Assembly (NCBI GenBank): GCA_934373455.1
Contig: CAKRON010000005.1
Location: 1-59,749 of the forward strand
Length of the DNA stretch: 59,749 nt
From: an uncultured Marvinbryantia sp.
Lineage (GTDB): Bacteria; Bacillota; Clostridia; Lachnospirales; Lachnospiraceae
Direction of reading: 5' to 3'
Under the pieces are notes generated by a model. The model had not been told where the DNA came from. It searched no databases and was given only the letters and a program-made list of their open reading frames with translations. The first letter of the stretch is position 1. Each line of letters begins with the position of its first letter. Below, piece after piece: positions 1 through 59,749 of this stretch. The position numbers and the translations under genes are program-made.

Positions 1-180
1 TCTCAATGCTGAAATCAACAGGTTTGAAAGAATCAGAACCGCCATGGTAGACAATCCCATTCCCAGACCATTCTTTACCGATGTGGTAACTGCCAGTGTC
101 GGACACATACCCAGCACGAGGATAAATGTTGGATTTTCTTTTATGATACCATTTAAAATTCGCTCTTTATATGGATTCAT
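1..180 (-). CDS. rnfE: Rnf complex subunit RnfE, N-terminal part (runs off the window)
   Basis: The first 60 codons of a membrane protein read leftward off the window edge. RnfE is an integral membrane subunit of the Rnf complex, which moves electrons from reduced ferredoxin to NAD+ while pumping Na+ or H+. The visible N-terminus (MNPYKERILNGIIKENPTF, then LVLGMCPTLAVTT and the start of a helix) is typical of RnfE/NqrD, including the Cys in the GMCPTLAV segment. It begins 14 bases after the rnfD-rnfG stop, so it continues the operon in the usual C-D-G-E order; rnfA and rnfB would lie outside the window. Confidence 0.9.
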   Translation of the reverse strand, partial: MNPYKERILNGIIKENPTFILVLGMCPTLAVTTSVKNGLGMGLSTMAVLILSNLLISALR

Positions 181-194
181 CACTCGCACCTCCT

Positions 195-1757
195 TTACTC
201 TGCCGCACTGCTAATCAAGTACAGTGCCGCGTTCATTGCATTTGTTACAGCGGTGGAAGTAATGGTTGCACCACTGAGTGCCTGGATATCATTTTCTCCG
301 GAAGCACCATCTTTCACAAGATTAAATGAACCGGACTTACCAATAAACTGATTCATGAAGTCTGGATTCTGTGCATTCATACCAAGTCCTGCTGTTTCAT
401 TGATGGTAAGGAATTCCATACCTGTTACCATCTTGTCTTCAGAAATACCGACTGTAATTGTGATATCTCCGCCAAAACCGTCTTTGGATGTTACATTTAC
501 AACATAACCTGCTGCTTTTCCTGAAGCATCAACACCTTGATATACACTTTCAAATACGATGTTACCATAAGTACCGTTGGAAATATCACTGTCAGATGTT
601 GCCAGTTCTTCTGCCTTTGCTTCCAGATCTTCAGACTCTTCAAAGTCTGCTGCATCCGGGCATACGGATACATATGCAGCTACTGCTGCCGCTTCTTCTG
701 CCTTCTGGATAGGGCCCTTGGTCATCTCATAAGCAGCACCCAGTGCCAGACCGGCAATTACCGTAATAACCAGAAGAGAAATAGCTGGTTTGTACGTCTT
801 GAAAGAAACAGCTGCATCTTTGCTTCCCATTGCATTTGCTTCATAACCAAATGCAGTCGGCATTGTCACACGTTCAATCAATGGTACCAGAAGGTTACTA
901 ATGATAATTGCGTAAGATACACCTTCTGCCGATGCTCCATATGTACGGAAAACACCTGTCAGGATACCAAGCAGAACTGCATATACAACTTTACCCTTTT
1001 CTGTCATAGGGCTTGTTACATAATCTGTTGCCATAAAGATGGCACCCAGAAGCAGTCCTCCGGAACAGATTTCAGATGCTACAAAAACAGGTGAAAATCC
1101 ATGTCCGCCAAAAATAAACTCAAACACTGCAAAAGTCACTACATAAATTACCGGAATTTCCCATGTGATGACTTTTCTGATCAGCAGGTATGCTCCACCA
1201 ATCAATAACGCCAATGCGGATACTTCTCCGATTGTTCCGGAAATAAATCCAAGGAACGCATTAGTCAGATTTGTACTTCCCTCAGAAGAAAGCTGCACCA
1301 GAGGCGTTGCACCTGATACACCATCTACAGAGAAATCGCTCATTAACTTTGTAAAGGAAATCAGCAGGAAACATCTTGCTCCAAGAGCCGGGTTCATGAA
1401 GTTCTGTCCGATTCCTCCAAAAAACTGTTTTACAAAAATAATTGCAAAAACACTTCCTAATACCGGAATCCACAGCGGAATCTCCGGTGGCATATTCATG
1501 CCGATCAAAAGTCCTGTTACCAGTGCACTTCCATCTGTAACCGTCACTTTCTGACCTGTTATTTTCTGAAATGCATATTCTGATAAAATTGCAGACGCTA
1601 CAGATATCAGCAATACCCAAAGCGCATAGATTCCAAAACGATATACTCCAAATGCAGATGCCGGAATCAGGGCTATTGCCACATCTAACATAATACTTCT
1701 TGTTGTCTCTCCACTGCGGACATGCGGTGAGGAAGACACATTAAAAAAACCGTTCAC
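195..1757 (-). CDS. RnfD-RnfG fusion protein, Rnf electron transport complex
   Basis: A 520-residue polypeptide that joins two normally separate Rnf subunits. Residues about 1-310 are RnfD, a multi-helix membrane protein with the flavinylation motif DGVSGATPL near residue 145 (predicted FMN-carrying Thr151). Residues about 325-520 are RnfG, with one membrane anchor at about 325-345, an extracytoplasmic FMN-binding domain, and a second motif LSGATITS near residue 494 (predicted FMN-Thr498). The reading frame is open throughout, with no stop or restart at the junction near residue 315. Each half is close to the length of the free subunit. rnfC lies 11 bases upstream and rnfE 14 bases downstream. 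The role is inferred from family knowledge: electron transfer between RnfC and the ion-pumping core. Confidence 0.9.
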   Translation of the reverse strand: MNGFFNVSSSPHVRSGETTRSIMLDVAIALIPASAFGVYRFGIYALWVLLISVASAILSEYAFQKITGQKVTVTDGSALVTGLLIGMNMPPEIPLWIPVLGSVFAIIFVKQFFGGIGQNFMNPALGARCFLLISFTKLMSDFSVDGVSGATPLVQLSSEGSTNLTNAFLGFISGTIGEVSALALLIGGAYLLIRKVITWEIPVIYVVTFAVFEFIFGGHGFSPVFVASEICSGGLLLGAIFMATDYVTSPMTEKGKVVYAVLLGILTGVFRTYGASAEGVSYAIIISNLLVPLIERVTMPTAFGYEANAMGSKDAAVSFKTYKPAISLLVITVIAGLALGAAYEMTKGPIQKAEEAAAVAAYVSVCPDAADFEESEDLEAKAEELATSDSDISNGTYGNIVFESVYQGVDASGKAAGYVVNVTSKDGFGGDITITVGISEDKMVTGMEFLTINETAGLGMNAQNPDFMNQFIGKSGSFNLVKDGASGENDIQALSGATITSTAVTNAMNAALYLISSAAE

Positions 1758-1768
1758 AATTCTTCCTC

Positions 1769-3094
1769 CTATTTCTTCTTTCTTCTTTCCGCTGCAACAG
1801 CCTGACGCATCTGTTTAAATGCCTGAGTCAGCGGTCGTTTTGCCGGACAGATGAATGTACAGCATCCACATTCGCAGCATTCCATACCATTCAATGCAGT
1901 AAATTTCTCCATATCGTAATGCTGGGCAGCTTCCATCAGCTTCTGTGGAATCACATGAGATGGACAGACCTGTGCACACTTTCCGCATCGTATACAAGCT
2001 GTCTCTTCGTATTTTTCAACTTCATCTTCCATAAAACAGGTCAGCGCAGATGAAGTCTTTACAACTGGCACATCTACGGTAGATAATGCCATTCCCATCA
2101 TCGGACCGCCTGATATTACCTTTTTCACGCCATCCTTTAACCCACCAGATGCCTCTACCAGTTCTGCATAGGAAGTTCCGATCTTAACATTGTAGTTACC
2201 CGGCTGATTGATACCACTTCCTGTGACTGTAAAAATTCGGCGCATAAGTGGTGTTGTCTCACAAACTGCCATATGGATTGCAATCACAGTATCCACATTG
2301 TCAACGATACATCCTGCATCCGCAGGAAGCTTGGTAGAATTGATTTTCCTTCCTGTCACTGCATAAATCAGATTACGTTCTGCTCCCTGTGGATACTTGG
2401 TCTGCAGAGTCCGTACTTCAATGCGATCCTCATTCTTTACCAGTTCTTCAAGATTCTTAATACCGGTTGGTTTATTCGCTTCTATTGCAATCACACCTTT
2501 GGCATGATCAAACAACTGCAGCATTACTTTTAATCCACTGACTATTTTCTCCGGGCACTCCAGCATCATCCGATAATCGCTGGTCAGATATGGCTCACAC
2601 TCTGCTCCATTTACAATTATGTAGTCGATCTCATCTGGATTCTTCGGCATCAATTTTACATGTGTCGGAAACCCTGCACCTCCAAGACCTACGATACCTG
2701 CAGATTTTACCGCATCGAGAATCTCAGTCTTAGACATCTTTGCATAATCTCTGTACTGTCCTAATCCTTCGATCGGAGTATAGTTGCCATCATTTTCTAT
2801 AATGATAGATTCTACTTTTGCTCCTGAAACAGTAAGTCTAGGCTCAATCGCCTTCACCTTTCCAGAAACAGAACTTACAATATTGGCTGATACAAATCCA
2901 CCTGCTTCAGCTATCATCTGTCCCATAAGAACCATATCGTTTTTCTTTACGACTGGTTTCGCCGGGGCACCGATATGCTGTGAAAGCGGATATACCAATT
3001 CTCCCTTTGGGAGGTAAGTCTGAACCGGGCAGTCTTTTGTGAGCTTTTTGCCATCATCCGGATGGACACCGCCCTTGAATGTTGGTAGTTTCAT
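1769..3094 (-). CDS. rnfC: Rnf complex subunit RnfC, ferredoxin/NADH-side iron-sulfur subunit
   Basis: 441 residues, a normal length for RnfC. It carries the NADH/FMN-binding fold (GLGGAGFPTHVKL near residue 135, then VNGAECEPYLTSDYR) and two C-terminal 4Fe-4S clusters with motifs CIRCGKCAQVCP and CCECGCCTFICP. It is a membrane-associated subunit at the NADH end of Rnf. The basic C-terminus (ERRKKK) is short and lacks the long repeats of some proteobacterial RnfC proteins. It is the first visible rnf gene, and an AAGGAG ribosome binding site precedes the ATG. A TATAAT-like box lies upstream near 3140, but no convincing -35 box was found. Confidence 0.95.
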   Translation of the reverse strand: MKLPTFKGGVHPDDGKKLTKDCPVQTYLPKGELVYPLSQHIGAPAKPVVKKNDMVLMGQMIAEAGGFVSANIVSSVSGKVKAIEPRLTVSGAKVESIIIENDGNYTPIEGLGQYRDYAKMSKTEILDAVKSAGIVGLGGAGFPTHVKLMPKNPDEIDYIIVNGAECEPYLTSDYRMMLECPEKIVSGLKVMLQLFDHAKGVIAIEANKPTGIKNLEELVKNEDRIEVRTLQTKYPQGAERNLIYAVTGRKINSTKLPADAGCIVDNVDTVIAIHMAVCETTPLMRRIFTVTGSGINQPGNYNVKIGTSYAELVEASGGLKDGVKKVISGGPMMGMALSTVDVPVVKTSSALTCFMEDEVEKYEETACIRCGKCAQVCPSHVIPQKLMEAAQHYDMEKFTALNGMECCECGCCTFICPAKRPLTQAFKQMRQAVAAERRKKK

Positions 3095-3227
3095 ACTTTC
3101 TCTTCTCCTTATCTTTTCAGCTTTTTACGCAGCTTTATATTATATAAGCATAAACTCTTTTTCTATCATTTTCAACAATTTCTTTTTAAAAATAGTTATT
3201 TTTTTGTCAACATTCGATAGTTTATTA

Positions 3228-3737
3228 TCAAACTTTTGGAATATGCTTCTGAATCTGACCTCCTAAAATTCCGATCAGACCGCCAGTTATGCACCCTGCC
3301 GCCAAAAGTACCGGAAAATAGGTAAATACCGCACCATTCTCCAAAATTACCGCTGCCATCAGCAATTGTCCTACATTATGTGCAATTCCACCAGCTATAC
3401 TTACCCCTGTTGGCAGCAAAATTTTCCTTTTCTGGAAGATCCACATAACCAAAAAACTTAACAGTCCACCCGCCATACTATACAAAAACGCTGATCCGTT
3501 TCCAAATGTGATACTCACCAGTATAATTCTTACCATAGAAATCAAAAATGCTTCCTGCGCACTCAAAGAATATAATGCAAGAAAAACTACCAGGTTAGCC
3601 AGTCCCGGCTTCACCCCAGGTATCCCAATCGGCAGTGGAATCAGAACTTCTATATAACTAAGCACCATAGCCAATGCAATCAATACCCCGTATAATGCGA
3701 CTCTGCCTGCTGCAGAACGTTCTCGTTTCTTTTTCAT
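3228..3737 (-). CDS. Gx transporter family membrane protein (Hpre_diP_synt_I type)
   Basis: 169 residues with about five hydrophobic segments and a basic N-terminus. The segments PLPIGIPGVKPGLANLV and ITFGNGSAFLYSMAGG are typical of the small family once called heptaprenyl diphosphate synthase component I and now treated as a Gx (substrate-specific, ECF-S-like) transporter. In Clostridia this gene often sits next to rnf, usually with a NusG-domain-II lipoprotein; I found no reading frame for that partner here. It precedes rnfC in the same direction with a 133-base gap. The substrate is unknown. Confidence 0.75.
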   Translation of the reverse strand: MKKKRERSAAGRVALYGVLIALAMVLSYIEVLIPLPIGIPGVKPGLANLVVFLALYSLSAQEAFLISMVRIILVSITFGNGSAFLYSMAGGLLSFLVMWIFQKRKILLPTGVSIAGGIAHNVGQLLMAAVILENGAVFTYFPVLLAAGCITGGLIGILGGQIQKHIPKV

Positions 3738-3799
3738 TATCGTTTACCTCACCATATGTGTTCCATTCATCTTTCACATGAAAAAATTTTCTGACTAAG

Positions 3800-3830
3800 C
3801 AAAAACAGCATGATCTATCTTGACCATGCT
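3800..3830 (-). terminator. Rho-independent terminator of the LCP gene
   Basis: On the minus strand a 9-base stem AGCATGGTC / GATCATGCT (one G-T pair) with a six-base loop is followed by GTTTTTGC. It lies 24 bases after the stop of the LytR-CpsA-Psr gene and separates it from the Gx transporter gene. Confidence 0.75.
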
Positions 3831-3853
3831 GCAATCGTAACATATTTTCCAAA

Positions 3854-4891
3854 TTACCAGATACCTGTAACGGATGCTATTTCATTGCTGATTTCCTGCA
3901 CTGCATCGGATGAAGTATAATTTTCACTTCCATATAAATAAGCATGTAGCTGGCTCACATTATCTTGCAGATTCACCGGTATAACACAATCACTGTTATT
4001 CACTTCCATTGTAGTTTTATCAAAAGGGAAGCCTACTGTCTCATCCATTGTGTACTTTCCTATTCCAGATGCCAGTTTTAACAGTTCTGCCGCTGACAAA
4101 CTGGTAGATACCATCGGTAAAATCGTATCTATCACATCATTCAACATAAAAAGATCACAATCCTGTGCTTTCTTCAGCACCTGCTCCAACACTGTCCGCT
4201 GTCTTTCTGTTCTTTCATAGTCTAGTCCGATATATCGGATTCTGCTGTACGCCAAAGCCTGCATACCATTCAAATGCTGTAATCCAGGTCCCGGGACATC
4301 CTCACATTCCATTCCCAGTACCTCCCGCTCTTCCACCAGGTAGCCGTTAAGCCATACCACTTCTCCTTCTGAAAGTGTAATATCCACACCTCCGAAAAGA
4401 TCCACCAGTTTCACAAGAGCCTGAAAATTCACCGTGACATAATCGGTGATATTCAAATCCAGATTTTTATTCAGCATGCTGAGTGACTGCTGTACTCCGC
4501 CAATCGAATATACTTCTGTACACTTTCGGTATTCTCCTCCTGTCGTATCCAGATAGGTATCCCGATAAACCGATGCCAGATGTACTTCTTTTGTAGCATT
4601 TTCGATACTGCACACCATGATCGTATCACTGTTTGTCCCAGAGTCCAATGCTCCGGATCTGGAATCTACACCGAAAAATGCCAACGTCGTATAGTTCTTC
4701 ATACGATTTCTCTCATCTTCTGATATATCGGTATTCACTACCAGCTGATCTTCCTGTATATTAGTTCTCGTAATCTTTGTATATTTATATGCAATAAATA
4801 ATGCAAAAGCCATTGCCGCCAGAATTACAATTTCAAAAAAGAACTTGATCCAGCGAAATCGTTTTTTCTTTTTTCTTTTCTTTTTGCTCAT
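3854..4891 (-). CDS. LytR-CpsA-Psr (LCP) family glycopolymer ligase
   Basis: 345 residues. There is a very basic cytoplasmic N-terminus (SKKKRKKKKRFR), one membrane helix at about 17-38, and an extracellular LCP domain. Visible LCP motifs are FFGVDSRSG near residue 73, SDTIMVCS near 88 (metal- and pyrophosphate-binding Asp), a VYRDTYLD segment, and LAYSRIRYIGLDYERTERQR near 215, which holds the conserved Arg residues. LCP enzymes attach wall teichoic acids or capsule polymers from undecaprenyl carriers to peptidoglycan. A GAAAGGAC ribosome binding site precedes the ATG. It stands alone and is divergent from the ABC-F gene, so the polymer it attaches cannot be read from its context. Confidence 0.9.
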   Translation of the reverse strand: MSKKKRKKKKRFRWIKFFFEIVILAAMAFALFIAYKYTKITRTNIQEDQLVVNTDISEDERNRMKNYTTLAFFGVDSRSGALDSGTNSDTIMVCSIENATKEVHLASVYRDTYLDTTGGEYRKCTEVYSIGGVQQSLSMLNKNLDLNITDYVTVNFQALVKLVDLFGGVDITLSEGEVVWLNGYLVEEREVLGMECEDVPGPGLQHLNGMQALAYSRIRYIGLDYERTERQRTVLEQVLKKAQDCDLFMLNDVIDTILPMVSTSLSAAELLKLASGIGKYTMDETVGFPFDKTTMEVNNSDCVIPVNLQDNVSQLHAYLYGSENYTSSDAVQEISNEIASVTGIW

Positions 4892-4962
4892 GACCTGTCC
4901 TTTCTGTATTCTGCCTGTGGTTTTTTGTTCTTTGATTTACTAAACATACGCATAATATTATA

Positions 4963-4992
4963 AGTATAGCATATCTGCGTTATTTCCTCAAT
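4963..4992 (-). promoter_or_regulatory. Probable sigma-A promoter of the LCP gene
   Basis: Minus-strand boxes TTGAGG and TATACT, 18 bases apart, about 70 bases before the start codon. A TATAAT overlaps just downstream. Confidence 0.45.
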
Positions 4993-4999
4993 AAACACT

Positions 5000-5027
5000 T
5001 GCATTTTTCAAATTATCAGTTACAATA
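5000..5027 (+). promoter_or_regulatory. Probable sigma-A promoter of the ABC-F gene
   Basis: TTGCAT and TACAAT, 16 bases apart, end 47 bases before the ATG at 5075. Confidence 0.5.
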
Positions 5028-5074
5028 CAGTATGAGACTTATTAGATAGTTATTATATGTTAAGGAGATTTTTT

Positions 5075-6712
5075 ATGATCAGTGCAAATAATGTGACACT
5101 GCGTATTGGTAAAAAAGCATTATTCGAAGATGTGAATATAAAATTTACCGAAGGCAACTGTTATGGTCTGATCGGCGCCAACGGTGCCGGAAAGTCCACA
5201 TTTTTAAAAATTCTGTCCGGAGAACTGGACACCACAAATGGAGATATCGTCATTACACCGGGACAGCGTCTTTCCGTTCTGGAACAGAACCATTTCAAAT
5301 ATGATGAATATCCGGTTCTGGATACCGTTATTATGGGAAATCAGAGACTATACGATATCATGAAAGAAAAAGAAGCCATCTATGCGAAACCAGATTTTTC
5401 TGATGAAGACGGAATCCGTGCCAGCGAACTGGAAGGTGAATTTGCAGAGATGAATGGATGGGAAGCAGAATCTGACGCTGCACAGCTGTTAAATGGTCTG
5501 GGTATTGACACAGAACTTCATTATGCAATTATGAAAGACTTAAGCGGTAGTGAAAAAGTCAAAGTTCTGCTTGCAAGAGCCCTGTTCGGTAATCCTGATA
5601 TTCTTCTCCTGGATGAGCCTACCAACCACCTGGATCTGGCTGCTATTGAATGGCTTGAAGAATTCCTGATTAACTTCGAAAATACCGTAATCGTCGTATC
5701 CCATGACCGTTATTTTCTGAATAAAGTATGTACCCACACTGCCGACATTGACTATGGTAAGATTCAGCTCTATGCCGGAAACTATGATTTCTGGTATGAA
5801 TCCAGTCAGCTGATGATCAAGCAGATGAAAGAAGCGAACAAGAAAAAGGAAGAGAAGATCAAAGAACTTCAGGAATTTATTTCCCGATTCAGTGCCAATG
5901 CTTCCAAATCCAAACAGGCTACTTCCAGAAAACGTGCTCTGGAAAAAATTGAGCTGGATACAATCAAGCCGTCCAGCCGTAAATATCCATACATTGATTT
6001 CCGTCCAAACCGTGAAATCGGTAACGAAGTTCTGTCTGTAGAAGGACTGACCAAGACCATCGAAGGTGTAAAAATCCTTGATAATCTGACATTTACCGTT
6101 GGTCATGATGACAAAATCGCCCTGGTTGGTGGAAATGAACTTGCAAAGACTGTTCTGCTTCAAATCCTCTCCGGCGAAATGGAACCAGACTCTGGAAGCT
6201 ATAAATGGGGTGTTACTACTACCCAGTCCTACTTCCCGAAAGATTACACCAAAGAATTTGACAATGATCTGATCATTGTTGATTGGCTGACACAGTATTC
6301 TGAAATCAAAGATGCCACATATGTACGAGGTTTCCTTGGACGTATGCTCTTTGCCGGTGATGACGGAGTAAAGAAAGTAAAAGTTCTCTCCGGTGGTGAA
6401 AAGGTACGCTGCCTGCTTTCAAAGATGATGATCAGCGGTGCCAATGTTCTGCTTTTTGATGAACCTACCAACCACCTGGATATGGAATCAATCACCGCAT
6501 TGAATAATGGTATGATCAAGTTCCCTGGTGTAATTATTTTTACATCCCGTGACCACCAGATCGTTCAGACAACTGCTAACCGTATTATGGAAATTCTTCC
6601 AAACGGTTCCATGATTGACAAGATCACTACCTACGATGAATATCTTGCAAGTGACGAAATGGCAAGAAAACGTCAGGTATACACAGCAGATACTTCTGAA
6701 GAAGATAACTAA
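5075..6712 (+). CDS. ABC-F family ATPase (YkpA/YbiT-like), soluble
   Basis: 545 residues from the ATG preceded by TAAGGAG (an ATG 18 bases earlier has no site). Two nucleotide-binding domains and no membrane segment. NBD1 has Walker A GANGAGKS near residue 34, signature LSGSEK, LDEPTNHLD and VSHDRY. A charged linker of KK/EE repeats at about 245-300 is the ABC-F interdomain arm. NBD2 keeps LSGGEK and FDEPTNHLD, but its P-loop reads GGNELAKT near 352 and the H-switch reads TSRDH, so it is degenerate. ABC-F proteins act on ribosomes, either as translation factors or as antibiotic protection. The overall likeness is to the housekeeping YkpA/YbiT branch, where I believe a degenerate second P-loop is common. 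Confidence 0.88.
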   Translation: MISANNVTLRIGKKALFEDVNIKFTEGNCYGLIGANGAGKSTFLKILSGELDTTNGDIVITPGQRLSVLEQNHFKYDEYPVLDTVIMGNQRLYDIMKEKEAIYAKPDFSDEDGIRASELEGEFAEMNGWEAESDAAQLLNGLGIDTELHYAIMKDLSGSEKVKVLLARALFGNPDILLLDEPTNHLDLAAIEWLEEFLINFENTVIVVSHDRYFLNKVCTHTADIDYGKIQLYAGNYDFWYESSQLMIKQMKEANKKKEEKIKELQEFISRFSANASKSKQATSRKRALEKIELDTIKPSSRKYPYIDFRPNREIGNEVLSVEGLTKTIEGVKILDNLTFTVGHDDKIALVGGNELAKTVLLQILSGEMEPDSGSYKWGVTTTQSYFPKDYTKEFDNDLIIVDWLTQYSEIKDATYVRGFLGRMLFAGDDGVKKVKVLSGGEKVRCLLSKMMISGANVLLFDEPTNHLDMESITALNNGMIKFPGVIIFTSRDHQIVQTTANRIMEILPNGSMIDKITTYDEYLASDEMARKRQVYTADTSEEDN

Positions 6713-6770
6713 AAAATATCCTGATAATCATCAGGCTTGACCAGCCAATGATTTATCAGGATATTTTTTA
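6713..6770. terminator. Bidirectional terminator between convergent genes
   Basis: A long imperfect hairpin: ATATCCTGATAATCAT pairs with ATGATTTATCAGGATAT around a loop of about 16 bases, with A6 on the left and T6 on the right. It can therefore stop transcripts from the ABC-F gene (+) and the desulfidase-like gene (-). Confidence 0.85.
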
Positions 6771-6836
6771 TGATCAAATGTTTTTCATCTGCAATTTCAG
6801 AAACATGTTTTTCGTTTACACAGGCACGATGAATTC

Positions 6837-8111
6837 CTATTCTATCATAATTTTAATAATCTCATCATTCGTCCCCGCCATGCCATCTTTTCCGAGACGT
6901 CCGATATTGCGAATGGTATTATCGGCTCCTTTTGCCACGAGTCCGTCTCCACCATAGAACTGCTGTCCCCGAATATACATCTCATATCCAAGAATACCGG
7001 CATTCACCGACGATGCTATTTTAGCCGCACAGGATGGTTTTGCTCCATCGCAAATAATACCAGAAACAATTGCCAAACCATTTACAATGGTATGTGTAAC
7101 TTCTTTGTAATTACCGCCTCGCAGATATGCTATTCCAGTACCTGCCGCAATTCCCGCACAAACAGCCCCACAGAATGCGGAGAGTCTTCCTATTCCTGTT
7201 TTTTGATGTATCGCTACCAGATTGGAAAGTGTCAGCGCACGATACATTTTCTCTTCTCCGGACTGCAGCTCTTTCGCATATTCAACAACCGGTACAGAAC
7301 ATGTAATTCCCTGATTTCCTGATCCGGAATTAATCACAACCGGAAGTTCACAACCACTCATTCTGGCATCTGATCCTGCCGCTGCCTTCGCACAGGCACG
7401 ATTACGGATCCCATCTCCCCACGCATCAAGCAACACCTGACCAATACAGGCACCATACGGATGTTTCATTCCTTCTTCTGCAATTGCCATATTGCAGTCC
7501 ACCTGATGATCCAGAATATCTTTTACATCTGCAATATCACATGTCATTGCAAAATCCCATATATCTTCCATATCCAGAAGGCTGCGGTCTGTCAGACCTT
7601 CCTCATGATCACCTTCTACCATCGTCTCCAGCAATGTTTTCCCATTTTTTTCTTCCAGCACAATATTCGTGTGATAATTTGTAATACGCACTTTTGCCGT
7701 ATCTTCTCCACAAAAAGCCGTAATAAGAATATCAAATACATGCTCACTGTTTAAGTGACAAATTTCTATCTCTGTTTGTTCCGCATATTGCTGAATTTCT
7801 CTGCATTCTTCCTCTGTTACTTCTGAAATAACCTCCAGCCTTTTCTCAGCTTTTCCTGCAACAATCCCAGCTGCAACAGCTGCCTGAATGCCTTTCATTC
7901 CTCCTGTATTCGGAACAACTACTGATTTTACATTTTTTATGATACTTCCGCTCACTTCTACGCTTATTTTTTCCGGAAGTTTTCCAAGTATCTCTCTGCA
8001 TCTTGCCGCCGCATATGCAAGTGCAATCGGCTCTGTACATCCCATTGCTGTGATTAATTCTTCTTTTAGAATCTGAACATATGCACAGTATTTCTCACTC
8101 TGTCTATCCAT
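6837..8111 (-). CDS. UPF0597 / L-cysteine desulfidase-like protein (serine dehydratase alpha-like)
   Basis: About 424 residues. The start is placed at the ATG preceded by AGAAAGGA; another ATG lies 21 bases upstream with a poorer site. The N-terminal motif MGCTEPIALAYAAA is the hallmark of the UPF0597/CyuA-CdsB family, in which the Cys helps hold a 4Fe-4S cluster. Further conserved Cys-containing stretches are GSGNQGITCSVPV, FCGAVCAGIAAG and GIICDGAKPSCAAK. Characterised members split L-cysteine to pyruvate, ammonia and sulfide. Length and motifs fit a full-size enzyme. It is a single gene with its own promoter and a terminator on each side. Confidence 0.85.
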   Translation of the reverse strand: MDRQSEKYCAYVQILKEELITAMGCTEPIALAYAAARCREILGKLPEKISVEVSGSIIKNVKSVVVPNTGGMKGIQAAVAAGIVAGKAEKRLEVISEVTEEECREIQQYAEQTEIEICHLNSEHVFDILITAFCGEDTAKVRITNYHTNIVLEEKNGKTLLETMVEGDHEEGLTDRSLLDMEDIWDFAMTCDIADVKDILDHQVDCNMAIAEEGMKHPYGACIGQVLLDAWGDGIRNRACAKAAAGSDARMSGCELPVVINSGSGNQGITCSVPVVEYAKELQSGEEKMYRALTLSNLVAIHQKTGIGRLSAFCGAVCAGIAAGTGIAYLRGGNYKEVTHTIVNGLAIVSGIICDGAKPSCAAKIASSVNAGILGYEMYIRGQQFYGGDGLVAKGADNTIRNIGRLGKDGMAGTNDEIIKIMIE

Positions 8112-8160
8112 ATACAATCCTTTCTCAGCCATTTACAGCCCATTTGTAGAATTATCTCTG

Positions 8161-8189
8161 ACAATATCACAGATATTATTTGGCATCAA
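8161..8189 (-). promoter_or_regulatory. Possible promoter of the cysteine desulfidase-like gene
   Basis: Minus-strand TTGATG and TATTGT, 17 bases apart, about 50 bases before the chosen start. Confidence 0.4.
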
Positions 8190-8251
8190 TCATAATTGTG
8201 CACTTCTCCATAGTACACAGTTTTCCAAGTCTGTTTTTGTGCTAAATACAC

Positions 8252-8291
8252 AAAAAGGGAGGGTATGGCTCATTATGAGTCATACCTTCCC
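8252..8291 (-). terminator. Terminator of the carAB operon
   Basis: On the minus strand GGGAAGGTATG pairs with CATACCCTCCC (one wobble) around a loop of about 13 bases and is followed by TTTTTG. It lies 45 bases after the carB stop. Confidence 0.88.
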
Positions 8292-8335
8292 CTATCTTAG
8301 AACTGTCTGTTCTCAGATAATTCTTTTTTAATTTC

Positions 8336-11300
8336 TTAAATCGTTGCGATATCAATCAAGGAAAGTTTTGTTACATCTGCATTTTCCAGACTGGATGCGA
8401 GCGCTCCTGCTGTATCTATGGCTGTCAGTACATTTACACCTGTTTCGATAGCATTTCGACGAATAACAAAACCATCTTTACTCTTGTCTACACCCTGAGA
8501 CGGGATATCAATAACCAAATCTATTTTATGTCCAAGAATCAGATCCAGAATGTTCGGTGATTCCTGTTCAATTTTACGTGTCAGGCGAACCTGCACATCA
8601 GCATCCATCAGAGCTTTGGCAGTTCCCTTTGTTGCAAAGATATTATAACCCAGTGCTTCAAAACGTTTTCCGATCTTGACTGCTTCTTCTTTATCCTCAT
8701 CACGAACGGTAATGATCATGTTGTGATGCTTCGGCAGGCGGATTCCGGCACCCAGGAATGCTTTGTAAAGTGCTTCATTAAATGTCTTTGCAATACCAAG
8801 ACACTCTCCTGTAGACTTCATTTCCGGTCCAAGGCTGATATCTGCACCACGGATCTTCTCAAAAGAGAATACCGGCATTTTGATAGCAAAATAATCTGCT
8901 TCTGGCTGAAGTCCCGGTTCATATCCCAGATCTTTGATCTTTGCGCCAAGAATTACTTTTGTAGCAAGCGGTACAATCGGAATACCTGTCACCTTACTGA
9001 TATATGGAACTGTACGGCTGGAACGAGGATTTACCTCGATAACATATACTTCTTCTCCACACACAATAAACTGAATATTAATCAATCCAATAACATGCAG
9101 GGACTGTGCAAGTCTTCTGGTGTATTCTTCAATAGTTTTCTTTACACTTTCACTGATGCTCTGTGCCGGATATACAGAAATACTGTCTCCGGAATGGATA
9201 CCTGCTCTCTCGATGTGTTCCATGATTCCAGGGATCAGAATATCTGTTCCATCACATACTGCATCTACTTCGATCTCTTTACCCATCAGGTATTTATCTA
9301 CCAAAATCGGGTGATCCTGTGCGATACGGTTGATAATTCCAATAAATTCATCCACGTCTTTATCATTGATCGCAATCTGCATACCCTGACCACCCAGCAC
9401 GTAAGATGGTCTTACAAGTACCGGATATCCCAGTTCATTAGCAGCTTTCTTTGCTTCTTCTGCTGTAAATACTGTATGTCCCTGTGGTCTCGGGATCTCG
9501 CATTTTTCCAGAATCTCATCAAACAGCTCACGGTCTTCTGCTGCATCTACATTTTCTGCGGAAGTTCCAAGAATTGGCACACCCATCTTCATCAGACTTT
9601 CTGTCAGTTTGATTGCTGTCTGTCCACCAAACTGTACAACGGCTCCGTCTGGCTTTTCGATATTTACAATATTTTCCACATCTTCCGGAGTCAATGGTTC
9701 AAAATATAGCTTATCTGCAATGTCAAAGTCTGTACTAACTGTTTCCGGATTGTTATTGATGATGATTGTCTCATAATTTTCTTTCGCAAATGCCCAGGTA
9801 CAATGTACGGAACAGAAGTCAAACTCGATTCCCTGTCCGATACGGATCGGACCGGAACCAAGAACCAGAACCTTCTTACGGTCATTGGTTTCCATTACTT
9901 CATTTTCACTGCCAAATACAGAATAGTAATATGGTGTGGTTGCAGCAAATTCTGCTGCACAGGTATCTACCATCTTATATGCTGCTGTAATGCCGTTTGC
10001 GTAACGCATTTCTTTGATCTGTTCTTCTGTCTTACCTGTCAGTCTGGCAATTACATTGTCCGGGAACTCGATTCTCTTTGCTTCTTTTAACAGTTCCGGA
10101 GTCAGTTCCTGATTCTTTAATGCATCTTCCATTTCTACCAGAATTGCCAGTTTATCAATAAACCAGATATCAATCTTCGTGATCTCATGAATTACTTCAT
10201 AGGAAATACCACGACGCAATGCTTCTGCTATAACCCAGATACGACGATCATCCACTTTTTTCAGCTGTTTCATCAGTCCATCTTCATCCAGATTGCTGAA
10301 ATCATAAGATAACAGACAGTCTACATGCTGCTCCAGGGAACGAATTGCTTTCATCAAAGCACCTTCAAAGTTATCACAAATACTCATAACTTCACCGGTA
10401 GCCTTCATCTGTGTTGTTAATGTATGTTCTGCACTGATAAACTTATCAAATGGAAGTCTTGGGATCTTAACTACACAGTAGTCCAGCATTGGTTCAAAGC
10501 TGGCATATGTCTTTCCTGTAATAGCATTCTTGATCTCATCCAATGTATAACCGAGTGCAATTTTAGCTGCTACTTTTGCAATCGGATAACCGGTCGCCTT
10601 AGAAGCCAGCGCTGAGGAACGGCTTACACGTGGGTTTACTTCAATAACGCAATATTCAAAACTGTCTGGGTTTAATGCATACTGCACATTACATCCACCT
10701 GTAATATTCAATTCACTGATAATATTCAGCGCAGATGTACGAAGCATCTGATATTCTTTATCACCCAATGTCTGAGATGGCGCAACAACAATACTATCAC
10801 CGGTGTGTACACCAACCGGGTCAATATTTTCCATATTACAAACTGTGATACAGTTTCCTGCACTGTCACGCATTACCTCGTATTCAATCTCTTTCCATCC
10901 TGCAATACAACGTTCTACCAGAACCTGTCCTACACGGGAAAGACGGAGACCATTTTCCAGAATTTCTGTCAGTTCTTCATAATTATGCGCAATTCCACCA
11001 CCGCTTCCGCCTAATGTATAAGCCGGACGAAGAACTACAGGATAGCCAATCGTCTGAGTAAATTCCACACCTTCTTCTACAGATTCTACTACTTTAGAAG
11101 CTGCGATCGGTTCATGGATTTTCTCCATGGTAAGTTTAAATTCCAGACGGTCTTCTGCTTTTTTAATGGTTTCGGCTGTCGTACCAATCAGACGAACACC
11201 CTGCTCCTTTAAAAATCCTCTTTCTTCCAGTTCCATAGCCAGGTTCAGACCTGCCTGACCCCCCAGTGTCGGAAGAACGCTGTCCGGTTTTTCTTTTATA

Positions 11301-11533
11301 ATCAACTGTTCCACAACTTCTACAGTAAGTGGCTCAATGTATACATGATCTGCAATATCCTTATCCGTCATAATAGTAGCCGGATTAGAGTTCAATAATA
11401 CTACTTCGATTCCTTCTTCTTTCAGTGATCGGCACGCCTGAGTTCCGGCATAGTCAAATTCTGCAGCCTGGCCGATTACAATAGGACCAGAACCGATTAC
11501 AAGTACTTTCTTAATATCTGGGTTCTTTGGCAT
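8336..11533 (-). CDS. carB: Carbamoyl-phosphate synthase large subunit
   Basis: 1065 residues, the normal length for CarB. Two homologous halves each hold an ATP-grasp domain: the first starts KVLVIGSGPIVIGQAAEFDYAG, the second near residue 555 has VLVLGSGPIRIGQGIEFDFCS. The C-terminal allosteric MGS-like domain (about 930-1065) has a short C-terminal tail. The enzyme makes carbamoyl phosphate from bicarbonate, ATP and ammonia delivered by CarA, for pyrimidines and arginine. The start codon overlaps the carA stop as TAATG, so the two are translationally coupled. Confidence 0.98.
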   Translation of the reverse strand: MPKNPDIKKVLVIGSGPIVIGQAAEFDYAGTQACRSLKEEGIEVVLLNSNPATIMTDKDIADHVYIEPLTVEVVEQLIIKEKPDSVLPTLGGQAGLNLAMELEERGFLKEQGVRLIGTTAETIKKAEDRLEFKLTMEKIHEPIAASKVVESVEEGVEFTQTIGYPVVLRPAYTLGGSGGGIAHNYEELTEILENGLRLSRVGQVLVERCIAGWKEIEYEVMRDSAGNCITVCNMENIDPVGVHTGDSIVVAPSQTLGDKEYQMLRTSALNIISELNITGGCNVQYALNPDSFEYCVIEVNPRVSRSSALASKATGYPIAKVAAKIALGYTLDEIKNAITGKTYASFEPMLDYCVVKIPRLPFDKFISAEHTLTTQMKATGEVMSICDNFEGALMKAIRSLEQHVDCLLSYDFSNLDEDGLMKQLKKVDDRRIWVIAEALRRGISYEVIHEITKIDIWFIDKLAILVEMEDALKNQELTPELLKEAKRIEFPDNVIARLTGKTEEQIKEMRYANGITAAYKMVDTCAAEFAATTPYYYSVFGSENEVMETNDRKKVLVLGSGPIRIGQGIEFDFCSVHCTWAFAKENYETIIINNNPETVSTDFDIADKLYFEPLTPEDVENIVNIEKPDGAVVQFGGQTAIKLTESLMKMGVPILGTSAENVDAAEDRELFDEILEKCEIPRPQGHTVFTAEEAKKAANELGYPVLVRPSYVLGGQGMQIAINDKDVDEFIGIINRIAQDHPILVDKYLMGKEIEVDAVCDGTDILIPGIMEHIERAGIHSGDSISVYPAQSISESVKKTIEEYTRRLAQSLHVIGLINIQFIVCGEEVYVIEVNPRSSRTVPYISKVTGIPIVPLATKVILGAKIKDLGYEPGLQPEADYFAIKMPVFSFEKIRGADISLGPEMKSTGECLGIAKTFNEALYKAFLGAGIRLPKHHNMIITVRDEDKEEAVKIGKRFEALGYNIFATKGTAKALMDADVQVRLTRKIEQESPNILDLILGHKIDLVIDIPSQGVDKSKDGFVIRRNAIETGVNVLTAIDTAGALASSLENADVTKLSLIDIATI

Positions 11534-12606
11534 TACTGATTCACCTCCATCATATTCATAAAACGATCAAACAGATATCCGGAATCCTGTGGTCCAGGGC
11601 ATGCTTCCGGATGGAACTGTACTGTAAAGATATTCTTTCCTGTATATGCCAGACCTTCATTTGTTCCGTCATTTACATTTGTAAAAGCCGGCACTGCAAC
11701 TGCTGGATCAAGCGTATCTGTATTTACTACATATCCATGGTTCTGAGAAGAAATATATACTCTTCCGGTCTTCAGATCTTTCACCGGATGATTGCCGCCA
11801 CGATGACCATACTTCATCTTGTAGGTATCTGCACCATTTGCCAGTGCCATCAACTGATGTCCCAGACAAATTGCAAAAATCGGCACATTACTTTCGTATA
11901 ATTTCTTTATTTCTTCAATGATAGAAGTACATTCTTTTGGATCCCCAGGGCCGTTAGAAAGCATAATACCGTCCGGATGATCTGCCAGAATTTCTTCTGC
12001 TGTAGTAAGTGCCGGGTATACTGTTACCTGACATCCTCGTTCATTCAGACTTCTTGCAATATTTTTCTTTGCGCCAAAATCCATCAGCGCAACTTTCGGT
12101 CCATTACCTTCCAGTACATATTTTTCACTGCAAGTTACCTTCTCTACTACTTTGCCTGTAGTGTACTCTTTAAGTTTTGGAAGAATCTCATCCAAATTAT
12201 AATTTTCATTCGTGGTAATCATACCGTTCATGGTACCCTTCTCACGAAGAATTTTTGTCAATGCTCTTGTATCAATTCCGGCGATACCTGGAATATCATT
12301 TTTTGCAAGAAAGTCCTGAATCGTTCCATGAGACCGGAAATTGCTTGGAATTCTGGAAAGTTCACGCACGATGTAGGCATCCGGCCATGGCCTCTCTGAC
12401 TCCATATCTTCATAACAGATACCATAATTACCAATCAGTGGATATGTCATCACAACAGCCTGTCCTGCATAGGACGGATCTGTTAAAACCTCCAAGTATC
12501 CTGTCATAGAAGTATTAAATACAATCTCACTGATCACTTCCCGTGTTGATCCGATGCTCTGTCCGCAAAATACTGTACCATCTTCCAATATAAGGAATGC
12601 TTTCAT
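11533..12606 (-). CDS. carA: Carbamoyl-phosphate synthase small (glutaminase) subunit
   Basis: 357 residues from the ATG at 12606 (MKAFLILEDGTVF), which has an AAGGCAGG site upstream. The open frame continues 44 codons further, but that stretch contains the promoter and a terminator hairpin, so it is leader rather than coding. The N-terminal CPSase_sm domain is followed by a class-I glutamine amidotransferase domain with the nucleophile elbow FAICLGHQ (Cys) and the His-Glu pair in QFHPEACPGP. It supplies ammonia to CarB through the intersubunit tunnel. Confidence 0.97.
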   Translation of the reverse strand: MKAFLILEDGTVFCGQSIGSTREVISEIVFNTSMTGYLEVLTDPSYAGQAVVMTYPLIGNYGICYEDMESERPWPDAYIVRELSRIPSNFRSHGTIQDFLAKNDIPGIAGIDTRALTKILREKGTMNGMITTNENYNLDEILPKLKEYTTGKVVEKVTCSEKYVLEGNGPKVALMDFGAKKNIARSLNERGCQVTVYPALTTAEEILADHPDGIMLSNGPGDPKECTSIIEEIKKLYESNVPIFAICLGHQLMALANGADTYKMKYGHRGGNHPVKDLKTGRVYISSQNHGYVVNTDTLDPAVAVPAFTNVNDGTNEGLAYTGKNIFTVQFHPEACPGPQDSGYLFDRFMNMMEVNQ

Positions 12607-12642
12607 TTGTAAACCTGCCTTTCTTATTGTTTGTTTTATGCT

Positions 12643-12687
12643 AAAAAGGGAACAGAACGACTGCAAGAATACATGTGTTCTCTTCCC
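12643..12687 (-). promoter_or_regulatory. Terminator hairpin in the carAB leader (candidate attenuator)
   Basis: Within the roughly 95-base leader of carA, GGGAAGAGAAC pairs with GTTCTGTTCCC (one mismatch), loop of about 18 bases, followed by TTTTT. It lies between the promoter and the carA ribosome binding site, where it would terminate the carAB transcript unless relieved. Confidence 0.65.
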
Positions 12688-12709
12688 TCCTTCATCCCAA
12701 ATTGCAAAT

Positions 12710-12738
12710 ATGATAGCATACTCGTTTCTGTTTTTCAA
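12710..12738 (-). promoter_or_regulatory. Promoter of carAB
   Basis: Minus-strand TTGAAA and TATCAT separated by 17 bases. The predicted start of transcription is near 12703, just before the leader hairpin. Confidence 0.65.
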
Positions 12739-12838
12739 CCCATTTTGCAGTAATTTTTTTGTTTCTTTTCAAATGCTTGTTAATATTGATTAAATATGCT
12801 ATTCTGAAAAAAATCCTGACTTTAAACTTGCATACTGT

Positions 12839-12858
12839 GGGGGACTGACAAGTCCCCC
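12839..12858. terminator. GC-rich hairpin after the SpoIID-like gene
   Basis: A perfect 8-base stem GGGGGACT / AGTCCCCC with loop GACA. It lies 9 bases beyond the stop of the upstream minus-strand gene. No T-run follows on the minus strand, so termination is likely but weakly supported. Confidence 0.5.
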
Positions 12859-12866
12859 TCTTATTT

Positions 12867-14135
12867 TCATGGATTTAATTCTGCTATTCTTGTCACTCCG
12901 ACATAAATTTCCTGAATTTTATACCAGGTTCTTTTTCCTACTATCCCATCCTGCGTTAATCCAAAAATTCCCTGAAAAGTCAAAACGGCTTTTTCCGTTT
13001 CTGGTCCATAGATGCCATCTGCTACCAGTTTGGGAATCAGTGGGTAATTATTAGAAATGGCATTGAGCTGTTCCTGTATCTGCAATACCGCTTCTCCCAC
13101 AGACCCTCTTTTCAGGGCATATCCAGGCCAGGATGCCGGAATCCCGGCGACCTGCTCAGCCTGATTGATATATAAAGAATCTCCGTAATAGTACCGCAAG
13201 ATTTCAATTGCCGTATATCCCTTGTCTCCAAATGCCTTTGAACCCCACTGACTCATCCACTGAGGACAGGTCACGCGGCTGCCATCACAGTATTGCGTCA
13301 GAATCGGCTGCTTCACATTTGGTCTGGAAAGATAATTTTCAAATATTTCATCTACTGTCTCTGAAATGCTCTCAAACACGTTCCGGCCATAAATCCATTT
13401 ATGATCAAATGCCGTAGACGATGTAATCGTAAAGTCATACCCCTTGTTCCGATACCACTCCGTATATACGCGGTTCAAGGTAAATGACATAATTGCCAAC
13501 ACATTGGCTATGATCGTCTCTTTCGGCCAGGTCGGATAGATCTCACTGGATGCCACATTTTTAATGTAATCCTTATATCGAACATAATAATCCCCCGCTG
13601 TGGTGTCTCGCGGACTTCCATCATGTACTACTACGTATTCCGGAATGACCACACGACGCAATACAATTTCTCCTGACTGATTCACTGGTTTAATCTCAGC
13701 TTCTGCTATTTTCGGCGGATAGTTTCCATACAGCGTATGTGGCGGTATGGCAGTGACTTCCGGCGGTCGTCCCTGCTCCAACGGACGCAGCCGAATGTTT
13801 TGCAGTGATAATTCTCCTGACATGACCTCTGCACCGCTGACTGTCACCGGTTCATATCCTTCTGCAGAGACTTTAATCGTGTATTCTGAATAAGGCTGAA
13901 CTTCTCCCGGCTGCATACTATACTCCAACGGCGGTGTTTTCAATTCCAGCATATCTGTATTACCATTCTGATCCGTCTTTACCTCTTCCAAAATCCGATC
14001 CGGTTCCCCTGTATAGGAAATATCTACTGCTGCATTCTCTATTGGTACGGTACGAAGTGCCGATTCCACATTGACCTTCAATTCCCCCCTGTCTACATTA
14101 TCTGTCTGCAACACACGCATACCTGATTTTCTCAT
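12867..14135 (-). CDS. Divergent SpoIID-like protein with C-terminal peptidoglycan-binding domain
   Basis: 422 residues from the ATG preceded by GCGAGG; two upstream in-frame ATGs lack sites. Three regions are visible: an N-terminal beta-rich, carboxypeptidase-regulatory-like segment (about 1-120); a middle region (about 165-300) with VRYKDYIKNVASSEIYPTWP and later VLAIMSFTLNRV, resembling the SpoIID/LytB fold where VxxxDYLxGVVxxEMP is usual; and a PG_binding_1 domain (about 345-410) with GSVGEAVLQIQEQL, DGIYGPETEKAV and DGIVGKRTWYKI. No signal peptide or membrane helix is present, which would suit a mother-cell or spore-coat protein. The function is uncertain; a role in spore cortex or coat is inference. 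Confidence 0.6.
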   Translation of the reverse strand: MRKSGMRVLQTDNVDRGELKVNVESALRTVPIENAAVDISYTGEPDRILEEVKTDQNGNTDMLELKTPPLEYSMQPGEVQPYSEYTIKVSAEGYEPVTVSGAEVMSGELSLQNIRLRPLEQGRPPEVTAIPPHTLYGNYPPKIAEAEIKPVNQSGEIVLRRVVIPEYVVVHDGSPRDTTAGDYYVRYKDYIKNVASSEIYPTWPKETIIANVLAIMSFTLNRVYTEWYRNKGYDFTITSSTAFDHKWIYGRNVFESISETVDEIFENYLSRPNVKQPILTQYCDGSRVTCPQWMSQWGSKAFGDKGYTAIEILRYYYGDSLYINQAEQVAGIPASWPGYALKRGSVGEAVLQIQEQLNAISNNYPLIPKLVADGIYGPETEKAVLTFQGIFGLTQDGIVGKRTWYKIQEIYVGVTRIAELNP

Positions 14136-14262
14136 AATGACCTCGCATATTTTCTCTTCATATGTTATGCAGATCATGCAAAAATAGTTTATAAAAACAT
14201 AAAAAAGCCAAGACGAATGAATTCTTCTGCATCATCCAGAATTTCTCTGATCTGTGTTCTTT

Positions 14263-15456
14263 CTATTCTGAAATCTTATCCAGTACGGAAGTTCCAATGG
14301 TACCTTCCGGCATCTTCAATCCAAAATTGTCTGTAATCGTTGCACCAATCACAGCGAATGTATCTGCTTCATCCAACTGTGTTCCCTGCTTCATGGATGG
14401 GGAATATGCCAGAAACGGTACTTTTTCTCTTGTATGATCGGTTCCTGTGTGGGTTGGGTCATTTCCATGATCCGCGGTGATAATCAGAAGGTCATCATCC
14501 TTTAATTCTTTCAGAAATTCTCCTAGCTTGACATCAAAACGCTCCAGTTCTTCTGCATATCCCTTTACATCTCTGCGGTGTCCCCACAACGCATCAAAAT
14601 CAACCAGGTTCACAAAACACAATCCACGGAACTCTCTCTTCGCAATCTCAATGGTCTGTTCCATACCATGCACAGAACTCTTGGATTTATTAGACTCTGT
14701 TAAACCCTCTCCATCAAAAATATCATAGATCTTTCCGACTGAAATCACATCCAGTCCTGCATCCTTTAATACATTCAACGCAGTTCTTCCAAATGGCTTC
14801 AATGCATAATCATGCCGGTTGCTGGTACGTTTGAATTCGCCTTTTTTCTTTCCAATATATGGTCTGGCGATGACACGTCCTACCTTCCATTCATCCTTCA
14901 TGGTCAGTTCCCGCGCAATCTCACAGCAACGATACAGTTCATCCAGTCCAAAGGTCTCCTCATTTCCACAAATCTGAAGTACTGAATCTGCAGAAGTATA
15001 CACAATCATATGACCGGTGGCAATCTCTTCTTCTGCCAGTTCATCCAGGATCGCTGTTCCGCTTGCACTCTTATTGCCGATCACTTTATGCCCTGTACGT
15101 TTCTCCAGCTCTGCTATTAGCTCCGGCGGAAATCCATGCTCGGTAAATGTCTGAAATGGTGTGGTAATCTGAAGTCCCATCATCTCCCAGTGTCCCGTCA
15201 TAGTATCCTTTCCCTTACTGGCCTCACGCATCTTCATATACTTAGCCTGTGGTACCTCTGCCGGTGCCACGCCCTGTAGTGTATGCAGATTTGCCATACC
15301 AAGCTTCTGAAGATTTGGAATCTGAAAATTCTCTGTATGTTCTGCAATATGTCCCAGTGTATCACAGCCTGCATCTCCATACTGCGCTGCATCCGGCATA
15401 GCCCCTACCCCAAGGGAATCAATCACAATTGTAAAAATACGGTTATACTTTTTCAT
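14263..15456 (-). CDS. deoB: Phosphopentomutase
   Basis: 397 residues, full length for DeoB. The alkaline-phosphatase-like fold is shown by [12 protein letters not shown] at the N-terminus, [13 protein letters not shown] near residue 80 (catalytic Thr region) and the metal-binding [19 protein letters not shown] near 325. It interconverts ribose-1-phosphate and ribose-5-phosphate (also deoxyribose forms). It follows the uridine phosphorylase gene by 8 bases, forming a two-gene nucleoside salvage operon. Confidence 0.97.
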
Positions 15457-15464
15457 TTTCTCAC

Positions 15465-16247
15465 CTATTTCTTTTCCCGGTCTGCCTTAATCAACTTACG
15501 GATTGCTTCCACTCCTACTGTAATCGCTGCTTCTGTATCATGCATAATTGGATTTTCCATTCCCAGTGCGTTTCTCTCCTGATTTCCCACTACTAAAAAA
15601 TTCGATCCACAACGCACTCTTAAATGCTGTGCGACAATAAATAACGCTGCCGATTCCATCTCAGAAGCTTTGCAGCCCATACGTTTCCAGGCTTCCCATT
15701 TATTCATTAATTCATAGCTTACCGGCATTCTCTCTGGTTCATGCTGTCCATAAAAAGCATCTTTGCACTGTACCACACCGGTATGATAAGTATACCCCAG
15801 ATCTTTGCATGCTGCAACCAATGCATTGGCTACTTCCAGATCTGCTACGGCAGGATATTCAATCGGTGCATATTCTCGGCTGGTGCCTTCCATCCTGACA
15901 GCACCGGTAGCAACTACAATATCTCCACCTTTCACATCCAGTTCTATTCCACCGCAGGTACCTACACGAATAAAAGTATCTGCTCCGCAAAGTACCAGTT
16001 CTTCCATCGCAATCGATGCAGACGGTCCACCGATACCGGTAGATGTCACGCTCACCTTTTCTCCATCCAGATAACCGGTATACGTCACAAATTCTCTGCT
16101 GTCCGCCACCAGCTTTGCATCATCAAAATGCTTTGCAATCTTCTCACATCTCTTCGGATCGCCAGGCAGAATCACATAACGTCCCACATCGCCCGGTCTG
16201 ATCTGCAAATGATACTGTAATCCAACTTCTCCTGAATAATTCTGCAT
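15465..16247 (-). CDS. udp: Uridine phosphorylase-type nucleoside phosphorylase
   Basis: 260 residues from the ATG preceded by GCGAGAAG; a longer frame starts 30 bases upstream. Motifs of the NP-I family are [14 protein letters not shown], the phosphate-binding RVGTCGGIE near residue 100, and [17 protein letters not shown] near 195 (the MEsaalf segment contacts ribose). It cleaves uridine with phosphate to uracil and ribose-1-phosphate, which DeoB, encoded 8 bases downstream, converts to ribose-5-phosphate. The uridine rather than purine preference is judged from overall likeness only. Confidence 0.85.
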
Positions 16248-16303
16248 AATATTCTTCTCGCCCCCATTTTTATACATGTATAGTTATCTCAGTTGTTTTG
16301 ACT

Positions 16304-16332
16304 ATTTTATACCCATGCTTGTATAATTTCAA
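16304..16332 (-). promoter_or_regulatory. Promoter of the udp-deoB operon
   Basis: Minus-strand TTGAAA and TAAAAT, 17 bases apart, located just after the nitroreductase stop and about 57 bases before the udp start. Confidence 0.55.
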
Positions 16333-16335
16333 TAT

Positions 16336-17061
16336 TTACTCATACTGCTCCAGATATTCCCTCACGGATCTGGTCATCTCTTTTGAAAAATCAGAGTTAT
16401 ATTTTCTCTTACAAAATGCCTGACACCACTCTTCAAAAGAGTGATGCTGGCATTTGTGTGCGAACATCTGACGCAGTTCTTCCCCTTTCATGCTGTGATA
16501 ACCATTCTCATGAACGATATATTTCATCTCACAGCGTTCCGGCTTTTTCCTCTCTTTCTGTTGCTGTGTCGGCCATCCGAATACCAGCATTGCAGCCGGG
16601 AACACATACTCCGGCAAATTCAAAATCTTTCTCTGTTCTTCACAGTTCTCCATAATATCTCCAATATAACAAGAACCGATTCCCAGGCTTTCTGCTGCCA
16701 TTACTGCATTCTGCGCTGCAATCACAGTATCCGTAACTGCCAGCATCAGATCTCCCACTCCCGGAAGCCGTGGCTGACAATCTGCTTCCAGATATGCATC
16801 ATACCATTTTTTACAATCAGCACAGAATACCAATACCATTGATGCTTTTGCGATAAATGGCTGATGGTCGCAAGTCTCTGCCAATGCATCTTTCAATTTC
16901 TGATCGGTGACATCAATAATTGTATACAACTGTTGGCATCCTGCGGAAGGTGCCTGTACAGCTGCATTTAAAATTTCCCATTTTAATTCATTCGAAATCG
17001 GTCTGTCTTCATACGCTCTCATAGATTTTCTGCGATATAAATTTTCTATCATCTGGTTCAT
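16336..17061 (-). CDS. Nitroreductase family flavoprotein
   Basis: 241 residues from the ATG preceded by CAGGAG; an ATG 21 bases upstream has no site. The N-terminal RRKSMRAYEDRPI and APSAGCQQLY are the FMN-contacting motifs of the nitroreductase family, and LGIGSCYIGDIMEN near residue 118 is the usual FMN-phosphate loop. The C-terminal 55 residues hold several His and Cys (MFAHKCQHHSFEEWCQAFCKRKYN) and look like the extra tail often seen in clostridial members. It is a cytoplasmic NAD(P)H-dependent reductase; the natural substrate is unknown. Divergent from the MATE gene. Confidence 0.85.
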   Translation of the reverse strand: MNQMIENLYRRKSMRAYEDRPISNELKWEILNAAVQAPSAGCQQLYTIIDVTDQKLKDALAETCDHQPFIAKASMVLVFCADCKKWYDAYLEADCQPRLPGVGDLMLAVTDTVIAAQNAVMAAESLGIGSCYIGDIMENCEEQRKILNLPEYVFPAAMLVFGWPTQQQKERKKPERCEMKYIVHENGYHSMKGEELRQMFAHKCQHHSFEEWCQAFCKRKYNSDFSKEMTRSVREYLEQYE

Positions 17062-17085
17062 ATTTCCACTCCTGTAAATCAAATA

Positions 17086-17114
17086 TTTACATATAGAATA
17101 CCTCTTGTTATACT
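17086..17114 (+). promoter_or_regulatory. Promoter of the MATE exporter gene
   Basis: TTTACA and TATACT with a 17-base spacer, ending 32 bases before the start codon. Confidence 0.55.
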
Positions 17115-17146
17115 ATTAAAGCAAGTAATAAAAGGGGATGATTTAT

Positions 17147-18517
17147 ATGAAACAAATTGATTTTGAACATGGTACGGTAACAGGAAATATTCTGGGCACT
17201 GCTATGCCGCTTCTGGTTGCACAAATCCTGAATCTGTTATACAACATCGTAGACCGTATCTATATTGCCCGGATTCCTCAGACAGGGACTGCTGCACTTG
17301 GCGCCGTCGGACTATGCTTTCCTCTGATTGTCATTATCACAGCCTTTGCCAATTTGTTCAGCAGTGGCGGCGCGCCTCTTTTTTCCATTTACAGAGGAAA
17401 AAAGAAAGAGCATGATGCCGTATGTATTATGAATACTTCTTTCTCCATGCTCTGTATCTGTGCTATTTTATTGATGGTCATTGGTCTTTTACTGGCCAAA
17501 CCTATTCTGATCTTATTCGGTGCCTCAGATGATGCATTACTTTACGCCCTTCCATATTTGAGACTCTATCTGATCGGTACCCTGCCATCCATGATTGCAG
17601 TGGGCATGAATCCCTTTATCAATGCACAAGGCTATTCCGTCATTGGTATGTTTTCTGTTGCGATTGGTGCCTTAGCTAATCTGCTTTTGGATCCTCTGTT
17701 TATCTTTGTTTTTGGTTTTGGTGTGCAGGGTGCTGCCATTGCAACGGTGATTTCTCAGTGCTTTTCTGCTATATTTGTTCTGTTTTTTCTTACCAGAAAA
17801 ACTGAGCTGAACGTGCGTTTTCTGCGTTTTGATGAATTCTCAAAGAGTCTGACTTTCGCTAAAAATATTGTCAGTCTTGGAACTGCCGGCTTTATCATGC
17901 AGCTGACCAACAGTTTGGTGACAATCTGCTGCAACAACGTACTTTCTGTCACCGGCGGTGATATCTATATCTCTGTTATGACAATTGTATCCAGTATCCG
18001 CCAGTTGGTTGAGACGCCAATCTCTGCTATCAACGAGGGGACTTCTCCTATTTTAAGCTACAACTACGGTGCCAGACGTCCTGCAAGAATTCGAAAATCT
18101 ATCCAGGTTATGAGTATCATGATTCTTGGCTACACAGCCCTTATGTGGGGTCTGATCATTCTGACTCCCGGCATGCTGATTCGTGTATTTAGTTCGGATA
18201 CTGCTCTGATTCAAGACTCTATTCCTGCCCTGCATCAGTACTTTGCCGCATTTATTTTTATGGATCTGCAATATATCGGACAGACTGTTTTTAAATCTTT
18301 AAATAAAAAGAAGCAGGCGATTTTCTTCTCCCTGCTTCGTAAAGTATTTATTGTCGTTCCACTGACTTATCTGATGCCTTATACACTGCATATGGGCACG
18401 AAAGGTGTCTTTCTGGCAGAACCTATATCGAATGTCATTGGCGGAAGTCTTTGCTTCCTTACCATGCTGTATATCGTACTGCCAGAACTGAAACGTATGG
18501 ATGCTGCTTCTAATTAA
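17147..18517 (+). CDS. MATE family efflux transporter
   Basis: 456 residues from the ATG that lies 9 bases after AAAGGGG. About 12 hydrophobic segments in two similar halves. The N-terminal half has IVDRIYIARIPQTGTAALGAVGLCFP and the second begins near residue 235 with LGTAGFIMQLTNSLVTICCNN, as in MATE exporters of the DinF/MepA type. They use Na+ or H+ gradients to export cationic compounds. Its last four bases overlap the stop of the convergent LUD gene. Substrate unknown. Confidence 0.9.
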   Translation: MKQIDFEHGTVTGNILGTAMPLLVAQILNLLYNIVDRIYIARIPQTGTAALGAVGLCFPLIVIITAFANLFSSGGAPLFSIYRGKKKEHDAVCIMNTSFSMLCICAILLMVIGLLLAKPILILFGASDDALLYALPYLRLYLIGTLPSMIAVGMNPFINAQGYSVIGMFSVAIGALANLLLDPLFIFVFGFGVQGAAIATVISQCFSAIFVLFFLTRKTELNVRFLRFDEFSKSLTFAKNIVSLGTAGFIMQLTNSLVTICCNNVLSVTGGDIYISVMTIVSSIRQLVETPISAINEGTSPILSYNYGARRPARIRKSIQVMSIMILGYTALMWGLIILTPGMLIRVFSSDTALIQDSIPALHQYFAAFIFMDLQYIGQTVFKSLNKKKQAIFFSLLRKVFIVVPLTYLMPYTLHMGTKGVFLAEPISNVIGGSLCFLTMLYIVLPELKRMDAASN

Positions 18518-19149
18518 AGTCCAAGTACATCATTTACCAAAATCACATGTATTCTGTCCTGATGTCTGGAATATCTGGTAATCAGGAACTGACAGCAGAT
18601 TGTATCCGGAGATTTACAGTCAAAACATTTTCCGGTTTCTTTACAAGGTGTTTTGATATCAAATCTCTGGGCATTTGCAGGAGCTGCTACATTTCTGGCA
18701 CGCTTCATTGCATTGTCAAGATCTGAACAGACTTTATTCATTCCAACGATAAAAACTACTTTTTTCGGTCCCTGGGCAATACAGGATACGCGATTGGCAT
18801 TGCCATCAATATTGACAAGAATTCCGGCATCAGTGATCGCGTTTGCACTGGTTAAAAAGACATCTGCATCATATGCAGCCAGAAGTCCGGCGCGCGGATC
18901 AAGTTTGTCTCGGTCAATATAATGATAATTTCCCTCTTCCAATGCTGAAATCAGGCCTATTTCGTGCGCACTCATGCAGCCTCCCATAGCTATGGTACTG
19001 CCTTCCGGGATCAGTTCCAGCGCCAGTTTTAATGCTTCTTCTTTGTCTGCCGCATAGTATCCGGACATATTACGTGATTTCAGTCCTTTTATCACCGTAT
19101 TCGCCAGTAATTCATTTCTTTTCTTCATATTTACAGAAAACATTGTCAT
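18514..19149 (-). CDS. LUD-domain protein (lactate utilisation/YkgG-like)
   Basis: About 211 residues. The start is uncertain among GTG and ATG codons at 19161, 19155, 19149 and 19143; 19149 lies 6 bases after GTGAGG. The LUD fold is shown by IPEGSTIAMGGCMSAHEIGL near residue 50, FLTSANAITDAGILVNIDGNANR near 100 and the VVFIVGMNKV segment. Five Cys cluster near the C-terminus (PCKETGKCFDCKSPDTICC) and may bind metal. Small stand-alone LUD proteins are common in Clostridia and their reaction is unknown. It starts 15 bases after the last PAS-GGDEF gene with no terminator between, so it may be the tail of the exopolysaccharide operon. Confidence 0.8.
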   Translation of the reverse strand: MTMFSVNMKKRNELLANTVIKGLKSRNMSGYYAADKEEALKLALELIPEGSTIAMGGCMSAHEIGLISALEEGNYHYIDRDKLDPRAGLLAAYDADVFLTSANAITDAGILVNIDGNANRVSCIAQGPKKVVFIVGMNKVCSDLDNAMKRARNVAAPANAQRFDIKTPCKETGKCFDCKSPDTICCQFLITRYSRHQDRIHVILVNDVLGL

Positions 19150-19164
19150 TCTCATCCTCACTTT

Positions 19165-20016
19165 CTATAGACTTTTCTGTGCTTTTTTATTCTCATACAT
19201 GTTTTCATCAGCTTGTTTCATGATCATTGATTCTGGTATCTCCATAGTCTCTCTTACCATACCTCCAACTGCAAGCCCTATTTCAGTCGTTATATCTGAG
19301 AGTTCTATCTGAGATTCCTTTATTTTTTTCATGATTTCTTCATGCTTATCCTGATCACAGCCAGGTGTAATGATAAGGAACTCGTCTCCACCCCAGCGTA
19401 CAATAATAGAATTCTCTTTCGTTGCGCTCTTCAAAACCTGAAATGTTTCTTTGATATAATAGTCACCCATATCATGACCATACCGATCGTTGATTTCCTT
19501 TAGGTTATTACAGTCACAAAATATGTAGCTGCATGGCAGACTCTGTATATTGTCAAACACATATTCTACCGAATAGTTTCTGTTATATGCCCCCGTCATC
19601 GGATCATATAAACTCATCTTTTCAAACTGACGTCGAAGCTTTTCAACTTCTGTCACGTCATTACAGATACCACAGATTCCAATAATCTCTCCATCATCAT
19701 TGTGAATCGCTTCTTTTAAAATCTCAAGATAGGTTTCATTTCCATGCTCATCTAAAAAGCAGTCTATACTATGCGTAGATTCCCCTGTTTGTAATATCCG
19801 CATGTCTTCCTCATAATATCTTTTTCCCAGTTCTTTATCAAACTGTATATCCACATCCCATTTTCCAATGATCGTTCCTTCCGGACCTGCATTTACCAGA
19901 TCGCATACCTGCGTTGTAAATACATACTTTCCTTCTGTATCTTTAAAAAACAGTGTTGCCGGAAGGGCTCTGACAATATCTTTCATATGAGATAAAAATT
20001 CCTGTTTAATTTCCAT
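19165..20016 (-). CDS. PAS-GGDEF protein, predicted diguanylate cyclase (operon copy 2)
   Basis: 283 residues with no membrane segment. A PAS domain occupies about 1-120 (FFKDTEGKYVF, GKWDVDIQFDKELGKRYYEEDM) and a GGDEF domain about 125-280 (YDPMTGAYNRNY, then IIVRWGGDEFLIITPG). The intact GGDEF motif predicts synthesis of c-di-GMP from two GTP. There is no RxxD inhibitory site five residues upstream, so product inhibition through an I-site is not expected. It is a paralogue of the gene just upstream, which it overlaps by 11 bases, and probably arose by tandem duplication. It sits at the 3' end of the exopolysaccharide operon. Confidence 0.88.
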   Translation of the reverse strand: MEIKQEFLSHMKDIVRALPATLFFKDTEGKYVFTTQVCDLVNAGPEGTIIGKWDVDIQFDKELGKRYYEEDMRILQTGESTHSIDCFLDEHGNETYLEILKEAIHNDDGEIIGICGICNDVTEVEKLRRQFEKMSLYDPMTGAYNRNYSVEYVFDNIQSLPCSYIFCDCNNLKEINDRYGHDMGDYYIKETFQVLKSATKENSIIVRWGGDEFLIITPGCDQDKHEEIMKKIKESQIELSDITTEIGLAVGGMVRETMEIPESMIMKQADENMYENKKAQKSL

Positions 20017-20872
20017 CCCGTTCCGCCTTTCTCTGCATTTTATCCTGATACATTGCCTGATCTGCCAACTGTATTACTGCTTCTTCCGATTGTTCTATAT
20101 CAGTGCGGATACTATATCCCATTGCCACTTGAATATATGGAGCTACTATTCTTTTTATACCCAGTTCATATTCTATTGCTTTTAAAATTTGCTGACAATC
20201 CTCTTCATTACAATTTGGAATGACAAGTAAGAATTCATCTCCACCCCAGCGGATACAACTTCCTTTCTTATCTGTCACGAACTTCAGTACATCTGACACC
20301 ATCAAAATATACTGATCTCCAATTTCATGTCCATACCTGTCATTTACCATTTTCAAATCATTGCAGTCACACATGATATACGCACATGGCAGACAGGAAG
20401 ACTTATTATAATCATGTTTTAAAAAATAATTACGATTATAACAGCCTGTGCTGTTATCCAGAACACTCAGTTTTTCGAAGCGTTCCTTTAAATCCATCAG
20501 TTCTGTCACATCACTGACAACACCACAGACTCCTATAATTTCGCCATCACTGTAAATCGGATTTTTGGAAATTTCTCTCACTTCCCGTTTCCCATTAACA
20601 TAAAATTCTGAATAACAATGTATCGGCTTTCCACTTTTCAGGATTTCTTTATCCTGTTCATAATACAGTTTTCCCAATTCTGGATCATATTGAATATCCA
20701 TATCTGTTTTTCCGATAATTGAATTCTCTTCTCCACCATTGATTGCTTCTTCGATTTCTGATGTATAAATATATCGGCATTCCTTGTCCTTTGCAAAAAG
20801 CACCACCGGAATTCTGTTATACTTATAAGCATACTCCAGCAATTCTTCTACTGAATATTGTTTCTTGTCCAT
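20006..20872 (-). CDS. PAS-GGDEF protein, predicted diguanylate cyclase (operon copy 1)
   Basis: 288 residues from the ATG preceded by TTAAGGA; the frame is open for 26 more codons to an ATG at 20950 that lacks a site, and the paralogue downstream aligns from the shorter start. PAS domain about 1-120 (LFAKDKECRYIYT, GKTDMDIQYDPELGKLYYEQD), GGDEF domain about 130-285 (NSTGCYNRNYF, IRWGGDEFLLVIP). The active motif is intact and no RxxD I-site is present. The PAS domain implies that a ligand or redox cue controls c-di-GMP output. Placement in the operon suggests a local supply for the I-site receptor encoded upstream. Confidence 0.87.
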   Translation of the reverse strand: MDKKQYSVEELLEYAYKYNRIPVVLFAKDKECRYIYTSEIEEAINGGEENSIIGKTDMDIQYDPELGKLYYEQDKEILKSGKPIHCYSEFYVNGKREVREISKNPIYSDGEIIGVCGVVSDVTELMDLKERFEKLSVLDNSTGCYNRNYFLKHDYNKSSCLPCAYIMCDCNDLKMVNDRYGHEIGDQYILMVSDVLKFVTDKKGSCIRWGGDEFLLVIPNCNEEDCQQILKAIEYELGIKRIVAPYIQVAMGYSIRTDIEQSEEAVIQLADQAMYQDKMQRKAERDGN

Positions 20873-20962
20873 ATGATATTCCTTAAACCATTCCCCAATT
20901 TTTCTTAGTCTCTGACCGACTTTCCAGTTCCATATGGACTTTTGCTTCATATATTTGAATGT

Positions 20963-21949
20963 TTACAGTTTTGATTCCTCTTCTTTACTTAATTTTCCAT
21001 ATGTCCTGTCACTAATAATATATCTCGGTCTTGCCTTTGTTTCAAGATAGATTTTCCCAATATATTCTCCAATCACGCCAAGACACATAAGTTGTATTCC
21101 AGCCATAAAACAGACAATACATATTGTTGAAGCCCAGCCATCTATTGCTCCACCTGTAATATACACTATGAATGCCCAAATAACTCCAATAAAGCTGATT
21201 ATCGAAAACACTGCCCCAAGTCCAGTTATCAGTCGAATCGGTTTAATAGACAAACTGGTAATTCCATCAAAAGCAAGCGCCAACATTTTTTTCAATGGAT
21301 AGTGGCTCTCTCCTGCAAGACGTTCATGTCGCTCATAATAGACACTTGTACTTTTAAATCCGACTAACGGAATCATTCCTCTCAGGAAAATATTCACTTC
21401 CTTAAAGTTTGCCAATTCCTGTAGTACTCTGCTGCTTATCAAACGATAATCTGCATGATTAAAGACCACCTCAGCCCCCATACATCTCATAAATTTATAA
21501 AATCCTTCTGCGGTTACACGCTTAAAAAATGTATCTGTATCTCTTTTACTTCTGACACCATATACTACTTCACATCCGTCAAGATATGCATCCACCATTT
21601 CATCCATTGCATTTATGTCGTCCTGCCCATCACAATCTATTGAAATAGTAATGTCACAATGATCTTTTGCTTCCATTAATCCTGCAATTACAGCATTTTG
21701 ATGTCCTCGATTACGGCTCTGCGAAATTCCAATACTATATTTTTCCTCTTCTGCCAAATGACAAATAATATTCCAAGTATTGTCTTTTGATCCATCGTTT
21801 ACATACATAACTTTGCTTTTTTCAGAAATTTTTCCTTTTTCTTCCAATTCCTTTAGTTTTTCTTTAAACATCTTACCAGTAACAGGAAGTACTTTTTCCT
21901 CATTGTAACAAGGAACTATAATGTATAAAACAGGTTTTTTTCTATCCAC
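20963..21949 (-). CDS. GtrB/DPM1-like glycosyltransferase family 2, lipid-linked sugar synthase
   Basis: 328 residues with a GTG start (GAGGG six bases upstream) that overlaps the preceding gene by 8 bases. A GT2 domain (IIVPCYNEEKVL, YVNDGSKDNTW, SIDCDGQDD) is followed by two C-terminal membrane helices at about 228-255 and 265-290, then LGVIGEYIGKIYLETKARP. This is the layout of GtrB and dolichol-phosphate-mannose synthase-type enzymes that put one sugar on undecaprenyl phosphate at the inner face of the membrane. The likely acceptors of that lipid-linked sugar are the GT-C-like transferases of the same operon. The sugar cannot be told from the sequence. Confidence 0.88.
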   Translation of the reverse strand: MDRKKPVLYIIVPCYNEEKVLPVTGKMFKEKLKELEEKGKISEKSKVMYVNDGSKDNTWNIICHLAEEEKYSIGISQSRNRGHQNAVIAGLMEAKDHCDITISIDCDGQDDINAMDEMVDAYLDGCEVVYGVRSKRDTDTFFKRVTAEGFYKFMRCMGAEVVFNHADYRLISSRVLQELANFKEVNIFLRGMIPLVGFKSTSVYYERHERLAGESHYPLKKMLALAFDGITSLSIKPIRLITGLGAVFSIISFIGVIWAFIVYITGGAIDGWASTICIVCFMAGIQLMCLGVIGEYIGKIYLETKARPRYIISDRTYGKLSKEEESKL

Positions 21950-24900
21950 GTTTTTCCCTCACATTCTTCCACGTCAGTTGTTCCCTATATTTCCACATAA
22001 ATTTTAAGATTAAAACACCAGTTATTACAGTAAGGATATCATGGCACAACATAAATCCGAACATCTGCTTCTGGTTATCTGCAAATCCATTTCCTACTAC
22101 AGACAGCGGATACTGTATCACACCGATCATCATCACTGCCACATACATTCCTGCTAACAATTTCTTTTGAATGTCCGTCTGTTTCTGTAACATAATATAG
22201 ATACTAGCAATCAGTAAACTTCCATAGACCAGCACATAGCCCCAAAATGTTGAAAATGTGAACACTGGTCTCCAATATAACCATAGTCCCAGTCTGTCTA
22301 CTGTATCGTGTTCTCCAGCATAATCCTGTCCCAGATAAGCTCTAAATCCATTATACAGTTCTTGAGATACATTAGCTGCATGATTCATCATTTTTATCAG
22401 CTGTTTTGGTCTTTTTAGATAATATTTTACCAATGTTCCTGTTGTAACGTGATCATAAAATGCCGCATCTGCCTCTTTTGAATTAGGACTGATTACATAA
22501 TCATCATCCGGCTGGTAAGCATCTTTACCTATATCTGCCGCCATTCTGACATCAATCCCCAGTTCTTTCATATCATCAATCGGATCATCTGAAACCATAA
22601 GTGCACCATAAAACACTGCCTGCCAGAGCGTCTGACGCTCTGAAATATGACTGTTGTCCTGATATACTTTTACCCCTTCATATGAGATAATTCCCATACC
22701 CAAAATTATCACTATAGTATAGGTTATAAGCCTGCCCAGTCTCAACGGTCTGTGATACAAGGCAAAAATGCATATCATTACAAGTAGAATTGGAAGTGTC
22801 ACCAGCATCTGTGCCTTCGCGCACACCAGAAAATGACAGGCAAATAACATTATAAACACACTTAGTACTCCTTTTCCCTTTGGCACAATAGACAGATGAA
22901 TTCCGCAAGCCAGTACCATAAAAGTTCCAAGAAATATCATACTTTCCCCAAAAAGCGAATTAAACCATACCAGATAACTCTCACATAGAAAAATAATGCA
23001 CAATCCTATTCCCAGAAGCAATGTATATCTGCCAAGATATACATATAGATCTCGCACAATTGAGATCAGGCAAATCAGTAGAAGAATCGTCATGATGATA
23101 CTAAGCCAGTACGTACTAAATGGCTGATCTAGCACAGCTGATATTCCACGTACCACAGTTGCCGGATAAATCAAACTATATTTGGGACTTAAAAAGGTTA
23201 ATGCTGCCGGTTGAAATGTTTCTCGATAAGCATAATTTTCTATTACTCTTCTTCCCAACTGTGCATCTACATCATAAAAAATATCTCCCTGCCAGATAAT
23301 CCCAAGCTGATCCATCATTCTTCCGAAATCGCCATTATTGACGCACCCTGCTCTCGGTGTTGCAAATAAAACCATACCTGCCATAACTGCTGCTATAGCT
23401 GACACCAGCAATACTGTTTTTCTCCGATTAGATGCAATCACCATAATACCCTTTTTCATTCTCTGCAATATTATTACACATATACCACTTAATCCTGTCA
23501 CATCAGTACGGCTTTCTGATGTTTCTACATCTTCCTCGTACAGATTTTCCTTTTCCTCTGTAATAATTTTCGCCTGAAGTTTTTGAAACCATACAGTACC
23601 ATTTACACAGCATCTTCCCACTAATAAAGCAAGACCACCCACGGTAACAATCATGGCAAAAACCGCCGATACCCTGGATAATTCCAGAGTGTCTCTTCCC
23701 ATAAAGAACAGATGCGCCGGTATATATCCCAACGTTCCCAGTTCCCATAAGAAAAACAAAATAACATTATTCAGTTTATGTATCTTCTTTTTGATCTGTA
23801 AAATCACAGCCAAAACAACAAATATTGCACCACTCACCAAAAGTATCCATGCACCACTGTAATTCGTTGGAAAACATACCGCCAGAAACATGTCCACTAT
23901 TGACCAGTTTCTGAATGTTTTATTAGTCTGCTCTGTATTTTGTCCCGGTTTCAATAATAATTGTGATTCCAAACTTGCAAAATTCTCCTTCTGCCTCACA
24001 GCAGTCTGGATTATTCTCTTTGGATTTTTCAAATACCACTTCAGAATCGATTCTCTGTTCAATTTGGAAAATAATTTTTCTGCCTCTTTGGGATCTCGTG
24101 GATTATGTTGATATTCATCTTCTTCTAAATAATAGGATTTTCCGATGTCTTCTGCATAGTCTTCATCCAGACCGAACTCTGCAAGATCTTTTTTGGGATC
24201 GTCTGATGCTTCCAAAAATCCCTGAAATGCACAAAAATATACTGAAGCATCTGACTGTATATCCGGATTATTACTCATCAAATGCATGCCTGATACTATT
24301 CCAGTAATGAGTAAAAAGCCTGTCATACATGCCGTCATTTTTTTATGCCGGAAAAACATCCATTCTTTTTTCACAATCAGTATTCCTGCCAATACTGCAA
24401 ATGGCAGAAAAACAATTGATAGTGTCGATGCATTCAACAGGAACATCAAAGACAGTATCACTGGAACTACCGTTACAGCACCAGCTTCTTTCCTGTACGA
24501 ATATGCTCTGACAAGAGACGCCATTACAAGCAACAGACCAATGACCACTGTTCCGACGTCATAAAGTGATGCAAAATAAGCATTGAGATTTCCATCTGCT
24601 AACAGTAATGTCAATGCTGCTCCTGCGATACATCCCAAAGGTGTCCCACAGATTCCTGCTACTCCTCTTGTTATAACTGCTACACAAACAGCTGCCAGCA
24701 AAGCATATAGAAAATACAAATATTTTAAGGAAAAGAGGATTCCAAAAGGGTTCGTTACTGCACGGATGCACGCAATGGGATACACCACACTATGTATTCC
24801 ACTTGGCGCTAACAGTTTTGCATAGGCGAAATGACCATAATCATATTCTTCTATTACATGATCATAGGTGAGCGGGCGACCGGATTGAAGCTCTTCCTGC

Positions 24901-25082
24901 GTGTATTTCAAACCGGCTTCTTTCATAATTACTTCATATTTTCCTGTATCAATCGTTCCAAGATGTCCCGGCGATAAAAATTCAAACAATAACATCAGAA
25001 AGCAAACTAAACCCAATAATGCGCCACAAGCTTTTCTTTCATTTTTTAAAAAATGATACCATTTTTTTCTAAGCTTATTCAT
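21942..25082 (-). CDS. Tandemly duplicated GT-C-like membrane protein
   Basis: 1046 residues with about 20 hydrophobic segments arranged as two homologous modules. Landmarks repeat with constant spacing: LGTIDTGKYE (Asp45) matches CVNNGDFGRMM (Asp585), 540 residues apart, and ASDDPKKDL (293) matches VSDDPIDDM (831), 538 apart. Each is followed by a segment with xDIGKxxY and a YLKxPKxxI motif. The module boundary is a charged stretch near 500-545. An acidic residue soon after the first helix is typical of GT-C transferases, which use polyprenyl-phosphate sugars outside the membrane. The start overlaps the SGNH gene stop as ATGA. A single-module paralogue is the first gene of the operon. The transferase role is inference. 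Confidence 0.7.
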   Translation of the reverse strand: MNKLRKKWYHFLKNERKACGALLGLVCFLMLLFEFLSPGHLGTIDTGKYEVIMKEAGLKYTQEELQSGRPLTYDHVIEEYDYGHFAYAKLLAPSGIHSVVYPIACIRAVTNPFGILFSLKYLYFLYALLAAVCVAVITRGVAGICGTPLGCIAGAALTLLLADGNLNAYFASLYDVGTVVIGLLLVMASLVRAYSYRKEAGAVTVVPVILSLMFLLNASTLSIVFLPFAVLAGILIVKKEWMFFRHKKMTACMTGFLLITGIVSGMHLMSNNPDIQSDASVYFCAFQGFLEASDDPKKDLAEFGLDEDYAEDIGKSYYLEEDEYQHNPRDPKEAEKLFSKLNRESILKWYLKNPKRIIQTAVRQKENFASLESQLLLKPGQNTEQTNKTFRNWSIVDMFLAVCFPTNYSGAWILLVSGAIFVVLAVILQIKKKIHKLNNVILFFLWELGTLGYIPAHLFFMGRDTLELSRVSAVFAMIVTVGGLALLVGRCCVNGTVWFQKLQAKIITEEKENLYEEDVETSESRTDVTGLSGICVIILQRMKKGIMVIASNRRKTVLLVSAIAAVMAGMVLFATPRAGCVNNGDFGRMMDQLGIIWQGDIFYDVDAQLGRRVIENYAYRETFQPAALTFLSPKYSLIYPATVVRGISAVLDQPFSTYWLSIIMTILLLICLISIVRDLYVYLGRYTLLLGIGLCIIFLCESYLVWFNSLFGESMIFLGTFMVLACGIHLSIVPKGKGVLSVFIMLFACHFLVCAKAQMLVTLPILLVMICIFALYHRPLRLGRLITYTIVIILGMGIISYEGVKVYQDNSHISERQTLWQAVFYGALMVSDDPIDDMKELGIDVRMAADIGKDAYQPDDDYVISPNSKEADAAFYDHVTTGTLVKYYLKRPKQLIKMMNHAANVSQELYNGFRAYLGQDYAGEHDTVDRLGLWLYWRPVFTFSTFWGYVLVYGSLLIASIYIMLQKQTDIQKKLLAGMYVAVMMIGVIQYPLSVVGNGFADNQKQMFGFMLCHDILTVITGVLILKFMWKYREQLTWKNVREKRG

Positions 25083-27631
25083 GAATCTGTTTCCCTTTCT
25101 GAAATACTGAGCTGCATAATTTTAGTTTCTGAAAAGCGGAATGCTTCACCTTTTTCATTCAGCTCACAGCCAAGACATAACGTTCCATCATATTCAGGGC
25201 ATCCTGATTCAACATCTTCCAAAACTTTCTCATTATTCAGATACACAGTATACGAGGTTCCCTGCTTTTCGATCCGTATTTCATTCTCTGGCTGAGGTGG
25301 TAACTCCAATTCTTTTGCAGTTTGTCCCAATGTCAGACTTAATGTACTTCTGTATTGCTGACTGATTAACAGTCCACGATACTGCTTTGGATCTTCTGCG
25401 AAACAAGATACTATTATTCCTCCTGTTTCCATTTTTCGAAACTTTATTTGCAACGACCAGTTTTTTTCCGGCACATCATAAAGCTGAATACCAGTATCTA
25501 TATATTCACTCTTTCCATCCCCTTTGAAAGGTACTGCTAATTCATATTCTACTGATGACGGCTGCTTTTCTTCTGGCTCTTTTGCATAGGATGGATTCCA
25601 TTTTAAAATATCATTTTCTGGCATAATGCCCTTGTATACTTCCATGTTATAAATATGTGCATCACTAAACCGCATCTGTTCTCCATCCGGAGTCTCCTGG
25701 CATCCCAAAAGAAGATTTCCCGCATATGTTTCTGCCTCTGATAACGCCTCCTGTACAACAAGTTTTCCATTTACATAAATATTATATTTAAATTTTTCTT
25801 TTGTAACTGCCAGCATAACCGGATTCTTTTCATCTACTTCAACATCTGTTCCAGTTGTTCCATACAGAATGCTTAAATGTCCTGGTTCACCATTTCGAAT
25901 GAGAATTCCTCTGTACTCTCCTTCTTTTTCATGATAACAGGATAAATAGACACCCGATCCATTTTCTGCGCCTTTTTCAAATCTGGTTAAAAGAGTCCAA
26001 GATTCTTCTGGATCTTTATATAATGCTATTCCTGTATCCAGATATCTGTCATATCCATTTCCTTCAAACTGTGTGGAAAGTACAAAATCAGCTTCTGATC
26101 CTGCCGTCGGTGTCTGATAAGAATCTGGAACAGGTAACTTATCCGGATTCCAGGATTCAATATCTTCTGCACTCAATGCAACATCATATACCTCCATATT
26201 TTCTACTTGAACATCGCTGTAACGGAATCTTTCTCCCTCTTCATTTATCTGACAACCCAGCAATAAGTTTCCATTATAGGCATTCAATCCATTTACGGTC
26301 AGTTCGCCTGCCTGCTTTCCATCTGCATATACCTGATAGTTCAGTCCATTTTTCACTATAGCCAACTGTAGTTCTTTTCCAAAATCTGTTATTTCAATTC
26401 TACTAAGTGCATTAAATATAACATAGATCTTTTCTCCTTCTCGTCTTATCAGAAGCCCCCTGTAATTGCCTTCTTCCTCACTGAAACAAGATAAGAACAC
26501 TTTATCATCACTCTGGCAATCTGTCTGTATCTTTGTCATCAACGTATAAGATGCAAAAGGATTCTCATATAATTTTAAGCCGGTATCCAGATAATTTAAT
26601 CCTCCACCCAGAAACTGTTCTTCCATTTGATAGGCACATTTCTCCTGTATATTGCGTTTCTTATTCCAAATATGAGACGCATCCGTTCTTCGATCCTGTA
26701 TCTTATAGTGATTCTTGATGTAATCTGCCAGATAAGTTGTATACTTCTTGATCCCACTGTCATTGAAATGTCCCGGATCCCTGAAATCGGTATCCGTATT
26801 TATTCCAATCTCCTGATAGAAATTATTGAAATTCAGGAATTCTATACCATATTGATCTGCAATTTCCTGTATTTTATTATATCTCTTTTGTTCTGTTTCC
26901 TTAACCTCATAAGGTGACGCAATTAAAAGTAACGGTATATCCTGTTCCTTACAACATTCAATAATTTTATATAAATAGTTTCCCAGTTTTTCTGAAAGTT
27001 CTTCTGTACCTTTCACCGTATCTGTATCCATAATCTGAATTTTCTGAACAGCATCTCCTGATGTAGGAATACTCTGTATCTCACAATTTTTATTCCAGAA
27101 AAAATCCTGAAAATCATCTGATGTTAATTCTGAATACCGATAGTGATATGTTGGCAGCCCCAACAGTATACTGCTCTGATATTCAGGTGTAACTCCGGTC
27201 TCCACTGCTTTCCACTTGTTCTCAGACATACGTATTCCCTGAATGTTTTTTACCATATTTTCATAAGAATCATACTCCAAGTCATTGGTTGCAAGATACG
27301 TATCCATTACTACCAAATCTGGTTTCTGATATTTCAGACACTCTTTTAAATAATAATAGGTATTCCATGTCGGCTGCATACCTCCCCAACAGGCATATGC
27401 TGCAATTCCCTGTTCATCCCACATCATAGACGGATCTACATTCATCCCCATATGACTGCTTCCCAAAAGTAATACATCTACCGTGTCTTCTGGCAAATCA
27501 TAAAGATTTTCCATAGGTTTCACTCCGTCATTATACTTAAATTTTAACACACTGCATGCAAGATATAGCAATCCCAGAAAAATCGAAAAAAAACACAGCG
27601 ATTTCCATATTTTTACAATCTTATTTTTCAT
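25079..27631 (-). CDS. Membrane-anchored SGNH-type acyltransferase/esterase with three LamG-like repeats
   Basis: 850 residues from the ATG preceded by TAGGAGGGATG; upstream in-frame ATGs lie inside the MBOAT gene. There is an N-terminal helix at about 9-30 with the rest outside. Residues 50-310 form a DltD/AlgJ-like SGNH domain: LLLGSSHMGMN near 54 (nucleophile Ser) and DPGHFNDSG at 285 (Asp and His). Then come three repeats of about 150 residues (338-487, 505-665, 690-850), each with YxDTGxxLY, YRGLLI or YRGILI, and a closing GNLLLGC-type strand followed by RxSDxxV, as in LamG/concanavalin-like domains. With the neighbouring MBOAT it fits the AlgI plus AlgJ/X scheme of polymer O-acetylation. 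The LamG repeats probably bind glycan. Confidence 0.78.
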   Translation of the reverse strand: MKNKIVKIWKSLCFFSIFLGLLYLACSVLKFKYNDGVKPMENLYDLPEDTVDVLLLGSSHMGMNVDPSMMWDEQGIAAYACWGGMQPTWNTYYYLKECLKYQKPDLVVMDTYLATNDLEYDSYENMVKNIQGIRMSENKWKAVETGVTPEYQSSILLGLPTYHYRYSELTSDDFQDFFWNKNCEIQSIPTSGDAVQKIQIMDTDTVKGTEELSEKLGNYLYKIIECCKEQDIPLLLIASPYEVKETEQKRYNKIQEIADQYGIEFLNFNNFYQEIGINTDTDFRDPGHFNDSGIKKYTTYLADYIKNHYKIQDRRTDASHIWNKKRNIQEKCAYQMEEQFLGGGLNYLDTGLKLYENPFASYTLMTKIQTDCQSDDKVFLSCFSEEEGNYRGLLIRREGEKIYVIFNALSRIEITDFGKELQLAIVKNGLNYQVYADGKQAGELTVNGLNAYNGNLLLGCQINEEGERFRYSDVQVENMEVYDVALSAEDIESWNPDKLPVPDSYQTPTAGSEADFVLSTQFEGNGYDRYLDTGIALYKDPEESWTLLTRFEKGAENGSGVYLSCYHEKEGEYRGILIRNGEPGHLSILYGTTGTDVEVDEKNPVMLAVTKEKFKYNIYVNGKLVVQEALSEAETYAGNLLLGCQETPDGEQMRFSDAHIYNMEVYKGIMPENDILKWNPSYAKEPEEKQPSSVEYELAVPFKGDGKSEYIDTGIQLYDVPEKNWSLQIKFRKMETGGIIVSCFAEDPKQYRGLLISQQYRSTLSLTLGQTAKELELPPQPENEIRIEKQGTSYTVYLNNEKVLEDVESGCPEYDGTLCLGCELNEKGEAFRFSETKIMQLSISERETDS

Positions 27632-27641
27632 CTCATCCCTC

Positions 27642-29135
27642 CTAGAACTGGAAGTAGATAAACTGCGCTGCATCATAATTCGGACCATAGAATCCAAAAA
27701 TTAAAACAGAAAAAATCGCAGCATAGTAAAGTATCCATCGAAAACACAAATTCTGATTCAAAATCCACTGGCGGATCTCCACACCTCTTCTGTGAAGAAT
27801 ATCCACTGTCAGTAAAATGCAACTGGATAACACTGCTATCCAAAAATCAATCATTGATAATCCTAACGTATATAGCGTACCATCTGCCAATACCCACGGA
27901 TTAAAGGATGCAAATAATCTGGAAATCATGGTAACTGCTGCTTCCACTGAATCTGCTCGAAAAAAAATCCAGGTAAAATCGATTAAAAAGAATGTCACTA
28001 TTCCAGAAAACAGTTTCCAGCTTCCACTTTCAGTTTTCATTCCAAGTCTTTTTTTACATGTATTTCGTAATGTTTCTGTTTGTGCTCCAATTACCTGAAA
28101 CAAACCATTTAAACCGCCCCATATAACATAAGTCCAATTTGCACCATGCCACAGACCACTCGTCAAAAAAACAATCATGATATTTCTGTATTTTTTCCAT
28201 TTTCCTTTTCGATTTCCCCCTAATGGAATATAGAGATAATCACGGAACCATCCTGTCAGAGAAATGTGCCATCGTTTCCAAAACTCTGCCACATTACATG
28301 ATAAATAAGGTTCTTTAAAGTTTTTCATCAACTGAAATCCCAATACTTCAGCAGCACCAATCGCTATATTGGAATATCCCGCAAAGTCACAATAAATTTG
28401 TACCGCAAAAAATACGACACCTGTAAGTATTTCAAATCCTGCATAATATCCAGAATAATCAAATACCTGATTTACCAGCACCGCTACACGGTCTGCAATT
28501 ACCATTTTCTGAAAATATCCCCACGTCATCATCATTAATCCACGACACACTCTGTCATAATTAAATTTATGACCTTCATCAAACTGATGAAGTAAGTTCG
28601 CAGATCTTTCAATCGGACCTGCAACCAGCTGTGGAAAAAATGATACAAAGACCATATATTTTAAAATATTCTTCTCTACTCTCACATCCCCTCGATAGAC
28701 ATCCATGGTATAACTCAGTGCTTGAAAAATATAAAACGAAATACCTACCGGCAGCAATATATCTATTTTAGGAATCATTAATTGTACACCGGTAATTTCC
28801 AGAATCTGATTTAGATTATCAATTACAAATACCGCATATTTAAAAAACGCCAGCATTGACAGATTTACAATAAATGAAATTGCTACAATACCTTTGCTTC
28901 TCAGTCTCTGTGGATCTTCTTTTTCCTGTTCCTTTGCCCTTCCGATCGCAATACCACTGAGCCATGTCACAAATGTCGATGCAAACAGTAATATTGCATA
29001 TGCTGCATTCCAGCACATGTAAAAATAATAACTACACACTAACAGCCAAATATACCTGATTTTGCGTGGTATAAGAAAATAAATCAGTGAAACAATTGGA
29101 AAAAATACTAAAAAGTCAAATGAATTAAACAGCAT
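27642..29135 (-). CDS. MBOAT family membrane O-acyltransferase (AlgI/DltB-like)
   Basis: 497 residues with about 11 membrane segments. The start MLFNSFDFLVFFP, the GPIERSANLL segment near residue 180, AEFWKRWHISLTGWFRDYLYIPLGGNR near 285 and SGLWHGANWTYVIWGGLNG near 330 (catalytic His) are diagnostic of the AlgI branch. These proteins pass an acyl group, usually acetyl, across the membrane to an extracytoplasmic SGNH partner. That partner is the next gene, 10 bases downstream. A GTGAGG site precedes the ATG. Its place in a polysaccharide operon implies O-acylation of the exported polymer. Confidence 0.93.
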   Translation of the reverse strand: MLFNSFDFLVFFPIVSLIYFLIPRKIRYIWLLVCSYYFYMCWNAAYAILLFASTFVTWLSGIAIGRAKEQEKEDPQRLRSKGIVAISFIVNLSMLAFFKYAVFVIDNLNQILEITGVQLMIPKIDILLPVGISFYIFQALSYTMDVYRGDVRVEKNILKYMVFVSFFPQLVAGPIERSANLLHQFDEGHKFNYDRVCRGLMMMTWGYFQKMVIADRVAVLVNQVFDYSGYYAGFEILTGVVFFAVQIYCDFAGYSNIAIGAAEVLGFQLMKNFKEPYLSCNVAEFWKRWHISLTGWFRDYLYIPLGGNRKGKWKKYRNIMIVFLTSGLWHGANWTYVIWGGLNGLFQVIGAQTETLRNTCKKRLGMKTESGSWKLFSGIVTFFLIDFTWIFFRADSVEAAVTMISRLFASFNPWVLADGTLYTLGLSMIDFWIAVLSSCILLTVDILHRRGVEIRQWILNQNLCFRWILYYAAIFSVLIFGFYGPNYDAAQFIYFQF

Positions 29136-29154
29136 TTTTTATCCTCACTCTCTC

Positions 29155-30744
29155 TCAGTAAAATTCTACTTCATTCCCTCTTGCATAAGCCAGCATCGGC
29201 ATAAGAAGGTCAAATACTCTCATATTATCTGTTTCTGCATTTTGTTGCATAAGTATTTCCATTCGCTGTATCGCTTTTGTATAAATATCCGAATCTTGAA
29301 GTTCTATGCCGGTCAACGCCGCTATTGCATATACTGCCACCGATTCATATTCATATCCATCTGCTACATCTCCATCTGTTCCATACCTGGCATATAATCC
29401 ATTTTCTGCCAATTGCTCTCTAAGCCATTCTCTTGATGTATTCTTCATACGTTCCACTTGTGCAAGATGATATAACGTAAACAATGCTTCCGCCGTATGA
29501 AGATTTTCTTCGCTATATTTTTTCTTTTTATAATCATAAGAGGAATAATAAAGTGGGAAAGTGTCACTAATATATCCATTTTCTACAATGCTTTCCATAT
29601 TTTGACTGATAACACCAAATTTCTCATCTTGTTTTGCCAGCAATTCAAGAGTCTTAAAATCCGCATAATTTAATGCAATCTCTTTTCCCGGTTTTTTCTG
29701 CGAAAAATCATAAAAGGAATATAATTCATTCCCATCTGTATTATGTTCCCAGATTCCTTCCAAAAGACTATTTATCTGTTTTTCCTGCTCTCCCCATAAA
29801 TCATTCGCCAGAGAAAAAGCTTTATAAATTCGCAGATCATCTAATAACGCATTTGCTTCTGCCTGTTTTCCATCTTCTGTGAAATACCAAGAATAAATAT
29901 GCTCTCTTTCAAGATTGTTTTGCAAAAAATTTTCTGACTTTTCAAATAATTCTTTGTTATCACTTATAACCGCATATTCCATCATGATGCCCTGTGATTC
30001 ACTTAAGACATCATGCCCAGATGGACTGGATGACTGATTTTGTTTTTTCTCTGTATAAATCTGCCCCTCTTTCCCCATCCATTCTGATTCTATTTTTTCT
30101 AAAATTCGATAATCCTTTCCATATTCTGCTTCGTCAAATAACTGCCTCCATTCCTGTTCTGATTCTATCGTACTTACTTTGATATCTCTGACATATCCAT
30201 GTTTATCCAAAACCAGTATGGTTGGTATTCTTTTTATTCCATACGCGTTGTATCCCATCAGATCCTTATCATAAAAACATGAGAAATCCAAATCTTGCTC
30301 ATCAAGATAGTTCTTTGCTTTTTCTACTGTCTCTTCCTTATCCGTATCCGTTTTATTAATCAAAATTATTTCAATGTCTTCATAATCCTTAAGCATTTTT
30401 CTACATTCTCGAAGGCTTTGCAAAGTCTTATCACAATAACTGCACCAACTTCCCCAGAATATCAAAATCTTGATTTTATCATCATATTCTTTCTCTAAAG
30501 ATATCTGATTTCCCTGCACATCCTGAAAATAATCCAGTTCAATTTTCTCCCCAAGATGCAAATTCGATGGCATAAAATCCAGTTCTCCTGTCAGTTCTTT
30601 TTTAGATGTTTCTGCTTCCGGTATTGTCTTATCGTCTTTTCCTGGATTCATCCACAGATAGCAAATTCCCCCTACGATGATAAGTATTGAAATCAGTATT
30701 CCTGCTATACAGATCTTTTCAATTATTTTCAGCTTGTTTTTCAT
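29155..30744 (-). CDS. Thioredoxin-like domain fused to a GH8-like glycoside hydrolase
   Basis: 529 residues. A membrane anchor lies at about 12-32 and the rest is extracellular. Residues 60-205 form a TlpA/ResA-like thioredoxin domain: IFWGSWCSYC (Cys101, Cys104) and RIPTILVLD (cis-Pro174). From about 240 on the sequence resembles GH8 (BcsZ, PssZ): LSESQGIMMEYAV with Glu249 at the place of the proton donor in SEGxGY, then AEANALLDDLRIYKAF with Asp303 at the place of the DADxxIA base, followed by helical-hairpin repeats to the end. GH8 enzymes trim beta-1,4 glycans and often sit beside synthases. I do not know this fusion from elsewhere. The GH8 call rests on motifs only. Confidence 0.72.
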   Translation of the reverse strand: MKNKLKIIEKICIAGILISILIIVGGICYLWMNPGKDDKTIPEAETSKKELTGELDFMPSNLHLGEKIELDYFQDVQGNQISLEKEYDDKIKILIFWGSWCSYCDKTLQSLRECRKMLKDYEDIEIILINKTDTDKEETVEKAKNYLDEQDLDFSCFYDKDLMGYNAYGIKRIPTILVLDKHGYVRDIKVSTIESEQEWRQLFDEAEYGKDYRILEKIESEWMGKEGQIYTEKKQNQSSSPSGHDVLSESQGIMMEYAVISDNKELFEKSENFLQNNLEREHIYSWYFTEDGKQAEANALLDDLRIYKAFSLANDLWGEQEKQINSLLEGIWEHNTDGNELYSFYDFSQKKPGKEIALNYADFKTLELLAKQDEKFGVISQNMESIVENGYISDTFPLYYSSYDYKKKKYSEENLHTAEALFTLYHLAQVERMKNTSREWLREQLAENGLYARYGTDGDVADGYEYESVAVYAIAALTGIELQDSDIYTKAIQRMEILMQQNAETDNMRVFDLLMPMLAYARGNEVEFY

Positions 30745-30766
30745 ATCTTCGCTTCTTTTCCATCCA

Positions 30767-32551
30767 TTATTTCACTACAGTATCATCATTTTCTTCCTTT
30801 TGATATGCCTCTGAAACGCTCATTTTTATATACCCTTTTTCCAGAGCTGATTTCATATCAAACTGGCTCTTCATTGCTTCTTCTCTGAGACGCGTCAGCA
30901 TTTCTTCATCCTCCAGAATTTTTCTTCTCCGCTCCCTATCACTGGCTTCTTGCTGCTTCAATCTTTCTTTTTCCTCTCTGACACAGAGCACTTTCGAACG
31001 ATTCATACTGTAAATATCTTTTACCGTACAGCCTGCAATCAGTGCAAACATAAACAATACATGATAATGATATCGGTTCTGATTCTCTACCAAAAGATGC
31101 ATTGCCACTGTTCCTACAAATATCAGACAAAACGGATATAAGAAGCTGTTTCCTTTTTTCCATAAGAATACACCTCCCACCGCTGCAAAAGCCACTATCA
31201 TAAGATAATAAATGTTGTTAAAGTCTCTGATTTTATATAGCAGCTGCTCTCTTTCCTTTGTTAAATTTCCCTGCTGATCCATAAACAGAATACTCCAGGT
31301 ACTTCCATAATCATCATTCGACCAAAGTACTCTGAATTTATGTAATAACAAATTAAAAATTCCTTTCGGATCACCTTTCACTCGTTGAATTGCCAGATCC
31401 CGGCACGCCAGATGTGCCTGAGTGGCATTTCCATATTCATCCATCGCAGCATAAAGATAATCAGCGTCTTCCTGATTCCATCCCCCCATAGATTCCTGAT
31501 TTAAACCAACCAGCAGATTATAACCAAATGAAGAGGATCCAGATGCCAATGGTTTATCAATTGCATATTCAATTCCCATACTGCAAAATGAAGAAACCAT
31601 CATATACATTAATACTACGATTACACATCGTGACCATCCTTTTGACAAAATTATGAGAGAAATCGGCTGATCTGCTACTTTTCTTACTGGAATCCACATC
31701 TTTCTGAAAAAGATACTCATGACAATGGTAATCAGAAGGATTAATGCCATTGGGCGGATGCAGGCTGTAAGCGCCAATAATATTCCAAGCAGCATATAAA
31801 GTAATACCCCTAACAGAGGATGACGCGTCTTTGCATCATATCGTTTCATGGTAATGATAAATATATACAGGCACAGCAACAGCATAAATGAAAAAAGATA
31901 CTCTGATGCTACCTGATTCATATATAAGATTTGAGACGGCCAGAATGTAGTAATCAACAAGGTACATAATCCGGCTGCCACTCCTGCTGTAAGTCTTGCA
32001 ATACGATATGAAATATAAATTGTACCGATTGCCAGTATAATATTAAAAATCTGTGCTACTCTAACGCTTGTCCCAAATATTTTGAAAACAACAGACAATA
32101 CATACGGATATCCAAACACATGAGGAAACATGGCAATATAATTACAATACCCTGTTCCTTCTTCTTTTAACAATCCTCGTTTTAACAGATCTGCTATTTC
32201 ATAATATGTTTTATAATCTGATTCTGGCTTCATCGGCATATTACTTATACAATTTACACGGATGCACACAGCCACTGCCAGGATTATTAAAACAATGACT
32301 GCCTCAATTATGCAAAAGAATCGTTTTCTTTCATGAAAAAAATCCTCCAATTCCAGCCTTGCCATAAGCCCAGCTGATGCATTTATGAACAGCCAAAGCA
32401 GAATGAATGAAACAAGAAATATCCCTTGTAATACATAAGGATATTCCTGTCCCTCGCCCAAATTGTTCACACCACATATAAGAATGTACAATGTACCGAT
32501 CAGATATAGAATTATCACAAAATAACTGAACGCACTCTTTTTTGGCTTCAT
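30767..32551 (-). CDS. ArnT/PMT-like GT-C glycosyltransferase
   Basis: 594 residues with about 12 membrane segments and a charged, coiled-coil-like cytoplasmic tail of about 70 residues (from EEKERLKQQEAS on). The loop after the second helix group contains PESDYKTYYEIADLL near residue 112, with an acidic residue where GT-C enzymes hold the catalytic Asp. MFPHVFGYPYVLSVVFKIFG and IARLTAGVAAGL follow, as in ArnT-like proteins. Such enzymes take a sugar from a polyprenyl phosphate and add it to an external acceptor. It lies between the BcsB-like and GH8-like genes with gaps of about 22 bases. Decoration of the polymer is inferred from context. Confidence 0.78.
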   Translation of the reverse strand: MKPKKSAFSYFVIILYLIGTLYILICGVNNLGEGQEYPYVLQGIFLVSFILLWLFINASAGLMARLELEDFFHERKRFFCIIEAVIVLIILAVAVCIRVNCISNMPMKPESDYKTYYEIADLLKRGLLKEEGTGYCNYIAMFPHVFGYPYVLSVVFKIFGTSVRVAQIFNIILAIGTIYISYRIARLTAGVAAGLCTLLITTFWPSQILYMNQVASEYLFSFMLLLCLYIFIITMKRYDAKTRHPLLGVLLYMLLGILLALTACIRPMALILLITIVMSIFFRKMWIPVRKVADQPISLIILSKGWSRCVIVVLMYMMVSSFCSMGIEYAIDKPLASGSSSFGYNLLVGLNQESMGGWNQEDADYLYAAMDEYGNATQAHLACRDLAIQRVKGDPKGIFNLLLHKFRVLWSNDDYGSTWSILFMDQQGNLTKEREQLLYKIRDFNNIYYLMIVAFAAVGGVFLWKKGNSFLYPFCLIFVGTVAMHLLVENQNRYHYHVLFMFALIAGCTVKDIYSMNRSKVLCVREEKERLKQQEASDRERRRKILEDEEMLTRLREEAMKSQFDMKSALEKGYIKMSVSEAYQKEENDDTVVK

Positions 32552-32574
32552 ATACTTTTACCTTTCTGTCTAAT

Positions 32575-34773
32575 CTAGTGTTTCTTCTGTCTTAAATAAA
32601 TACGAATGAATATCAGAATCGCTGTCAGCAGTAATAAAAGCATAATTGCTGTAGAAACTACTGTAAAGACTGCTGCCTCCTTGTTTTCTTCCATCATATT
32701 CTTCAGTATCGGCTGCTTTTCTTCTTTTCGTTCCTGCGCAGATTCATAAGTTTTAACTTCGAGATCACTGTCAATCAACACGGTATCTTTCTCAAGATCC
32801 CATGCATTTTCATCGTCACTGATAAATTCTCTCAAGAAACCTGTTGTTCTATCATCTAATGCCGCTGCAACTAAAATGGCTCTTTTTTCTGTATATGGTG
32901 AATACAAAAGCTGCAATGTTGCGATATTTTTTGCATAATTTTCTGATAAAACCAACTGATCATTACTCGAAAATGCATCACCTGTATCATTATACGAAAA
33001 GTATAACTGATCATTTAATTCTCTTATAAAACTATTATCAGTATAATTTCCTATCGTAATGATATGATTATCTTTATCTTCTTCTTTTTCGAAGTTTTCG
33101 GCTTTCTTCACATTTAATTCACCATATGGACTGATATTTTCTCCATACAAAGCAATAAGTTCTCCCAACGTATTCAGTTCTTCACTACTGATTTCATCTG
33201 GAATAACAACTAAAAGATGATTAAATTCAGACGATATTTCAAATGGATATGGTCTTTGTGCCAGATTATAATTACTGCCGGCTCCAACCGGAAGATAAAA
33301 TACAGATTCTTCTGTCACATATGCCCATGGCATTTCATCCATCCTCGGAGTACAAAACAACTCTGGAAGCTCCAAATCAAATGCAATAGATATTTTACCT
33401 GCATAAGTTCCTACCACATCCTGCGGCATGGTAAATGTAAGTTCATCCCCATCAGCATTTTCCAAAGTCAGCTTTTTACTCGCAACTGGTATATCTCCCC
33501 AATAAACAGTTATCATCGAACGTCTGAAATCTAAATTCTTGCTATATCGGAATTTTAGAACCATTTTCCCTGAATCAGCCAGGACATACCCACCGGAAAA
33601 TGGCAAATAAATATCCCCCTTCTGATGAAAAGGTCCTACAAAAGAAAGTCCGGAATCCATTAATGCATCCAATGTATATCTTCCAGCAATCATATCACTA
33701 CTTTGGGATGATTCTATCACCTGCTGTGCACTTCCTGCTTTAACAAAAGCCACACTGTCCTTTTCCTGGGATACACGACTTTCATCCAACAGCATAATGG
33801 CAGCTTCAGACAAACAGTCCTCATTCTCAGAAGTAATCAATAAAATTTCTGATGAATCTTCCTCTATAAATTTTATCATTGCTTCTTCTTTCAGATTTCT
33901 GTCAGATGTTTCTTTTTCCACCAGAGAACGATATGTATCATCCAGATTGTCAAGTAACGAAACCAATATTACTTTTTTACTATCTGTCGGAAGATCGGAT
34001 TCTCTGACAAGAGAAATGTCATCTTTCAGATTGGTTTCATTTCCCAGATCTGCTCTCAAAAGAAGTGCCGCTTTCATCTCTGATTCAGCACATTGATCTG
34101 ATACTGCTATATAAGTATCTTTCCCACTTTCATCTATTGTCGACATAAACGGATATGGATACGCAGATATTTTCTGTTTATGATCTTCCAAGTCATATCC
34201 TGCTCGAATATAAGAATTTTTGCTGATACTGATCCAGTTTGCTCCTGAAAAATCATCAATACATCCTTCTTCATCGTATATTCTGACATAACCCGTAATA
34301 TCAAACGTGTTATATCCCTTTTTTAACATTTCAGTCGGAATTTCAACATAGAGAATCTGATTCTTTCCGTTTTGATAATCCATTTTAAAAGATGTCACCG
34401 GTACGTCATTTACCATAAAAGTCAATGACGCCGGCACATCCTGTATCAGCTGACTCAATTCTGTTTCGATCTGTGCATAAACATATTGCGTTTTCCAATA
34501 ATCAGGTATCTTGAAGTAATATGTATTCGTTTCGAAAATACCGCTTAATACCACATCATCACTATATTCAAAATCTTTTTCGTATTTTGCTGATTTAGCT
34601 GGCTTCTCATATTCCGGTTCTTCTGCATCTTCCGGATTACTGTTCATAATTTCTGACAGTGCCTGTCTTTTCTCATCATTATTCGCAGCACTGACAGGTA
34701 CTGCTATTATAAATACTACGAATACAAAAAAAATGATCATTCTGTATAAATTCTGTATTTTTTTATCTGCCAT
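32575..34773 (-). CDS. BcsB-like surface subunit of an exopolysaccharide synthase (YdaN-like)
   Basis: 732 residues from the ATG preceded by AGAAGGAG, overlapping the synthase gene by 11 bases. A signal peptide (hydrophobic about 10-28, ending VSAANN) is followed by a long beta-rich region and a single C-terminal helix (about 697-722) ending in basic RIYLRQKKH. The region near 95-150 reads like the BcsB carbohydrate-binding fold (ASLTFMVNDVPVTSFKMD, later KGYNTFDITGYVRIYDEEGCIDDFSGANWISI), and a second such region begins near 415 (GKMVLKFRYSKNLDF, YWGDIPVASKKL). BcsB guides the growing glycan at the outer face and anchors the synthase. Gram-positive counterparts sit beside a BcsA-like GT2, as here. 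Confidence 0.85.
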   Translation of the reverse strand: MADKKIQNLYRMIIFFVFVVFIIAVPVSAANNDEKRQALSEIMNSNPEDAEEPEYEKPAKSAKYEKDFEYSDDVVLSGIFETNTYYFKIPDYWKTQYVYAQIETELSQLIQDVPASLTFMVNDVPVTSFKMDYQNGKNQILYVEIPTEMLKKGYNTFDITGYVRIYDEEGCIDDFSGANWISISKNSYIRAGYDLEDHKQKISAYPYPFMSTIDESGKDTYIAVSDQCAESEMKAALLLRADLGNETNLKDDISLVRESDLPTDSKKVILVSLLDNLDDTYRSLVEKETSDRNLKEEAMIKFIEEDSSEILLITSENEDCLSEAAIMLLDESRVSQEKDSVAFVKAGSAQQVIESSQSSDMIAGRYTLDALMDSGLSFVGPFHQKGDIYLPFSGGYVLADSGKMVLKFRYSKNLDFRRSMITVYWGDIPVASKKLTLENADGDELTFTMPQDVVGTYAGKISIAFDLELPELFCTPRMDEMPWAYVTEESVFYLPVGAGSNYNLAQRPYPFEISSEFNHLLVVIPDEISSEELNTLGELIALYGENISPYGELNVKKAENFEKEEDKDNHIITIGNYTDNSFIRELNDQLYFSYNDTGDAFSSNDQLVLSENYAKNIATLQLLYSPYTEKRAILVAAALDDRTTGFLREFISDDENAWDLEKDTVLIDSDLEVKTYESAQERKEEKQPILKNMMEENKEAAVFTVVSTAIMLLLLLTAILIFIRIYLRQKKH

Positions 34774-36088
34774 GTTTTCTCCTTCCTTCTCTGTCAAACA
34801 CGTCATCTATCTCATCTTCTTTTACAGATGCCTGCTCCACATATCGGACGGTCTTGTCCCACTTTACTTCTTTGTGAAACATCTGATCTGTTATGGAAAG
34901 ATACACTGCCTTTAGCACAACGAACACCCAGAGTTTTGCATAAGTAAACAACATCAAAAGCACCAACAGTGCCGATTCCAATGAAAATTCATTTTTTTCA
35001 GTGGCAAGTGTCAACATTACATTAAATACAAACACCAGAATTGCCATTCCCCACAATAATGAAGAAAAGCCTCCTAACGTCACATGTACCCACCCTAATA
35101 CTCCACAGAAAAAAATTACATCTGAAATTACGAGCGACGATAGCATTAATATGTACACAATCAGATAATAAATAACATCCAGTCTCATTGCTCCTGCATT
35201 TTTATCAAATGCATATCGAAAGTTCTTCACAAGTACATACAGATTTCCTTTTGCCCATCTGGTTCTTTGCCGAAACCATACATTCAAAAGATGTGGTTCC
35301 TGTTCCCAGGTTACTGCCAATGGCATTTGTTTTATATAATATCCCATTCGGTATAGTCGAAAACTAATCTCTGTATCTTCTGATAACGCCTTCGTATCCC
35401 ATCCACCAATCTGTTCAATAATACTTCTCCGAATCACATAATTTGTGCCTGGTATTGTGCATAGTTTAAAAAAGAAATATCTTCCGGCCTGATTCATACA
35501 CTGATATGCCAGGGTCTCAATATTTACGAATCTGCTCAAAATAGAGGCATTTCTGTTTCTTGTACGGAATTTTCCAATCACCGCACCAATTTTATCATCT
35601 GTCATCAGATTTTCCACCAGTATAATCAATGCATCCGGTTCCGGTGTATTATCTGCATCATAAACTGCAATAATCTCGCCCTTAGAAACAGAAAATCCAA
35701 TATTCAGTGCATTCGATTTTCCGGTTCCTCCGACCTCTTTTCCTGTATTAATCACAATCAAATGACTGTCTGGCATTTCTTTTTGAATCTCTTCCAGTTT
35801 CTCTGCCGTATCATCACTGGAATTATCATTAATCACAATAACCTCAAGACGATCTCTTGGATAATTAAAGTTTAACAAAGCGCGAACTGTTCTGGTAATG
35901 ACAAGACTCTCATTATGCGCCGGAACCAGAATACTCACCATTGGATATTCTTTTAATGGAACCCTTCCATCTGTTTTTCCAACTTTCATATAATAAATAA
36001 ATCCACCAATGGACAGAATCACATTAATGATCATCAGTGCCCATATAGAAATAATTGCATACAATGACAATGAATCTACAAATGACAT
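34763..36088 (-). CDS. BcsA-like processive glycosyltransferase family 2 (YdaM-like) without PilZ
   Basis: 441 residues: one or two N-terminal helices, a GT2 domain and about three to four C-terminal helices (300-410). All motifs of processive synthases are present: VPAHNE at 55, INDNSSDD at 86-93, VYDADN at 142 (DxD at 144-146), PGTNYVIR at 213, LSEDTE at 235 (the TED-like base) and QRTRWAKGN at 274. It is expected to polymerise and export a beta-linked glycan from a nucleotide sugar. The C-terminus ends soon after the last helix, so no PilZ domain is present and c-di-GMP control must come from a partner. The DUF2334 gene lies 6 bases upstream and the BcsB-like gene overlaps its end. Confidence 0.93.
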   Translation of the reverse strand: MSFVDSLSLYAIISIWALMIINVILSIGGFIYYMKVGKTDGRVPLKEYPMVSILVPAHNESLVITRTVRALLNFNYPRDRLEVIVINDNSSDDTAEKLEEIQKEMPDSHLIVINTGKEVGGTGKSNALNIGFSVSKGEIIAVYDADNTPEPDALIILVENLMTDDKIGAVIGKFRTRNRNASILSRFVNIETLAYQCMNQAGRYFFFKLCTIPGTNYVIRRSIIEQIGGWDTKALSEDTEISFRLYRMGYYIKQMPLAVTWEQEPHLLNVWFRQRTRWAKGNLYVLVKNFRYAFDKNAGAMRLDVIYYLIVYILMLSSLVISDVIFFCGVLGWVHVTLGGFSSLLWGMAILVFVFNVMLTLATEKNEFSLESALLVLLMLFTYAKLWVFVVLKAVYLSITDQMFHKEVKWDKTVRYVEQASVKEDEIDDVFDREGRRKHGR

Positions 36089-36094
36089 AATCTT

Positions 36095-37672
36095 TTACTC
36101 TTCCTTTTTATCTTTGTATAAAAACTGCTGTCTGTTTCTGATTCTTGCATAAACAATAAATGACGTAAAAATGATAATCACGATTACTACAATAAACATC
36201 AGTACATGATTTTGCTTTTGAAGATTTAAAGTAATCCTCTGTATCATTCTCCTCTGATAATCATAATTTGTATCATACGCTTCCGGATTAAATTGTCTTT
36301 CCGTCTGTTCCCCATTCAAATATAGTAAATTGTCTGCATATACTATATTATAATTATTAATCCAGACACTGTGATTTAAATTCCACAGATTCATAAAAGG
36401 AGCTACGCTAATACGGCTGTTATCAAGAATTCTTGTCAACTCGTCCGTATCAGTTTCACCATCTATATATACTGCTGAAGAATAACACTTCAGTTCATTT
36501 TCTCCTGCCTCTCCCGGATTTATAGCTGGCATGATAGTCTGATGTCCCTGTCTTCCAAACAAGCTTGTACCTGTCTGCATTGAAAATCCAGTTTCTTTAC
36601 CGTCATCATAAACAAACACGGTCCGATATCGTTCTAAAACTTTCAGGTATACTTCATCATTTAACCAGCTGTACGGTACTTCAATTCCTATAGGATAAAC
36701 TCCAAGGTTTACATAAGTCATTGTCATCTCTGTCAGTTTTTCATATATTTCTTCTATATCTTCTACCTGTTTATGGATCAGTGGTGCATGCAGTATAACC
36801 GCTCCTCCATTTTGCTGGGCATATGCCAGAACTTGACAGAATTCTTTCATAGAAGGATAATCCCCATTCTGCATAACTGGCATAGCCGATATAATGAACG
36901 GCACTTCTTCTTCTATCATGAGATCGATTTTCTCTTTCAATATGCCTGCATCCATAAATGGATATATTTCATTCAATACGAGATATTGTGCATAATCCGG
37001 AACCGCATCTTTATATGGCCATAACCACAGCGCTAATTCTCTAATCGCGGCAGCTTTCACTATTTTACTTTCAAATTCAGTAATTGGGATAAAACGAATT
37101 CCTGCTATTTGAGAACAAAACGGAACCGTATTCTCCCCCTGTTGAATCTCTCCACTTCTATAAGTCCAGTTATTGCTGATAATCAGATTATTCAGTTTCA
37201 CAATATCGCTATAATCTTTGTTATTTGAAAAATCATATGAAAGCTGCCCTTTGGTCGCTGAATCTATTTTCCATTTTCCTTTATAACCACTTTGCTCCAG
37301 ATATTGAACCAGAAAAGAAGTTCCAAATATCAGCACATTTCCTTGATATTCTTTTAATTGCTGACATAATTCTTTTTCATTATCTATCCCCAGACAAATC
37401 AGATAATCATACTGTTCTATTTTCTGCATACATTCGGTAACTGTTCCATAGTCTGCGGTCTTTCCCATAGCCACGGCCATATTTACAATAGTTTCTACAG
37501 AACTTTCTATCGATTCATCATATCTGTCCGAATAAATGATTAAAAAATTCCCCTCTCCATCCGGCATTTGATTTTCTGAATTACTTTCTGCCGCAACTGT
37601 TACTGCTCCGCATAACAGTATATGTACCATCACTATAAAACATATTTGTTTAAACATCATACTGTAGTTCAT
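36095..37672 (-). CDS. DUF2334 protein (YdaL-like), membrane anchored, probably lacking the catalytic Asp pair
   Basis: 525 residues from the ATG preceded by GAAGGCAG, overlapping the upstream gene by 23 bases. Signal peptide (about 8-28), extracellular domain, and a C-terminal helix (about 488-510). The core near 228-300 is DUF2334, a relative of polysaccharide deacetylases: LVLNEIYPFMDAG, VPFIISAMPVM, AQQNGGAVILHAPLIH. In family members as I know them the first strand reads RIDDVYPF; here the Asp pair is Asn234-Glu235, while His295 and His300 remain. The N-terminal part (40-130) looks like a separate alpha/beta domain. The role in ydaJKLMN-type loci is not established. Loss of the Asp pair suggests a binding or structural role. 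Confidence 0.72.
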   Translation of the reverse strand: MNYSMMFKQICFIVMVHILLCGAVTVAAESNSENQMPDGEGNFLIIYSDRYDESIESSVETIVNMAVAMGKTADYGTVTECMQKIEQYDYLICLGIDNEKELCQQLKEYQGNVLIFGTSFLVQYLEQSGYKGKWKIDSATKGQLSYDFSNNKDYSDIVKLNNLIISNNWTYRSGEIQQGENTVPFCSQIAGIRFIPITEFESKIVKAAAIRELALWLWPYKDAVPDYAQYLVLNEIYPFMDAGILKEKIDLMIEEEVPFIISAMPVMQNGDYPSMKEFCQVLAYAQQNGGAVILHAPLIHKQVEDIEEIYEKLTEMTMTYVNLGVYPIGIEVPYSWLNDEVYLKVLERYRTVFVYDDGKETGFSMQTGTSLFGRQGHQTIMPAINPGEAGENELKCYSSAVYIDGETDTDELTRILDNSRISVAPFMNLWNLNHSVWINNYNIVYADNLLYLNGEQTERQFNPEAYDTNYDYQRRMIQRITLNLQKQNHVLMFIVVIVIIIFTSFIVYARIRNRQQFLYKDKKEE

Positions 37673-38540
37673 TATCTGCCTTCTTTTTAAATTCAATTGA
37701 ATTTGCAATACTATTCTGATCGTACTCCACTGCACCTGTTTTTATTTCTACTTTGATGGAATGATTCAAAATATCCGAAAAAGAATCTCTCTCCAATAGT
37801 TTTTCCTGAATTCTTCTTCTCATAATTTTCGTTCCGTCCTTATCTGTGCTACAGATAATTCCTACCGATCCATTTTCATCAATCGAATATACTCTGTCTT
37901 CCAATCGAATACTGTCTTCAATATGTTCTGCCATTCTTTTTTTCAATTCGTCAAACTGCCTGGCATTCAATATATTTTTTAATTCAGGTGCGTATTTCAA
38001 TTGCACGATCATCAATGAAAGATTCACGCCATTTCTTCTTGCATATGCCATTTGCCTTTCCAAATCCTGATACATACTTTTGAGATTATATAAACCTGTC
38101 ACACTATCTATCACAATCATCTCTCGTACCTGTTTTTCCAATACCTCAGCCATTGCTTCTGCGCGGTAAGTAGATTGCATGAATAAAATCATAGATAACA
38201 CACATAGCATCGGTAGCACCAGCCATGCATAAGAAAACCATGTTATTTTCTGTTCATTAAAAAGTACCTGATATATTTTATATACTGCAAAAAAACATGT
38301 CTGCATTCCGCTAAACACGACTGCTATATAACGGAATTTATATGCTGCCAGGATTATTCCTCCGCACATTATTAAAAACATCGTAATATTTTCCATTTGA
38401 TCACTGTCTGCGGATCTGGCGATTATAGCTGCAGCTGTAAACAAACCTCCCAAAAACAGTATCATTCCAAAATCTTGTATCAATGATTCTCTTTGATTTC
38501 TTCTAATTGTTTCATCAGTCAACTTACTCGTTTTTTTCAT
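37650..38540 (-). CDS. Membrane c-di-GMP receptor with degenerate GGDEF and conserved I-site (YdaK/PssE-like)
   Basis: 296 residues. Four hydrophobic segments at about 25-42, 50-68, 72-90 and 103-121 are followed by a cytoplasmic GGDEF-like domain (about 140-296) beginning MIVIDSVTGLYNLKSM. Where an active cyclase has GGDEF this protein has DENGS (221-225), so it should not make c-di-GMP. The inhibitory-site motif RLED (212-215) is kept at exactly five residues before it, the spacing of a working I-site. This is the signature of c-di-GMP receptors such as YdaK, PssE and PelD. It is placed directly before the DUF2334 and synthase genes, overlapping both neighbours, and is the likely switch of the synthase. 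Confidence 0.85.
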   Translation of the reverse strand: MKKTSKLTDETIRRNQRESLIQDFGMILFLGGLFTAAAIIARSADSDQMENITMFLIMCGGIILAAYKFRYIAVVFSGMQTCFFAVYKIYQVLFNEQKITWFSYAWLVLPMLCVLSMILFMQSTYRAEAMAEVLEKQVREMIVIDSVTGLYNLKSMYQDLERQMAYARRNGVNLSLMIVQLKYAPELKNILNARQFDELKKRMAEHIEDSIRLEDRVYSIDENGSVGIICSTDKDGTKIMRRRIQEKLLERDSFSDILNHSIKVEIKTGAVEYDQNSIANSIEFKKKADNELQYDV

Positions 38541-40089
38541 TTCTGACCTCCAGAATATTCAATTTATGTAATATTTCTGCCATTACATAGTAAAATAAAA
38601 GATCCATAACAGTTCCTGAAATAATATTATATTGTATGAATTGCGAATCTCCGCTTTTCAGAATCACGTAGGTCAGATCTCCCATACATAAAAATACCAA
38701 CATCAGCATAGCTGTAAAGTATACATATTCCCACCTTTGAATATTTTTTTTGTGAAATACTTTCTTGCCAGACATTACAGTAAATACAATTGTTAAAATA
38801 AGTACATATCCGATGGTTTTTGGTGCAGAACGTTCCTTAAAGGTGCTCCAGACTGACCAAAAAATGCTTTTTCCCATTGCCGGCATTCCTGTTGATTCTT
38901 CATAATTACTGCAATAACTTCTTCGCAGATCAAAGGCTGCTTTGACTCCAAGATCCCACATGGATATCAATGCACCAGGATGCCTGAGATAAAACAGCAT
39001 AATATCTTCTTCTTCATATTTGTCCAGAAATCCGTTTTGAATCAGTGAATTGCTGATCTCTGCAATTGGATAATCGTCATAAAGAGATACATCCGTAAGA
39101 ACGGTATAAGAATGATCAATATTCATATGTGCCAATTCATCCTCTGGATCTTCAGACTGTAACAATACACCTCTCGTCATAGCATGAAATTTCGCCGTTT
39201 CATCAAACTCATCACCACAATTATATATTCCGGTTATCGTTCCAGTTAAAAGTACAATACCACAAACTACAGACAACAATTTCATTTCCATTTGCATAAA
39301 AATACGCACCTGTGCAAAAAGGAACATAGCAATCACAATTCCTGCAAGGAAACAACGTTTTTCAGAAAGGATTAATATAATTCCTGCAACAGTAATAACA
39401 AAAATCAGTCCTTTATCGCGCTTATTTTCTTTATGTAACAACATGGATCCCCCAGCAATATACAGAAGACAAATCAATATCAATGCATCTGAATATAGGG
39501 AATTGAAATATGTTATATATGAAATATCTGAAAATATGATAGTCCCCAATACTGCAAGTACTGCGCCTTCTGTAAAAAACGAAACTCGTTCTAAAGCAGC
39601 CTTCAACACTAAATACATACCTGGAGTCCATAAAATAATATAAATCAGTGCAAGAAAACGAATATCAAATAAATTATCCTTTGTAAAATAAGTATCAACT
39701 GCTTTTGCAATATCTACGCATAGCAAATGAGCTGATATCCCTTCTTTTTGCTGAATTGTCCGCTCGTATACTCTTTCAAAATAATTATTGGACGTATTCG
39801 CAGTCTGCGAATCCAGATAACTCAGTCCACTCTCCAACATTTTTTTATTCCCAATTCCGTCATTTGCCACTCCAAGATAGGGTGGAATAAACAAAATTAA
39901 AACACTAATCAACACACCTACCAGTACTGAAAAAAACGCTAATTTTCCAGCAGAATAGTGCAGTCTCATATATTGATTCAGCTGATACCTTTTTTTACTG
40001 AATAATACAATCATACTTCCTACGGATGATAATATAATCTGCCATTTCTTTCTCTTTTGCGTTTCGTTATCTTGTAATTCCTCAGACAT
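38524..40089 (-). CDS. GT-C-like membrane protein, single-module paralogue of the duplicated gene
   Basis: About 521 residues from the ATG preceded by GGAG; an ATG 12 bases upstream lies within that site. It has about 10 hydrophobic segments after a basic N-terminus. Its landmarks match each half of the 1046-residue protein encoded at 21942-25082: PYLGVANDGIGNKKMLESGL near 72 with an Asp after the first helix, FNSLYSDALIL near 196 and QSEDPEDEL near 311, with similar spacing of about 235 residues, followed by a YLRHPGALI motif. It is the first gene of the operon, directly behind the promoter. A transferase role that adds sugar from a lipid carrier is inferred from fold and context. Confidence 0.68.
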   Translation of the reverse strand: MSEELQDNETQKRKKWQIILSSVGSMIVLFSKKRYQLNQYMRLHYSAGKLAFFSVLVGVLISVLILFIPPYLGVANDGIGNKKMLESGLSYLDSQTANTSNNYFERVYERTIQQKEGISAHLLCVDIAKAVDTYFTKDNLFDIRFLALIYIILWTPGMYLVLKAALERVSFFTEGAVLAVLGTIIFSDISYITYFNSLYSDALILICLLYIAGGSMLLHKENKRDKGLIFVITVAGIILILSEKRCFLAGIVIAMFLFAQVRIFMQMEMKLLSVVCGIVLLTGTITGIYNCGDEFDETAKFHAMTRGVLLQSEDPEDELAHMNIDHSYTVLTDVSLYDDYPIAEISNSLIQNGFLDKYEEEDIMLFYLRHPGALISMWDLGVKAAFDLRRSYCSNYEESTGMPAMGKSIFWSVWSTFKERSAPKTIGYVLILTIVFTVMSGKKVFHKKNIQRWEYVYFTAMLMLVFLCMGDLTYVILKSGDSQFIQYNIISGTVMDLLFYYVMAEILHKLNILEVRNEKNE

Positions 40090-40134
40090 TTCCCTCTCCA
40101 TTCATATTTCAGCGTACACTTTTGACTATGCTCA

Positions 40135-40163
40135 ATTATACTCCGAAAATTTTTTCGTTGCAA
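40135..40163 (-). promoter_or_regulatory. Promoter of the exopolysaccharide operon
   Basis: Minus-strand TTGCAA and a perfect TATAAT separated by 17 bases. The predicted transcript starts near 40128 and the leader is only about 35-40 bases, too short for a c-di-GMP riboswitch. Confidence 0.75.
40144..40157. promoter_or_regulatory. Perfect palindrome within the promoter spacer (candidate operator)
   Basis: CGAAAATTTTTTCG: arms CGAAAA and TTTTCG around TT. It lies wholly between the -35 and -10 boxes of the exopolysaccharide operon promoter, where a bound protein would block RNA polymerase. The AT-rich composition makes chance occurrence possible. Confidence 0.4.
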
Positions 40164-40208
40164 TATTTTTTTCATATTTTGTTTTTGACATCTTAAGTCA
40201 TAAAATCA

Positions 40209-40239
40209 ACAGGGACGGAGTAAAAAACTCCGTCCCTGT
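40209..40239. terminator. Strong hairpin after the ECF/NiaR/kinase operon
   Basis: A perfect 13-base stem ACAGGGACGGAGT / ACTCCGTCCCTGT with a five-base loop, 12 bases after the kinase stop. On the minus strand it is followed by TGATTTTAT, a weak T-run. It separates the kinase gene from the exopolysaccharide operon promoter. Confidence 0.7.
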
Positions 40240-40251
40240 ACCTTACTTTTT

Positions 40252-41148
40252 TTATTGTATAGCTGGCTCAAGTCCTATCAGCGGCTCCAATTGCTTTATA
40301 TCCACATCATATCCGATTCCGACGCTTCCTTCTATCTGTATTACAGATGCTGCATACTTCACTGCCTGCTGCAGTGCGTATTGTATCCGTTCTGGTTCTG
40401 GTCGTTCCTCCTGCTGTAAATAATTTACCAAAAAAGCACCGATGAAGGAATCCCCTGCGCCCAGTGCATCCACCACCTGCTCTACTTTACAGGTTTCCTG
40501 TTCATAGTACTGCTTTCCGTCATATGCAAATACTGACAGCGGGCCTCTGGTTCCTATCGCTATTTTGGCGCCCTGATCTACCGCATATTTCAATGTATGC
40601 TTTATTTCCTCTTCTTCCAGATGACTGCAGGAAAAGATTGCATACCGAAGCATCGGTGCGATCATTCTGATATCTTCCTCTGAAAATATTTCCTGAAAAT
40701 CATAGCAGACATCAATGCCATATTCTTTCATTTTTCCTATGTTATCCAATGATACCGAGGCACATCTTCCCACACTGACAGCCTGATATTCCCTGATATA
40801 ATTCAATTCTTCTTCTGTAAATGCAATTGGATAACGCTCTGTCACACCATCCTGATTCCATGCCAGAAATTCCCGGTCACCGTCTTCCATCAGCTGAACA
40901 AGGCTGTACCCACTGCTTCCTTCTTCATGACGACATTTAGAAAGACAAACAGAAAATTTATTCAGGGTCTTCTCCAGAAGTTCCCCAGCCGGATTCTTTG
41001 CGAAAACTCCTAAAAATCCTGCATCGGCGCCTAACGCAGCTGCATGACAGGCCACATTATACTCATTGCCTCCCGGATACATTCTTCCGCAATTTACATA
41101 GATATCCAGAGTTGCCACTCCAATTCCCAACACTCTTGCTTTCTTCAT
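40252..41148 (-). CDS. PfkB family carbohydrate/nucleoside kinase
   Basis: 298 residues, normal for the ribokinase fold. The N-terminal glycine motif YPGGNEYNVACHAAALGA (near 26) and the C-terminal signature VDALGAGDSFIGAFL (catalytic Asp near 233) are both intact. Overall it resembles fructoselysine-6-kinase-like proteins, but substrate cannot be read from motifs. It is the last gene of a five-gene operon with an ECF transporter and a NiaR-type regulator and overlaps the regulator gene by one base (TAATG). That context suggests it phosphorylates the imported compound; a pyridine riboside is a possible substrate if the regulator is a true NiaR. Confidence 0.85.
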   Translation of the reverse strand: MKKARVLGIGVATLDIYVNCGRMYPGGNEYNVACHAAALGADAGFLGVFAKNPAGELLEKTLNKFSVCLSKCRHEEGSSGYSLVQLMEDGDREFLAWNQDGVTERYPIAFTEEELNYIREYQAVSVGRCASVSLDNIGKMKEYGIDVCYDFQEIFSEEDIRMIAPMLRYAIFSCSHLEEEEIKHTLKYAVDQGAKIAIGTRGPLSVFAYDGKQYYEQETCKVEQVVDALGAGDSFIGAFLVNYLQQEERPEPERIQYALQQAVKYAASVIQIEGSVGIGYDVDIKQLEPLIGLEPAIQ

Positions 41149-41705
41149 TATGTTTCCTCTGCTTCCTTCTCCCAGAAATTAATCGGTTCATAATCCTTTA
41201 ATTCTGCCAGAAATCCTCTTTCCTGTAAACGTTCCTGAATCAGATCCAGAAGTTTTTCCGATGGTGCAATTACCGTATGATAATGATAGTTTGAAGTAAT
41301 GTTTTTCAATAAGGTAGAATGACCGCTTTTTAAATCTGCAAGAAACTCTTTAATATCATTTCTATTGGAAATGTGAAGCTCTGCCCGAACGATTCCATAA
41401 ACTTTATGATATACAAAAACATCTTCCACCTGTCCGCCGTAATCTACCATCAGATTCAGTTCTTCCTCTACTTCTGTATCATTGTGAACAACTTTAAATA
41501 CCCGGCTGATTTTCTTCTCGCCAGTAAGCAGGTATCCCTGATTCGTAGAAGTGATATCGTGATCCTGCGCCCGCAAAAGAGCTATATCCTGCACAATCAC
41601 CTGTCTGCTCACATCAAATATTTTTGCCAGTTCTTTTCCGGAAACCGGCTTTCCTTTTTCTGACAACATCTGAATAATCTTCTGTCTTCTTTCACTTCCG
41701 TTCAT
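41148..41705 (-). CDS. niaR: NiaR-type transcriptional repressor (HTH_11 plus 3H domain)
   Basis: 185 residues. N-terminal winged helix (about 1-60; GKELAKIFDVSRQVIVQDIALLR is the recognition region) and a C-terminal 3H domain with its His residues in FVYHKVYG, SGHSTLL and NYHYHTVIAP. Characterised NiaR (YrxA) proteins bind nicotinate through the 3H domain with a metal and repress NAD synthesis and niacin uptake genes. It overlaps the ABC gene by 4 bases and the kinase gene by 1. A candidate operator resembling the NiaR box lies at the operon promoter, so it probably regulates its own operon. Confidence 0.85.
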   Translation of the reverse strand: MNGSERRQKIIQMLSEKGKPVSGKELAKIFDVSRQVIVQDIALLRAQDHDITSTNQGYLLTGEKKISRVFKVVHNDTEVEEELNLMVDYGGQVEDVFVYHKVYGIVRAELHISNRNDIKEFLADLKSGHSTLLKNITSNYHYHTVIAPSEKLLDLIQERLQERGFLAELKDYEPINFWEKEAEET

Positions 41706-43357
41706 ACCACCCCAAACCTTTCCATTAACTGTGTCATATATGGTTTTTGCAGCCTGGCTTCCTTCAATATCTCATCCTGCGCGAATACTTTCTCTGCTGT
41801 ATCATCAGCCAGAATCTTTCCATGAGCCATGACAATCACACGTTCAAAATGTTCTGCCACAAAATCCATATCATGAAGAATCGCGATTACTAATTTTCCC
41901 TCTTCTGAAAGATTTGTAATCATTTCTCCGATTTTCTTCTTACCTGGATAGTCCTGCGCAATTGTCGGTTCATCCAGAATCACCACATCCGTATTCATGG
42001 CAACTACTGATGCAATGGCCACCATCTTTCGCTCATATAGCTCCAGATCATAGGGATTTTCCTTCTCCTTACCGGAAAGTCCCATCAGATCCAGTGCCTT
42101 CATCGCCCTGTCTTTCGCCTCCTCCGGAGTCATACCGATATTCATCGGACCAAACATCACTTCATCCAGCACATTGTATTTAAAAATCTGATCATCTGGA
42201 TTCTGAAATACATAGCCCACTTTGCCAGCCAGCATGGCTACTGTTTTTCCTGAAATATCTTCCTCCTGAAAATAAATATTTCCGGAAATTGGTTTCAGTA
42301 ATCCTTTTAACAGACGAACCAGTGTCGTTTTTCCCGCACCATTCTGCCCGATAATTGCTGTGGCTCTGTGATCCATAGATATGCTTAAATTTTCTAATAC
42401 CATAACATTCTTTTGATAGGCAAAAGAAATATGATCTATCTGAAACAGCTTTTCTTTTTCATCACTCTGCTGCTTTATTTTCTTTTTCATGTTCAGTTTC
42501 TGTATCAAACCGGAAGCTTTTTCCTGCTGTTCAAATAGCTCTGCCGTTGCTTCCAGCGTTGTCGGCCAGGTACCATCCGGATTCGACAAACCACACAGTT
42601 TGCTAATCCGTACAAATGCCGGAGGTTCTACTCCCATATCATATAAATCTTCTCTTGCAAAAATCTTTTCCGGTGTATCAAAATCTACTACTTTTCCATC
42701 CTGCATTAAGATCAGTCTGTCGCAGTATTTTGCCATTTTTTCCAGTTTCTGCTCAATCATGATAATCGTCTTTCCTGTTTGGGAAAGCTGATCTACCACG
42801 CGGAAAACTTCTTCCGTTCCCTCAGGATCCAACTGGGAAGTCGGCTCATCCAAAATAATCACTTCCGGCTGCATGACAAGAATACTGGCAATCGCCACTC
42901 TCTGCATCTGTCCCCCGGACAAATCAAATGGATTCCGATCACGATACTGCCAGATGTCCAATTGTTTTAATACTTTCTCTATCCGGGATTTCATCTCTGT
43001 TCTTTCCACTCCCAGATTCTGAAGTCCGTAGGCTACCTCTCCATACACTGTATCTCTTGCACCTGAGAGCTGATTAAATGGATTCTGGAAAATCAATCCC
43101 ACGTCTTCACACAACTCCTGAACAGGTACTTTCTCTGCCAGGTGCTCTTTCACCTGTACCTTTCCTCCGTAAGCCCCATGATAAAACTGAGGAACCAGCC
43201 CAATCATTGCCTGACACAAGGTACTTTTTCCTGCACCATTTGCGCCTACCACTCCGATGAACTCTCCCTTTTCTATAGATAGCGAGATATCATTCAAAGC
43301 CAGTCTGTCTGTATTTGGATATTTATATTTTAAATTTTCAATCTTAATTATAGGCAT
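41702..43357 (-). CDS. Fused two-domain ECF transporter ATPase, asymmetric
   Basis: 551 residues from the ATG preceded by TGGAGGG (the longer frame runs back into the ecfT gene). Two ABC domains in one chain. NBD1: Walker A GANGAGKS near 38, signature LSGGQMQR at 146, ILDEPTSQLD, and a switch position reading IEQKLE (Gln203 instead of His). NBD2: Walker A GQNGAGKT near 337, LDEPTIAQD, ILHDMD (His kept), but the signature is replaced by LELYERK at 438. The two losses fall on the same composite ATP site (NBD1 Walker side with NBD2 signature side), leaving one canonical site. It powers the EcfT/EcfS module encoded upstream. Confidence 0.88.
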   Translation of the reverse strand: MPIIKIENLKYKYPNTDRLALNDISLSIEKGEFIGVVGANGAGKSTLCQAMIGLVPQFYHGAYGGKVQVKEHLAEKVPVQELCEDVGLIFQNPFNQLSGARDTVYGEVAYGLQNLGVERTEMKSRIEKVLKQLDIWQYRDRNPFDLSGGQMQRVAIASILVMQPEVIILDEPTSQLDPEGTEEVFRVVDQLSQTGKTIIMIEQKLEKMAKYCDRLILMQDGKVVDFDTPEKIFAREDLYDMGVEPPAFVRISKLCGLSNPDGTWPTTLEATAELFEQQEKASGLIQKLNMKKKIKQQSDEKEKLFQIDHISFAYQKNVMVLENLSISMDHRATAIIGQNGAGKTTLVRLLKGLLKPISGNIYFQEEDISGKTVAMLAGKVGYVFQNPDDQIFKYNVLDEVMFGPMNIGMTPEEAKDRAMKALDLMGLSGKEKENPYDLELYERKMVAIASVVAMNTDVVILDEPTIAQDYPGKKKIGEMITNLSEEGKLVIAILHDMDFVAEHFERVIVMAHGKILADDTAEKVFAQDEILKEARLQKPYMTQLMERFGVV

Positions 43358-44121
43358 AACAGTGCCCTCCAGAGAATGGTAATCAATATGGAAAGTACCA
43401 GGATCACTCGAATCACCGGATCCCATTTATATTTCGGTCTGTCATACAGCCAGGTCTTTTGCTGCTTTCTGCCAAATCCACGTACATCTAAAGCAATGGC
43501 ACGTTCTCTTGTATTAATCAGTGAGCTCATCACCACCGGTGAGATCAGTGGAAGAAATGCCTTCATTCTTACCATGAGATTTCCTTCTGTCTCCATACCG
43601 CGGCTTCTCTGCGCATCTGTGATCGTATCTTTCGCAGCCATCATCTGTGGCAAAATCTGAAATACTGAATTGATGACATAGCCCAATTTAGGAGAAAATC
43701 CACTTTTTTCCAGTTCATCCACCAGTTCCTGTGGAGAAGTGGTCAATACAAATATTCCAAACGAAAGAAGCATATTTAAAATATTACATCCAATTCTGAC
43801 TGCAAACAGAATACCTTCTTTGTAAAACGTGATGATACCCACGGAAAACAAAGCCGTAGCATTGTCGTGATTAAAAAGTCCCTGAATTAAAAAAATGACA
43901 ACAATCAGAGTAAAAGAAAACGCTACTAATGGAACGGCTTTCTTTACAACTTTTCCACTCGCAAGCAGGCATAAACTACATACAATCATAACAGGGAAAA
44001 GCCAAAGCTTTCCCCCTGTCAATGGAATCATAATTGCTGTCAGAATATATAATAGCTTCGTATACGGGTGCATCTTATTTAACCATGAACCCTGATCCAC
44101 ATATAAACTGATATTTTTCAT
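43348..44121 (-). CDS. ECF transporter transmembrane subunit EcfT
   Basis: 257 residues with about five to six membrane helices and a cytoplasmic coupling domain. The segment MKAFLPLISPVVMSSLINTRERAIALDVRGFGR near 185-215 holds the Ala-Arg-Gly-type coupling motifs (RERAIALDVRGFG; also DAQRSRGMETEG near 165) that contact the ATPases. The start overlaps the S-component stop by one base, and its end overlaps the ATPase gene by 10 bases, showing strict co-translation. Confidence 0.9.
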   Translation of the reverse strand: MKNISLYVDQGSWLNKMHPYTKLLYILTAIMIPLTGGKLWLFPVMIVCSLCLLASGKVVKKAVPLVAFSFTLIVVIFLIQGLFNHDNATALFSVGIITFYKEGILFAVRIGCNILNMLLSFGIFVLTTSPQELVDELEKSGFSPKLGYVINSVFQILPQMMAAKDTITDAQRSRGMETEGNLMVRMKAFLPLISPVVMSSLINTRERAIALDVRGFGRKQQKTWLYDRPKYKWDPVIRVILVLSILITILWRALLCL

Positions 44122-44723
44122 TAATCTAATCTCTCTATTTCCGCATTTACATCATACAATGCTGTCAGCTTCTTTGGAAGACCTTTTAAAATTAAATACA
44201 CAATAATGATGGTAATAATCTTATCCGGCACATCTACCACGATTTCATCCAGGAAGGATCCCAGTCCTACTGACATTCCGGATGCCTGTGTTGCTGCAAA
44301 TACTGCATCGCCCCATACGTTACCGGTTGTACCGCCCCAGAACATAATATTCAGAGGCGTAGAAATACATACTGCTGCCAGTCCTCCGCCAAGTGCACAT
44401 ACAAATGACTTCGGGAATGTAGACATAAAGCCCATTCTTGCAAGAATACCAACCGCCAAACCAATACCCAGACTGGTCAATGCGTAAATCAGTGTAATAT
44501 TATCTCCTGTTGTTAATCCATAGATCAGGTTATTGGCGCCTCCGCAGATTGCTCCGATCACAGGTCCGCCCAGGCATGCACCGATACAGGTTCCGATACA
44601 ATCCAGCCACAATGGCAGTTTTAAGAGAGCTGCAAATAACTTGCCCAGATAATTGATTCCGATGCAGGCAGGAATCAGGACGATAGTAGCTGTCGTCAGT
44701 TTCGTTTTAAAAATTTTATTCAT
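44121..44723 (-). CDS. ECF transporter substrate-binding S component
   Basis: 200 residues with six hydrophobic segments, the size and layout of an S component. Gly-rich loops such as CIGACLGGPVIGAICGGANNL near 45 and GDAVFAATQASGMSVGLGSFLDE near 138 suggest the binding site. It is the first gene of the operon, behind a strong promoter with a NiaR-like box, so niacin, nicotinamide riboside or a related pyridine compound is a reasonable guess. The sequence does not obviously match NiaX as I know it, so the substrate stays open. Confidence 0.8.
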   Translation of the reverse strand: MNKIFKTKLTTATIVLIPACIGINYLGKLFAALLKLPLWLDCIGTCIGACLGGPVIGAICGGANNLIYGLTTGDNITLIYALTSLGIGLAVGILARMGFMSTFPKSFVCALGGGLAAVCISTPLNIMFWGGTTGNVWGDAVFAATQASGMSVGLGSFLDEIVVDVPDKIITIIIVYLILKGLPKKLTALYDVNAEIERLD

Positions 44724-44802
44724 GTTGCTTTCCCTTTCCTTTTATGCAGTTATGCATATTTGGTCATGGCCTTTGTTTTATGCCCAATCTTACAGTTGAT
44801 CC

Positions 44803-44824
44803 GACACGTGACAAGACACTTGAC
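44803..44824. promoter_or_regulatory. Candidate NiaR operator
   Basis: On the minus strand the site reads GTCAAGTGTCTTGTCACGTG and then TC. It has partial dyad symmetry (14 of 22 positions) and resembles the TGTCTTGACA-centred NiaR box of Firmicutes as I recall it. It starts about 10 bases after the -10 box, so bound repressor would block early transcription. Confidence 0.6.
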
Positions 44825-44833
44825 CTATCAGCT

Positions 44834-44862
44834 AATTTACTCCTGTTTTCAGAAAATGTCAA
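44834..44862 (-). promoter_or_regulatory. Promoter of the ECF/NiaR/kinase operon
   Basis: A consensus TTGACA and TAAATT with a 17-base spacer on the minus strand, about 110 bases before the S-component start. It is followed directly by the candidate NiaR operator. Confidence 0.75.
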
Positions 44863-44887
44863 TGTTTTTTACATTCCTGTCTGCACT

Positions 44888-45787
44888 TTAAAAAAGGTCC
44901 AGCATATTATCCAGATATATGTTCTCCCTGACATGAATCTGATACTCCGGTCTGGTCATATAATAAAGCAAAAATTCCAGAATCAGTGCGCTTCCAAGTC
45001 CCCGTCCTTCGATCTTAAAATTCGAGAACCCCATAGGCTGATAAACCTCTCTGATGTCACTTACACCAATAAATCCCGGATTGCCCATTGCTTTCGAAAA
45101 CATATATCCATCTTTTGAATCCGGTGCCATACACAAGTGCTCCGGACAATTTTCTCCAAGATTCTTCTTACTGACTGTCTCATAACACTTCTTTCTGTCC
45201 TTACAGCCAAACCAGCAACATTCATTACACAGAAATTCTATCTTCTCTTTCTCTTCGTCACCCATTCTATTTAATTTGTCAAACTGCTTATTTAGTCGAA
45301 AATCCGGCACCACATAACGAAATTCGTCCCGGTTCACTTCCTCTTGAAACTGTTCAAAGTCAGTCAGCACTTTCGTCGTAGAAGAAACAAAATAGAATCC
45401 AGGATATGTTCTTTTTAAATAATCCAGCAGCAAATCCGAATGCACAATGATTCCATTTTGCATATCCCCGCTTTTTTCGAACATTGCGCATAGTTCATTA
45501 CATTTTTTATCCTGTAAATGCGCTTCTCGAAGCAGTGAATTACTGAATGTCAGCCTGGCTGATATCCCATATTCCTGCATGAGTGCCAGTACTTCCTGTG
45601 GATCTGCATCTCCGAACGAGGTACGTCCTCCTCCCCAGATACAGTCCTGGGGTGCTCCATAAATCGAACCAATCTCGCACCAGTCATAAAAATACTCTCG
45701 ATGTTCACGCAGCAACGGCAAAAACACACGATACAATTCAAAAAACTCAAACAGACCAGGAAGATGATACTTATTCTTTGATCTCAT
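44888..45787 (-). CDS. U32-peptidase-like protein with a Cys cluster, function unknown
   Basis: 299 residues with no signal peptide or membrane helix. The order of motifs recalls the U32/YhbV family TIM barrel: RLTFSNSLL near 78, YPGFYFVSSTTKVLTD near 128, YVVPDFRLNKQFDKL near 158, then KIEFLCNECCWFGCKDRKKCYE near 183, which parallels the ELLVNExCxxxCPxR stretch of U32 proteins. Further Cys follow (ENCPEHLC). The U32-like proteins UbiU/UbiV carry 4Fe-4S clusters, so a cluster here is plausible. It follows rseP by 12 bases and may be co-transcribed with the pyrH-rseP genes. The family assignment is tentative. Confidence 0.55.
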   Translation of the reverse strand: MRSKNKYHLPGLFEFFELYRVFLPLLREHREYFYDWCEIGSIYGAPQDCIWGGGRTSFGDADPQEVLALMQEYGISARLTFSNSLLREAHLQDKKCNELCAMFEKSGDMQNGIIVHSDLLLDYLKRTYPGFYFVSSTTKVLTDFEQFQEEVNRDEFRYVVPDFRLNKQFDKLNRMGDEEKEKIEFLCNECCWFGCKDRKKCYETVSKKNLGENCPEHLCMAPDSKDGYMFSKAMGNPGFIGVSDIREVYQPMGFSNFKIEGRGLGSALILEFLLYYMTRPEYQIHVRENIYLDNMLDLF

Positions 45788-45799
45788 AATTCCAATGGC

Positions 45800-46855
45800 C
45801 TATATCAGCTTCATAACGTCGCTAAACAGTACGACTACCATCAATACCATCAGCGCCATTAAACCGATAAAATGCACCATGCCTTCTTTCTCTGGATTGA
45901 TGCGCTTTCCACTAATCAGCTCCAGGATCAGAAATACCAGACGACCTCCATCCAGTGCCGGCAGTGGAAGCAGATTCATGACTCCCAGATTTGCTGACAG
46001 AAGAATTGCAATATTCAGCATGTTAATAAATACCGCATACCAACTGATCTGCACGCTCTCCGTATAAGTATCTCCTATCATATCCACTACGCCCACCGGA
46101 CCGGACATGTCTTTTACGCCAACCTGACCTCTTACCAGCATCTTGAGACTCTGCAAAGTAATATCTATCCAGTATTTCACTTCATAAGCCCCATAAAACA
46201 GCGTCTTGCCAACACCGCCCTTGACATATCCACTGTTCATGGATAAGCCAAACACATACCTTCCATTTTCATCTGCTTTTGGATTCAGCGTTGTCACATG
46301 CGTCTCTCCATCTCTTTCATAGGTAACTGTCACCGTCTCCCCCTGATGGAATGATACATAATTACTTACTTCTCTTGACAGTTGGATATGTTTGCCATTC
46401 ATTTTCGTGATAACATCACCCGCCTGAATACCAGCTTCCTGTGCCGGGAATCCATCTGAAGTCTTATAAACCACTGCAGGATCATATCCTACACAGGCTG
46501 TAATAATTACTGCCGCTACAAATGCCATAATAAAGTTGAAAATCGGTCCGGCTGCGATGACAGAAATTCTTGCCAGTGCCGATTTGCTTCCAAATGAGCC
46601 CTCTTCACCGGCAGCTTCGTCTTCGCCCAACATCATGCAGGATCCGCCAAAAGGCAGCAGCTTCCAGGAATATCTGGTTCCATGCCATTCCTTGCTCAGA
46701 AGTCTCGGTCCCATACCAAGAGAAAACTCTACTACTGTGATGCCGTTGGCTTTTGCCAGTAAAAAATGTCCCAGTTCATGAAAAATAATAATCAGACTGA
46801 ATATAATCAGTGCTATCAAAATGCTCAATTTACCACCTGCTCTCAATAAATTCAT
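45800..46855 (-). CDS. rseP: RIP metalloprotease RseP (site-2 protease)
   Basis: 351 residues. The zinc-binding HELGH lies in the first helix (near 26), a PDZ domain covers about 120-205 (GFPAQEAGIQAGDVITKMNGKHI), and the third metal ligand is in NLLPLPALDGGRL near 303. It cuts membrane proteins within the bilayer, for example anti-sigma factors. The ATG start lies 26 bases inside dxr; a TTG at 46828, right after the dxr stop and with GCAGGTGG upstream, would give LSILIALIIF and is an equally good start. Confidence 0.93.
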   Translation of the reverse strand: MNLLRAGGKLSILIALIIFSLIIIFHELGHFLLAKANGITVVEFSLGMGPRLLSKEWHGTRYSWKLLPFGGSCMMLGEDEAAGEEGSFGSKSALARISVIAAGPIFNFIMAFVAAVIITACVGYDPAVVYKTSDGFPAQEAGIQAGDVITKMNGKHIQLSREVSNYVSFHQGETVTVTYERDGETHVTTLNPKADENGRYVFGLSMNSGYVKGGVGKTLFYGAYEVKYWIDITLQSLKMLVRGQVGVKDMSGPVGVVDMIGDTYTESVQISWYAVFINMLNIAILLSANLGVMNLLPLPALDGGRLVFLILELISGKRINPEKEGMVHFIGLMALMVLMVVVLFSDVMKLI

Positions 46856-47972
46856 AAGTTGCCTTCTCGGTATCGAGAATTCCCTCTATTGTAGGCTGCT
46901 GCTGTACTTTATGATGCTCCATGCTTTCTATAATAATCTGATAGATATCTGTAAACCCAATCTTTCTCTGAAGGAATTTGCTAACTGCCCGTTCATTCGC
47001 CGCATTAAATACCGTCGGCATAGAACCACCCATTTGCGATGCCTTCATTGCCAGCGGAAGACCTAAAAATGTCTCCATATCCGGTTCTTCAAAGGTAATT
47101 TGTCCAAGCTTCGCAAAATCCAGACGTTCTCCTGCCAGATAACGGCGGTCAGGATAATATAATGCATACTGAATCGGCAGCTTCATATCCGGTGTACCAA
47201 GCTGCGCAATGATACCTCCATCCACAAACTGCACCATAGAATGAATCACGCTCTGCGGCTGTACGACTACTTTAATCTGATCCAGATCTACCTGGAACAG
47301 CCACTTTGCCTCCATTACTTCCAGACCCTTGTTCACCAAAGTCGCTGAATCGATGGTGATCTTCTGTCCCATTGCCCAGTTTGGATGCTTCAAAGCATCT
47401 TCCAGTTTTACTTTTTCCAGATCTTCCCGCTTCTTCCCGCGGAACGGTCCACCGGAGGCTGTAATCAGCAGCTTATCAATCTGTTCATGATGCTCTCCGT
47501 TTAAAGCCTGGAAAATAGCACTGTGTTCACTGTCTACCGGAAGGATCTTCACACCATGTTCTCTGGCCAGCGGCATAATAATATGACCTGCTGTTACCAA
47601 TGTCTCTTTATTTGCCAGCGCAATGTCTTTGCCGGCTTTAATTGCCTCTACGGTCGGACGAATGCCAATCATTCCAACAATAGCAGTTACCAGCACTTCC
47701 ACTTCCGGCAGCGTGGATATCTCTATCAGGCCATCCATACCTGTCACAATCTTCACATCCAGGTCACTGACAGCGTTCTTTAATTCTGTCGCTGCCGCTT
47801 CTTCCCACACTGCAACTACTTTCGGAGAAAATTCACGGATCTGCTTCTCCAGAAGCTTCACATTGCGTCCTGCTGCCAATGCAGCAATTTTCAAATCTCC
47901 ATTGGCTCTGGCTACTTCCAGAGTCTGTGTTCCTATCGACCCGGTCGATCCGAGTACCGCAATTGTCTTCAA
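46830..47972 (-). CDS. dxr: 1-deoxy-D-xylulose-5-phosphate reductoisomerase
   Basis: 380 residues, full length. NADPH-binding GSTGSIGTQTLEVA at the N-terminus, LANKETLVTAG near 118, VDSEHSAIFQAL near 146 (metal-binding Asp and Glu) and ASGGPFRG near 174. It makes 2-C-methyl-D-erythritol 4-phosphate in the MEP isoprenoid pathway, which supplies the polyprenyl chain that the product of uppS, encoded nearby, extends. rseP overlaps its end and cdsA lies 60 bases upstream. Confidence 0.97.
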   Translation of the reverse strand: MKTIAVLGSTGSIGTQTLEVARANGDLKIAALAAGRNVKLLEKQIREFSPKVVAVWEEAAATELKNAVSDLDVKIVTGMDGLIEISTLPEVEVLVTAIVGMIGIRPTVEAIKAGKDIALANKETLVTAGHIIMPLAREHGVKILPVDSEHSAIFQALNGEHHEQIDKLLITASGGPFRGKKREDLEKVKLEDALKHPNWAMGQKITIDSATLVNKGLEVMEAKWLFQVDLDQIKVVVQPQSVIHSMVQFVDGGIIAQLGTPDMKLPIQYALYYPDRRYLAGERLDFAKLGQITFEEPDMETFLGLPLAMKASQMGGSMPTVFNAANERAVSKFLQRKIGFTDIYQIIIESMEHHKVQQQPTIEGILDTEKATYEFIESRW

Positions 47973-48032
47973 TGTTTACCTCTCTTCCTGTCACATATAG
48001 ATTCTCTGTACTGACATTAAATGTTCTTATTA

Positions 48033-48842
48033 TTACTTTATGAGTGTGCTGGCGAGGAAGTATATGATTGGCGCAGTAAAGATTACGCTGTCGAAGCGAT
48101 CCAGAATTCCTCCGTGTCCCGGAATGAGTGTGCCGTAATCTTTGATTTCATGATTCCTTTTTATGGCAGATGCCGCAAGGTCTCCTACCATGGAAATTAA
48201 TGCACCAACTGCACAGATTACTGCATACAGAACGATCGTGTTTTCTGACTGAAGATTTTTGCCGACAACTGCTGCATAGATCGCTCCGAGAAGCGCAGCA
48301 CCAACAACACCTCCCACAGCTCCTTCTATGGATTTCTTAGGGCTTAAAATCGGAGACATCTTATGTTTTCCGATCAACATTCCCACACAATATGCACAGG
48401 TATCACATCCCCAGGAACACAGGAAAATCAACCAAACCAGATATGCTCCATCCAGCAGTCTGCGTGTCTGATAAATATATGACAACATCACACTGACATA
48501 TACCACTCCAAAAAAAGCTCCCATCACCTGTTCACTATGATACTTTGGAAATGTAAATACATAGACAAATAAAAATGCCACCAAAATAAAGATCAGCAAA
48601 ATTGTACTGTAAGATTCCAGATTCAGAAGCAGCATACCGTAATAAACAAGCGTTGCCAGATATCCTGTCATTGCCAGTCCCATGGCATCTTTTTTCTGAA
48701 TCTTCGCTGCACGGTAAAGTTCTCCAAGACCGATCAATGAAATGGCAAGTAATGTCCCGAATAATACATATCCCCCTGAAATGATCGTCAGCAATGCAAT
48801 GGCAACCAGAATAATCCCGCTTCGAAGTCTCACACCAAACAT
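48033..48842 (-). CDS. cdsA: Phosphatidate cytidylyltransferase
   Basis: 269 residues, about seven to eight membrane helices. The CdsA signature is seen near the C-terminus in SMVGDLAASAIKRNHEIKDYGTLIPGHGGILDRFDS, and SPKKSIEGAVGG near 165 is a second conserved block. It makes CDP-diacylglycerol, the precursor of phospholipids. It begins 1 base after the uppS stop. Confidence 0.96.
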   Translation of the reverse strand: MFGVRLRSGIILVAIALLTIISGGYVLFGTLLAISLIGLGELYRAAKIQKKDAMGLAMTGYLATLVYYGMLLLNLESYSTILLIFILVAFLFVYVFTFPKYHSEQVMGAFFGVVYVSVMLSYIYQTRRLLDGAYLVWLIFLCSWGCDTCAYCVGMLIGKHKMSPILSPKKSIEGAVGGVVGAALLGAIYAAVVGKNLQSENTIVLYAVICAVGALISMVGDLAASAIKRNHEIKDYGTLIPGHGGILDRFDSVIFTAPIIYFLASTLIK

Positions 48843-48843
48843 A

Positions 48844-49575
48844 TTATTTCTCCTCTATGACGCCGCCGTACCGACGCTCTCTTTTGTTATATTTTTCAAT
48901 TGCCTGCCACAGATTTTCTTTCGTAAATGCCGGCCATGGAATATCTGTAAAATAAAATTCTGTGTACGCCAGCTGCCACATCAGATAATTAGATAATCGA
49001 AGCTCTCCACTGGTACGAATCAGCAAATCAGGATCCGGAACTTCTCTGGTATCCAGATATCCGGAAAACATCTCTTCCGTGATCTCCTCTGGTCTTATCT
49101 TACCTTCTACACAATCTGCTGATACTCTTCGGATCGCACGGACAATCTCATCCCTGCTGCCATAATTAATGGCAATCTGAAAATTCAGTCCGGTGTTGTC
49201 TTTTGAACTTTCCACAAGCTTTTTCAGACTCTCCTGCAGATCCGGATCCAGTGCGGTCGGATCGCCAAGAACCCGTACTTTCATATTGTTCTTCTGTGCT
49301 GTCTTAATGCAAGTCTTTGTGTAACTTCGGAAAAGCCGCATCAATCCATCCACTTCTTCTTTGGATCTCTTCCAGTTCTCTGTAGAAAACAGATAGACCG
49401 TCAGATATTTAATTCCTATATTATACGCATCTTCGCAAATAACTTCCAGATTTTTGGCACCTCTGGAATGTCCGTAATTTCGTGGCATCCCTTTGCTTTT
49501 TGCCCATCTTCCATTCCCATCCAGAATAATTGCCACATGCTGAGGAATTCGTAAGGTATCTCTTCCTTCTTCCAT
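48844..49575 (-). CDS. uppS: Undecaprenyl diphosphate synthase (cis-prenyltransferase)
   Basis: 243 residues. ILDGNGRWAKSKGMPRNYGHSRG near residue 17 holds the catalytic Asp and diphosphate-binding residues, STENWKRSKEEV lies near 64, and RTSGELRLSNYL near 195 followed by DIPWPAF closes the active site. It makes the C55 carrier for peptidoglycan and for the lipid-linked sugars used by the polysaccharide operons in this window. An AGGAGG site precedes the ATG. Confidence 0.97.
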   Translation of the reverse strand: MEEGRDTLRIPQHVAIILDGNGRWAKSKGMPRNYGHSRGAKNLEVICEDAYNIGIKYLTVYLFSTENWKRSKEEVDGLMRLFRSYTKTCIKTAQKNNMKVRVLGDPTALDPDLQESLKKLVESSKDNTGLNFQIAINYGSRDEIVRAIRRVSADCVEGKIRPEEITEEMFSGYLDTREVPDPDLLIRTSGELRLSNYLMWQLAYTEFYFTDIPWPAFTKENLWQAIEKYNKRERRYGGVIEEK

Positions 49576-49601
49576 AAAACCTCCTGTTCAAGAATGAATG
49601 A

Positions 49602-49631
49602 GGCTGCCGCAGACCTCCATCTGCAGCAGCC
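49602..49631. other. Stable hairpin between frr and uppS
   Basis: A 12-base stem (GGCTGCTGCAGA / TCTGCGGCAGCC on the minus strand, one G-U pair) with loop TGGAGG, without a following T-run. It lies 28 bases before the uppS start. It could protect or process the mRNA rather than terminate it. Confidence 0.5.
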
Positions 49632-49652
49632 GCGTATCTCTTCATCTTATGT

Positions 49653-50204
49653 TTATACTGTCATGATCTCTTTTGACTTTTCTTCGATTGCTTTATCAAC
49701 TTCTTTGATATACTTATCTGTCAGCTTCTGTGTCTGTTCTTCCAGTTCCTTAATTGTATCTTCTGATACATCTGAACCTTTCAGTTTCTTAAATGCATCA
49801 TTCGCATCACGGCGGATGTTTCTCACTGCTACTTTGGCAGCTTCGCCTTTTTTCTTAACTTCTTTTGCCAGATCTTTTCTGCGTTCCTCTGTCAGTTCCG
49901 GGAATACCAGACGAATTACTTTACCATCGTTTGTAGGGTTAATACCAAGATCAGATGTCATGATCGCTTTTTCAATTGCTTTGAGCATACTGCTGTCCCA
50001 TGGCTGAATCTGAATCATACGTGGTTCTGGTACATTCACATTTCCTACCTGCTGAATCGGTGTCGGTGATCCATAATAATCAACCATAATACGATCCAGT
50101 ACATGTGGGTTTGCACGACCTGCTCTGATGGATCCGAATTCAGAAAGCAGGTTATTGTATGTCTTTGTCATCTTCTCGTCATATATCTTAATTCTCTCGT
50201 CCAT
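49653..50204 (-). CDS. frr: Ribosome recycling factor
   Basis: 183 residues, the normal length. Conserved blocks are [32 protein letters not shown] near 27, [21 protein letters not shown] near 73 and the C-terminal helices with [29 protein letters not shown] near 116. With EF-G it splits post-termination ribosomes. An AGGAGG site precedes the ATG, and pyrH lies 27 bases upstream. Confidence 0.98.
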
Positions 50205-50231
50205 ATTAAATCCTCCTGATTTGTCTTTTTA

Positions 50232-50927
50232 TTAAACAGTTACTTTCGTTCCGTTGAATGTGCCATTTACCGTATTCACAATGCTGTTCTCTTCATTCAA
50301 ACCAAATACCAGGAGCGGCATCTTATTCTCCATGCATAAAATAGATGCTGCCAGGTCTACTACTCCAAGACGCTTGTCGATCACTTCCTGAATGGTGATT
50401 TCATCATACTTCTTCGCGTCCGGATTTGTCTTTGGATCACTGTCATATACACCGTCAATGGATTTTGCAAGAAGGATTACATCTGCCTCAATCTCAATTG
50501 CCCGAAGCACAGTAGCTGTATCCGTTGAAAAATATGGATGACCTGTTCCACCTGCAAAGAATGTCACGATACCTCTGGAAAAGTACTTATTTGCTCTGTC
50601 TTTTGAAAACAGCTTTGTAAAGGAACCACATTCGAACGGTGTCAGTACCTGAGTCATCATCCCTACAGATCTGAAAATCTCCGATACATAGATACAGTTC
50701 ATCACGGTAGCCAGCATTCCAATCTGATCAGCCTTGGTACGGTCAATATTCTCACTGGAACGTCCTCTCCAGAAATTACCTCCGCCGATTACAATACCAA
50801 TCTCCGTTCCGGCATCTGCCAGCTGCTTTACCTGCTCTGCTACTTTGATGACAGTCGGCTCATCAAAGCCCATCTTCTTGTCACCAGCCAGAGCTTCTCC
50901 GCTTAATTTCAGTAATACTCGTTTCAT
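50232..50927 (-). CDS. pyrH: UMP kinase
   Basis: 231 residues of the bacterial amino-acid-kinase-fold type: VLLKLSGEALAG at the N-terminus, IVIGGGNFWRG near 45, FFAGGTGHPYFSTDTA near 122 and DGVYDSDPKTNPDAKKYDEI near 157. It phosphorylates UMP to UDP. Here pyrH starts the visible cluster; rpsB and tsf, its usual upstream neighbours, are replaced by a divergent unknown gene. Confidence 0.97.
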   Translation of the reverse strand: MKRVLLKLSGEALAGDKKMGFDEPTVIKVAEQVKQLADAGTEIGIVIGGGNFWRGRSSENIDRTKADQIGMLATVMNCIYVSEIFRSVGMMTQVLTPFECGSFTKLFSKDRANKYFSRGIVTFFAGGTGHPYFSTDTATVLRAIEIEADVILLAKSIDGVYDSDPKTNPDAKKYDEITIQEVIDKRLGVVDLAASILCMENKMPLLVFGLNEENSIVNTVNGTFNGTKVTV

Positions 50928-50984
50928 TTTTTACCCCTTTATTTCTTACTTGCTGATTACTGGATTCAGTAACCACTTTCTGTC

Positions 50985-50990
50985 AGTATA
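50985..50990 (-). promoter_or_regulatory. Extended -10 promoter element of pyrH
   Basis: Minus-strand TATACT preceded by TGT (the TGn extension), about 60 bases before the pyrH start. No clear -35 box was found. Confidence 0.45.
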
Positions 50991-51093
50991 ACATACTTCA
51001 TAAAGATTTTATACACTTTTTTTTCATTACGTGTTAGACTTTAGTAATAGAAATGAGCACTGCTCCAAACTAAAATGAAATGAGGTTTTTATT

Positions 51094-51864
51094 ATGGATA
51101 TTCATCAGAAAAAAACAGCTCTTGACGATGATTCTATCCTGTATCAGAAGCGGGATGATTCCGTCTCTAAGAAGGATCTTTCCTCTCTCTCAGGTCGCCA
51201 AAAGCTGCAATATTTCAAGGATTATTATCTGAAGTTCTGTCTTCTTGCTGTGTTTCTTCTTGTCATCTGTGTCAATCTTATCTACACAATATTTTTCCGT
51301 CACGAAGAGACCATCTTAAACATCACAGCAGTCAATGACACTGCGCTGTCACGTTCCGAAGAATTTAACGATTACCTGAAAGAATATTTTCAGGTGCATG
51401 ATAAACATGAACTTCTGACTGTCAATAATTATTATCTGGATGATCCAAATCAGCAAATGGCTTTCACAACCAAGCTTGTCACCGGAGATCTGGATCTGAT
51501 TATTTGTGACCGTGAAACTTTTGAAACCAAAAGTGCCGCCGGATTTTTCTCTGATCTTTCAGAGCTGCTTCCAGAGAATGTATTTTCTGATCTTTCTTCT
51601 TTGCTAGTCAATGGACAGATTCAGGAACTGGATGACAATAACGAAGTGATCAGCACCGGTCCTGCGACTCCTTTTGGTATCGATATTTCTCAGACTGCCC
51701 TTTATACTTACTTTGGCGGTTCAGCCAGTGAAGCGATTCTGTGTGTTCCGGCAGGCAGTGAGCATACAGATTCTGTTATACAGTTTATTACGCTTTTATC
51801 TCATTGGACTCCAGATGATCTTTCTTCCCAGGAGTCGGCATCTGAGCTAGCAGAATTGCAATAA
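51094..51864 (+). CDS. Membrane-anchored protein of unknown function
   Basis: 256 residues. A charged cytoplasmic N-terminus (about 1-42), one membrane helix at about 45-67 (KFCLLAVFLLVICVNLIYTIFF), then an extracellular domain of about 190 residues with segments such as DLDLIICDRETFETKSAAGFFSDLSELLP that faintly recall solute-binding proteins. A GAGG site precedes the ATG. I recognise no family. The last 77 bases overlap the 3' end of the EamA gene on the other strand, which is unusual and unexplained. Confidence 0.65.
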   Translation: MDIHQKKTALDDDSILYQKRDDSVSKKDLSSLSGRQKLQYFKDYYLKFCLLAVFLLVICVNLIYTIFFRHEETILNITAVNDTALSRSEEFNDYLKEYFQVHDKHELLTVNNYYLDDPNQQMAFTTKLVTGDLDLIICDRETFETKSAAGFFSDLSELLPENVFSDLSSLLVNGQIQELDDNNEVISTGPATPFGIDISQTALYTYFGGSASEAILCVPAGSEHTDSVIQFITLLSHWTPDDLSSQESASELAELQ

Positions 51865-52720
51865 ACATCAGTATACAGCCAATGATTTCCCTTACAGTCG
51901 GCATCTGTCGCAGAATCATGATTCCGGCCAGCACAGATATCACGGACTCCAGGCTTAAAATCAAAGATGCCACTGTCGGGTTCATACCTTTTTGCCCGAT
52001 GATCTGAAGTGTATAAGCTACTCCACATGACAATACTCCTGCATACAGAATCGGCTGCCATGCCGCCAAAAGCTGTGCCAGATGCGGCTGCTCCAGCAGT
52101 ACCGTTGGCACCAGGCAGATAATCCCGCTGACAAGGAACTGTATGCAGGACATTCTCACTCCGTCTGCCTTTGGTGAAAAATGGTCAATGACCAGAATAT
52201 GGATAGCAAATACAATTGCACATAAAAATACAAAAATATCGCCTTTTCCAATCGTCAAATCTTCATTGATACACAAGAAGTACAATCCAGCCACTGCCAG
52301 GATTACTCCAATCCATACCAAAATCCCACATTTTTTATGAAAAAACAGTCCAAATACCGGTACCAGTAAAATATAACAGGCTGTAATAAACCCTGCTTTT
52401 CCTACTGTCGTATGCATAATACCGATCTGCTGAAGACAGCTTGCTGCTGCCAATGCGATTCCGCAGCAGATACCGCCAATCCATTCCATCTTTCCTGTCT
52501 TTTTACTTTTCGCGTCTTTTTTCTCGTTTTCTTTGGCATTCAGTCTGTCAAGAACCGCAATACATGGAATCAGTACCAGTGCCCCAATAAAAAATCGAAT
52601 GCAGTTAAAGGTAAATGGTCCTACATAATCCATTCCCACGCTCTGTGCTACAAAAGCAAATCCCCATATAATTGCTGTCAGCAGTAAGATTCCTGCACTT
52701 TTCATTTGTCTTATCTTCAT
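51788..52720 (-). CDS. EamA/DMT family transporter
   Basis: 310 residues with ten hydrophobic segments in two EamA repeats: the first opens GILLLTAIIWGFAFVAQSVGMDYVGPFTFN, the second is near 160-300 with GVAYTLQIIGQKGMNPTVASLILSLESVISVLAGIMIL. These proteins export amino acids or other metabolites, and the substrate is not predictable. The C-terminal tail (about 25 codons) overlaps the convergent gene. Confidence 0.9.
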   Translation of the reverse strand: MKIRQMKSAGILLLTAIIWGFAFVAQSVGMDYVGPFTFNCIRFFIGALVLIPCIAVLDRLNAKENEKKDAKSKKTGKMEWIGGICCGIALAAASCLQQIGIMHTTVGKAGFITACYILLVPVFGLFFHKKCGILVWIGVILAVAGLYFLCINEDLTIGKGDIFVFLCAIVFAIHILVIDHFSPKADGVRMSCIQFLVSGIICLVPTVLLEQPHLAQLLAAWQPILYAGVLSCGVAYTLQIIGQKGMNPTVASLILSLESVISVLAGIMILRQMPTVREIIGCILMFIAILLAQMPTPGKKDHLESNEIKA

Positions 52721-52792
52721 TTTCTCATCTCTTTCCTTTCACATATGGGCTTATTTTAGTACAGCTCTTTGTGAATTGCAATAAATATTTGT

Positions 52793-52821
52793 TTGCCTAA
52801 AAATCTGAATTGTGTTATACT
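52793..52821 (+). promoter_or_regulatory. Promoter of the DtxR-type regulator gene
   Basis: TTGCCT and TATACT with a 17-base spacer, ending 46 bases before the chosen start codon. Confidence 0.6.
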
Positions 52822-52867
52822 GAACAAAGCAATGAATTGTTTTTTAGTAAAGTTAGGGGAAATTACA

Positions 52868-53233
52868 ATGGTAGTAAATGAATCTGCGGAAAATTATTTG
52901 GAGACAATACTGATCCTGAGCAAACGCCTTCCGGTTGTACGTTCTGTTGATATTGCAAATGAGCTTGGTTTTAAGAAATCCAGTGTCAGTATTGCTATGA
53001 AAAATCTCAGAGAAAAAGAACATATCACCGTGACAGATGCCGGTTTTATTTATCTGACCGAAAGCGGAAAGGCTATCGCTGACATGATCTACGAACGCCA
53101 TCAGCTGCTCTCATCCTGGCTGATCAGTCTTGGTGTAGATCCGACTATTGCCACTGAAGACGCATGCAAGATGGAACATGTCATCAGTCCGGAAAGTTTT
53201 GAAGCCATCAAGAAATATGTTCTGCATAAATAG
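52868..53233 (+). CDS. DtxR/MntR-type metal-dependent transcriptional regulator
   Basis: 121 residues from the ATG preceded by TTAGGGG; the open frame extends 25 codons upstream across the -10 box and is not coding there. The N-terminal winged helix reads NESAENYLETILILSKRLPVVRSVDIANELGFKKSSVSIAMKNL, typical of MntR/IdeR, and the helix with HQLLSSWLISLGVD and CKMEHVIS carries the His, Glu and Cys that bind Fe or Mn. It lacks the C-terminal SH3-like domain, as MntR does. It may govern the feo genes some 6 kb away, but nothing in the sequence links them. Confidence 0.88.
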   Translation: MVVNESAENYLETILILSKRLPVVRSVDIANELGFKKSSVSIAMKNLREKEHITVTDAGFIYLTESGKAIADMIYERHQLLSSWLISLGVDPTIATEDACKMEHVISPESFEAIKKYVLHK

Positions 53234-53237
53234 TATC

Positions 53238-53266
53238 AAAAAAGAGACCATGTCGGTCTCTTTTTC
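53238..53266. terminator. Bidirectional terminator
   Basis: AAAGAGACC / GGTCTCTTT with a five-base loop, preceded by further A and followed by T residues. It serves the DtxR gene (+) and the convergent ATP-grasp gene (-). Confidence 0.88.
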
Positions 53267-53273
53267 ATTTCAA

Positions 53274-54449
53274 TTATTCTACTTCAATTATGATGTGATC
53301 TAATGCTTCATGAAGCTTTTCCACTGCCTGATCTAATGTCTCACCTTTTGTGATGATATGACCAATTCTATGTGGTCCTACGTGGAACTTCTTTACTTCG
53401 TCTCCCACTTTATAGTCAAACTGGATCTCACAAATGTTCTCATCTTCTACATTATTGTTCGTGATAGAGCGAATCACTCCATCTTTATCACTTCGAAGAA
53501 GCATGCTGGCATTTGGTACCGCATGATTCTGTGGGAACTCTACATCTTCTCCCAATGCAGCACGAATCAGCTTCTCATAATAATCAAATCCATAATAGAT
53601 GGATACCAGTTCTGCCAGACAGGTAGCTCCTGATCTTCCCCCCAGCTCCAGCACATAGGTCTTGTCATCTTTTAAAATAAAGTCTGCATTAATTGCACAG
53701 TTATTCAGACCCATTGCCTTAATTGCTTTTTCCAGCTGTTCTTCTGCATCATCGATAATATCTTTGCTCAATTCATACGGAGCAAAGTGACCTATCGGAA
53801 CACCGGTATCGCCCTGGAACACATAATCCCCATGCGGAATGGCAAACTTTAACTTTCCATTCTGTACAAACGCCTGAGCCCCAAACTCTTTTCCTTCGAT
53901 GAATTCTTCCACGATATAATGATCTGTTCTGGTTACAGATTTCACTGCTTTCAGTGCATTCTCAAATTCATCCGCTGAATTAACCCTTGTAATCCCTCTG
54001 CTGCCCGAGCTATCCACTGCCTTCACAATCATAGGGAAATTCAGACCCTGGATTTTTTCATTCAGATCCTCATCAAATCCAATCTCTCTGAAACGTGCGG
54101 TGCGTACCCCATATTCTTCGTATTTTCTCTTCATGAGAATTTTGTTGGAAGCAATCTTTGCAGCTTCAAAACTGATTCCTGCAAGTCCCAGTTCATCGCA
54201 GACTTTTCCGATGGTAATTACTGCCACATCTGTACCTGCTGTTACAATTCCGTCAATCTTTTCTTCCTTTGCAACTTCCAGAATTCTTTCGTAATCCACG
54301 GTATTCTCATAAATCACTTTATCTGCAAAAGCAAATCCCGGATAATTTCCAGGGATACTCACAGCTATTGTATAAATCCCCATTTCTTTTGCTTTTTTAA
54401 TCAATGGTACCTGGTAGATACCGGCACCCATAATCATCAGCTTTTTCAT
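53274..54449 (-). CDS. ATP-grasp ligase of unknown substrate
   Basis: 391 residues, cytoplasmic. An N-terminal Rossmann-like domain (MIMGAGIYQVPLIKKAKEMG) is followed by an ATP-grasp core: PMIVKAVDSSGSRGITRVNS near 138, the IVEEFIEGKEFGAQAFV strand near 178 and the metal site in NADFILKDDKTYVLELGGRSGATC near 255. The overall form is that of PurK/carbamoyl-phosphate-synthase-like amide ligases, which join a carboxylate to an amine through an acyl phosphate. It overlaps the GT2 gene upstream by 4 bases and ends the flippase cluster, suggesting that it modifies a sugar or lipid precursor. Confidence 0.85.
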   Translation of the reverse strand: MKKLMIMGAGIYQVPLIKKAKEMGIYTIAVSIPGNYPGFAFADKVIYENTVDYERILEVAKEEKIDGIVTAGTDVAVITIGKVCDELGLAGISFEAAKIASNKILMKRKYEEYGVRTARFREIGFDEDLNEKIQGLNFPMIVKAVDSSGSRGITRVNSADEFENALKAVKSVTRTDHYIVEEFIEGKEFGAQAFVQNGKLKFAIPHGDYVFQGDTGVPIGHFAPYELSKDIIDDAEEQLEKAIKAMGLNNCAINADFILKDDKTYVLELGGRSGATCLAELVSIYYGFDYYEKLIRAALGEDVEFPQNHAVPNASMLLRSDKDGVIRSITNNNVEDENICEIQFDYKVGDEVKKFHVGPHRIGHIITKGETLDQAVEKLHEALDHIIIEVE

Positions 54450-55417
54450 ACTTTCTCCTTTTCCTTCTCAGGAAGCTCTTCCTCCATATGATGTACTTTT
54501 CTCACCACATACTGTGGATTCTTACTCATACCCAGGAAAATTCTTCCTACATACTCTCCAATGATCCCCATAAACATGAGATTCAATCCCGAAAAGAAAC
54601 ACATCGTCGCCATCATAGACGGCCAGCCGATGTAAGTCGCCGGGCGTACAAATTTTAAAATAATCACTCCGATTGCTGCCAGTATCCCGATCAGAGAAAA
54701 GATAAATCCTGTATAAGTAGCCATCTGCAGCGGCACAATGGAAAATCCAAGAATATTAGACCAAAGCTTGATCAGCTTTTTGAATGTATAATTGGAAGTC
54801 CCCACTTCTCTCTTAAAATGCTGAATCGGTACAGAACTGATATTCCGTGTTGTACGCAAAAACAACCCCTGTAAATGAGTATAAGCACTCTTATATTCCA
54901 CAGCATAATCCCTCACAAATCTTCGGATCACCCAAAAGCTGGATGTCTTCAGATCCTTTGGCTTCTTGAGAAGAATTCGTACCGTCATATAGTTTACATA
55001 ACTTCCAAAATTACGGAATTGACTATGCTCTTTATGTTCATAGTATCCGTATACAATGTCATATCCTTTGTCAAATTCAGAAAGCAGCTTTCCAAGCTGA
55101 GACGGATGTGTCTGCATATCATCATCCATTGCGATGAAGACATCTCCGCTGCCTTCATTCAGCCCTGCCATCACAGCATTGTGCTGTCCCGCATTCTTAG
55201 CAAGTTCCACCACTTTCACACAGGCGTAATCTCTTACCAGTCCCATAAGAGCTGCCATTGTTTCTCCATCATCCGGTGAACAGTCATCTACCAATACGAA
55301 CTCATATTCTCTGCGATTCAGCCTGTCCATTTCCTGCATCGTCATCTCAACAACCTTGCGGATGGTTTTTGAAGATTTATAACAGGGAATCACGATTGAA
55401 TATAACACCCTGGTCAC
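54446..55417 (-). CDS. ArnC/GtrB-like glycosyltransferase family 2
   Basis: 323 residues. A GT2 domain (IVIPCYKSSKTI, LVDDCSPDDGE, AMDDDMQTHPSQL) is followed by two membrane helices at about 230-258 and 265-290 and MGIIGEYVGRIFLGMSKNPQYVVR. This layout transfers a sugar to a polyprenyl phosphate at the cytoplasmic face, as in ArnC (4-amino-4-deoxy-arabinose) and GtrB. It lies 16 bases after the PaaK-like gene. It differs clearly from the other GT2 in the window (20963-21949), so it is not a recent duplicate. Confidence 0.88.
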   Translation of the reverse strand: MTRVLYSIVIPCYKSSKTIRKVVEMTMQEMDRLNRREYEFVLVDDCSPDDGETMAALMGLVRDYACVKVVELAKNAGQHNAVMAGLNEGSGDVFIAMDDDMQTHPSQLGKLLSEFDKGYDIVYGYYEHKEHSQFRNFGSYVNYMTVRILLKKPKDLKTSSFWVIRRFVRDYAVEYKSAYTHLQGLFLRTTRNISSVPIQHFKREVGTSNYTFKKLIKLWSNILGFSIVPLQMATYTGFIFSLIGILAAIGVIILKFVRPATYIGWPSMMATMCFFSGLNLMFMGIIGEYVGRIFLGMSKNPQYVVRKVHHMEEELPEKEKEKV

Positions 55418-55433
55418 CTCCTAATTCACATTC

Positions 55434-56744
55434 TTACATTTTGCATGCAAAACAACGCATTTTACCATTCTCATCTGGTGGAATCACATCCAGCCAGTCA
55501 AAGTGAAGCTTAAACTCATCTCCGAATAACTCTGCCATCTTCTTACTGAAGAAGTCTTCAATCTCTTCCTTCGTATGTGCGTTGTTCGCAGGATCCTTCA
55601 CCAGCTGAATTCTCATATCATGGTAGGATTCCTGAATATAACGGAACTGGGCAATGCCAACGATTCCATTTGGTATCTTCATCAATTCCAGGGCAGATGT
55701 CTCATCTCCGTGTTCATGTCTTACCAGATCATTCACTCTTCCCTTGATATTCTTGATATAACGTACTCCATCCAAAGTCACAGAAGATGCTCTGTCACCA
55801 ATTTCATAATTGATAATCGGAAAATCTTTTTTAAACAATGTGGTGATAATGACTTTACCTTCATCAGCAAGATGATAATCTTCATCATATATATTCACTA
55901 CATGTGTATCACTGTTAATGTAGTACAAGTCCGATCCCGGCACCTGAATAATACAGCTTCCTGTCTCAGAACTTCCATATGCATCCATCAGTCCGTCGCC
56001 GAAAGTCTCTGCCAGTACTTTTCTCGTCATATCATCTACCATCTCACTGACAGGTACATAAATCTTCGGCTTATGTACTTTCATACCATTTCTCTGGGCA
56101 TACAAAGCCATACGCACCAGACAGTTTCTCCTGAAACATAGTACATCCGGTTCGTATGCATTCACTTCATTTAAAATATCACGGATTCCCTCGCCTACAC
56201 AGTTCTTCTCGGATACAACACGTCTTCTCATCAATCCGAACTTCTGAATAATCGAGTCTCCTTTTTTCGCATCCACATGCTTATGACTGGTTTCAAAGGA
56301 AAACAGCTTTCCTCTCAGCGGACGATATCCTGCATACATCAATACACGAATCCAGTTCGCATCCACACAGGCTGACTCTCTCTGAGTCTGAAGAAACTTC
56401 AGTGGTGTTCCTGAAGAACCGCTGGTACTGAGTACGTTCCATCTTTCATGCATCTCAGGATGTGCATCATATTCTTTCTGCATCCATTCTCTCAGCTGTG
56501 CTCTTGTCAGTACCGGGAACTTCGCCAGATCCTCTGCACTGTGAAAATCATCCGGTGTCAGATGACACTGGTCAAATCTCTCTCGGTAAAATGGGATCTC
56601 ATATGCGCTCACCATCAACTCATGAACCTTTTTTCCCTGACGCTTTCTGATAAATTCCCTGTCCGTCGGGATCTTCTTATCCAGCTTCATCAGGTAATAA
56701 AAGGTCATTACATTTTTCAGTTTCTTTTCAATTATAAATGCCAT
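55434..56744 (-). CDS. PaaK/CapK-like adenylate-forming enzyme
   Basis: 436 residues, the usual size for phenylacetate-CoA-ligase-like proteins. The P-loop-like STSGSSGTPLKFLQT near residue 108, the acceptor-binding MDAYGSSETGSCIIQ near 255 and INYEIGDRASSV near 312 followed by KGRVNDLV are the ANL-superfamily motifs. It should activate a carboxylate with ATP, then pass it to CoA or another acceptor. In polysaccharide and capsule clusters (CapK) such enzymes are common and their substrates are mostly unknown. Neighbours are xpt (18 bases upstream) and an ArnC-like GT2 downstream. Confidence 0.87.
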   Translation of the reverse strand: MAFIIEKKLKNVMTFYYLMKLDKKIPTDREFIRKRQGKKVHELMVSAYEIPFYRERFDQCHLTPDDFHSAEDLAKFPVLTRAQLREWMQKEYDAHPEMHERWNVLSTSGSSGTPLKFLQTQRESACVDANWIRVLMYAGYRPLRGKLFSFETSHKHVDAKKGDSIIQKFGLMRRRVVSEKNCVGEGIRDILNEVNAYEPDVLCFRRNCLVRMALYAQRNGMKVHKPKIYVPVSEMVDDMTRKVLAETFGDGLMDAYGSSETGSCIIQVPGSDLYYINSDTHVVNIYDEDYHLADEGKVIITTLFKKDFPIINYEIGDRASSVTLDGVRYIKNIKGRVNDLVRHEHGDETSALELMKIPNGIVGIAQFRYIQESYHDMRIQLVKDPANNAHTKEEIEDFFSKKMAELFGDEFKLHFDWLDVIPPDENGKMRCFACKM

Positions 56745-56762
56745 ACTACTCTTTTCCTATCC

Positions 56763-57344
56763 TTATTGCTCCCGGAACACAATTGTTCCTGTCTTATCGT
56801 CCATACTTTCTACAATCGCCAGTGATTCCAGATGAATACCCTTATCGCGGATAATCTGACCGCCTACCTGAAATCCCTTTTCGATCACAACACCTGCTCC
56901 AACCAGCTCTGCTCCTGAATCCTGTACCAGAGTACCTAAGCCTTCCAGTGCTTTTCCATTCGCAAGGAAATCATCAATCAAAAGTACCTTATCATCTTTT
57001 CCAAGGAACTCTTTTGATACAATAATGTCATATACCCTGCCATGAGTGAAGGATTCTACCTGAGTACGGTAAACTTCTCCGGCAATGTTCTTGGTCTGTG
57101 TCTTCTTGGCAAATACTACCGGTACCTCAAATACTTCCGCTACTACACAGGCAATTCCGATCCCGGAAGCTTCAATTGTAAGAATCTTATTGATCTCTTT
57201 TCCTTCAAATCTGCGCTTAAATTCCAGTCCTATCTCGTGGAACAGCTTCACATCCATCTGATGATTCAGAAAACTATCTACCTTCAGTACATTTCCTTCT
57301 TTTATTTTTCCGTCTTTGCGGATACGATCTTCCAAAAGCTTCAT
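56763..57344 (-). CDS. xpt: Xanthine phosphoribosyltransferase
   Basis: 193 residues from the ATG preceded by AGGAGGAAG (the longer frame begins 27 bases earlier without a site). Conserved features are MKLLEDRIRKDG at the N-terminus, LTIEASGIGIACVVAEVF near 55, and the PRPP-binding loop KVLLIDDFLANGKALEGL near 122, as in B. subtilis Xpt. It converts xanthine to XMP for purine salvage. It has its own promoter with a leader of about 35 bases, too short for the purine riboswitch that often precedes xpt. No link to the glycan genes around it is evident. Confidence 0.96.
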   Translation of the reverse strand: MKLLEDRIRKDGKIKEGNVLKVDSFLNHQMDVKLFHEIGLEFKRRFEGKEINKILTIEASGIGIACVVAEVFEVPVVFAKKTQTKNIAGEVYRTQVESFTHGRVYDIIVSKEFLGKDDKVLLIDDFLANGKALEGLGTLVQDSGAELVGAGVVIEKGFQVGGQIIRDKGIHLESLAIVESMDDKTGTIVFREQ

Positions 57345-57383
57345 TATACTACTTCCTCCTGCGTAATCCAATCAATTAATAAG

Positions 57384-57412
57384 GTTATATCATAATTTTA
57401 CGGTTCTTTCAA
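57384..57412 (-). promoter_or_regulatory. Promoter of xpt and downstream genes
   Basis: Minus-strand TTGAAA and TATAAC, 17 bases apart, beginning 7 bases before the flippase stop. Confidence 0.55.
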
Positions 57413-57418
57413 CACAGC

Positions 57419-58861
57419 TTACTTACTTTTTTTCGTCCGAATATTTTTCAGAATTCCGAGGAACTTCGGCAGTATGGTTTTTACTGTAAATCCGCATCCT
57501 GCCAGGACCAGGATATAGCGCAAATACCACGGAATCTGATAGGAAAACATGGATATCAAGTTCAATCCGAAAAACACACTTGCATATTTCAACGTCGTTC
57601 GAAGAGGAATAATTCTCTGTCCGGTGATTTTCATCTCCTGCCATCCCTGTAAAATCAGCAAAAATGCATAGCTGACAGCTGTCGTATACGCTGCTGCCCG
57701 ATAACCAAACTGTAAAATACAGATATAGTTTAATGCCACGTTCACCACCATGGCAAGCATCGTTCCCAGTGCTACCTGGGCTGTCTTCTTATAATAATTC
57801 TGAATCGCTGTATAGCTGTAACTGTAGAATCTGAATAATGTCCCTGTCACCATCGGCGCAATTACCCAGATTGCTGCAAGATTCTTCTTTCCACCCAGAA
57901 TCCAGACAATCTCAGGAGACAGCATAACTACAAACCATGAAATCATGCCAAAGCCCTGCATGACCGTCTCCCACGGCTTTTCCACATCTTCTGCCTCATT
58001 TCTGGATATCTTTTCAAAAAACCACGGAAGCCATGCGCTCCAGACAGAATCTTCCAGAATCCAGATGATAAATGATACGGTCGTACCCACTGCAAAAATA
58101 CCTGTTTCCCATTCTCCCACCATATTCTGAATCATGATCTTATCAGCCTGATTCATAATCTGAATGGACAACACTTCCGGGATCAGAGGAATACTGTAAA
58201 GCAATCCATATTTCCAGTAAGTCTTTGAAAAAAGCTTCTTTCCCTGCACTGCCATAATCAGGGCAATGATCAGTCCACCGATAATCTGCGGGATGTAAAA
58301 ACCAAGTATCCGGTAATGCACCAGCTGATCAAATTCTCCTCTGACATTTCCGATGTACAGCCATCCTATAGAAATCACAGTAGCCGGAACCACAAGCAAT
58401 ACAGATGCTATCGTGGCAAACTTATACCGCATGCTCTGCTTTTCACGTCGATTCATATACAACACACTGGTATAAGAAAAAACATAACCAAATGCCGTAT
58501 ACAGCATCACATCATCCATTCCACAAAAACGCTCTACCTGTGGTTTGAATAAAAGACAAATGCCTACCATCAATGCAATCGAGATGTATGACAGATTCTG
58601 AACTGCTGAAGTATAGGAATCAAACTTTTCCCGCATATCATATTTTGCTCGTTCCACACTTCGCCAAAGACATAATGACATAATCGGAACTGCGATCTGC
58701 AGCCATGATTCATATACTCGTATCTGTCCAAACTGTTCTGTCGATAACAGTCTGGTATAAATCGGCGTCGTAGCAAAACTGATTCCCCGGATCAGCATCT
58801 GACATACTACAAAAAAAATACCTGACTTAACAGCCAGTTTATTTAAAGATTCATCTTTCAT
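57419..58861 (-). CDS. Wzx/MATE-fold polysaccharide flippase
   Basis: 480 residues from the ATG preceded by TCAGGAG; the open frame runs 36 codons further through the promoter and terminator, which are not coding. About 12-14 hydrophobic segments: VKSGIFFVVCQMLIRGISFATTPIYTRLLSTEQFG at the N-terminus is the common opening of Wzx/RfbX-type flippases. The charged patch RREKQSMRYK near 138 is cytoplasmic. It should flip an undecaprenyl-linked sugar or oligosaccharide outward. It heads the cluster with the PaaK-like, GT2 and ATP-grasp genes. Confidence 0.88.
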   Translation of the reverse strand: MKDESLNKLAVKSGIFFVVCQMLIRGISFATTPIYTRLLSTEQFGQIRVYESWLQIAVPIMSLCLWRSVERAKYDMREKFDSYTSAVQNLSYISIALMVGICLLFKPQVERFCGMDDVMLYTAFGYVFSYTSVLYMNRREKQSMRYKFATIASVLLVVPATVISIGWLYIGNVRGEFDQLVHYRILGFYIPQIIGGLIIALIMAVQGKKLFSKTYWKYGLLYSIPLIPEVLSIQIMNQADKIMIQNMVGEWETGIFAVGTTVSFIIWILEDSVWSAWLPWFFEKISRNEAEDVEKPWETVMQGFGMISWFVVMLSPEIVWILGGKKNLAAIWVIAPMVTGTLFRFYSYSYTAIQNYYKKTAQVALGTMLAMVVNVALNYICILQFGYRAAAYTTAVSYAFLLILQGWQEMKITGQRIIPLRTTLKYASVFFGLNLISMFSYQIPWYLRYILVLAGCGFTVKTILPKFLGILKNIRTKKSK

Positions 58862-58888
58862 ATTTTTCTCCTGATATATTTTCCCGTA

Positions 58889-58938
58889 TAAAAAAAGAAA
58901 CCAAGTCTGTAGGCTATTATACCTCGAACCTGGCTTCT
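58889..58938 (-). terminator. Terminator upstream of the flippase gene
   Basis: On the minus strand AGAAGCCAGGT pairs with ACTTGGTTTCT (two G-U pairs) around a loop of 21 bases and is followed by TTTTTTTAT. It can end transcripts from the feo genes. Confidence 0.6.
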
Positions 58939-58945
58939 TTTGCAA
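58916..58945 (-). promoter_or_regulatory. Promoter of the flippase gene, lying inside the terminator hairpin
   Basis: Minus-strand TTGCAA and a perfect TATAAT separated by 18 bases. The -10 box lies in the loop of the preceding terminator. Confidence 0.6.
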
Positions 58946-58981
58946 CCGTAAAAAGACTTTTCTGTTCACATCTGATAATGC

Positions 58982-59125
58982 TTATTTATGATCACAGTGG
59001 CATCCGCAATGCTTGCAGTCTGCACCACACTGCAGAGATTTGCCTGCTTTTTTATCTTTTATCATACTGCGGATAACTGCCGCTACGATCAATACTACGA
59101 TTGCTCCAACTACAACTGTTCCCAT
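58982..59125 (-). CDS. FeoB-associated Cys-rich small membrane protein
   Basis: 47 residues: one N-terminal membrane helix (VVVGAIVVLIVAAVIRSMI), a short basic stretch (KDKKAGKS) and a Cys/His tail with motif CGADCKHCGCHCDH. This is the usual form of the small FeoB-associated Cys-rich proteins encoded directly after feoB in many Clostridia. The tail probably binds iron near the mouth of FeoB. The start is ATG at 59125 with an AAGGAC-type site upstream. It lies about 80 bases after feoB, separated by a hairpin. Confidence 0.88.
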   Translation of the reverse strand: MGTVVVGAIVVLIVAAVIRSMIKDKKAGKSLQCGADCKHCGCHCDHK

Positions 59126-59166
59126 ATGTCACACGTCCTTTCTGTTTCTATTATACACAAAATCAC

Positions 59167-59197
59167 AAATCGGTGCACAAAAACTGTGCACCGATTT
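59167..59197. terminator. Hairpin between feoB and the Cys-rich gene
   Basis: A perfect 13-base stem AAATCGGTGCACA / TGTGCACCGATTT with a five-base loop, 8 bases after the feoB stop. On the minus strand it is followed by GTGATTTTGTG, a weak T-run, so read-through to the Cys-rich gene is likely. Confidence 0.65.
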
Positions 59198-59205
59198 CAG
59201 TTTCT

Positions 59206-59749
59206 TTATTTTGCTGTTACTGTTACATTTGCTGTCAATGTTTTACTTTCTTTATATGGACGGAACAACAGATAAATCATACCGGCAATCAGAAGGATCG
59301 CTACGATCGTGAAGATACCGAATCCGCCGCCTGTTACCAGCATACCGATCTGGTAAATGCAAAGAGAAACTACATATGCCAGTAAGCACTGATAACCAAT
59401 TGCAAACCAGAACCATTTTGTATTGTTCATTTCTCTCTTAATAGCACCCATAGCTGCGAAGCAAGGTGCGCACAACAGGTTAAATACCAGATAAGAATAC
59501 GCTGCCAGCTGAGTCATGCTGCCTGCCAGCTGTCCCCAGATTTCTGTACCATCTTCTGCAACTTCTGCAAAACCATACAGCATACCAAAGGTACCAACTA
59601 CGTTTTCTTTTGCGATCAGACCGCTGACTGCTGCCACTGCCATTCTCCAGTTGCCCCATCCAAGAGGAATGAAAATCCATGAGATCGCACTGCCAATCTT
59701 GGAAAGAATACTTGCATCCAGCTGTTCTGCCTCCAGCATAGTGAAGGAT
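59206..59749 (-). CDS. feoB: Ferrous iron transporter FeoB, C-terminal part (5' end outside the window)
   Basis: About 181 codons of the membrane domain, read in from the window edge. Diagnostic segments are IFIPLGWGNWRMAVAAVSGLIAKENVVGTFGMLYG, which is the conserved core 2 (PLGW...AKE), and LLCAPCFAAMGAIKREMN with the conserved Cys and Met. The G-protein domain and first half of the channel would lie beyond 59749. FeoB imports Fe(II) under anaerobic conditions. Confidence 0.95.
   Translation of the reverse strand, partial: SFTMLEAEQLDASILSKIGSAISWIFIPLGWGNWRMAVAAVSGLIAKENVVGTFGMLYGFAEVAEDGTEIWGQLAGSMTQLAAYSYLVFNLLCAPCFAAMGAIKREMNNTKWFWFAIGYQCLLAYVVSLCIYQIGMLVTGGGFGIFTIVAILLIAGMIYLLFRPYKESKTLTANVTVTAK

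Follow-up and report, generated by a model that had tools for sequence, protein, structure and literature searches.

The window, a stretch of 59,749 nucleotides from an uncultured Marvinbryantia sp. (contig CAKRON010000005.1), carries on its minus strand 13 closely packed genes that run from 40101 to 19165 with intergenic gaps of at most 23 bases. Neighbours without a gap overlap by 4 to 86 bases, lengths that rest on longest-ORF calling, by which the first gene starts at 40101. An earlier sequence-only reading had described these genes, their short spacing and a following LUD gene, and the ORF map of the window confirmed the positions and the strand. The features are as follows.

40209..40239, minus strand: intrinsic-terminator-like hairpin at the 5' border, 13 pairs (8 G-C), T-rich tail
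40135..40163, minus strand: promoter-like site at the operon head, TTGCAA-17-TATAAT, 10/12 matches (sigma-70-type consensus match only)
38524..40101, minus strand: WsfD1, PssA-type, probable GT-C hexose transferase (NF051875, 325 bits, cut-off 80); start probably at 40089
37650..38540, minus strand: c-di-GMP receptor, PssE/YdaK-type (PF00990, degenerate GGDEF; I-site RLED intact; membrane N-terminus)
36095..37735, minus strand: DUF2334 protein, PssB/YdaL-type (PF10096), hydrophobic segment at both ends
34763..36088, minus strand: GT2 polymerase, PssC-type (PF13641), without a PilZ match
32575..34806, minus strand: BcsB/PssD-type extracytoplasmic partner (PF03170, 140 bits)
30767..32551, minus strand: PMT_2/STT3-like protein, probable GT-C (PF13231 E 6e-4, TIGR04154 E 1e-5, both below cut-off)
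29155..30744, minus strand: membrane-anchored thioredoxin-GH126 fusion (hydrolase half: PDB 3ren E 2e-68, 6r2m E 4e-27)
27642..29135, minus strand: MBOAT O-acyltransferase (PF03062, 90.6 bits)
25079..27697, minus strand: SGNH acyltransferase with three LamG-like repeats (PF13385 in repeat 1)
21942..25082, minus strand: double WsfD, two units in one chain (NF051875, 404 bits, two stretches)
20963..21949, minus strand: GtrB/ArnC-type polyprenyl-phosphate sugar transferase (PF00535; PDB 5ekp, sll0501, E 2e-50)
20006..20950, minus strand: PAS_4-GGDEF diguanylate cyclase 1, intact WGGDEF, without I-site; activity predicted
19165..20016, minus strand: PAS_4-GGDEF diguanylate cyclase 2, intact WGGDEF, without I-site; activity predicted
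19165..40101, no strand: low-GC island made up of the 13 genes, GC 0.3633 against 0.4188 to the left and 0.4189 to the right

The first gene probably starts at the ATG at 40089, as had been read before, and the ORF start at 40101 would not be used, because GGAGAGGG lies directly 5' of this ATG. One good sigma-70-type site (a consensus match) was found at 40163-40135, in agreement with the single clear promoter claimed for the operon head. It falls within the 150-base gap between PfkB and the operon, just downstream of the hairpin 40239-40209, which would end the upstream PfkB unit. From 39900 to 40500, three terminator-like sites were detected against 0.3 expected, with the hairpin counted on both strands. 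The internal scan spanned 18000 to 37900 on both strands, 37900 to 39900 lying outside it, and gave 91 promoter-like sites (79.2 expected, sd 8.9) and 12 terminator-like sites (8.0 expected, sd 2.9), both little above chance. The 3' end, scanned from 17000 to 18700, showed no terminator-like site, and no Rfam regulatory RNA in the window scored above the gathering score. As judged from the sequence, the 13 genes form a real operon. The borders of the low-GC island coincide with those of the operon (GC 0.363 inside, 0.419 outside), and the operon was probably acquired horizontally. The LUD ORF lies only 3 bases behind cyclase 2 on the same strand and could be co-transcribed. Its GC of 0.42, however, equals the flank and not the island, and its place as a fourteenth operon gene was therefore given up.

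The synthase core was compared with Listeria-type Pss proteins, which were reached through Lactobacillales genomes. The Listeria-type operon L096 has the order WsfD, DUF2334, GT2, BcsB and degenerate GGDEF, and a second Listeria-type genome (L097) has the same five genes in the same order. We take the genome bearing L096, and its PssC, to be Listeria. This genome also encodes a GH126 protein that matches 6r2m at 667 bits and is flanked by 5TMR-LYT GGDEF and EAL genes. A search for Listeria PssA with a Vagococcus WsfD protein gave 7 matches, two of them named and neither of these Listeria. The GT2 of the window was 54% identical to the Listeria-type PssC over 417 aa, whereas the identities to the other Pss proteins were only 23-28%: 27% over 483 aa for WsfD1 and PssA (E 1e-54), 26% over 187 aa for DUF2334 and PssB (E 1e-15), 27.5% over 643 aa for BcsB and PssD (E 7e-79) and 23% over 279 aa for the receptor and PssE (E 1e-26).

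The GT2 family keeps the DxD, ED and QxxRW motifs in the alignment of relatives, and the domain search matched no PilZ domain on GT2, a feature of the Bcs/Ccs cellulose synthases. The receptor has three hydrophobic segments at its N-terminus. RxxD was present in 52/52 aligned receptors and GGDEF in 0/52, the alignment being made without L004, whose receptor lies in the extension, the partial L008 and L045 with its 48 bits. Family alignments of 30 and 32 sequences were drawn from the best 120 protein matches listed out of a capped set that was scored. Among the DUF2334 relatives no Asp or His reached 90% conservation; an active deacetylase was therefore rejected, and the protein is probably no deacetylase.

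The hydrolase had been called GH8-like, but GH126 fitted far better, with profile matches to 3ren and 6r2m, and the protein is of the GH126/PssZ type. Its hydrolase half is far closer to 3ren than to the Listeria-type PssZ (E 3e-11). The predicted thioredoxin fusion was present, with a ResA-like Trx half in the profile comparison; GH126 proteins with thioredoxin-like extensions have been published before (PMC7479077). In the window and 25 clostridial-type hydrolases, CxxC was found in 23/26 and the general-acid motif in 26/26. Two cysteines of BcsB were kept in 54/54 aligned BcsB sequences, and a redox link between them and the Trx half was considered. These cysteines persist where the hydrolase has no Trx half (in the Paenibacillus set 24/25 hydrolases were without WCxxC, nearly all of them short), so the two do not covary and the link was dropped.

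Three GT-C-like proteins had been counted. The three proteins are there, yet they comprise four units, since 21942-25082 is a double WsfD. The NF051875 model is named hexose transferase, and the AlphaFold2 model of WsfD1 (pLDDT 88.8) has a GT-C-looking topology; WsfD is a probable hexose transferase with a putative GT-C fold. Searching PDB sequences with a profile of WsfD gave 0 matches up to E 1. The PMT-like gene was present in 28/30 clostridial-type loci, and a strict pattern for the shared C-terminal tail of its protein matched 7/29. Domain and family profiles recognised no flippase among the 13 operon genes.

The proposed acylation pair held in its domain calls (PF03062 and PF13385). In the MBOAT protein H290 and H330 were conserved in at least 95% of 15 sequences, and in the SGNH protein S81, D307 and H310 in at least 95% of 13. 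The three LamG-like repeats share 34-38% mutual identity. MBOAT was followed by SGNH in 14/30 clostridial-type loci and SGNH by the double WsfD in 11/30. Murimonas intestini and Blautia schinkii are cultured relatives, and the stretch covered for Blautia schinkii showed no acylation pair.

Loci in relatives were located via BcsB patterns, giving 56 loci, 30 of clostridial type and the remainder including a Paenibacillus set; all collinearity counts are conditional on BcsB. The gene order anticipated for relatives was found, as the five-gene core was collinear in 26/30 clostridial-type loci, and the homologues were thus not unlinked in most of the relatives located through BcsB. Downstream of BcsB the order was variable, and MBOAT, SGNH-LamG, GtrB and the double WsfD were lacking in part of the relatives. 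Trx-GH126 followed the PMT-like gene in 16 loci and preceded WsfD1 in 12, with both arrangements in three. Downstream extensions cover 13 of the 30 loci, and contig ends truncate L008, L017 and L028. The samples are not independent, as they include related MAGs, the sister strains L024/L025 and L047/L052, two contigs of one strain. The counts ignore matches below 60 bits, and L045 was for this reason scored as a miss though six genes are in order. The gene order was not read from the greedy ORF map because long antisense ORFs masked genes in GC-rich MAGs.

For the genome-wide counts 23 of the 30 relatives were searched (all but L008, L009, L014, L017, L025, L028 and L030). UDP-GlcNAc 2-epimerase makes UDP-ManNAc. 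This epimerase was found at the locus in 13/23 relatives against 0.25 expected, the maximum in 20000 simulations being 4, and in 8 of these 13 it was the sole copy in the genome. It occupied five different positions, on the operon strand in 13/13, and in five loci it stood between BcsB and the PMT-like or double-WsfD gene. In 10/23 relative genomes no epimerase was matched at the locus. The window also contains none, and UDP-ManNAc would therefore be needed from elsewhere in the genome.

The domain make-up of the two predicted PAS-GGDEF cyclases was confirmed by PAS_4 and PF00990 matches and by an intact GGDEF signature (WGGDEF) in both; they are 43% identical to each other. With E up to 1e-20, cyclase 1 was matched in 4/23 and cyclase 2 in 7/23 relative genomes, none near BcsB. 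The matches lay on other contigs or, in G003, 1.7 Mb off; in G019 the distance to BcsB exceeds 25 kb even if the contig is the same. Weak GGDEF matches (42-61 bits) were seen by the locus in L004, L018, L024, L025 and nine Paenibacillus loci. Compared with the relatives covered, the two cyclases, which are the 'self-contained' part of the unit proposed before, are peculiar to this window, and since neither was matched near the locus in the 23 relatives, they would be inessential to the system.

The operon had been likened to both Bacillus yda and Listeria pss. All five ydaJKLMN-type families are present, by family content rather than by comparison with Yda sequences, where we take the YdaL, YdaM and YdaN families to be DUF2334, GT2 and BcsB. 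The Listeria-type operon has WsfD, whereas a control set of 14 genomes, B. subtilis among them, yielded none, and for this reason we regard Listeria Pss, rather than Bacillus Yda, as the nearest system. B. subtilis ydaJKLMN is described with a hydrolase, an I-site receptor and three synthesis/secretion genes (PMC13274460, PMC5422440); acylation, GtrB and cyclase genes are not among these five described genes. Listeria monocytogenes Pss shares the five core families pssA-E (WsfD, DUF2334, GT2, BcsB and I-site receptor) and GH126. In Listeria, pssZ is described in a dgcA-dgcB-pssZ-pdeC operon, so that there, too, two tandem cyclases are genetically tied to the hydrolase (PMC4125290). In the window, by contrast, everything lies in one operon, the receptor gene is second, GH126 carries a Trx fusion and the cyclases are soluble PAS proteins where those of Listeria are membrane-bound. 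The operon has no phosphodiesterase, but it adds MBOAT, SGNH-LamG3, double WsfD, PMT-like and GtrB proteins.

Other systems share single parts. In the clostridial ccsZABHI locus, too, a Gram-positive synthase is accompanied by a pair proposed for O-acetylation (MBOAT/DHHW), but the locus is described with a PilZ-bearing CcsA and a GH5 hydrolase (PMC7710045), whereas the window has BcsB, GH126 and no PilZ match. The proteobacterial NfrBA/NGR system is likewise c-di-GMP-controlled with a proposed ManNAc polymer, and its clusters may also have genes for an epimerase, for a cyclase or for acetylation; it differs in the MshEN c-di-GMP domain of NfrB and the outer-membrane protein NfrA, and neither an I-site receptor nor BcsB was seen in the descriptions consulted (PMC8669469, PMC8669472). 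In multi-component transmembrane glycosylation (GtrB/GtrA/GT-C), too, GT-C-like membrane enzymes occur together with a GtrB-type one (PMC8035078), but here the acceptor would be a synthase-made exopolysaccharide and the operon has no recognisable flippase.

The analysis shows which genes are present, their homology, their order and linkage, and the motifs that are conserved; in the mechanism that follows, all sugars, linkages, acyl groups and regulatory steps are inferred. The soluble PAS-GGDEF cyclases would make c-di-GMP in response to a PAS ligand and, having no I-site, are proposed to escape product inhibition. The membrane receptor, with its dead GGDEF and live I-site, would bind c-di-GMP and activate GT2, which would polymerise beta-1,4-ManNAc, and the chain would be exported along a scaffold of BcsB and DUF2334. 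GtrB may form a lipid-P-hexose that is flipped by a flippase encoded elsewhere, and the WsfD units and the PMT-like protein would attach branches to the chain outside the cell. For acylation, MBOAT would carry an acyl group through the membrane, and the SGNH enzyme would receive it and O-acylate the polymer, which its LamG repeats may grip meanwhile. The Trx-GH126 protein would trim the chains or release them. The Listeria Pss exopolysaccharide is described as beta-1,4-ManNAc with alpha-1,6-Gal (PMC11439720, PMC5422440), and we propose that Listeria PssA likewise adds the alpha-1,6-Gal. We consider it quite likely that the window holds an enlarged Pss-type exopolysaccharide operon, probably horizontally acquired, that works in this way. 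Of the earlier interpretation, the c-di-GMP-gated synthase, the cyclases in its locus, the genes for acylation and GT-C-like branching, and the linkage of the locus in relatives are kept; Yda, GH8 and 'self-contained' are changed.

The backbone is predicted to be beta-1,4-ManNAc, branched by GT-C enzymes, because of the 54% PssC identity and the epimerase linkage in relatives. Another beta-linked sugar (glucose, GlcNAc or a mixture) would agree with PgaC/IcaA as the best model for GT2 (180 bits, below the cut-off of 422), a model that the Listeria-type PssC also matches best and below cut-off, and with the missing epimerase in the window and in 10/23 loci. The epimerase would then serve a ManNAc wall polymer and be a neighbour by chance or co-regulation. 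The identity to the PssC-type synthase, the excess of locus epimerases, often as sole copies, and their insertion between BcsB and the branching genes in five loci make this improbable. As a further alternative, MBOAT, SGNH-LamG, GtrB and the double WsfD could act on some other polymer of the envelope, for example a teichoic acid or secondary wall polymer, and have only the transcript in common with the synthase. GtrB-type and GT-C genes are usual in the decoration of such polymers (PMC8035078), DltB is the nearest model for MBOAT (149 bits, below the cut-off of 375), and the accessory genes are missing from part of the relatives. However, the MBOAT-SGNH and SGNH-double WsfD pairs repeatedly adjoin the same synthase, WsfD itself belongs to the operon core and the accessory genes lie inside the low-GC island, which renders a separate target unlikely.

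Few descriptions of matrix polymers under c-di-GMP control in gut Clostridia are known to us, and an open-access literature search found no paper joining Lachnospiraceae, c-di-GMP, exopolysaccharide and GGDEF. More tentatively, and with somewhat less than an even chance, one mobile operon in gut-type anaerobes would encode the complete path from sensing to decoration, in which its own cyclases switch a Pss-type synthase and the poly-ManNAc product is O-acylated and bears side branches of at least two kinds, and the clostridial Pss core would be a platform that exchanges epimerase, acylation, GT-C and regulatory modules. If so, the polymer chemistry would be predictable from the cassette content. 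The enlarged Pss-type reading, if right, predicts an acylated, branched poly-ManNAc here, and Listeria PssA would gain a likely role as branching enzyme.

The cyclases might instead be recent passengers that feed the general c-di-GMP pool, and their absence near the operon in the 23 relatives fits this. Against it, their GC of 0.36-0.37 is island-like and not that of LUD (0.42), they overlap each other by 11 bases and sit 12 bases behind GtrB, and a direct cyclase-to-receptor handover has been reported for DgcK-YdaK (PMC7064775). We therefore regard passenger cyclases as doubtful, though with a real chance. If the enlarged Pss-type reading is right, the operon would be a natural one-operon switch, transferable to a laboratory host for tests of local c-di-GMP signalling.

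Thirteen consecutive genes were found on the minus strand of the window, running from 40101 (the start is probably at 40089) down to 19165, with neighbours that overlap or are separated by at most 23 bases. In operon order, followed by the adjacent LUD gene, they are:

Gene 1, 38524-40101, minus strand: WsfD (NF051875), here WsfD1
Gene 2, minus strand: GGDEF protein with lost active site, here the receptor
Gene 3, minus strand: DUF2334 protein
Gene 4, minus strand: GT2
Gene 5, 32575-34806, minus strand: BcsB
Gene 6, 30767-32551, minus strand: PMT_2/STT3-like membrane protein
Gene 7, minus strand: thioredoxin-hydrolase
Gene 8, minus strand: MBOAT
Gene 9, minus strand: SGNH protein with LamG repeats
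Gene 10, minus strand: double WsfD
Gene 11, minus strand: GtrB-type GT2
Gene 12, 20006-20950, minus strand: PAS_4-GGDEF protein, here cyclase 1
Gene 13, 19165-20016, minus strand: PAS_4-GGDEF protein, here cyclase 2
Next to the run, 18514-19161, minus strand: LUD open reading frame

In the 150-base gap ahead of the operon, a hairpin resembling a terminator is accompanied by a good promoter-like site. The GC content of 19165-40101 is 0.363 versus 0.4188 and 0.4189 on the two flanks (Mann-Whitney p 6e-10, a descriptive value because neighbouring bins are not independent). Both cyclase genes have the composition of the island (0.36-0.37), and LUD (0.418) and PfkB (0.441) are flank-like. With the cyclases inside these borders and LUD and PfkB outside, the operon has the appearance of a single acquired unit whose last genes are the cyclases. 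This fits the finding that only 4 of 397 genomes sampled from the Murimonas family, the Murimonas genome counted, contain a relative of BcsB (at E values up to 1e-20). The single operon proposed by the sequence-only reading is borne out by the close spacing, the one promoter-like site and the common low GC.

The gene order in relatives was followed in 56 loci, obtained by one scan of genome contigs with the BcsB alignment. Thirty loci are of the clostridial type, including three MAGs labelled Chloroflexi or Anaerolineaceae. The five-gene core WsfD-receptor-DUF2334-GT2-BcsB is consecutive on one strand in 26/30. Three loci (L001 from Murimonas, L003 and L006) have all ten genes from WsfD1 to the double WsfD arranged as in the window. 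The core was missed in L008, L017 and L028, which are cut by contig ends, and in L004, where the WsfD-receptor pair is inverted downstream. The PMT-like gene is present in 28/30 loci and Trx-GH126 in 25/30, MBOAT and SGNH in 14/30 each (SGNH partial in L009 and L017); in 15/30 a gene has the double WsfD as its best match (single length in L015). GtrB was detected nearby in 3/30 at a 60-bit cut-off, with two further cases in downstream extensions of L001 and L006. The remaining 26 loci are from Paenibacillus (24), Vagococcus and Clostridium minihomine. At the same cut-off, 23 of them have GH126-WsfD-DUF2334-GT2-BcsB-receptor consecutively and 8 have GtrB nearby.

Single loci showed further arrangements. 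The Christensenellaceae MAG (L004 7571-8653 and, in reverse complement, L065 3414-5901) has an epimerase ahead of GT2 in addition to the inverted WsfD-receptor pair; this layout stems from a rearrangement, an assembly fault or a segment that can invert. In Clostridium minihomine (L051 5510-12800) a single GT2 is followed by a tandem of two BcsB and two receptor genes. Candidatus Galacturonibacter (L060 2058-2699) likewise has a LUD-domain gene downstream of the operon, which may be chance, LUD genes being common.

A BcsB match was obtained in 43/395 Lactobacillales genomes with the Vagococcus BcsB as query. One of them, G522, has a GH126 protein that matches 6r2m with 667 bits over 313 aa, encoded by a gene that has a 5TMR-LYT GGDEF gene on one side and an EAL gene on the other. 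The published dgcA-dgcB-lmo1913-pdeC has the same arrangement (PMC4125290), and G522 is taken to be a Listeria. Its BcsB operon encodes WsfD (565 bits), DUF2334 (weak, 23 bits), GT2, BcsB and a degenerate GGDEF protein of 491, 501, 416, 683 and 284 aa, respectively, which by content and order fits pssA-E. The same five-gene operon occurs in G484 (L097), and the more distant G643 (L098) keeps the five genes in this order. Identities between the window and G522 are 54% over 417 aa for GT2, 27.5% over 643 for BcsB, 27% over 483 for WsfD1, 23% over 279 for the receptor, 26% over 187 for DUF2334 and 25% over 232 for the hydrolase.

Since NF051875 was not found in 14 control genomes, B. subtilis among them, WsfD seems to set the Pss type apart from the Yda type. 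In the literature searched, including passages of PMC4125290 and PMC10172500 (Koseoglu 2015 lay outside its scope), PssA was not found to be called a glycosyltransferase. In Listeria, too, two cyclases in tandem are coupled with the hydrolase, but they lie in a second operon and are of another domain type (PMC4125290). The window joins in one operon what Listeria splits over two, with other cyclases and without a phosphodiesterase. The genes had been described correctly as an operon; its reading as a Yda/pss-like system of a form not known before has to give way to that of a Pss type found in Clostridia, in which accessory modules are exchanged. No earlier description of this gene combination was found among the matches listed in the open-access literature, a scope outside which most subscription papers lie.

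The receptor has the I-site RxxD and has lost GGDEF in 52/52 aligned sequences (the window and clostridial-type loci supply 27, and the 25 others are mainly from Paenibacillus); the receptor of the G522 operon (L096) likewise has RxxD. For YdaK, the I-site is reported to be required for exopolysaccharide production (PMC5422440) and for binding c-di-GMP and DgcK (PMC7064775). Both PAS proteins, which are 43% identical, have an intact GGDEF and, as read from the sequence, no RxxD five residues ahead. The 23 relative genomes searched had no relative of either cyclase near the operon (E up to 1e-20), and matches anywhere occurred in 4/23 for cyclase 1 and 7/23 for cyclase 2. By this search, the presence of these two cyclases at the operon is special to the window among these genomes. 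In Murimonas intestini (L057 3109-7434) a response regulator, a histidine kinase and an ABC transporter follow GtrB at the place of the window's cyclases.

The hydrolase, previously read as GH8-like, had to be reassigned. The best PDB matches of the hydrolase half are 3ren (E 2e-68) and 6r2m (E 4e-27), which we take to be CPF_2247 and PssZ, and GH8 cellulases match weakly (e.g. 1cem, E 7e-11). According to PMC7479077, CPF_2247 and PssZ are GH126, PssZ was earlier labelled GH8, and thioredoxin-like extensions of GH126 are on record. In the Chloroflexi- or Anaerolineaceae-labelled MAGs (L015, L026 and L029), no match to the WCxxC pattern was obtained in the thioredoxin half, and the acid motif of the hydrolase is kept.

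The operon GT2 gave no PilZ match. What are presumably the catalytic residues are kept to at least 95% in GT2 (DxD, ED, QxxRW), MBOAT (H290/H330) and the SGNH protein (S81/D307/H310), the SGNH call resting on kept motifs and a weak DUF1574 match. The three LamG-like repeats of the latter share 34-38% identity and align with scores of 210-311 versus shuffled means of 30-32. The WsfD1 model (mean pLDDT 88.8, pTM 0.89) shows a helix at 47-67, then short helices in an outer loop that extends to about 140, followed by more membrane helices; as modelled, the fold looks like GT-C. Asp81 (counted from the 40101 start; residue 77 of the model) is kept to at least 95% in 27 clostridial-type sequences including the window and to less than 95% in a wider set of 53, the acidic residue of the Paenibacillus rows shown lying one position off. 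GT-C enzymes that work with a GtrB partner generally produce alpha-linked branches. Because no Asp or His of the DUF2334 protein reaches 90% conservation among the aligned relatives, a scaffold appears likelier than a deacetylase.

BcsB C182 and C485 are kept in 54/54 aligned sequences, also in Bacilli without the thioredoxin fusion, and a disulphide between them appears likely. At its C-terminus the PMT-like protein has a charged tail (residues about 564-583) that contains a short motif built around FDM..A(L/I)..G(H/Y)(V/I), as in many relatives among L001-L027. Phe564 is invariant in 19/19 aligned sequences and the strict pattern matched 7/29; the tail could be a docking site.

The sugar used was approached through the UDP-GlcNAc 2-epimerase, which was not found in the window by similarity search. 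In the Murimonas locus it was recognised by Pfam, with the double WsfD on one side and GtrB on the other; by similarity it was found in 13/30 loci, always on the operon strand. The gene occupies five positions: after BcsB (5 loci), after the double WsfD (4), after Trx-GH126 (2), before WsfD1 (L006) and before GT2 (L004). Genome-wide (E up to 1e-30), 22 of 23 genomes have the family, with 31 copies in total. In 13/23 genomes BcsB has a copy no more than about 12 kb away, and for 8 of the 13 there is no other copy in the genome; with uniform placement, 0.25 genomes would be expected within 15 kb (maximum 4 in 20000 simulations). This repeated capture at the locus suggests that the Pss-type machine uses UDP-ManNAc. 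The Listeria Pss polymer is reported as beta-1,4-ManNAc in which every other residue bears alpha-1,6-Gal (PMC11439720). For the NfrBA system the same epimerase argument is already published, and its clusters may likewise contain a cyclase or an acetylation set (PMC8669469). The precedent lessens the conceptual novelty here, yet backs the UDP-ManNAc reading.

A second, separate glycan region was observed at 53274-58969 of the window, with an ATP-grasp ligase, a GT2, a 436-aa protein without Pfam match and a Wzx-like flippase.
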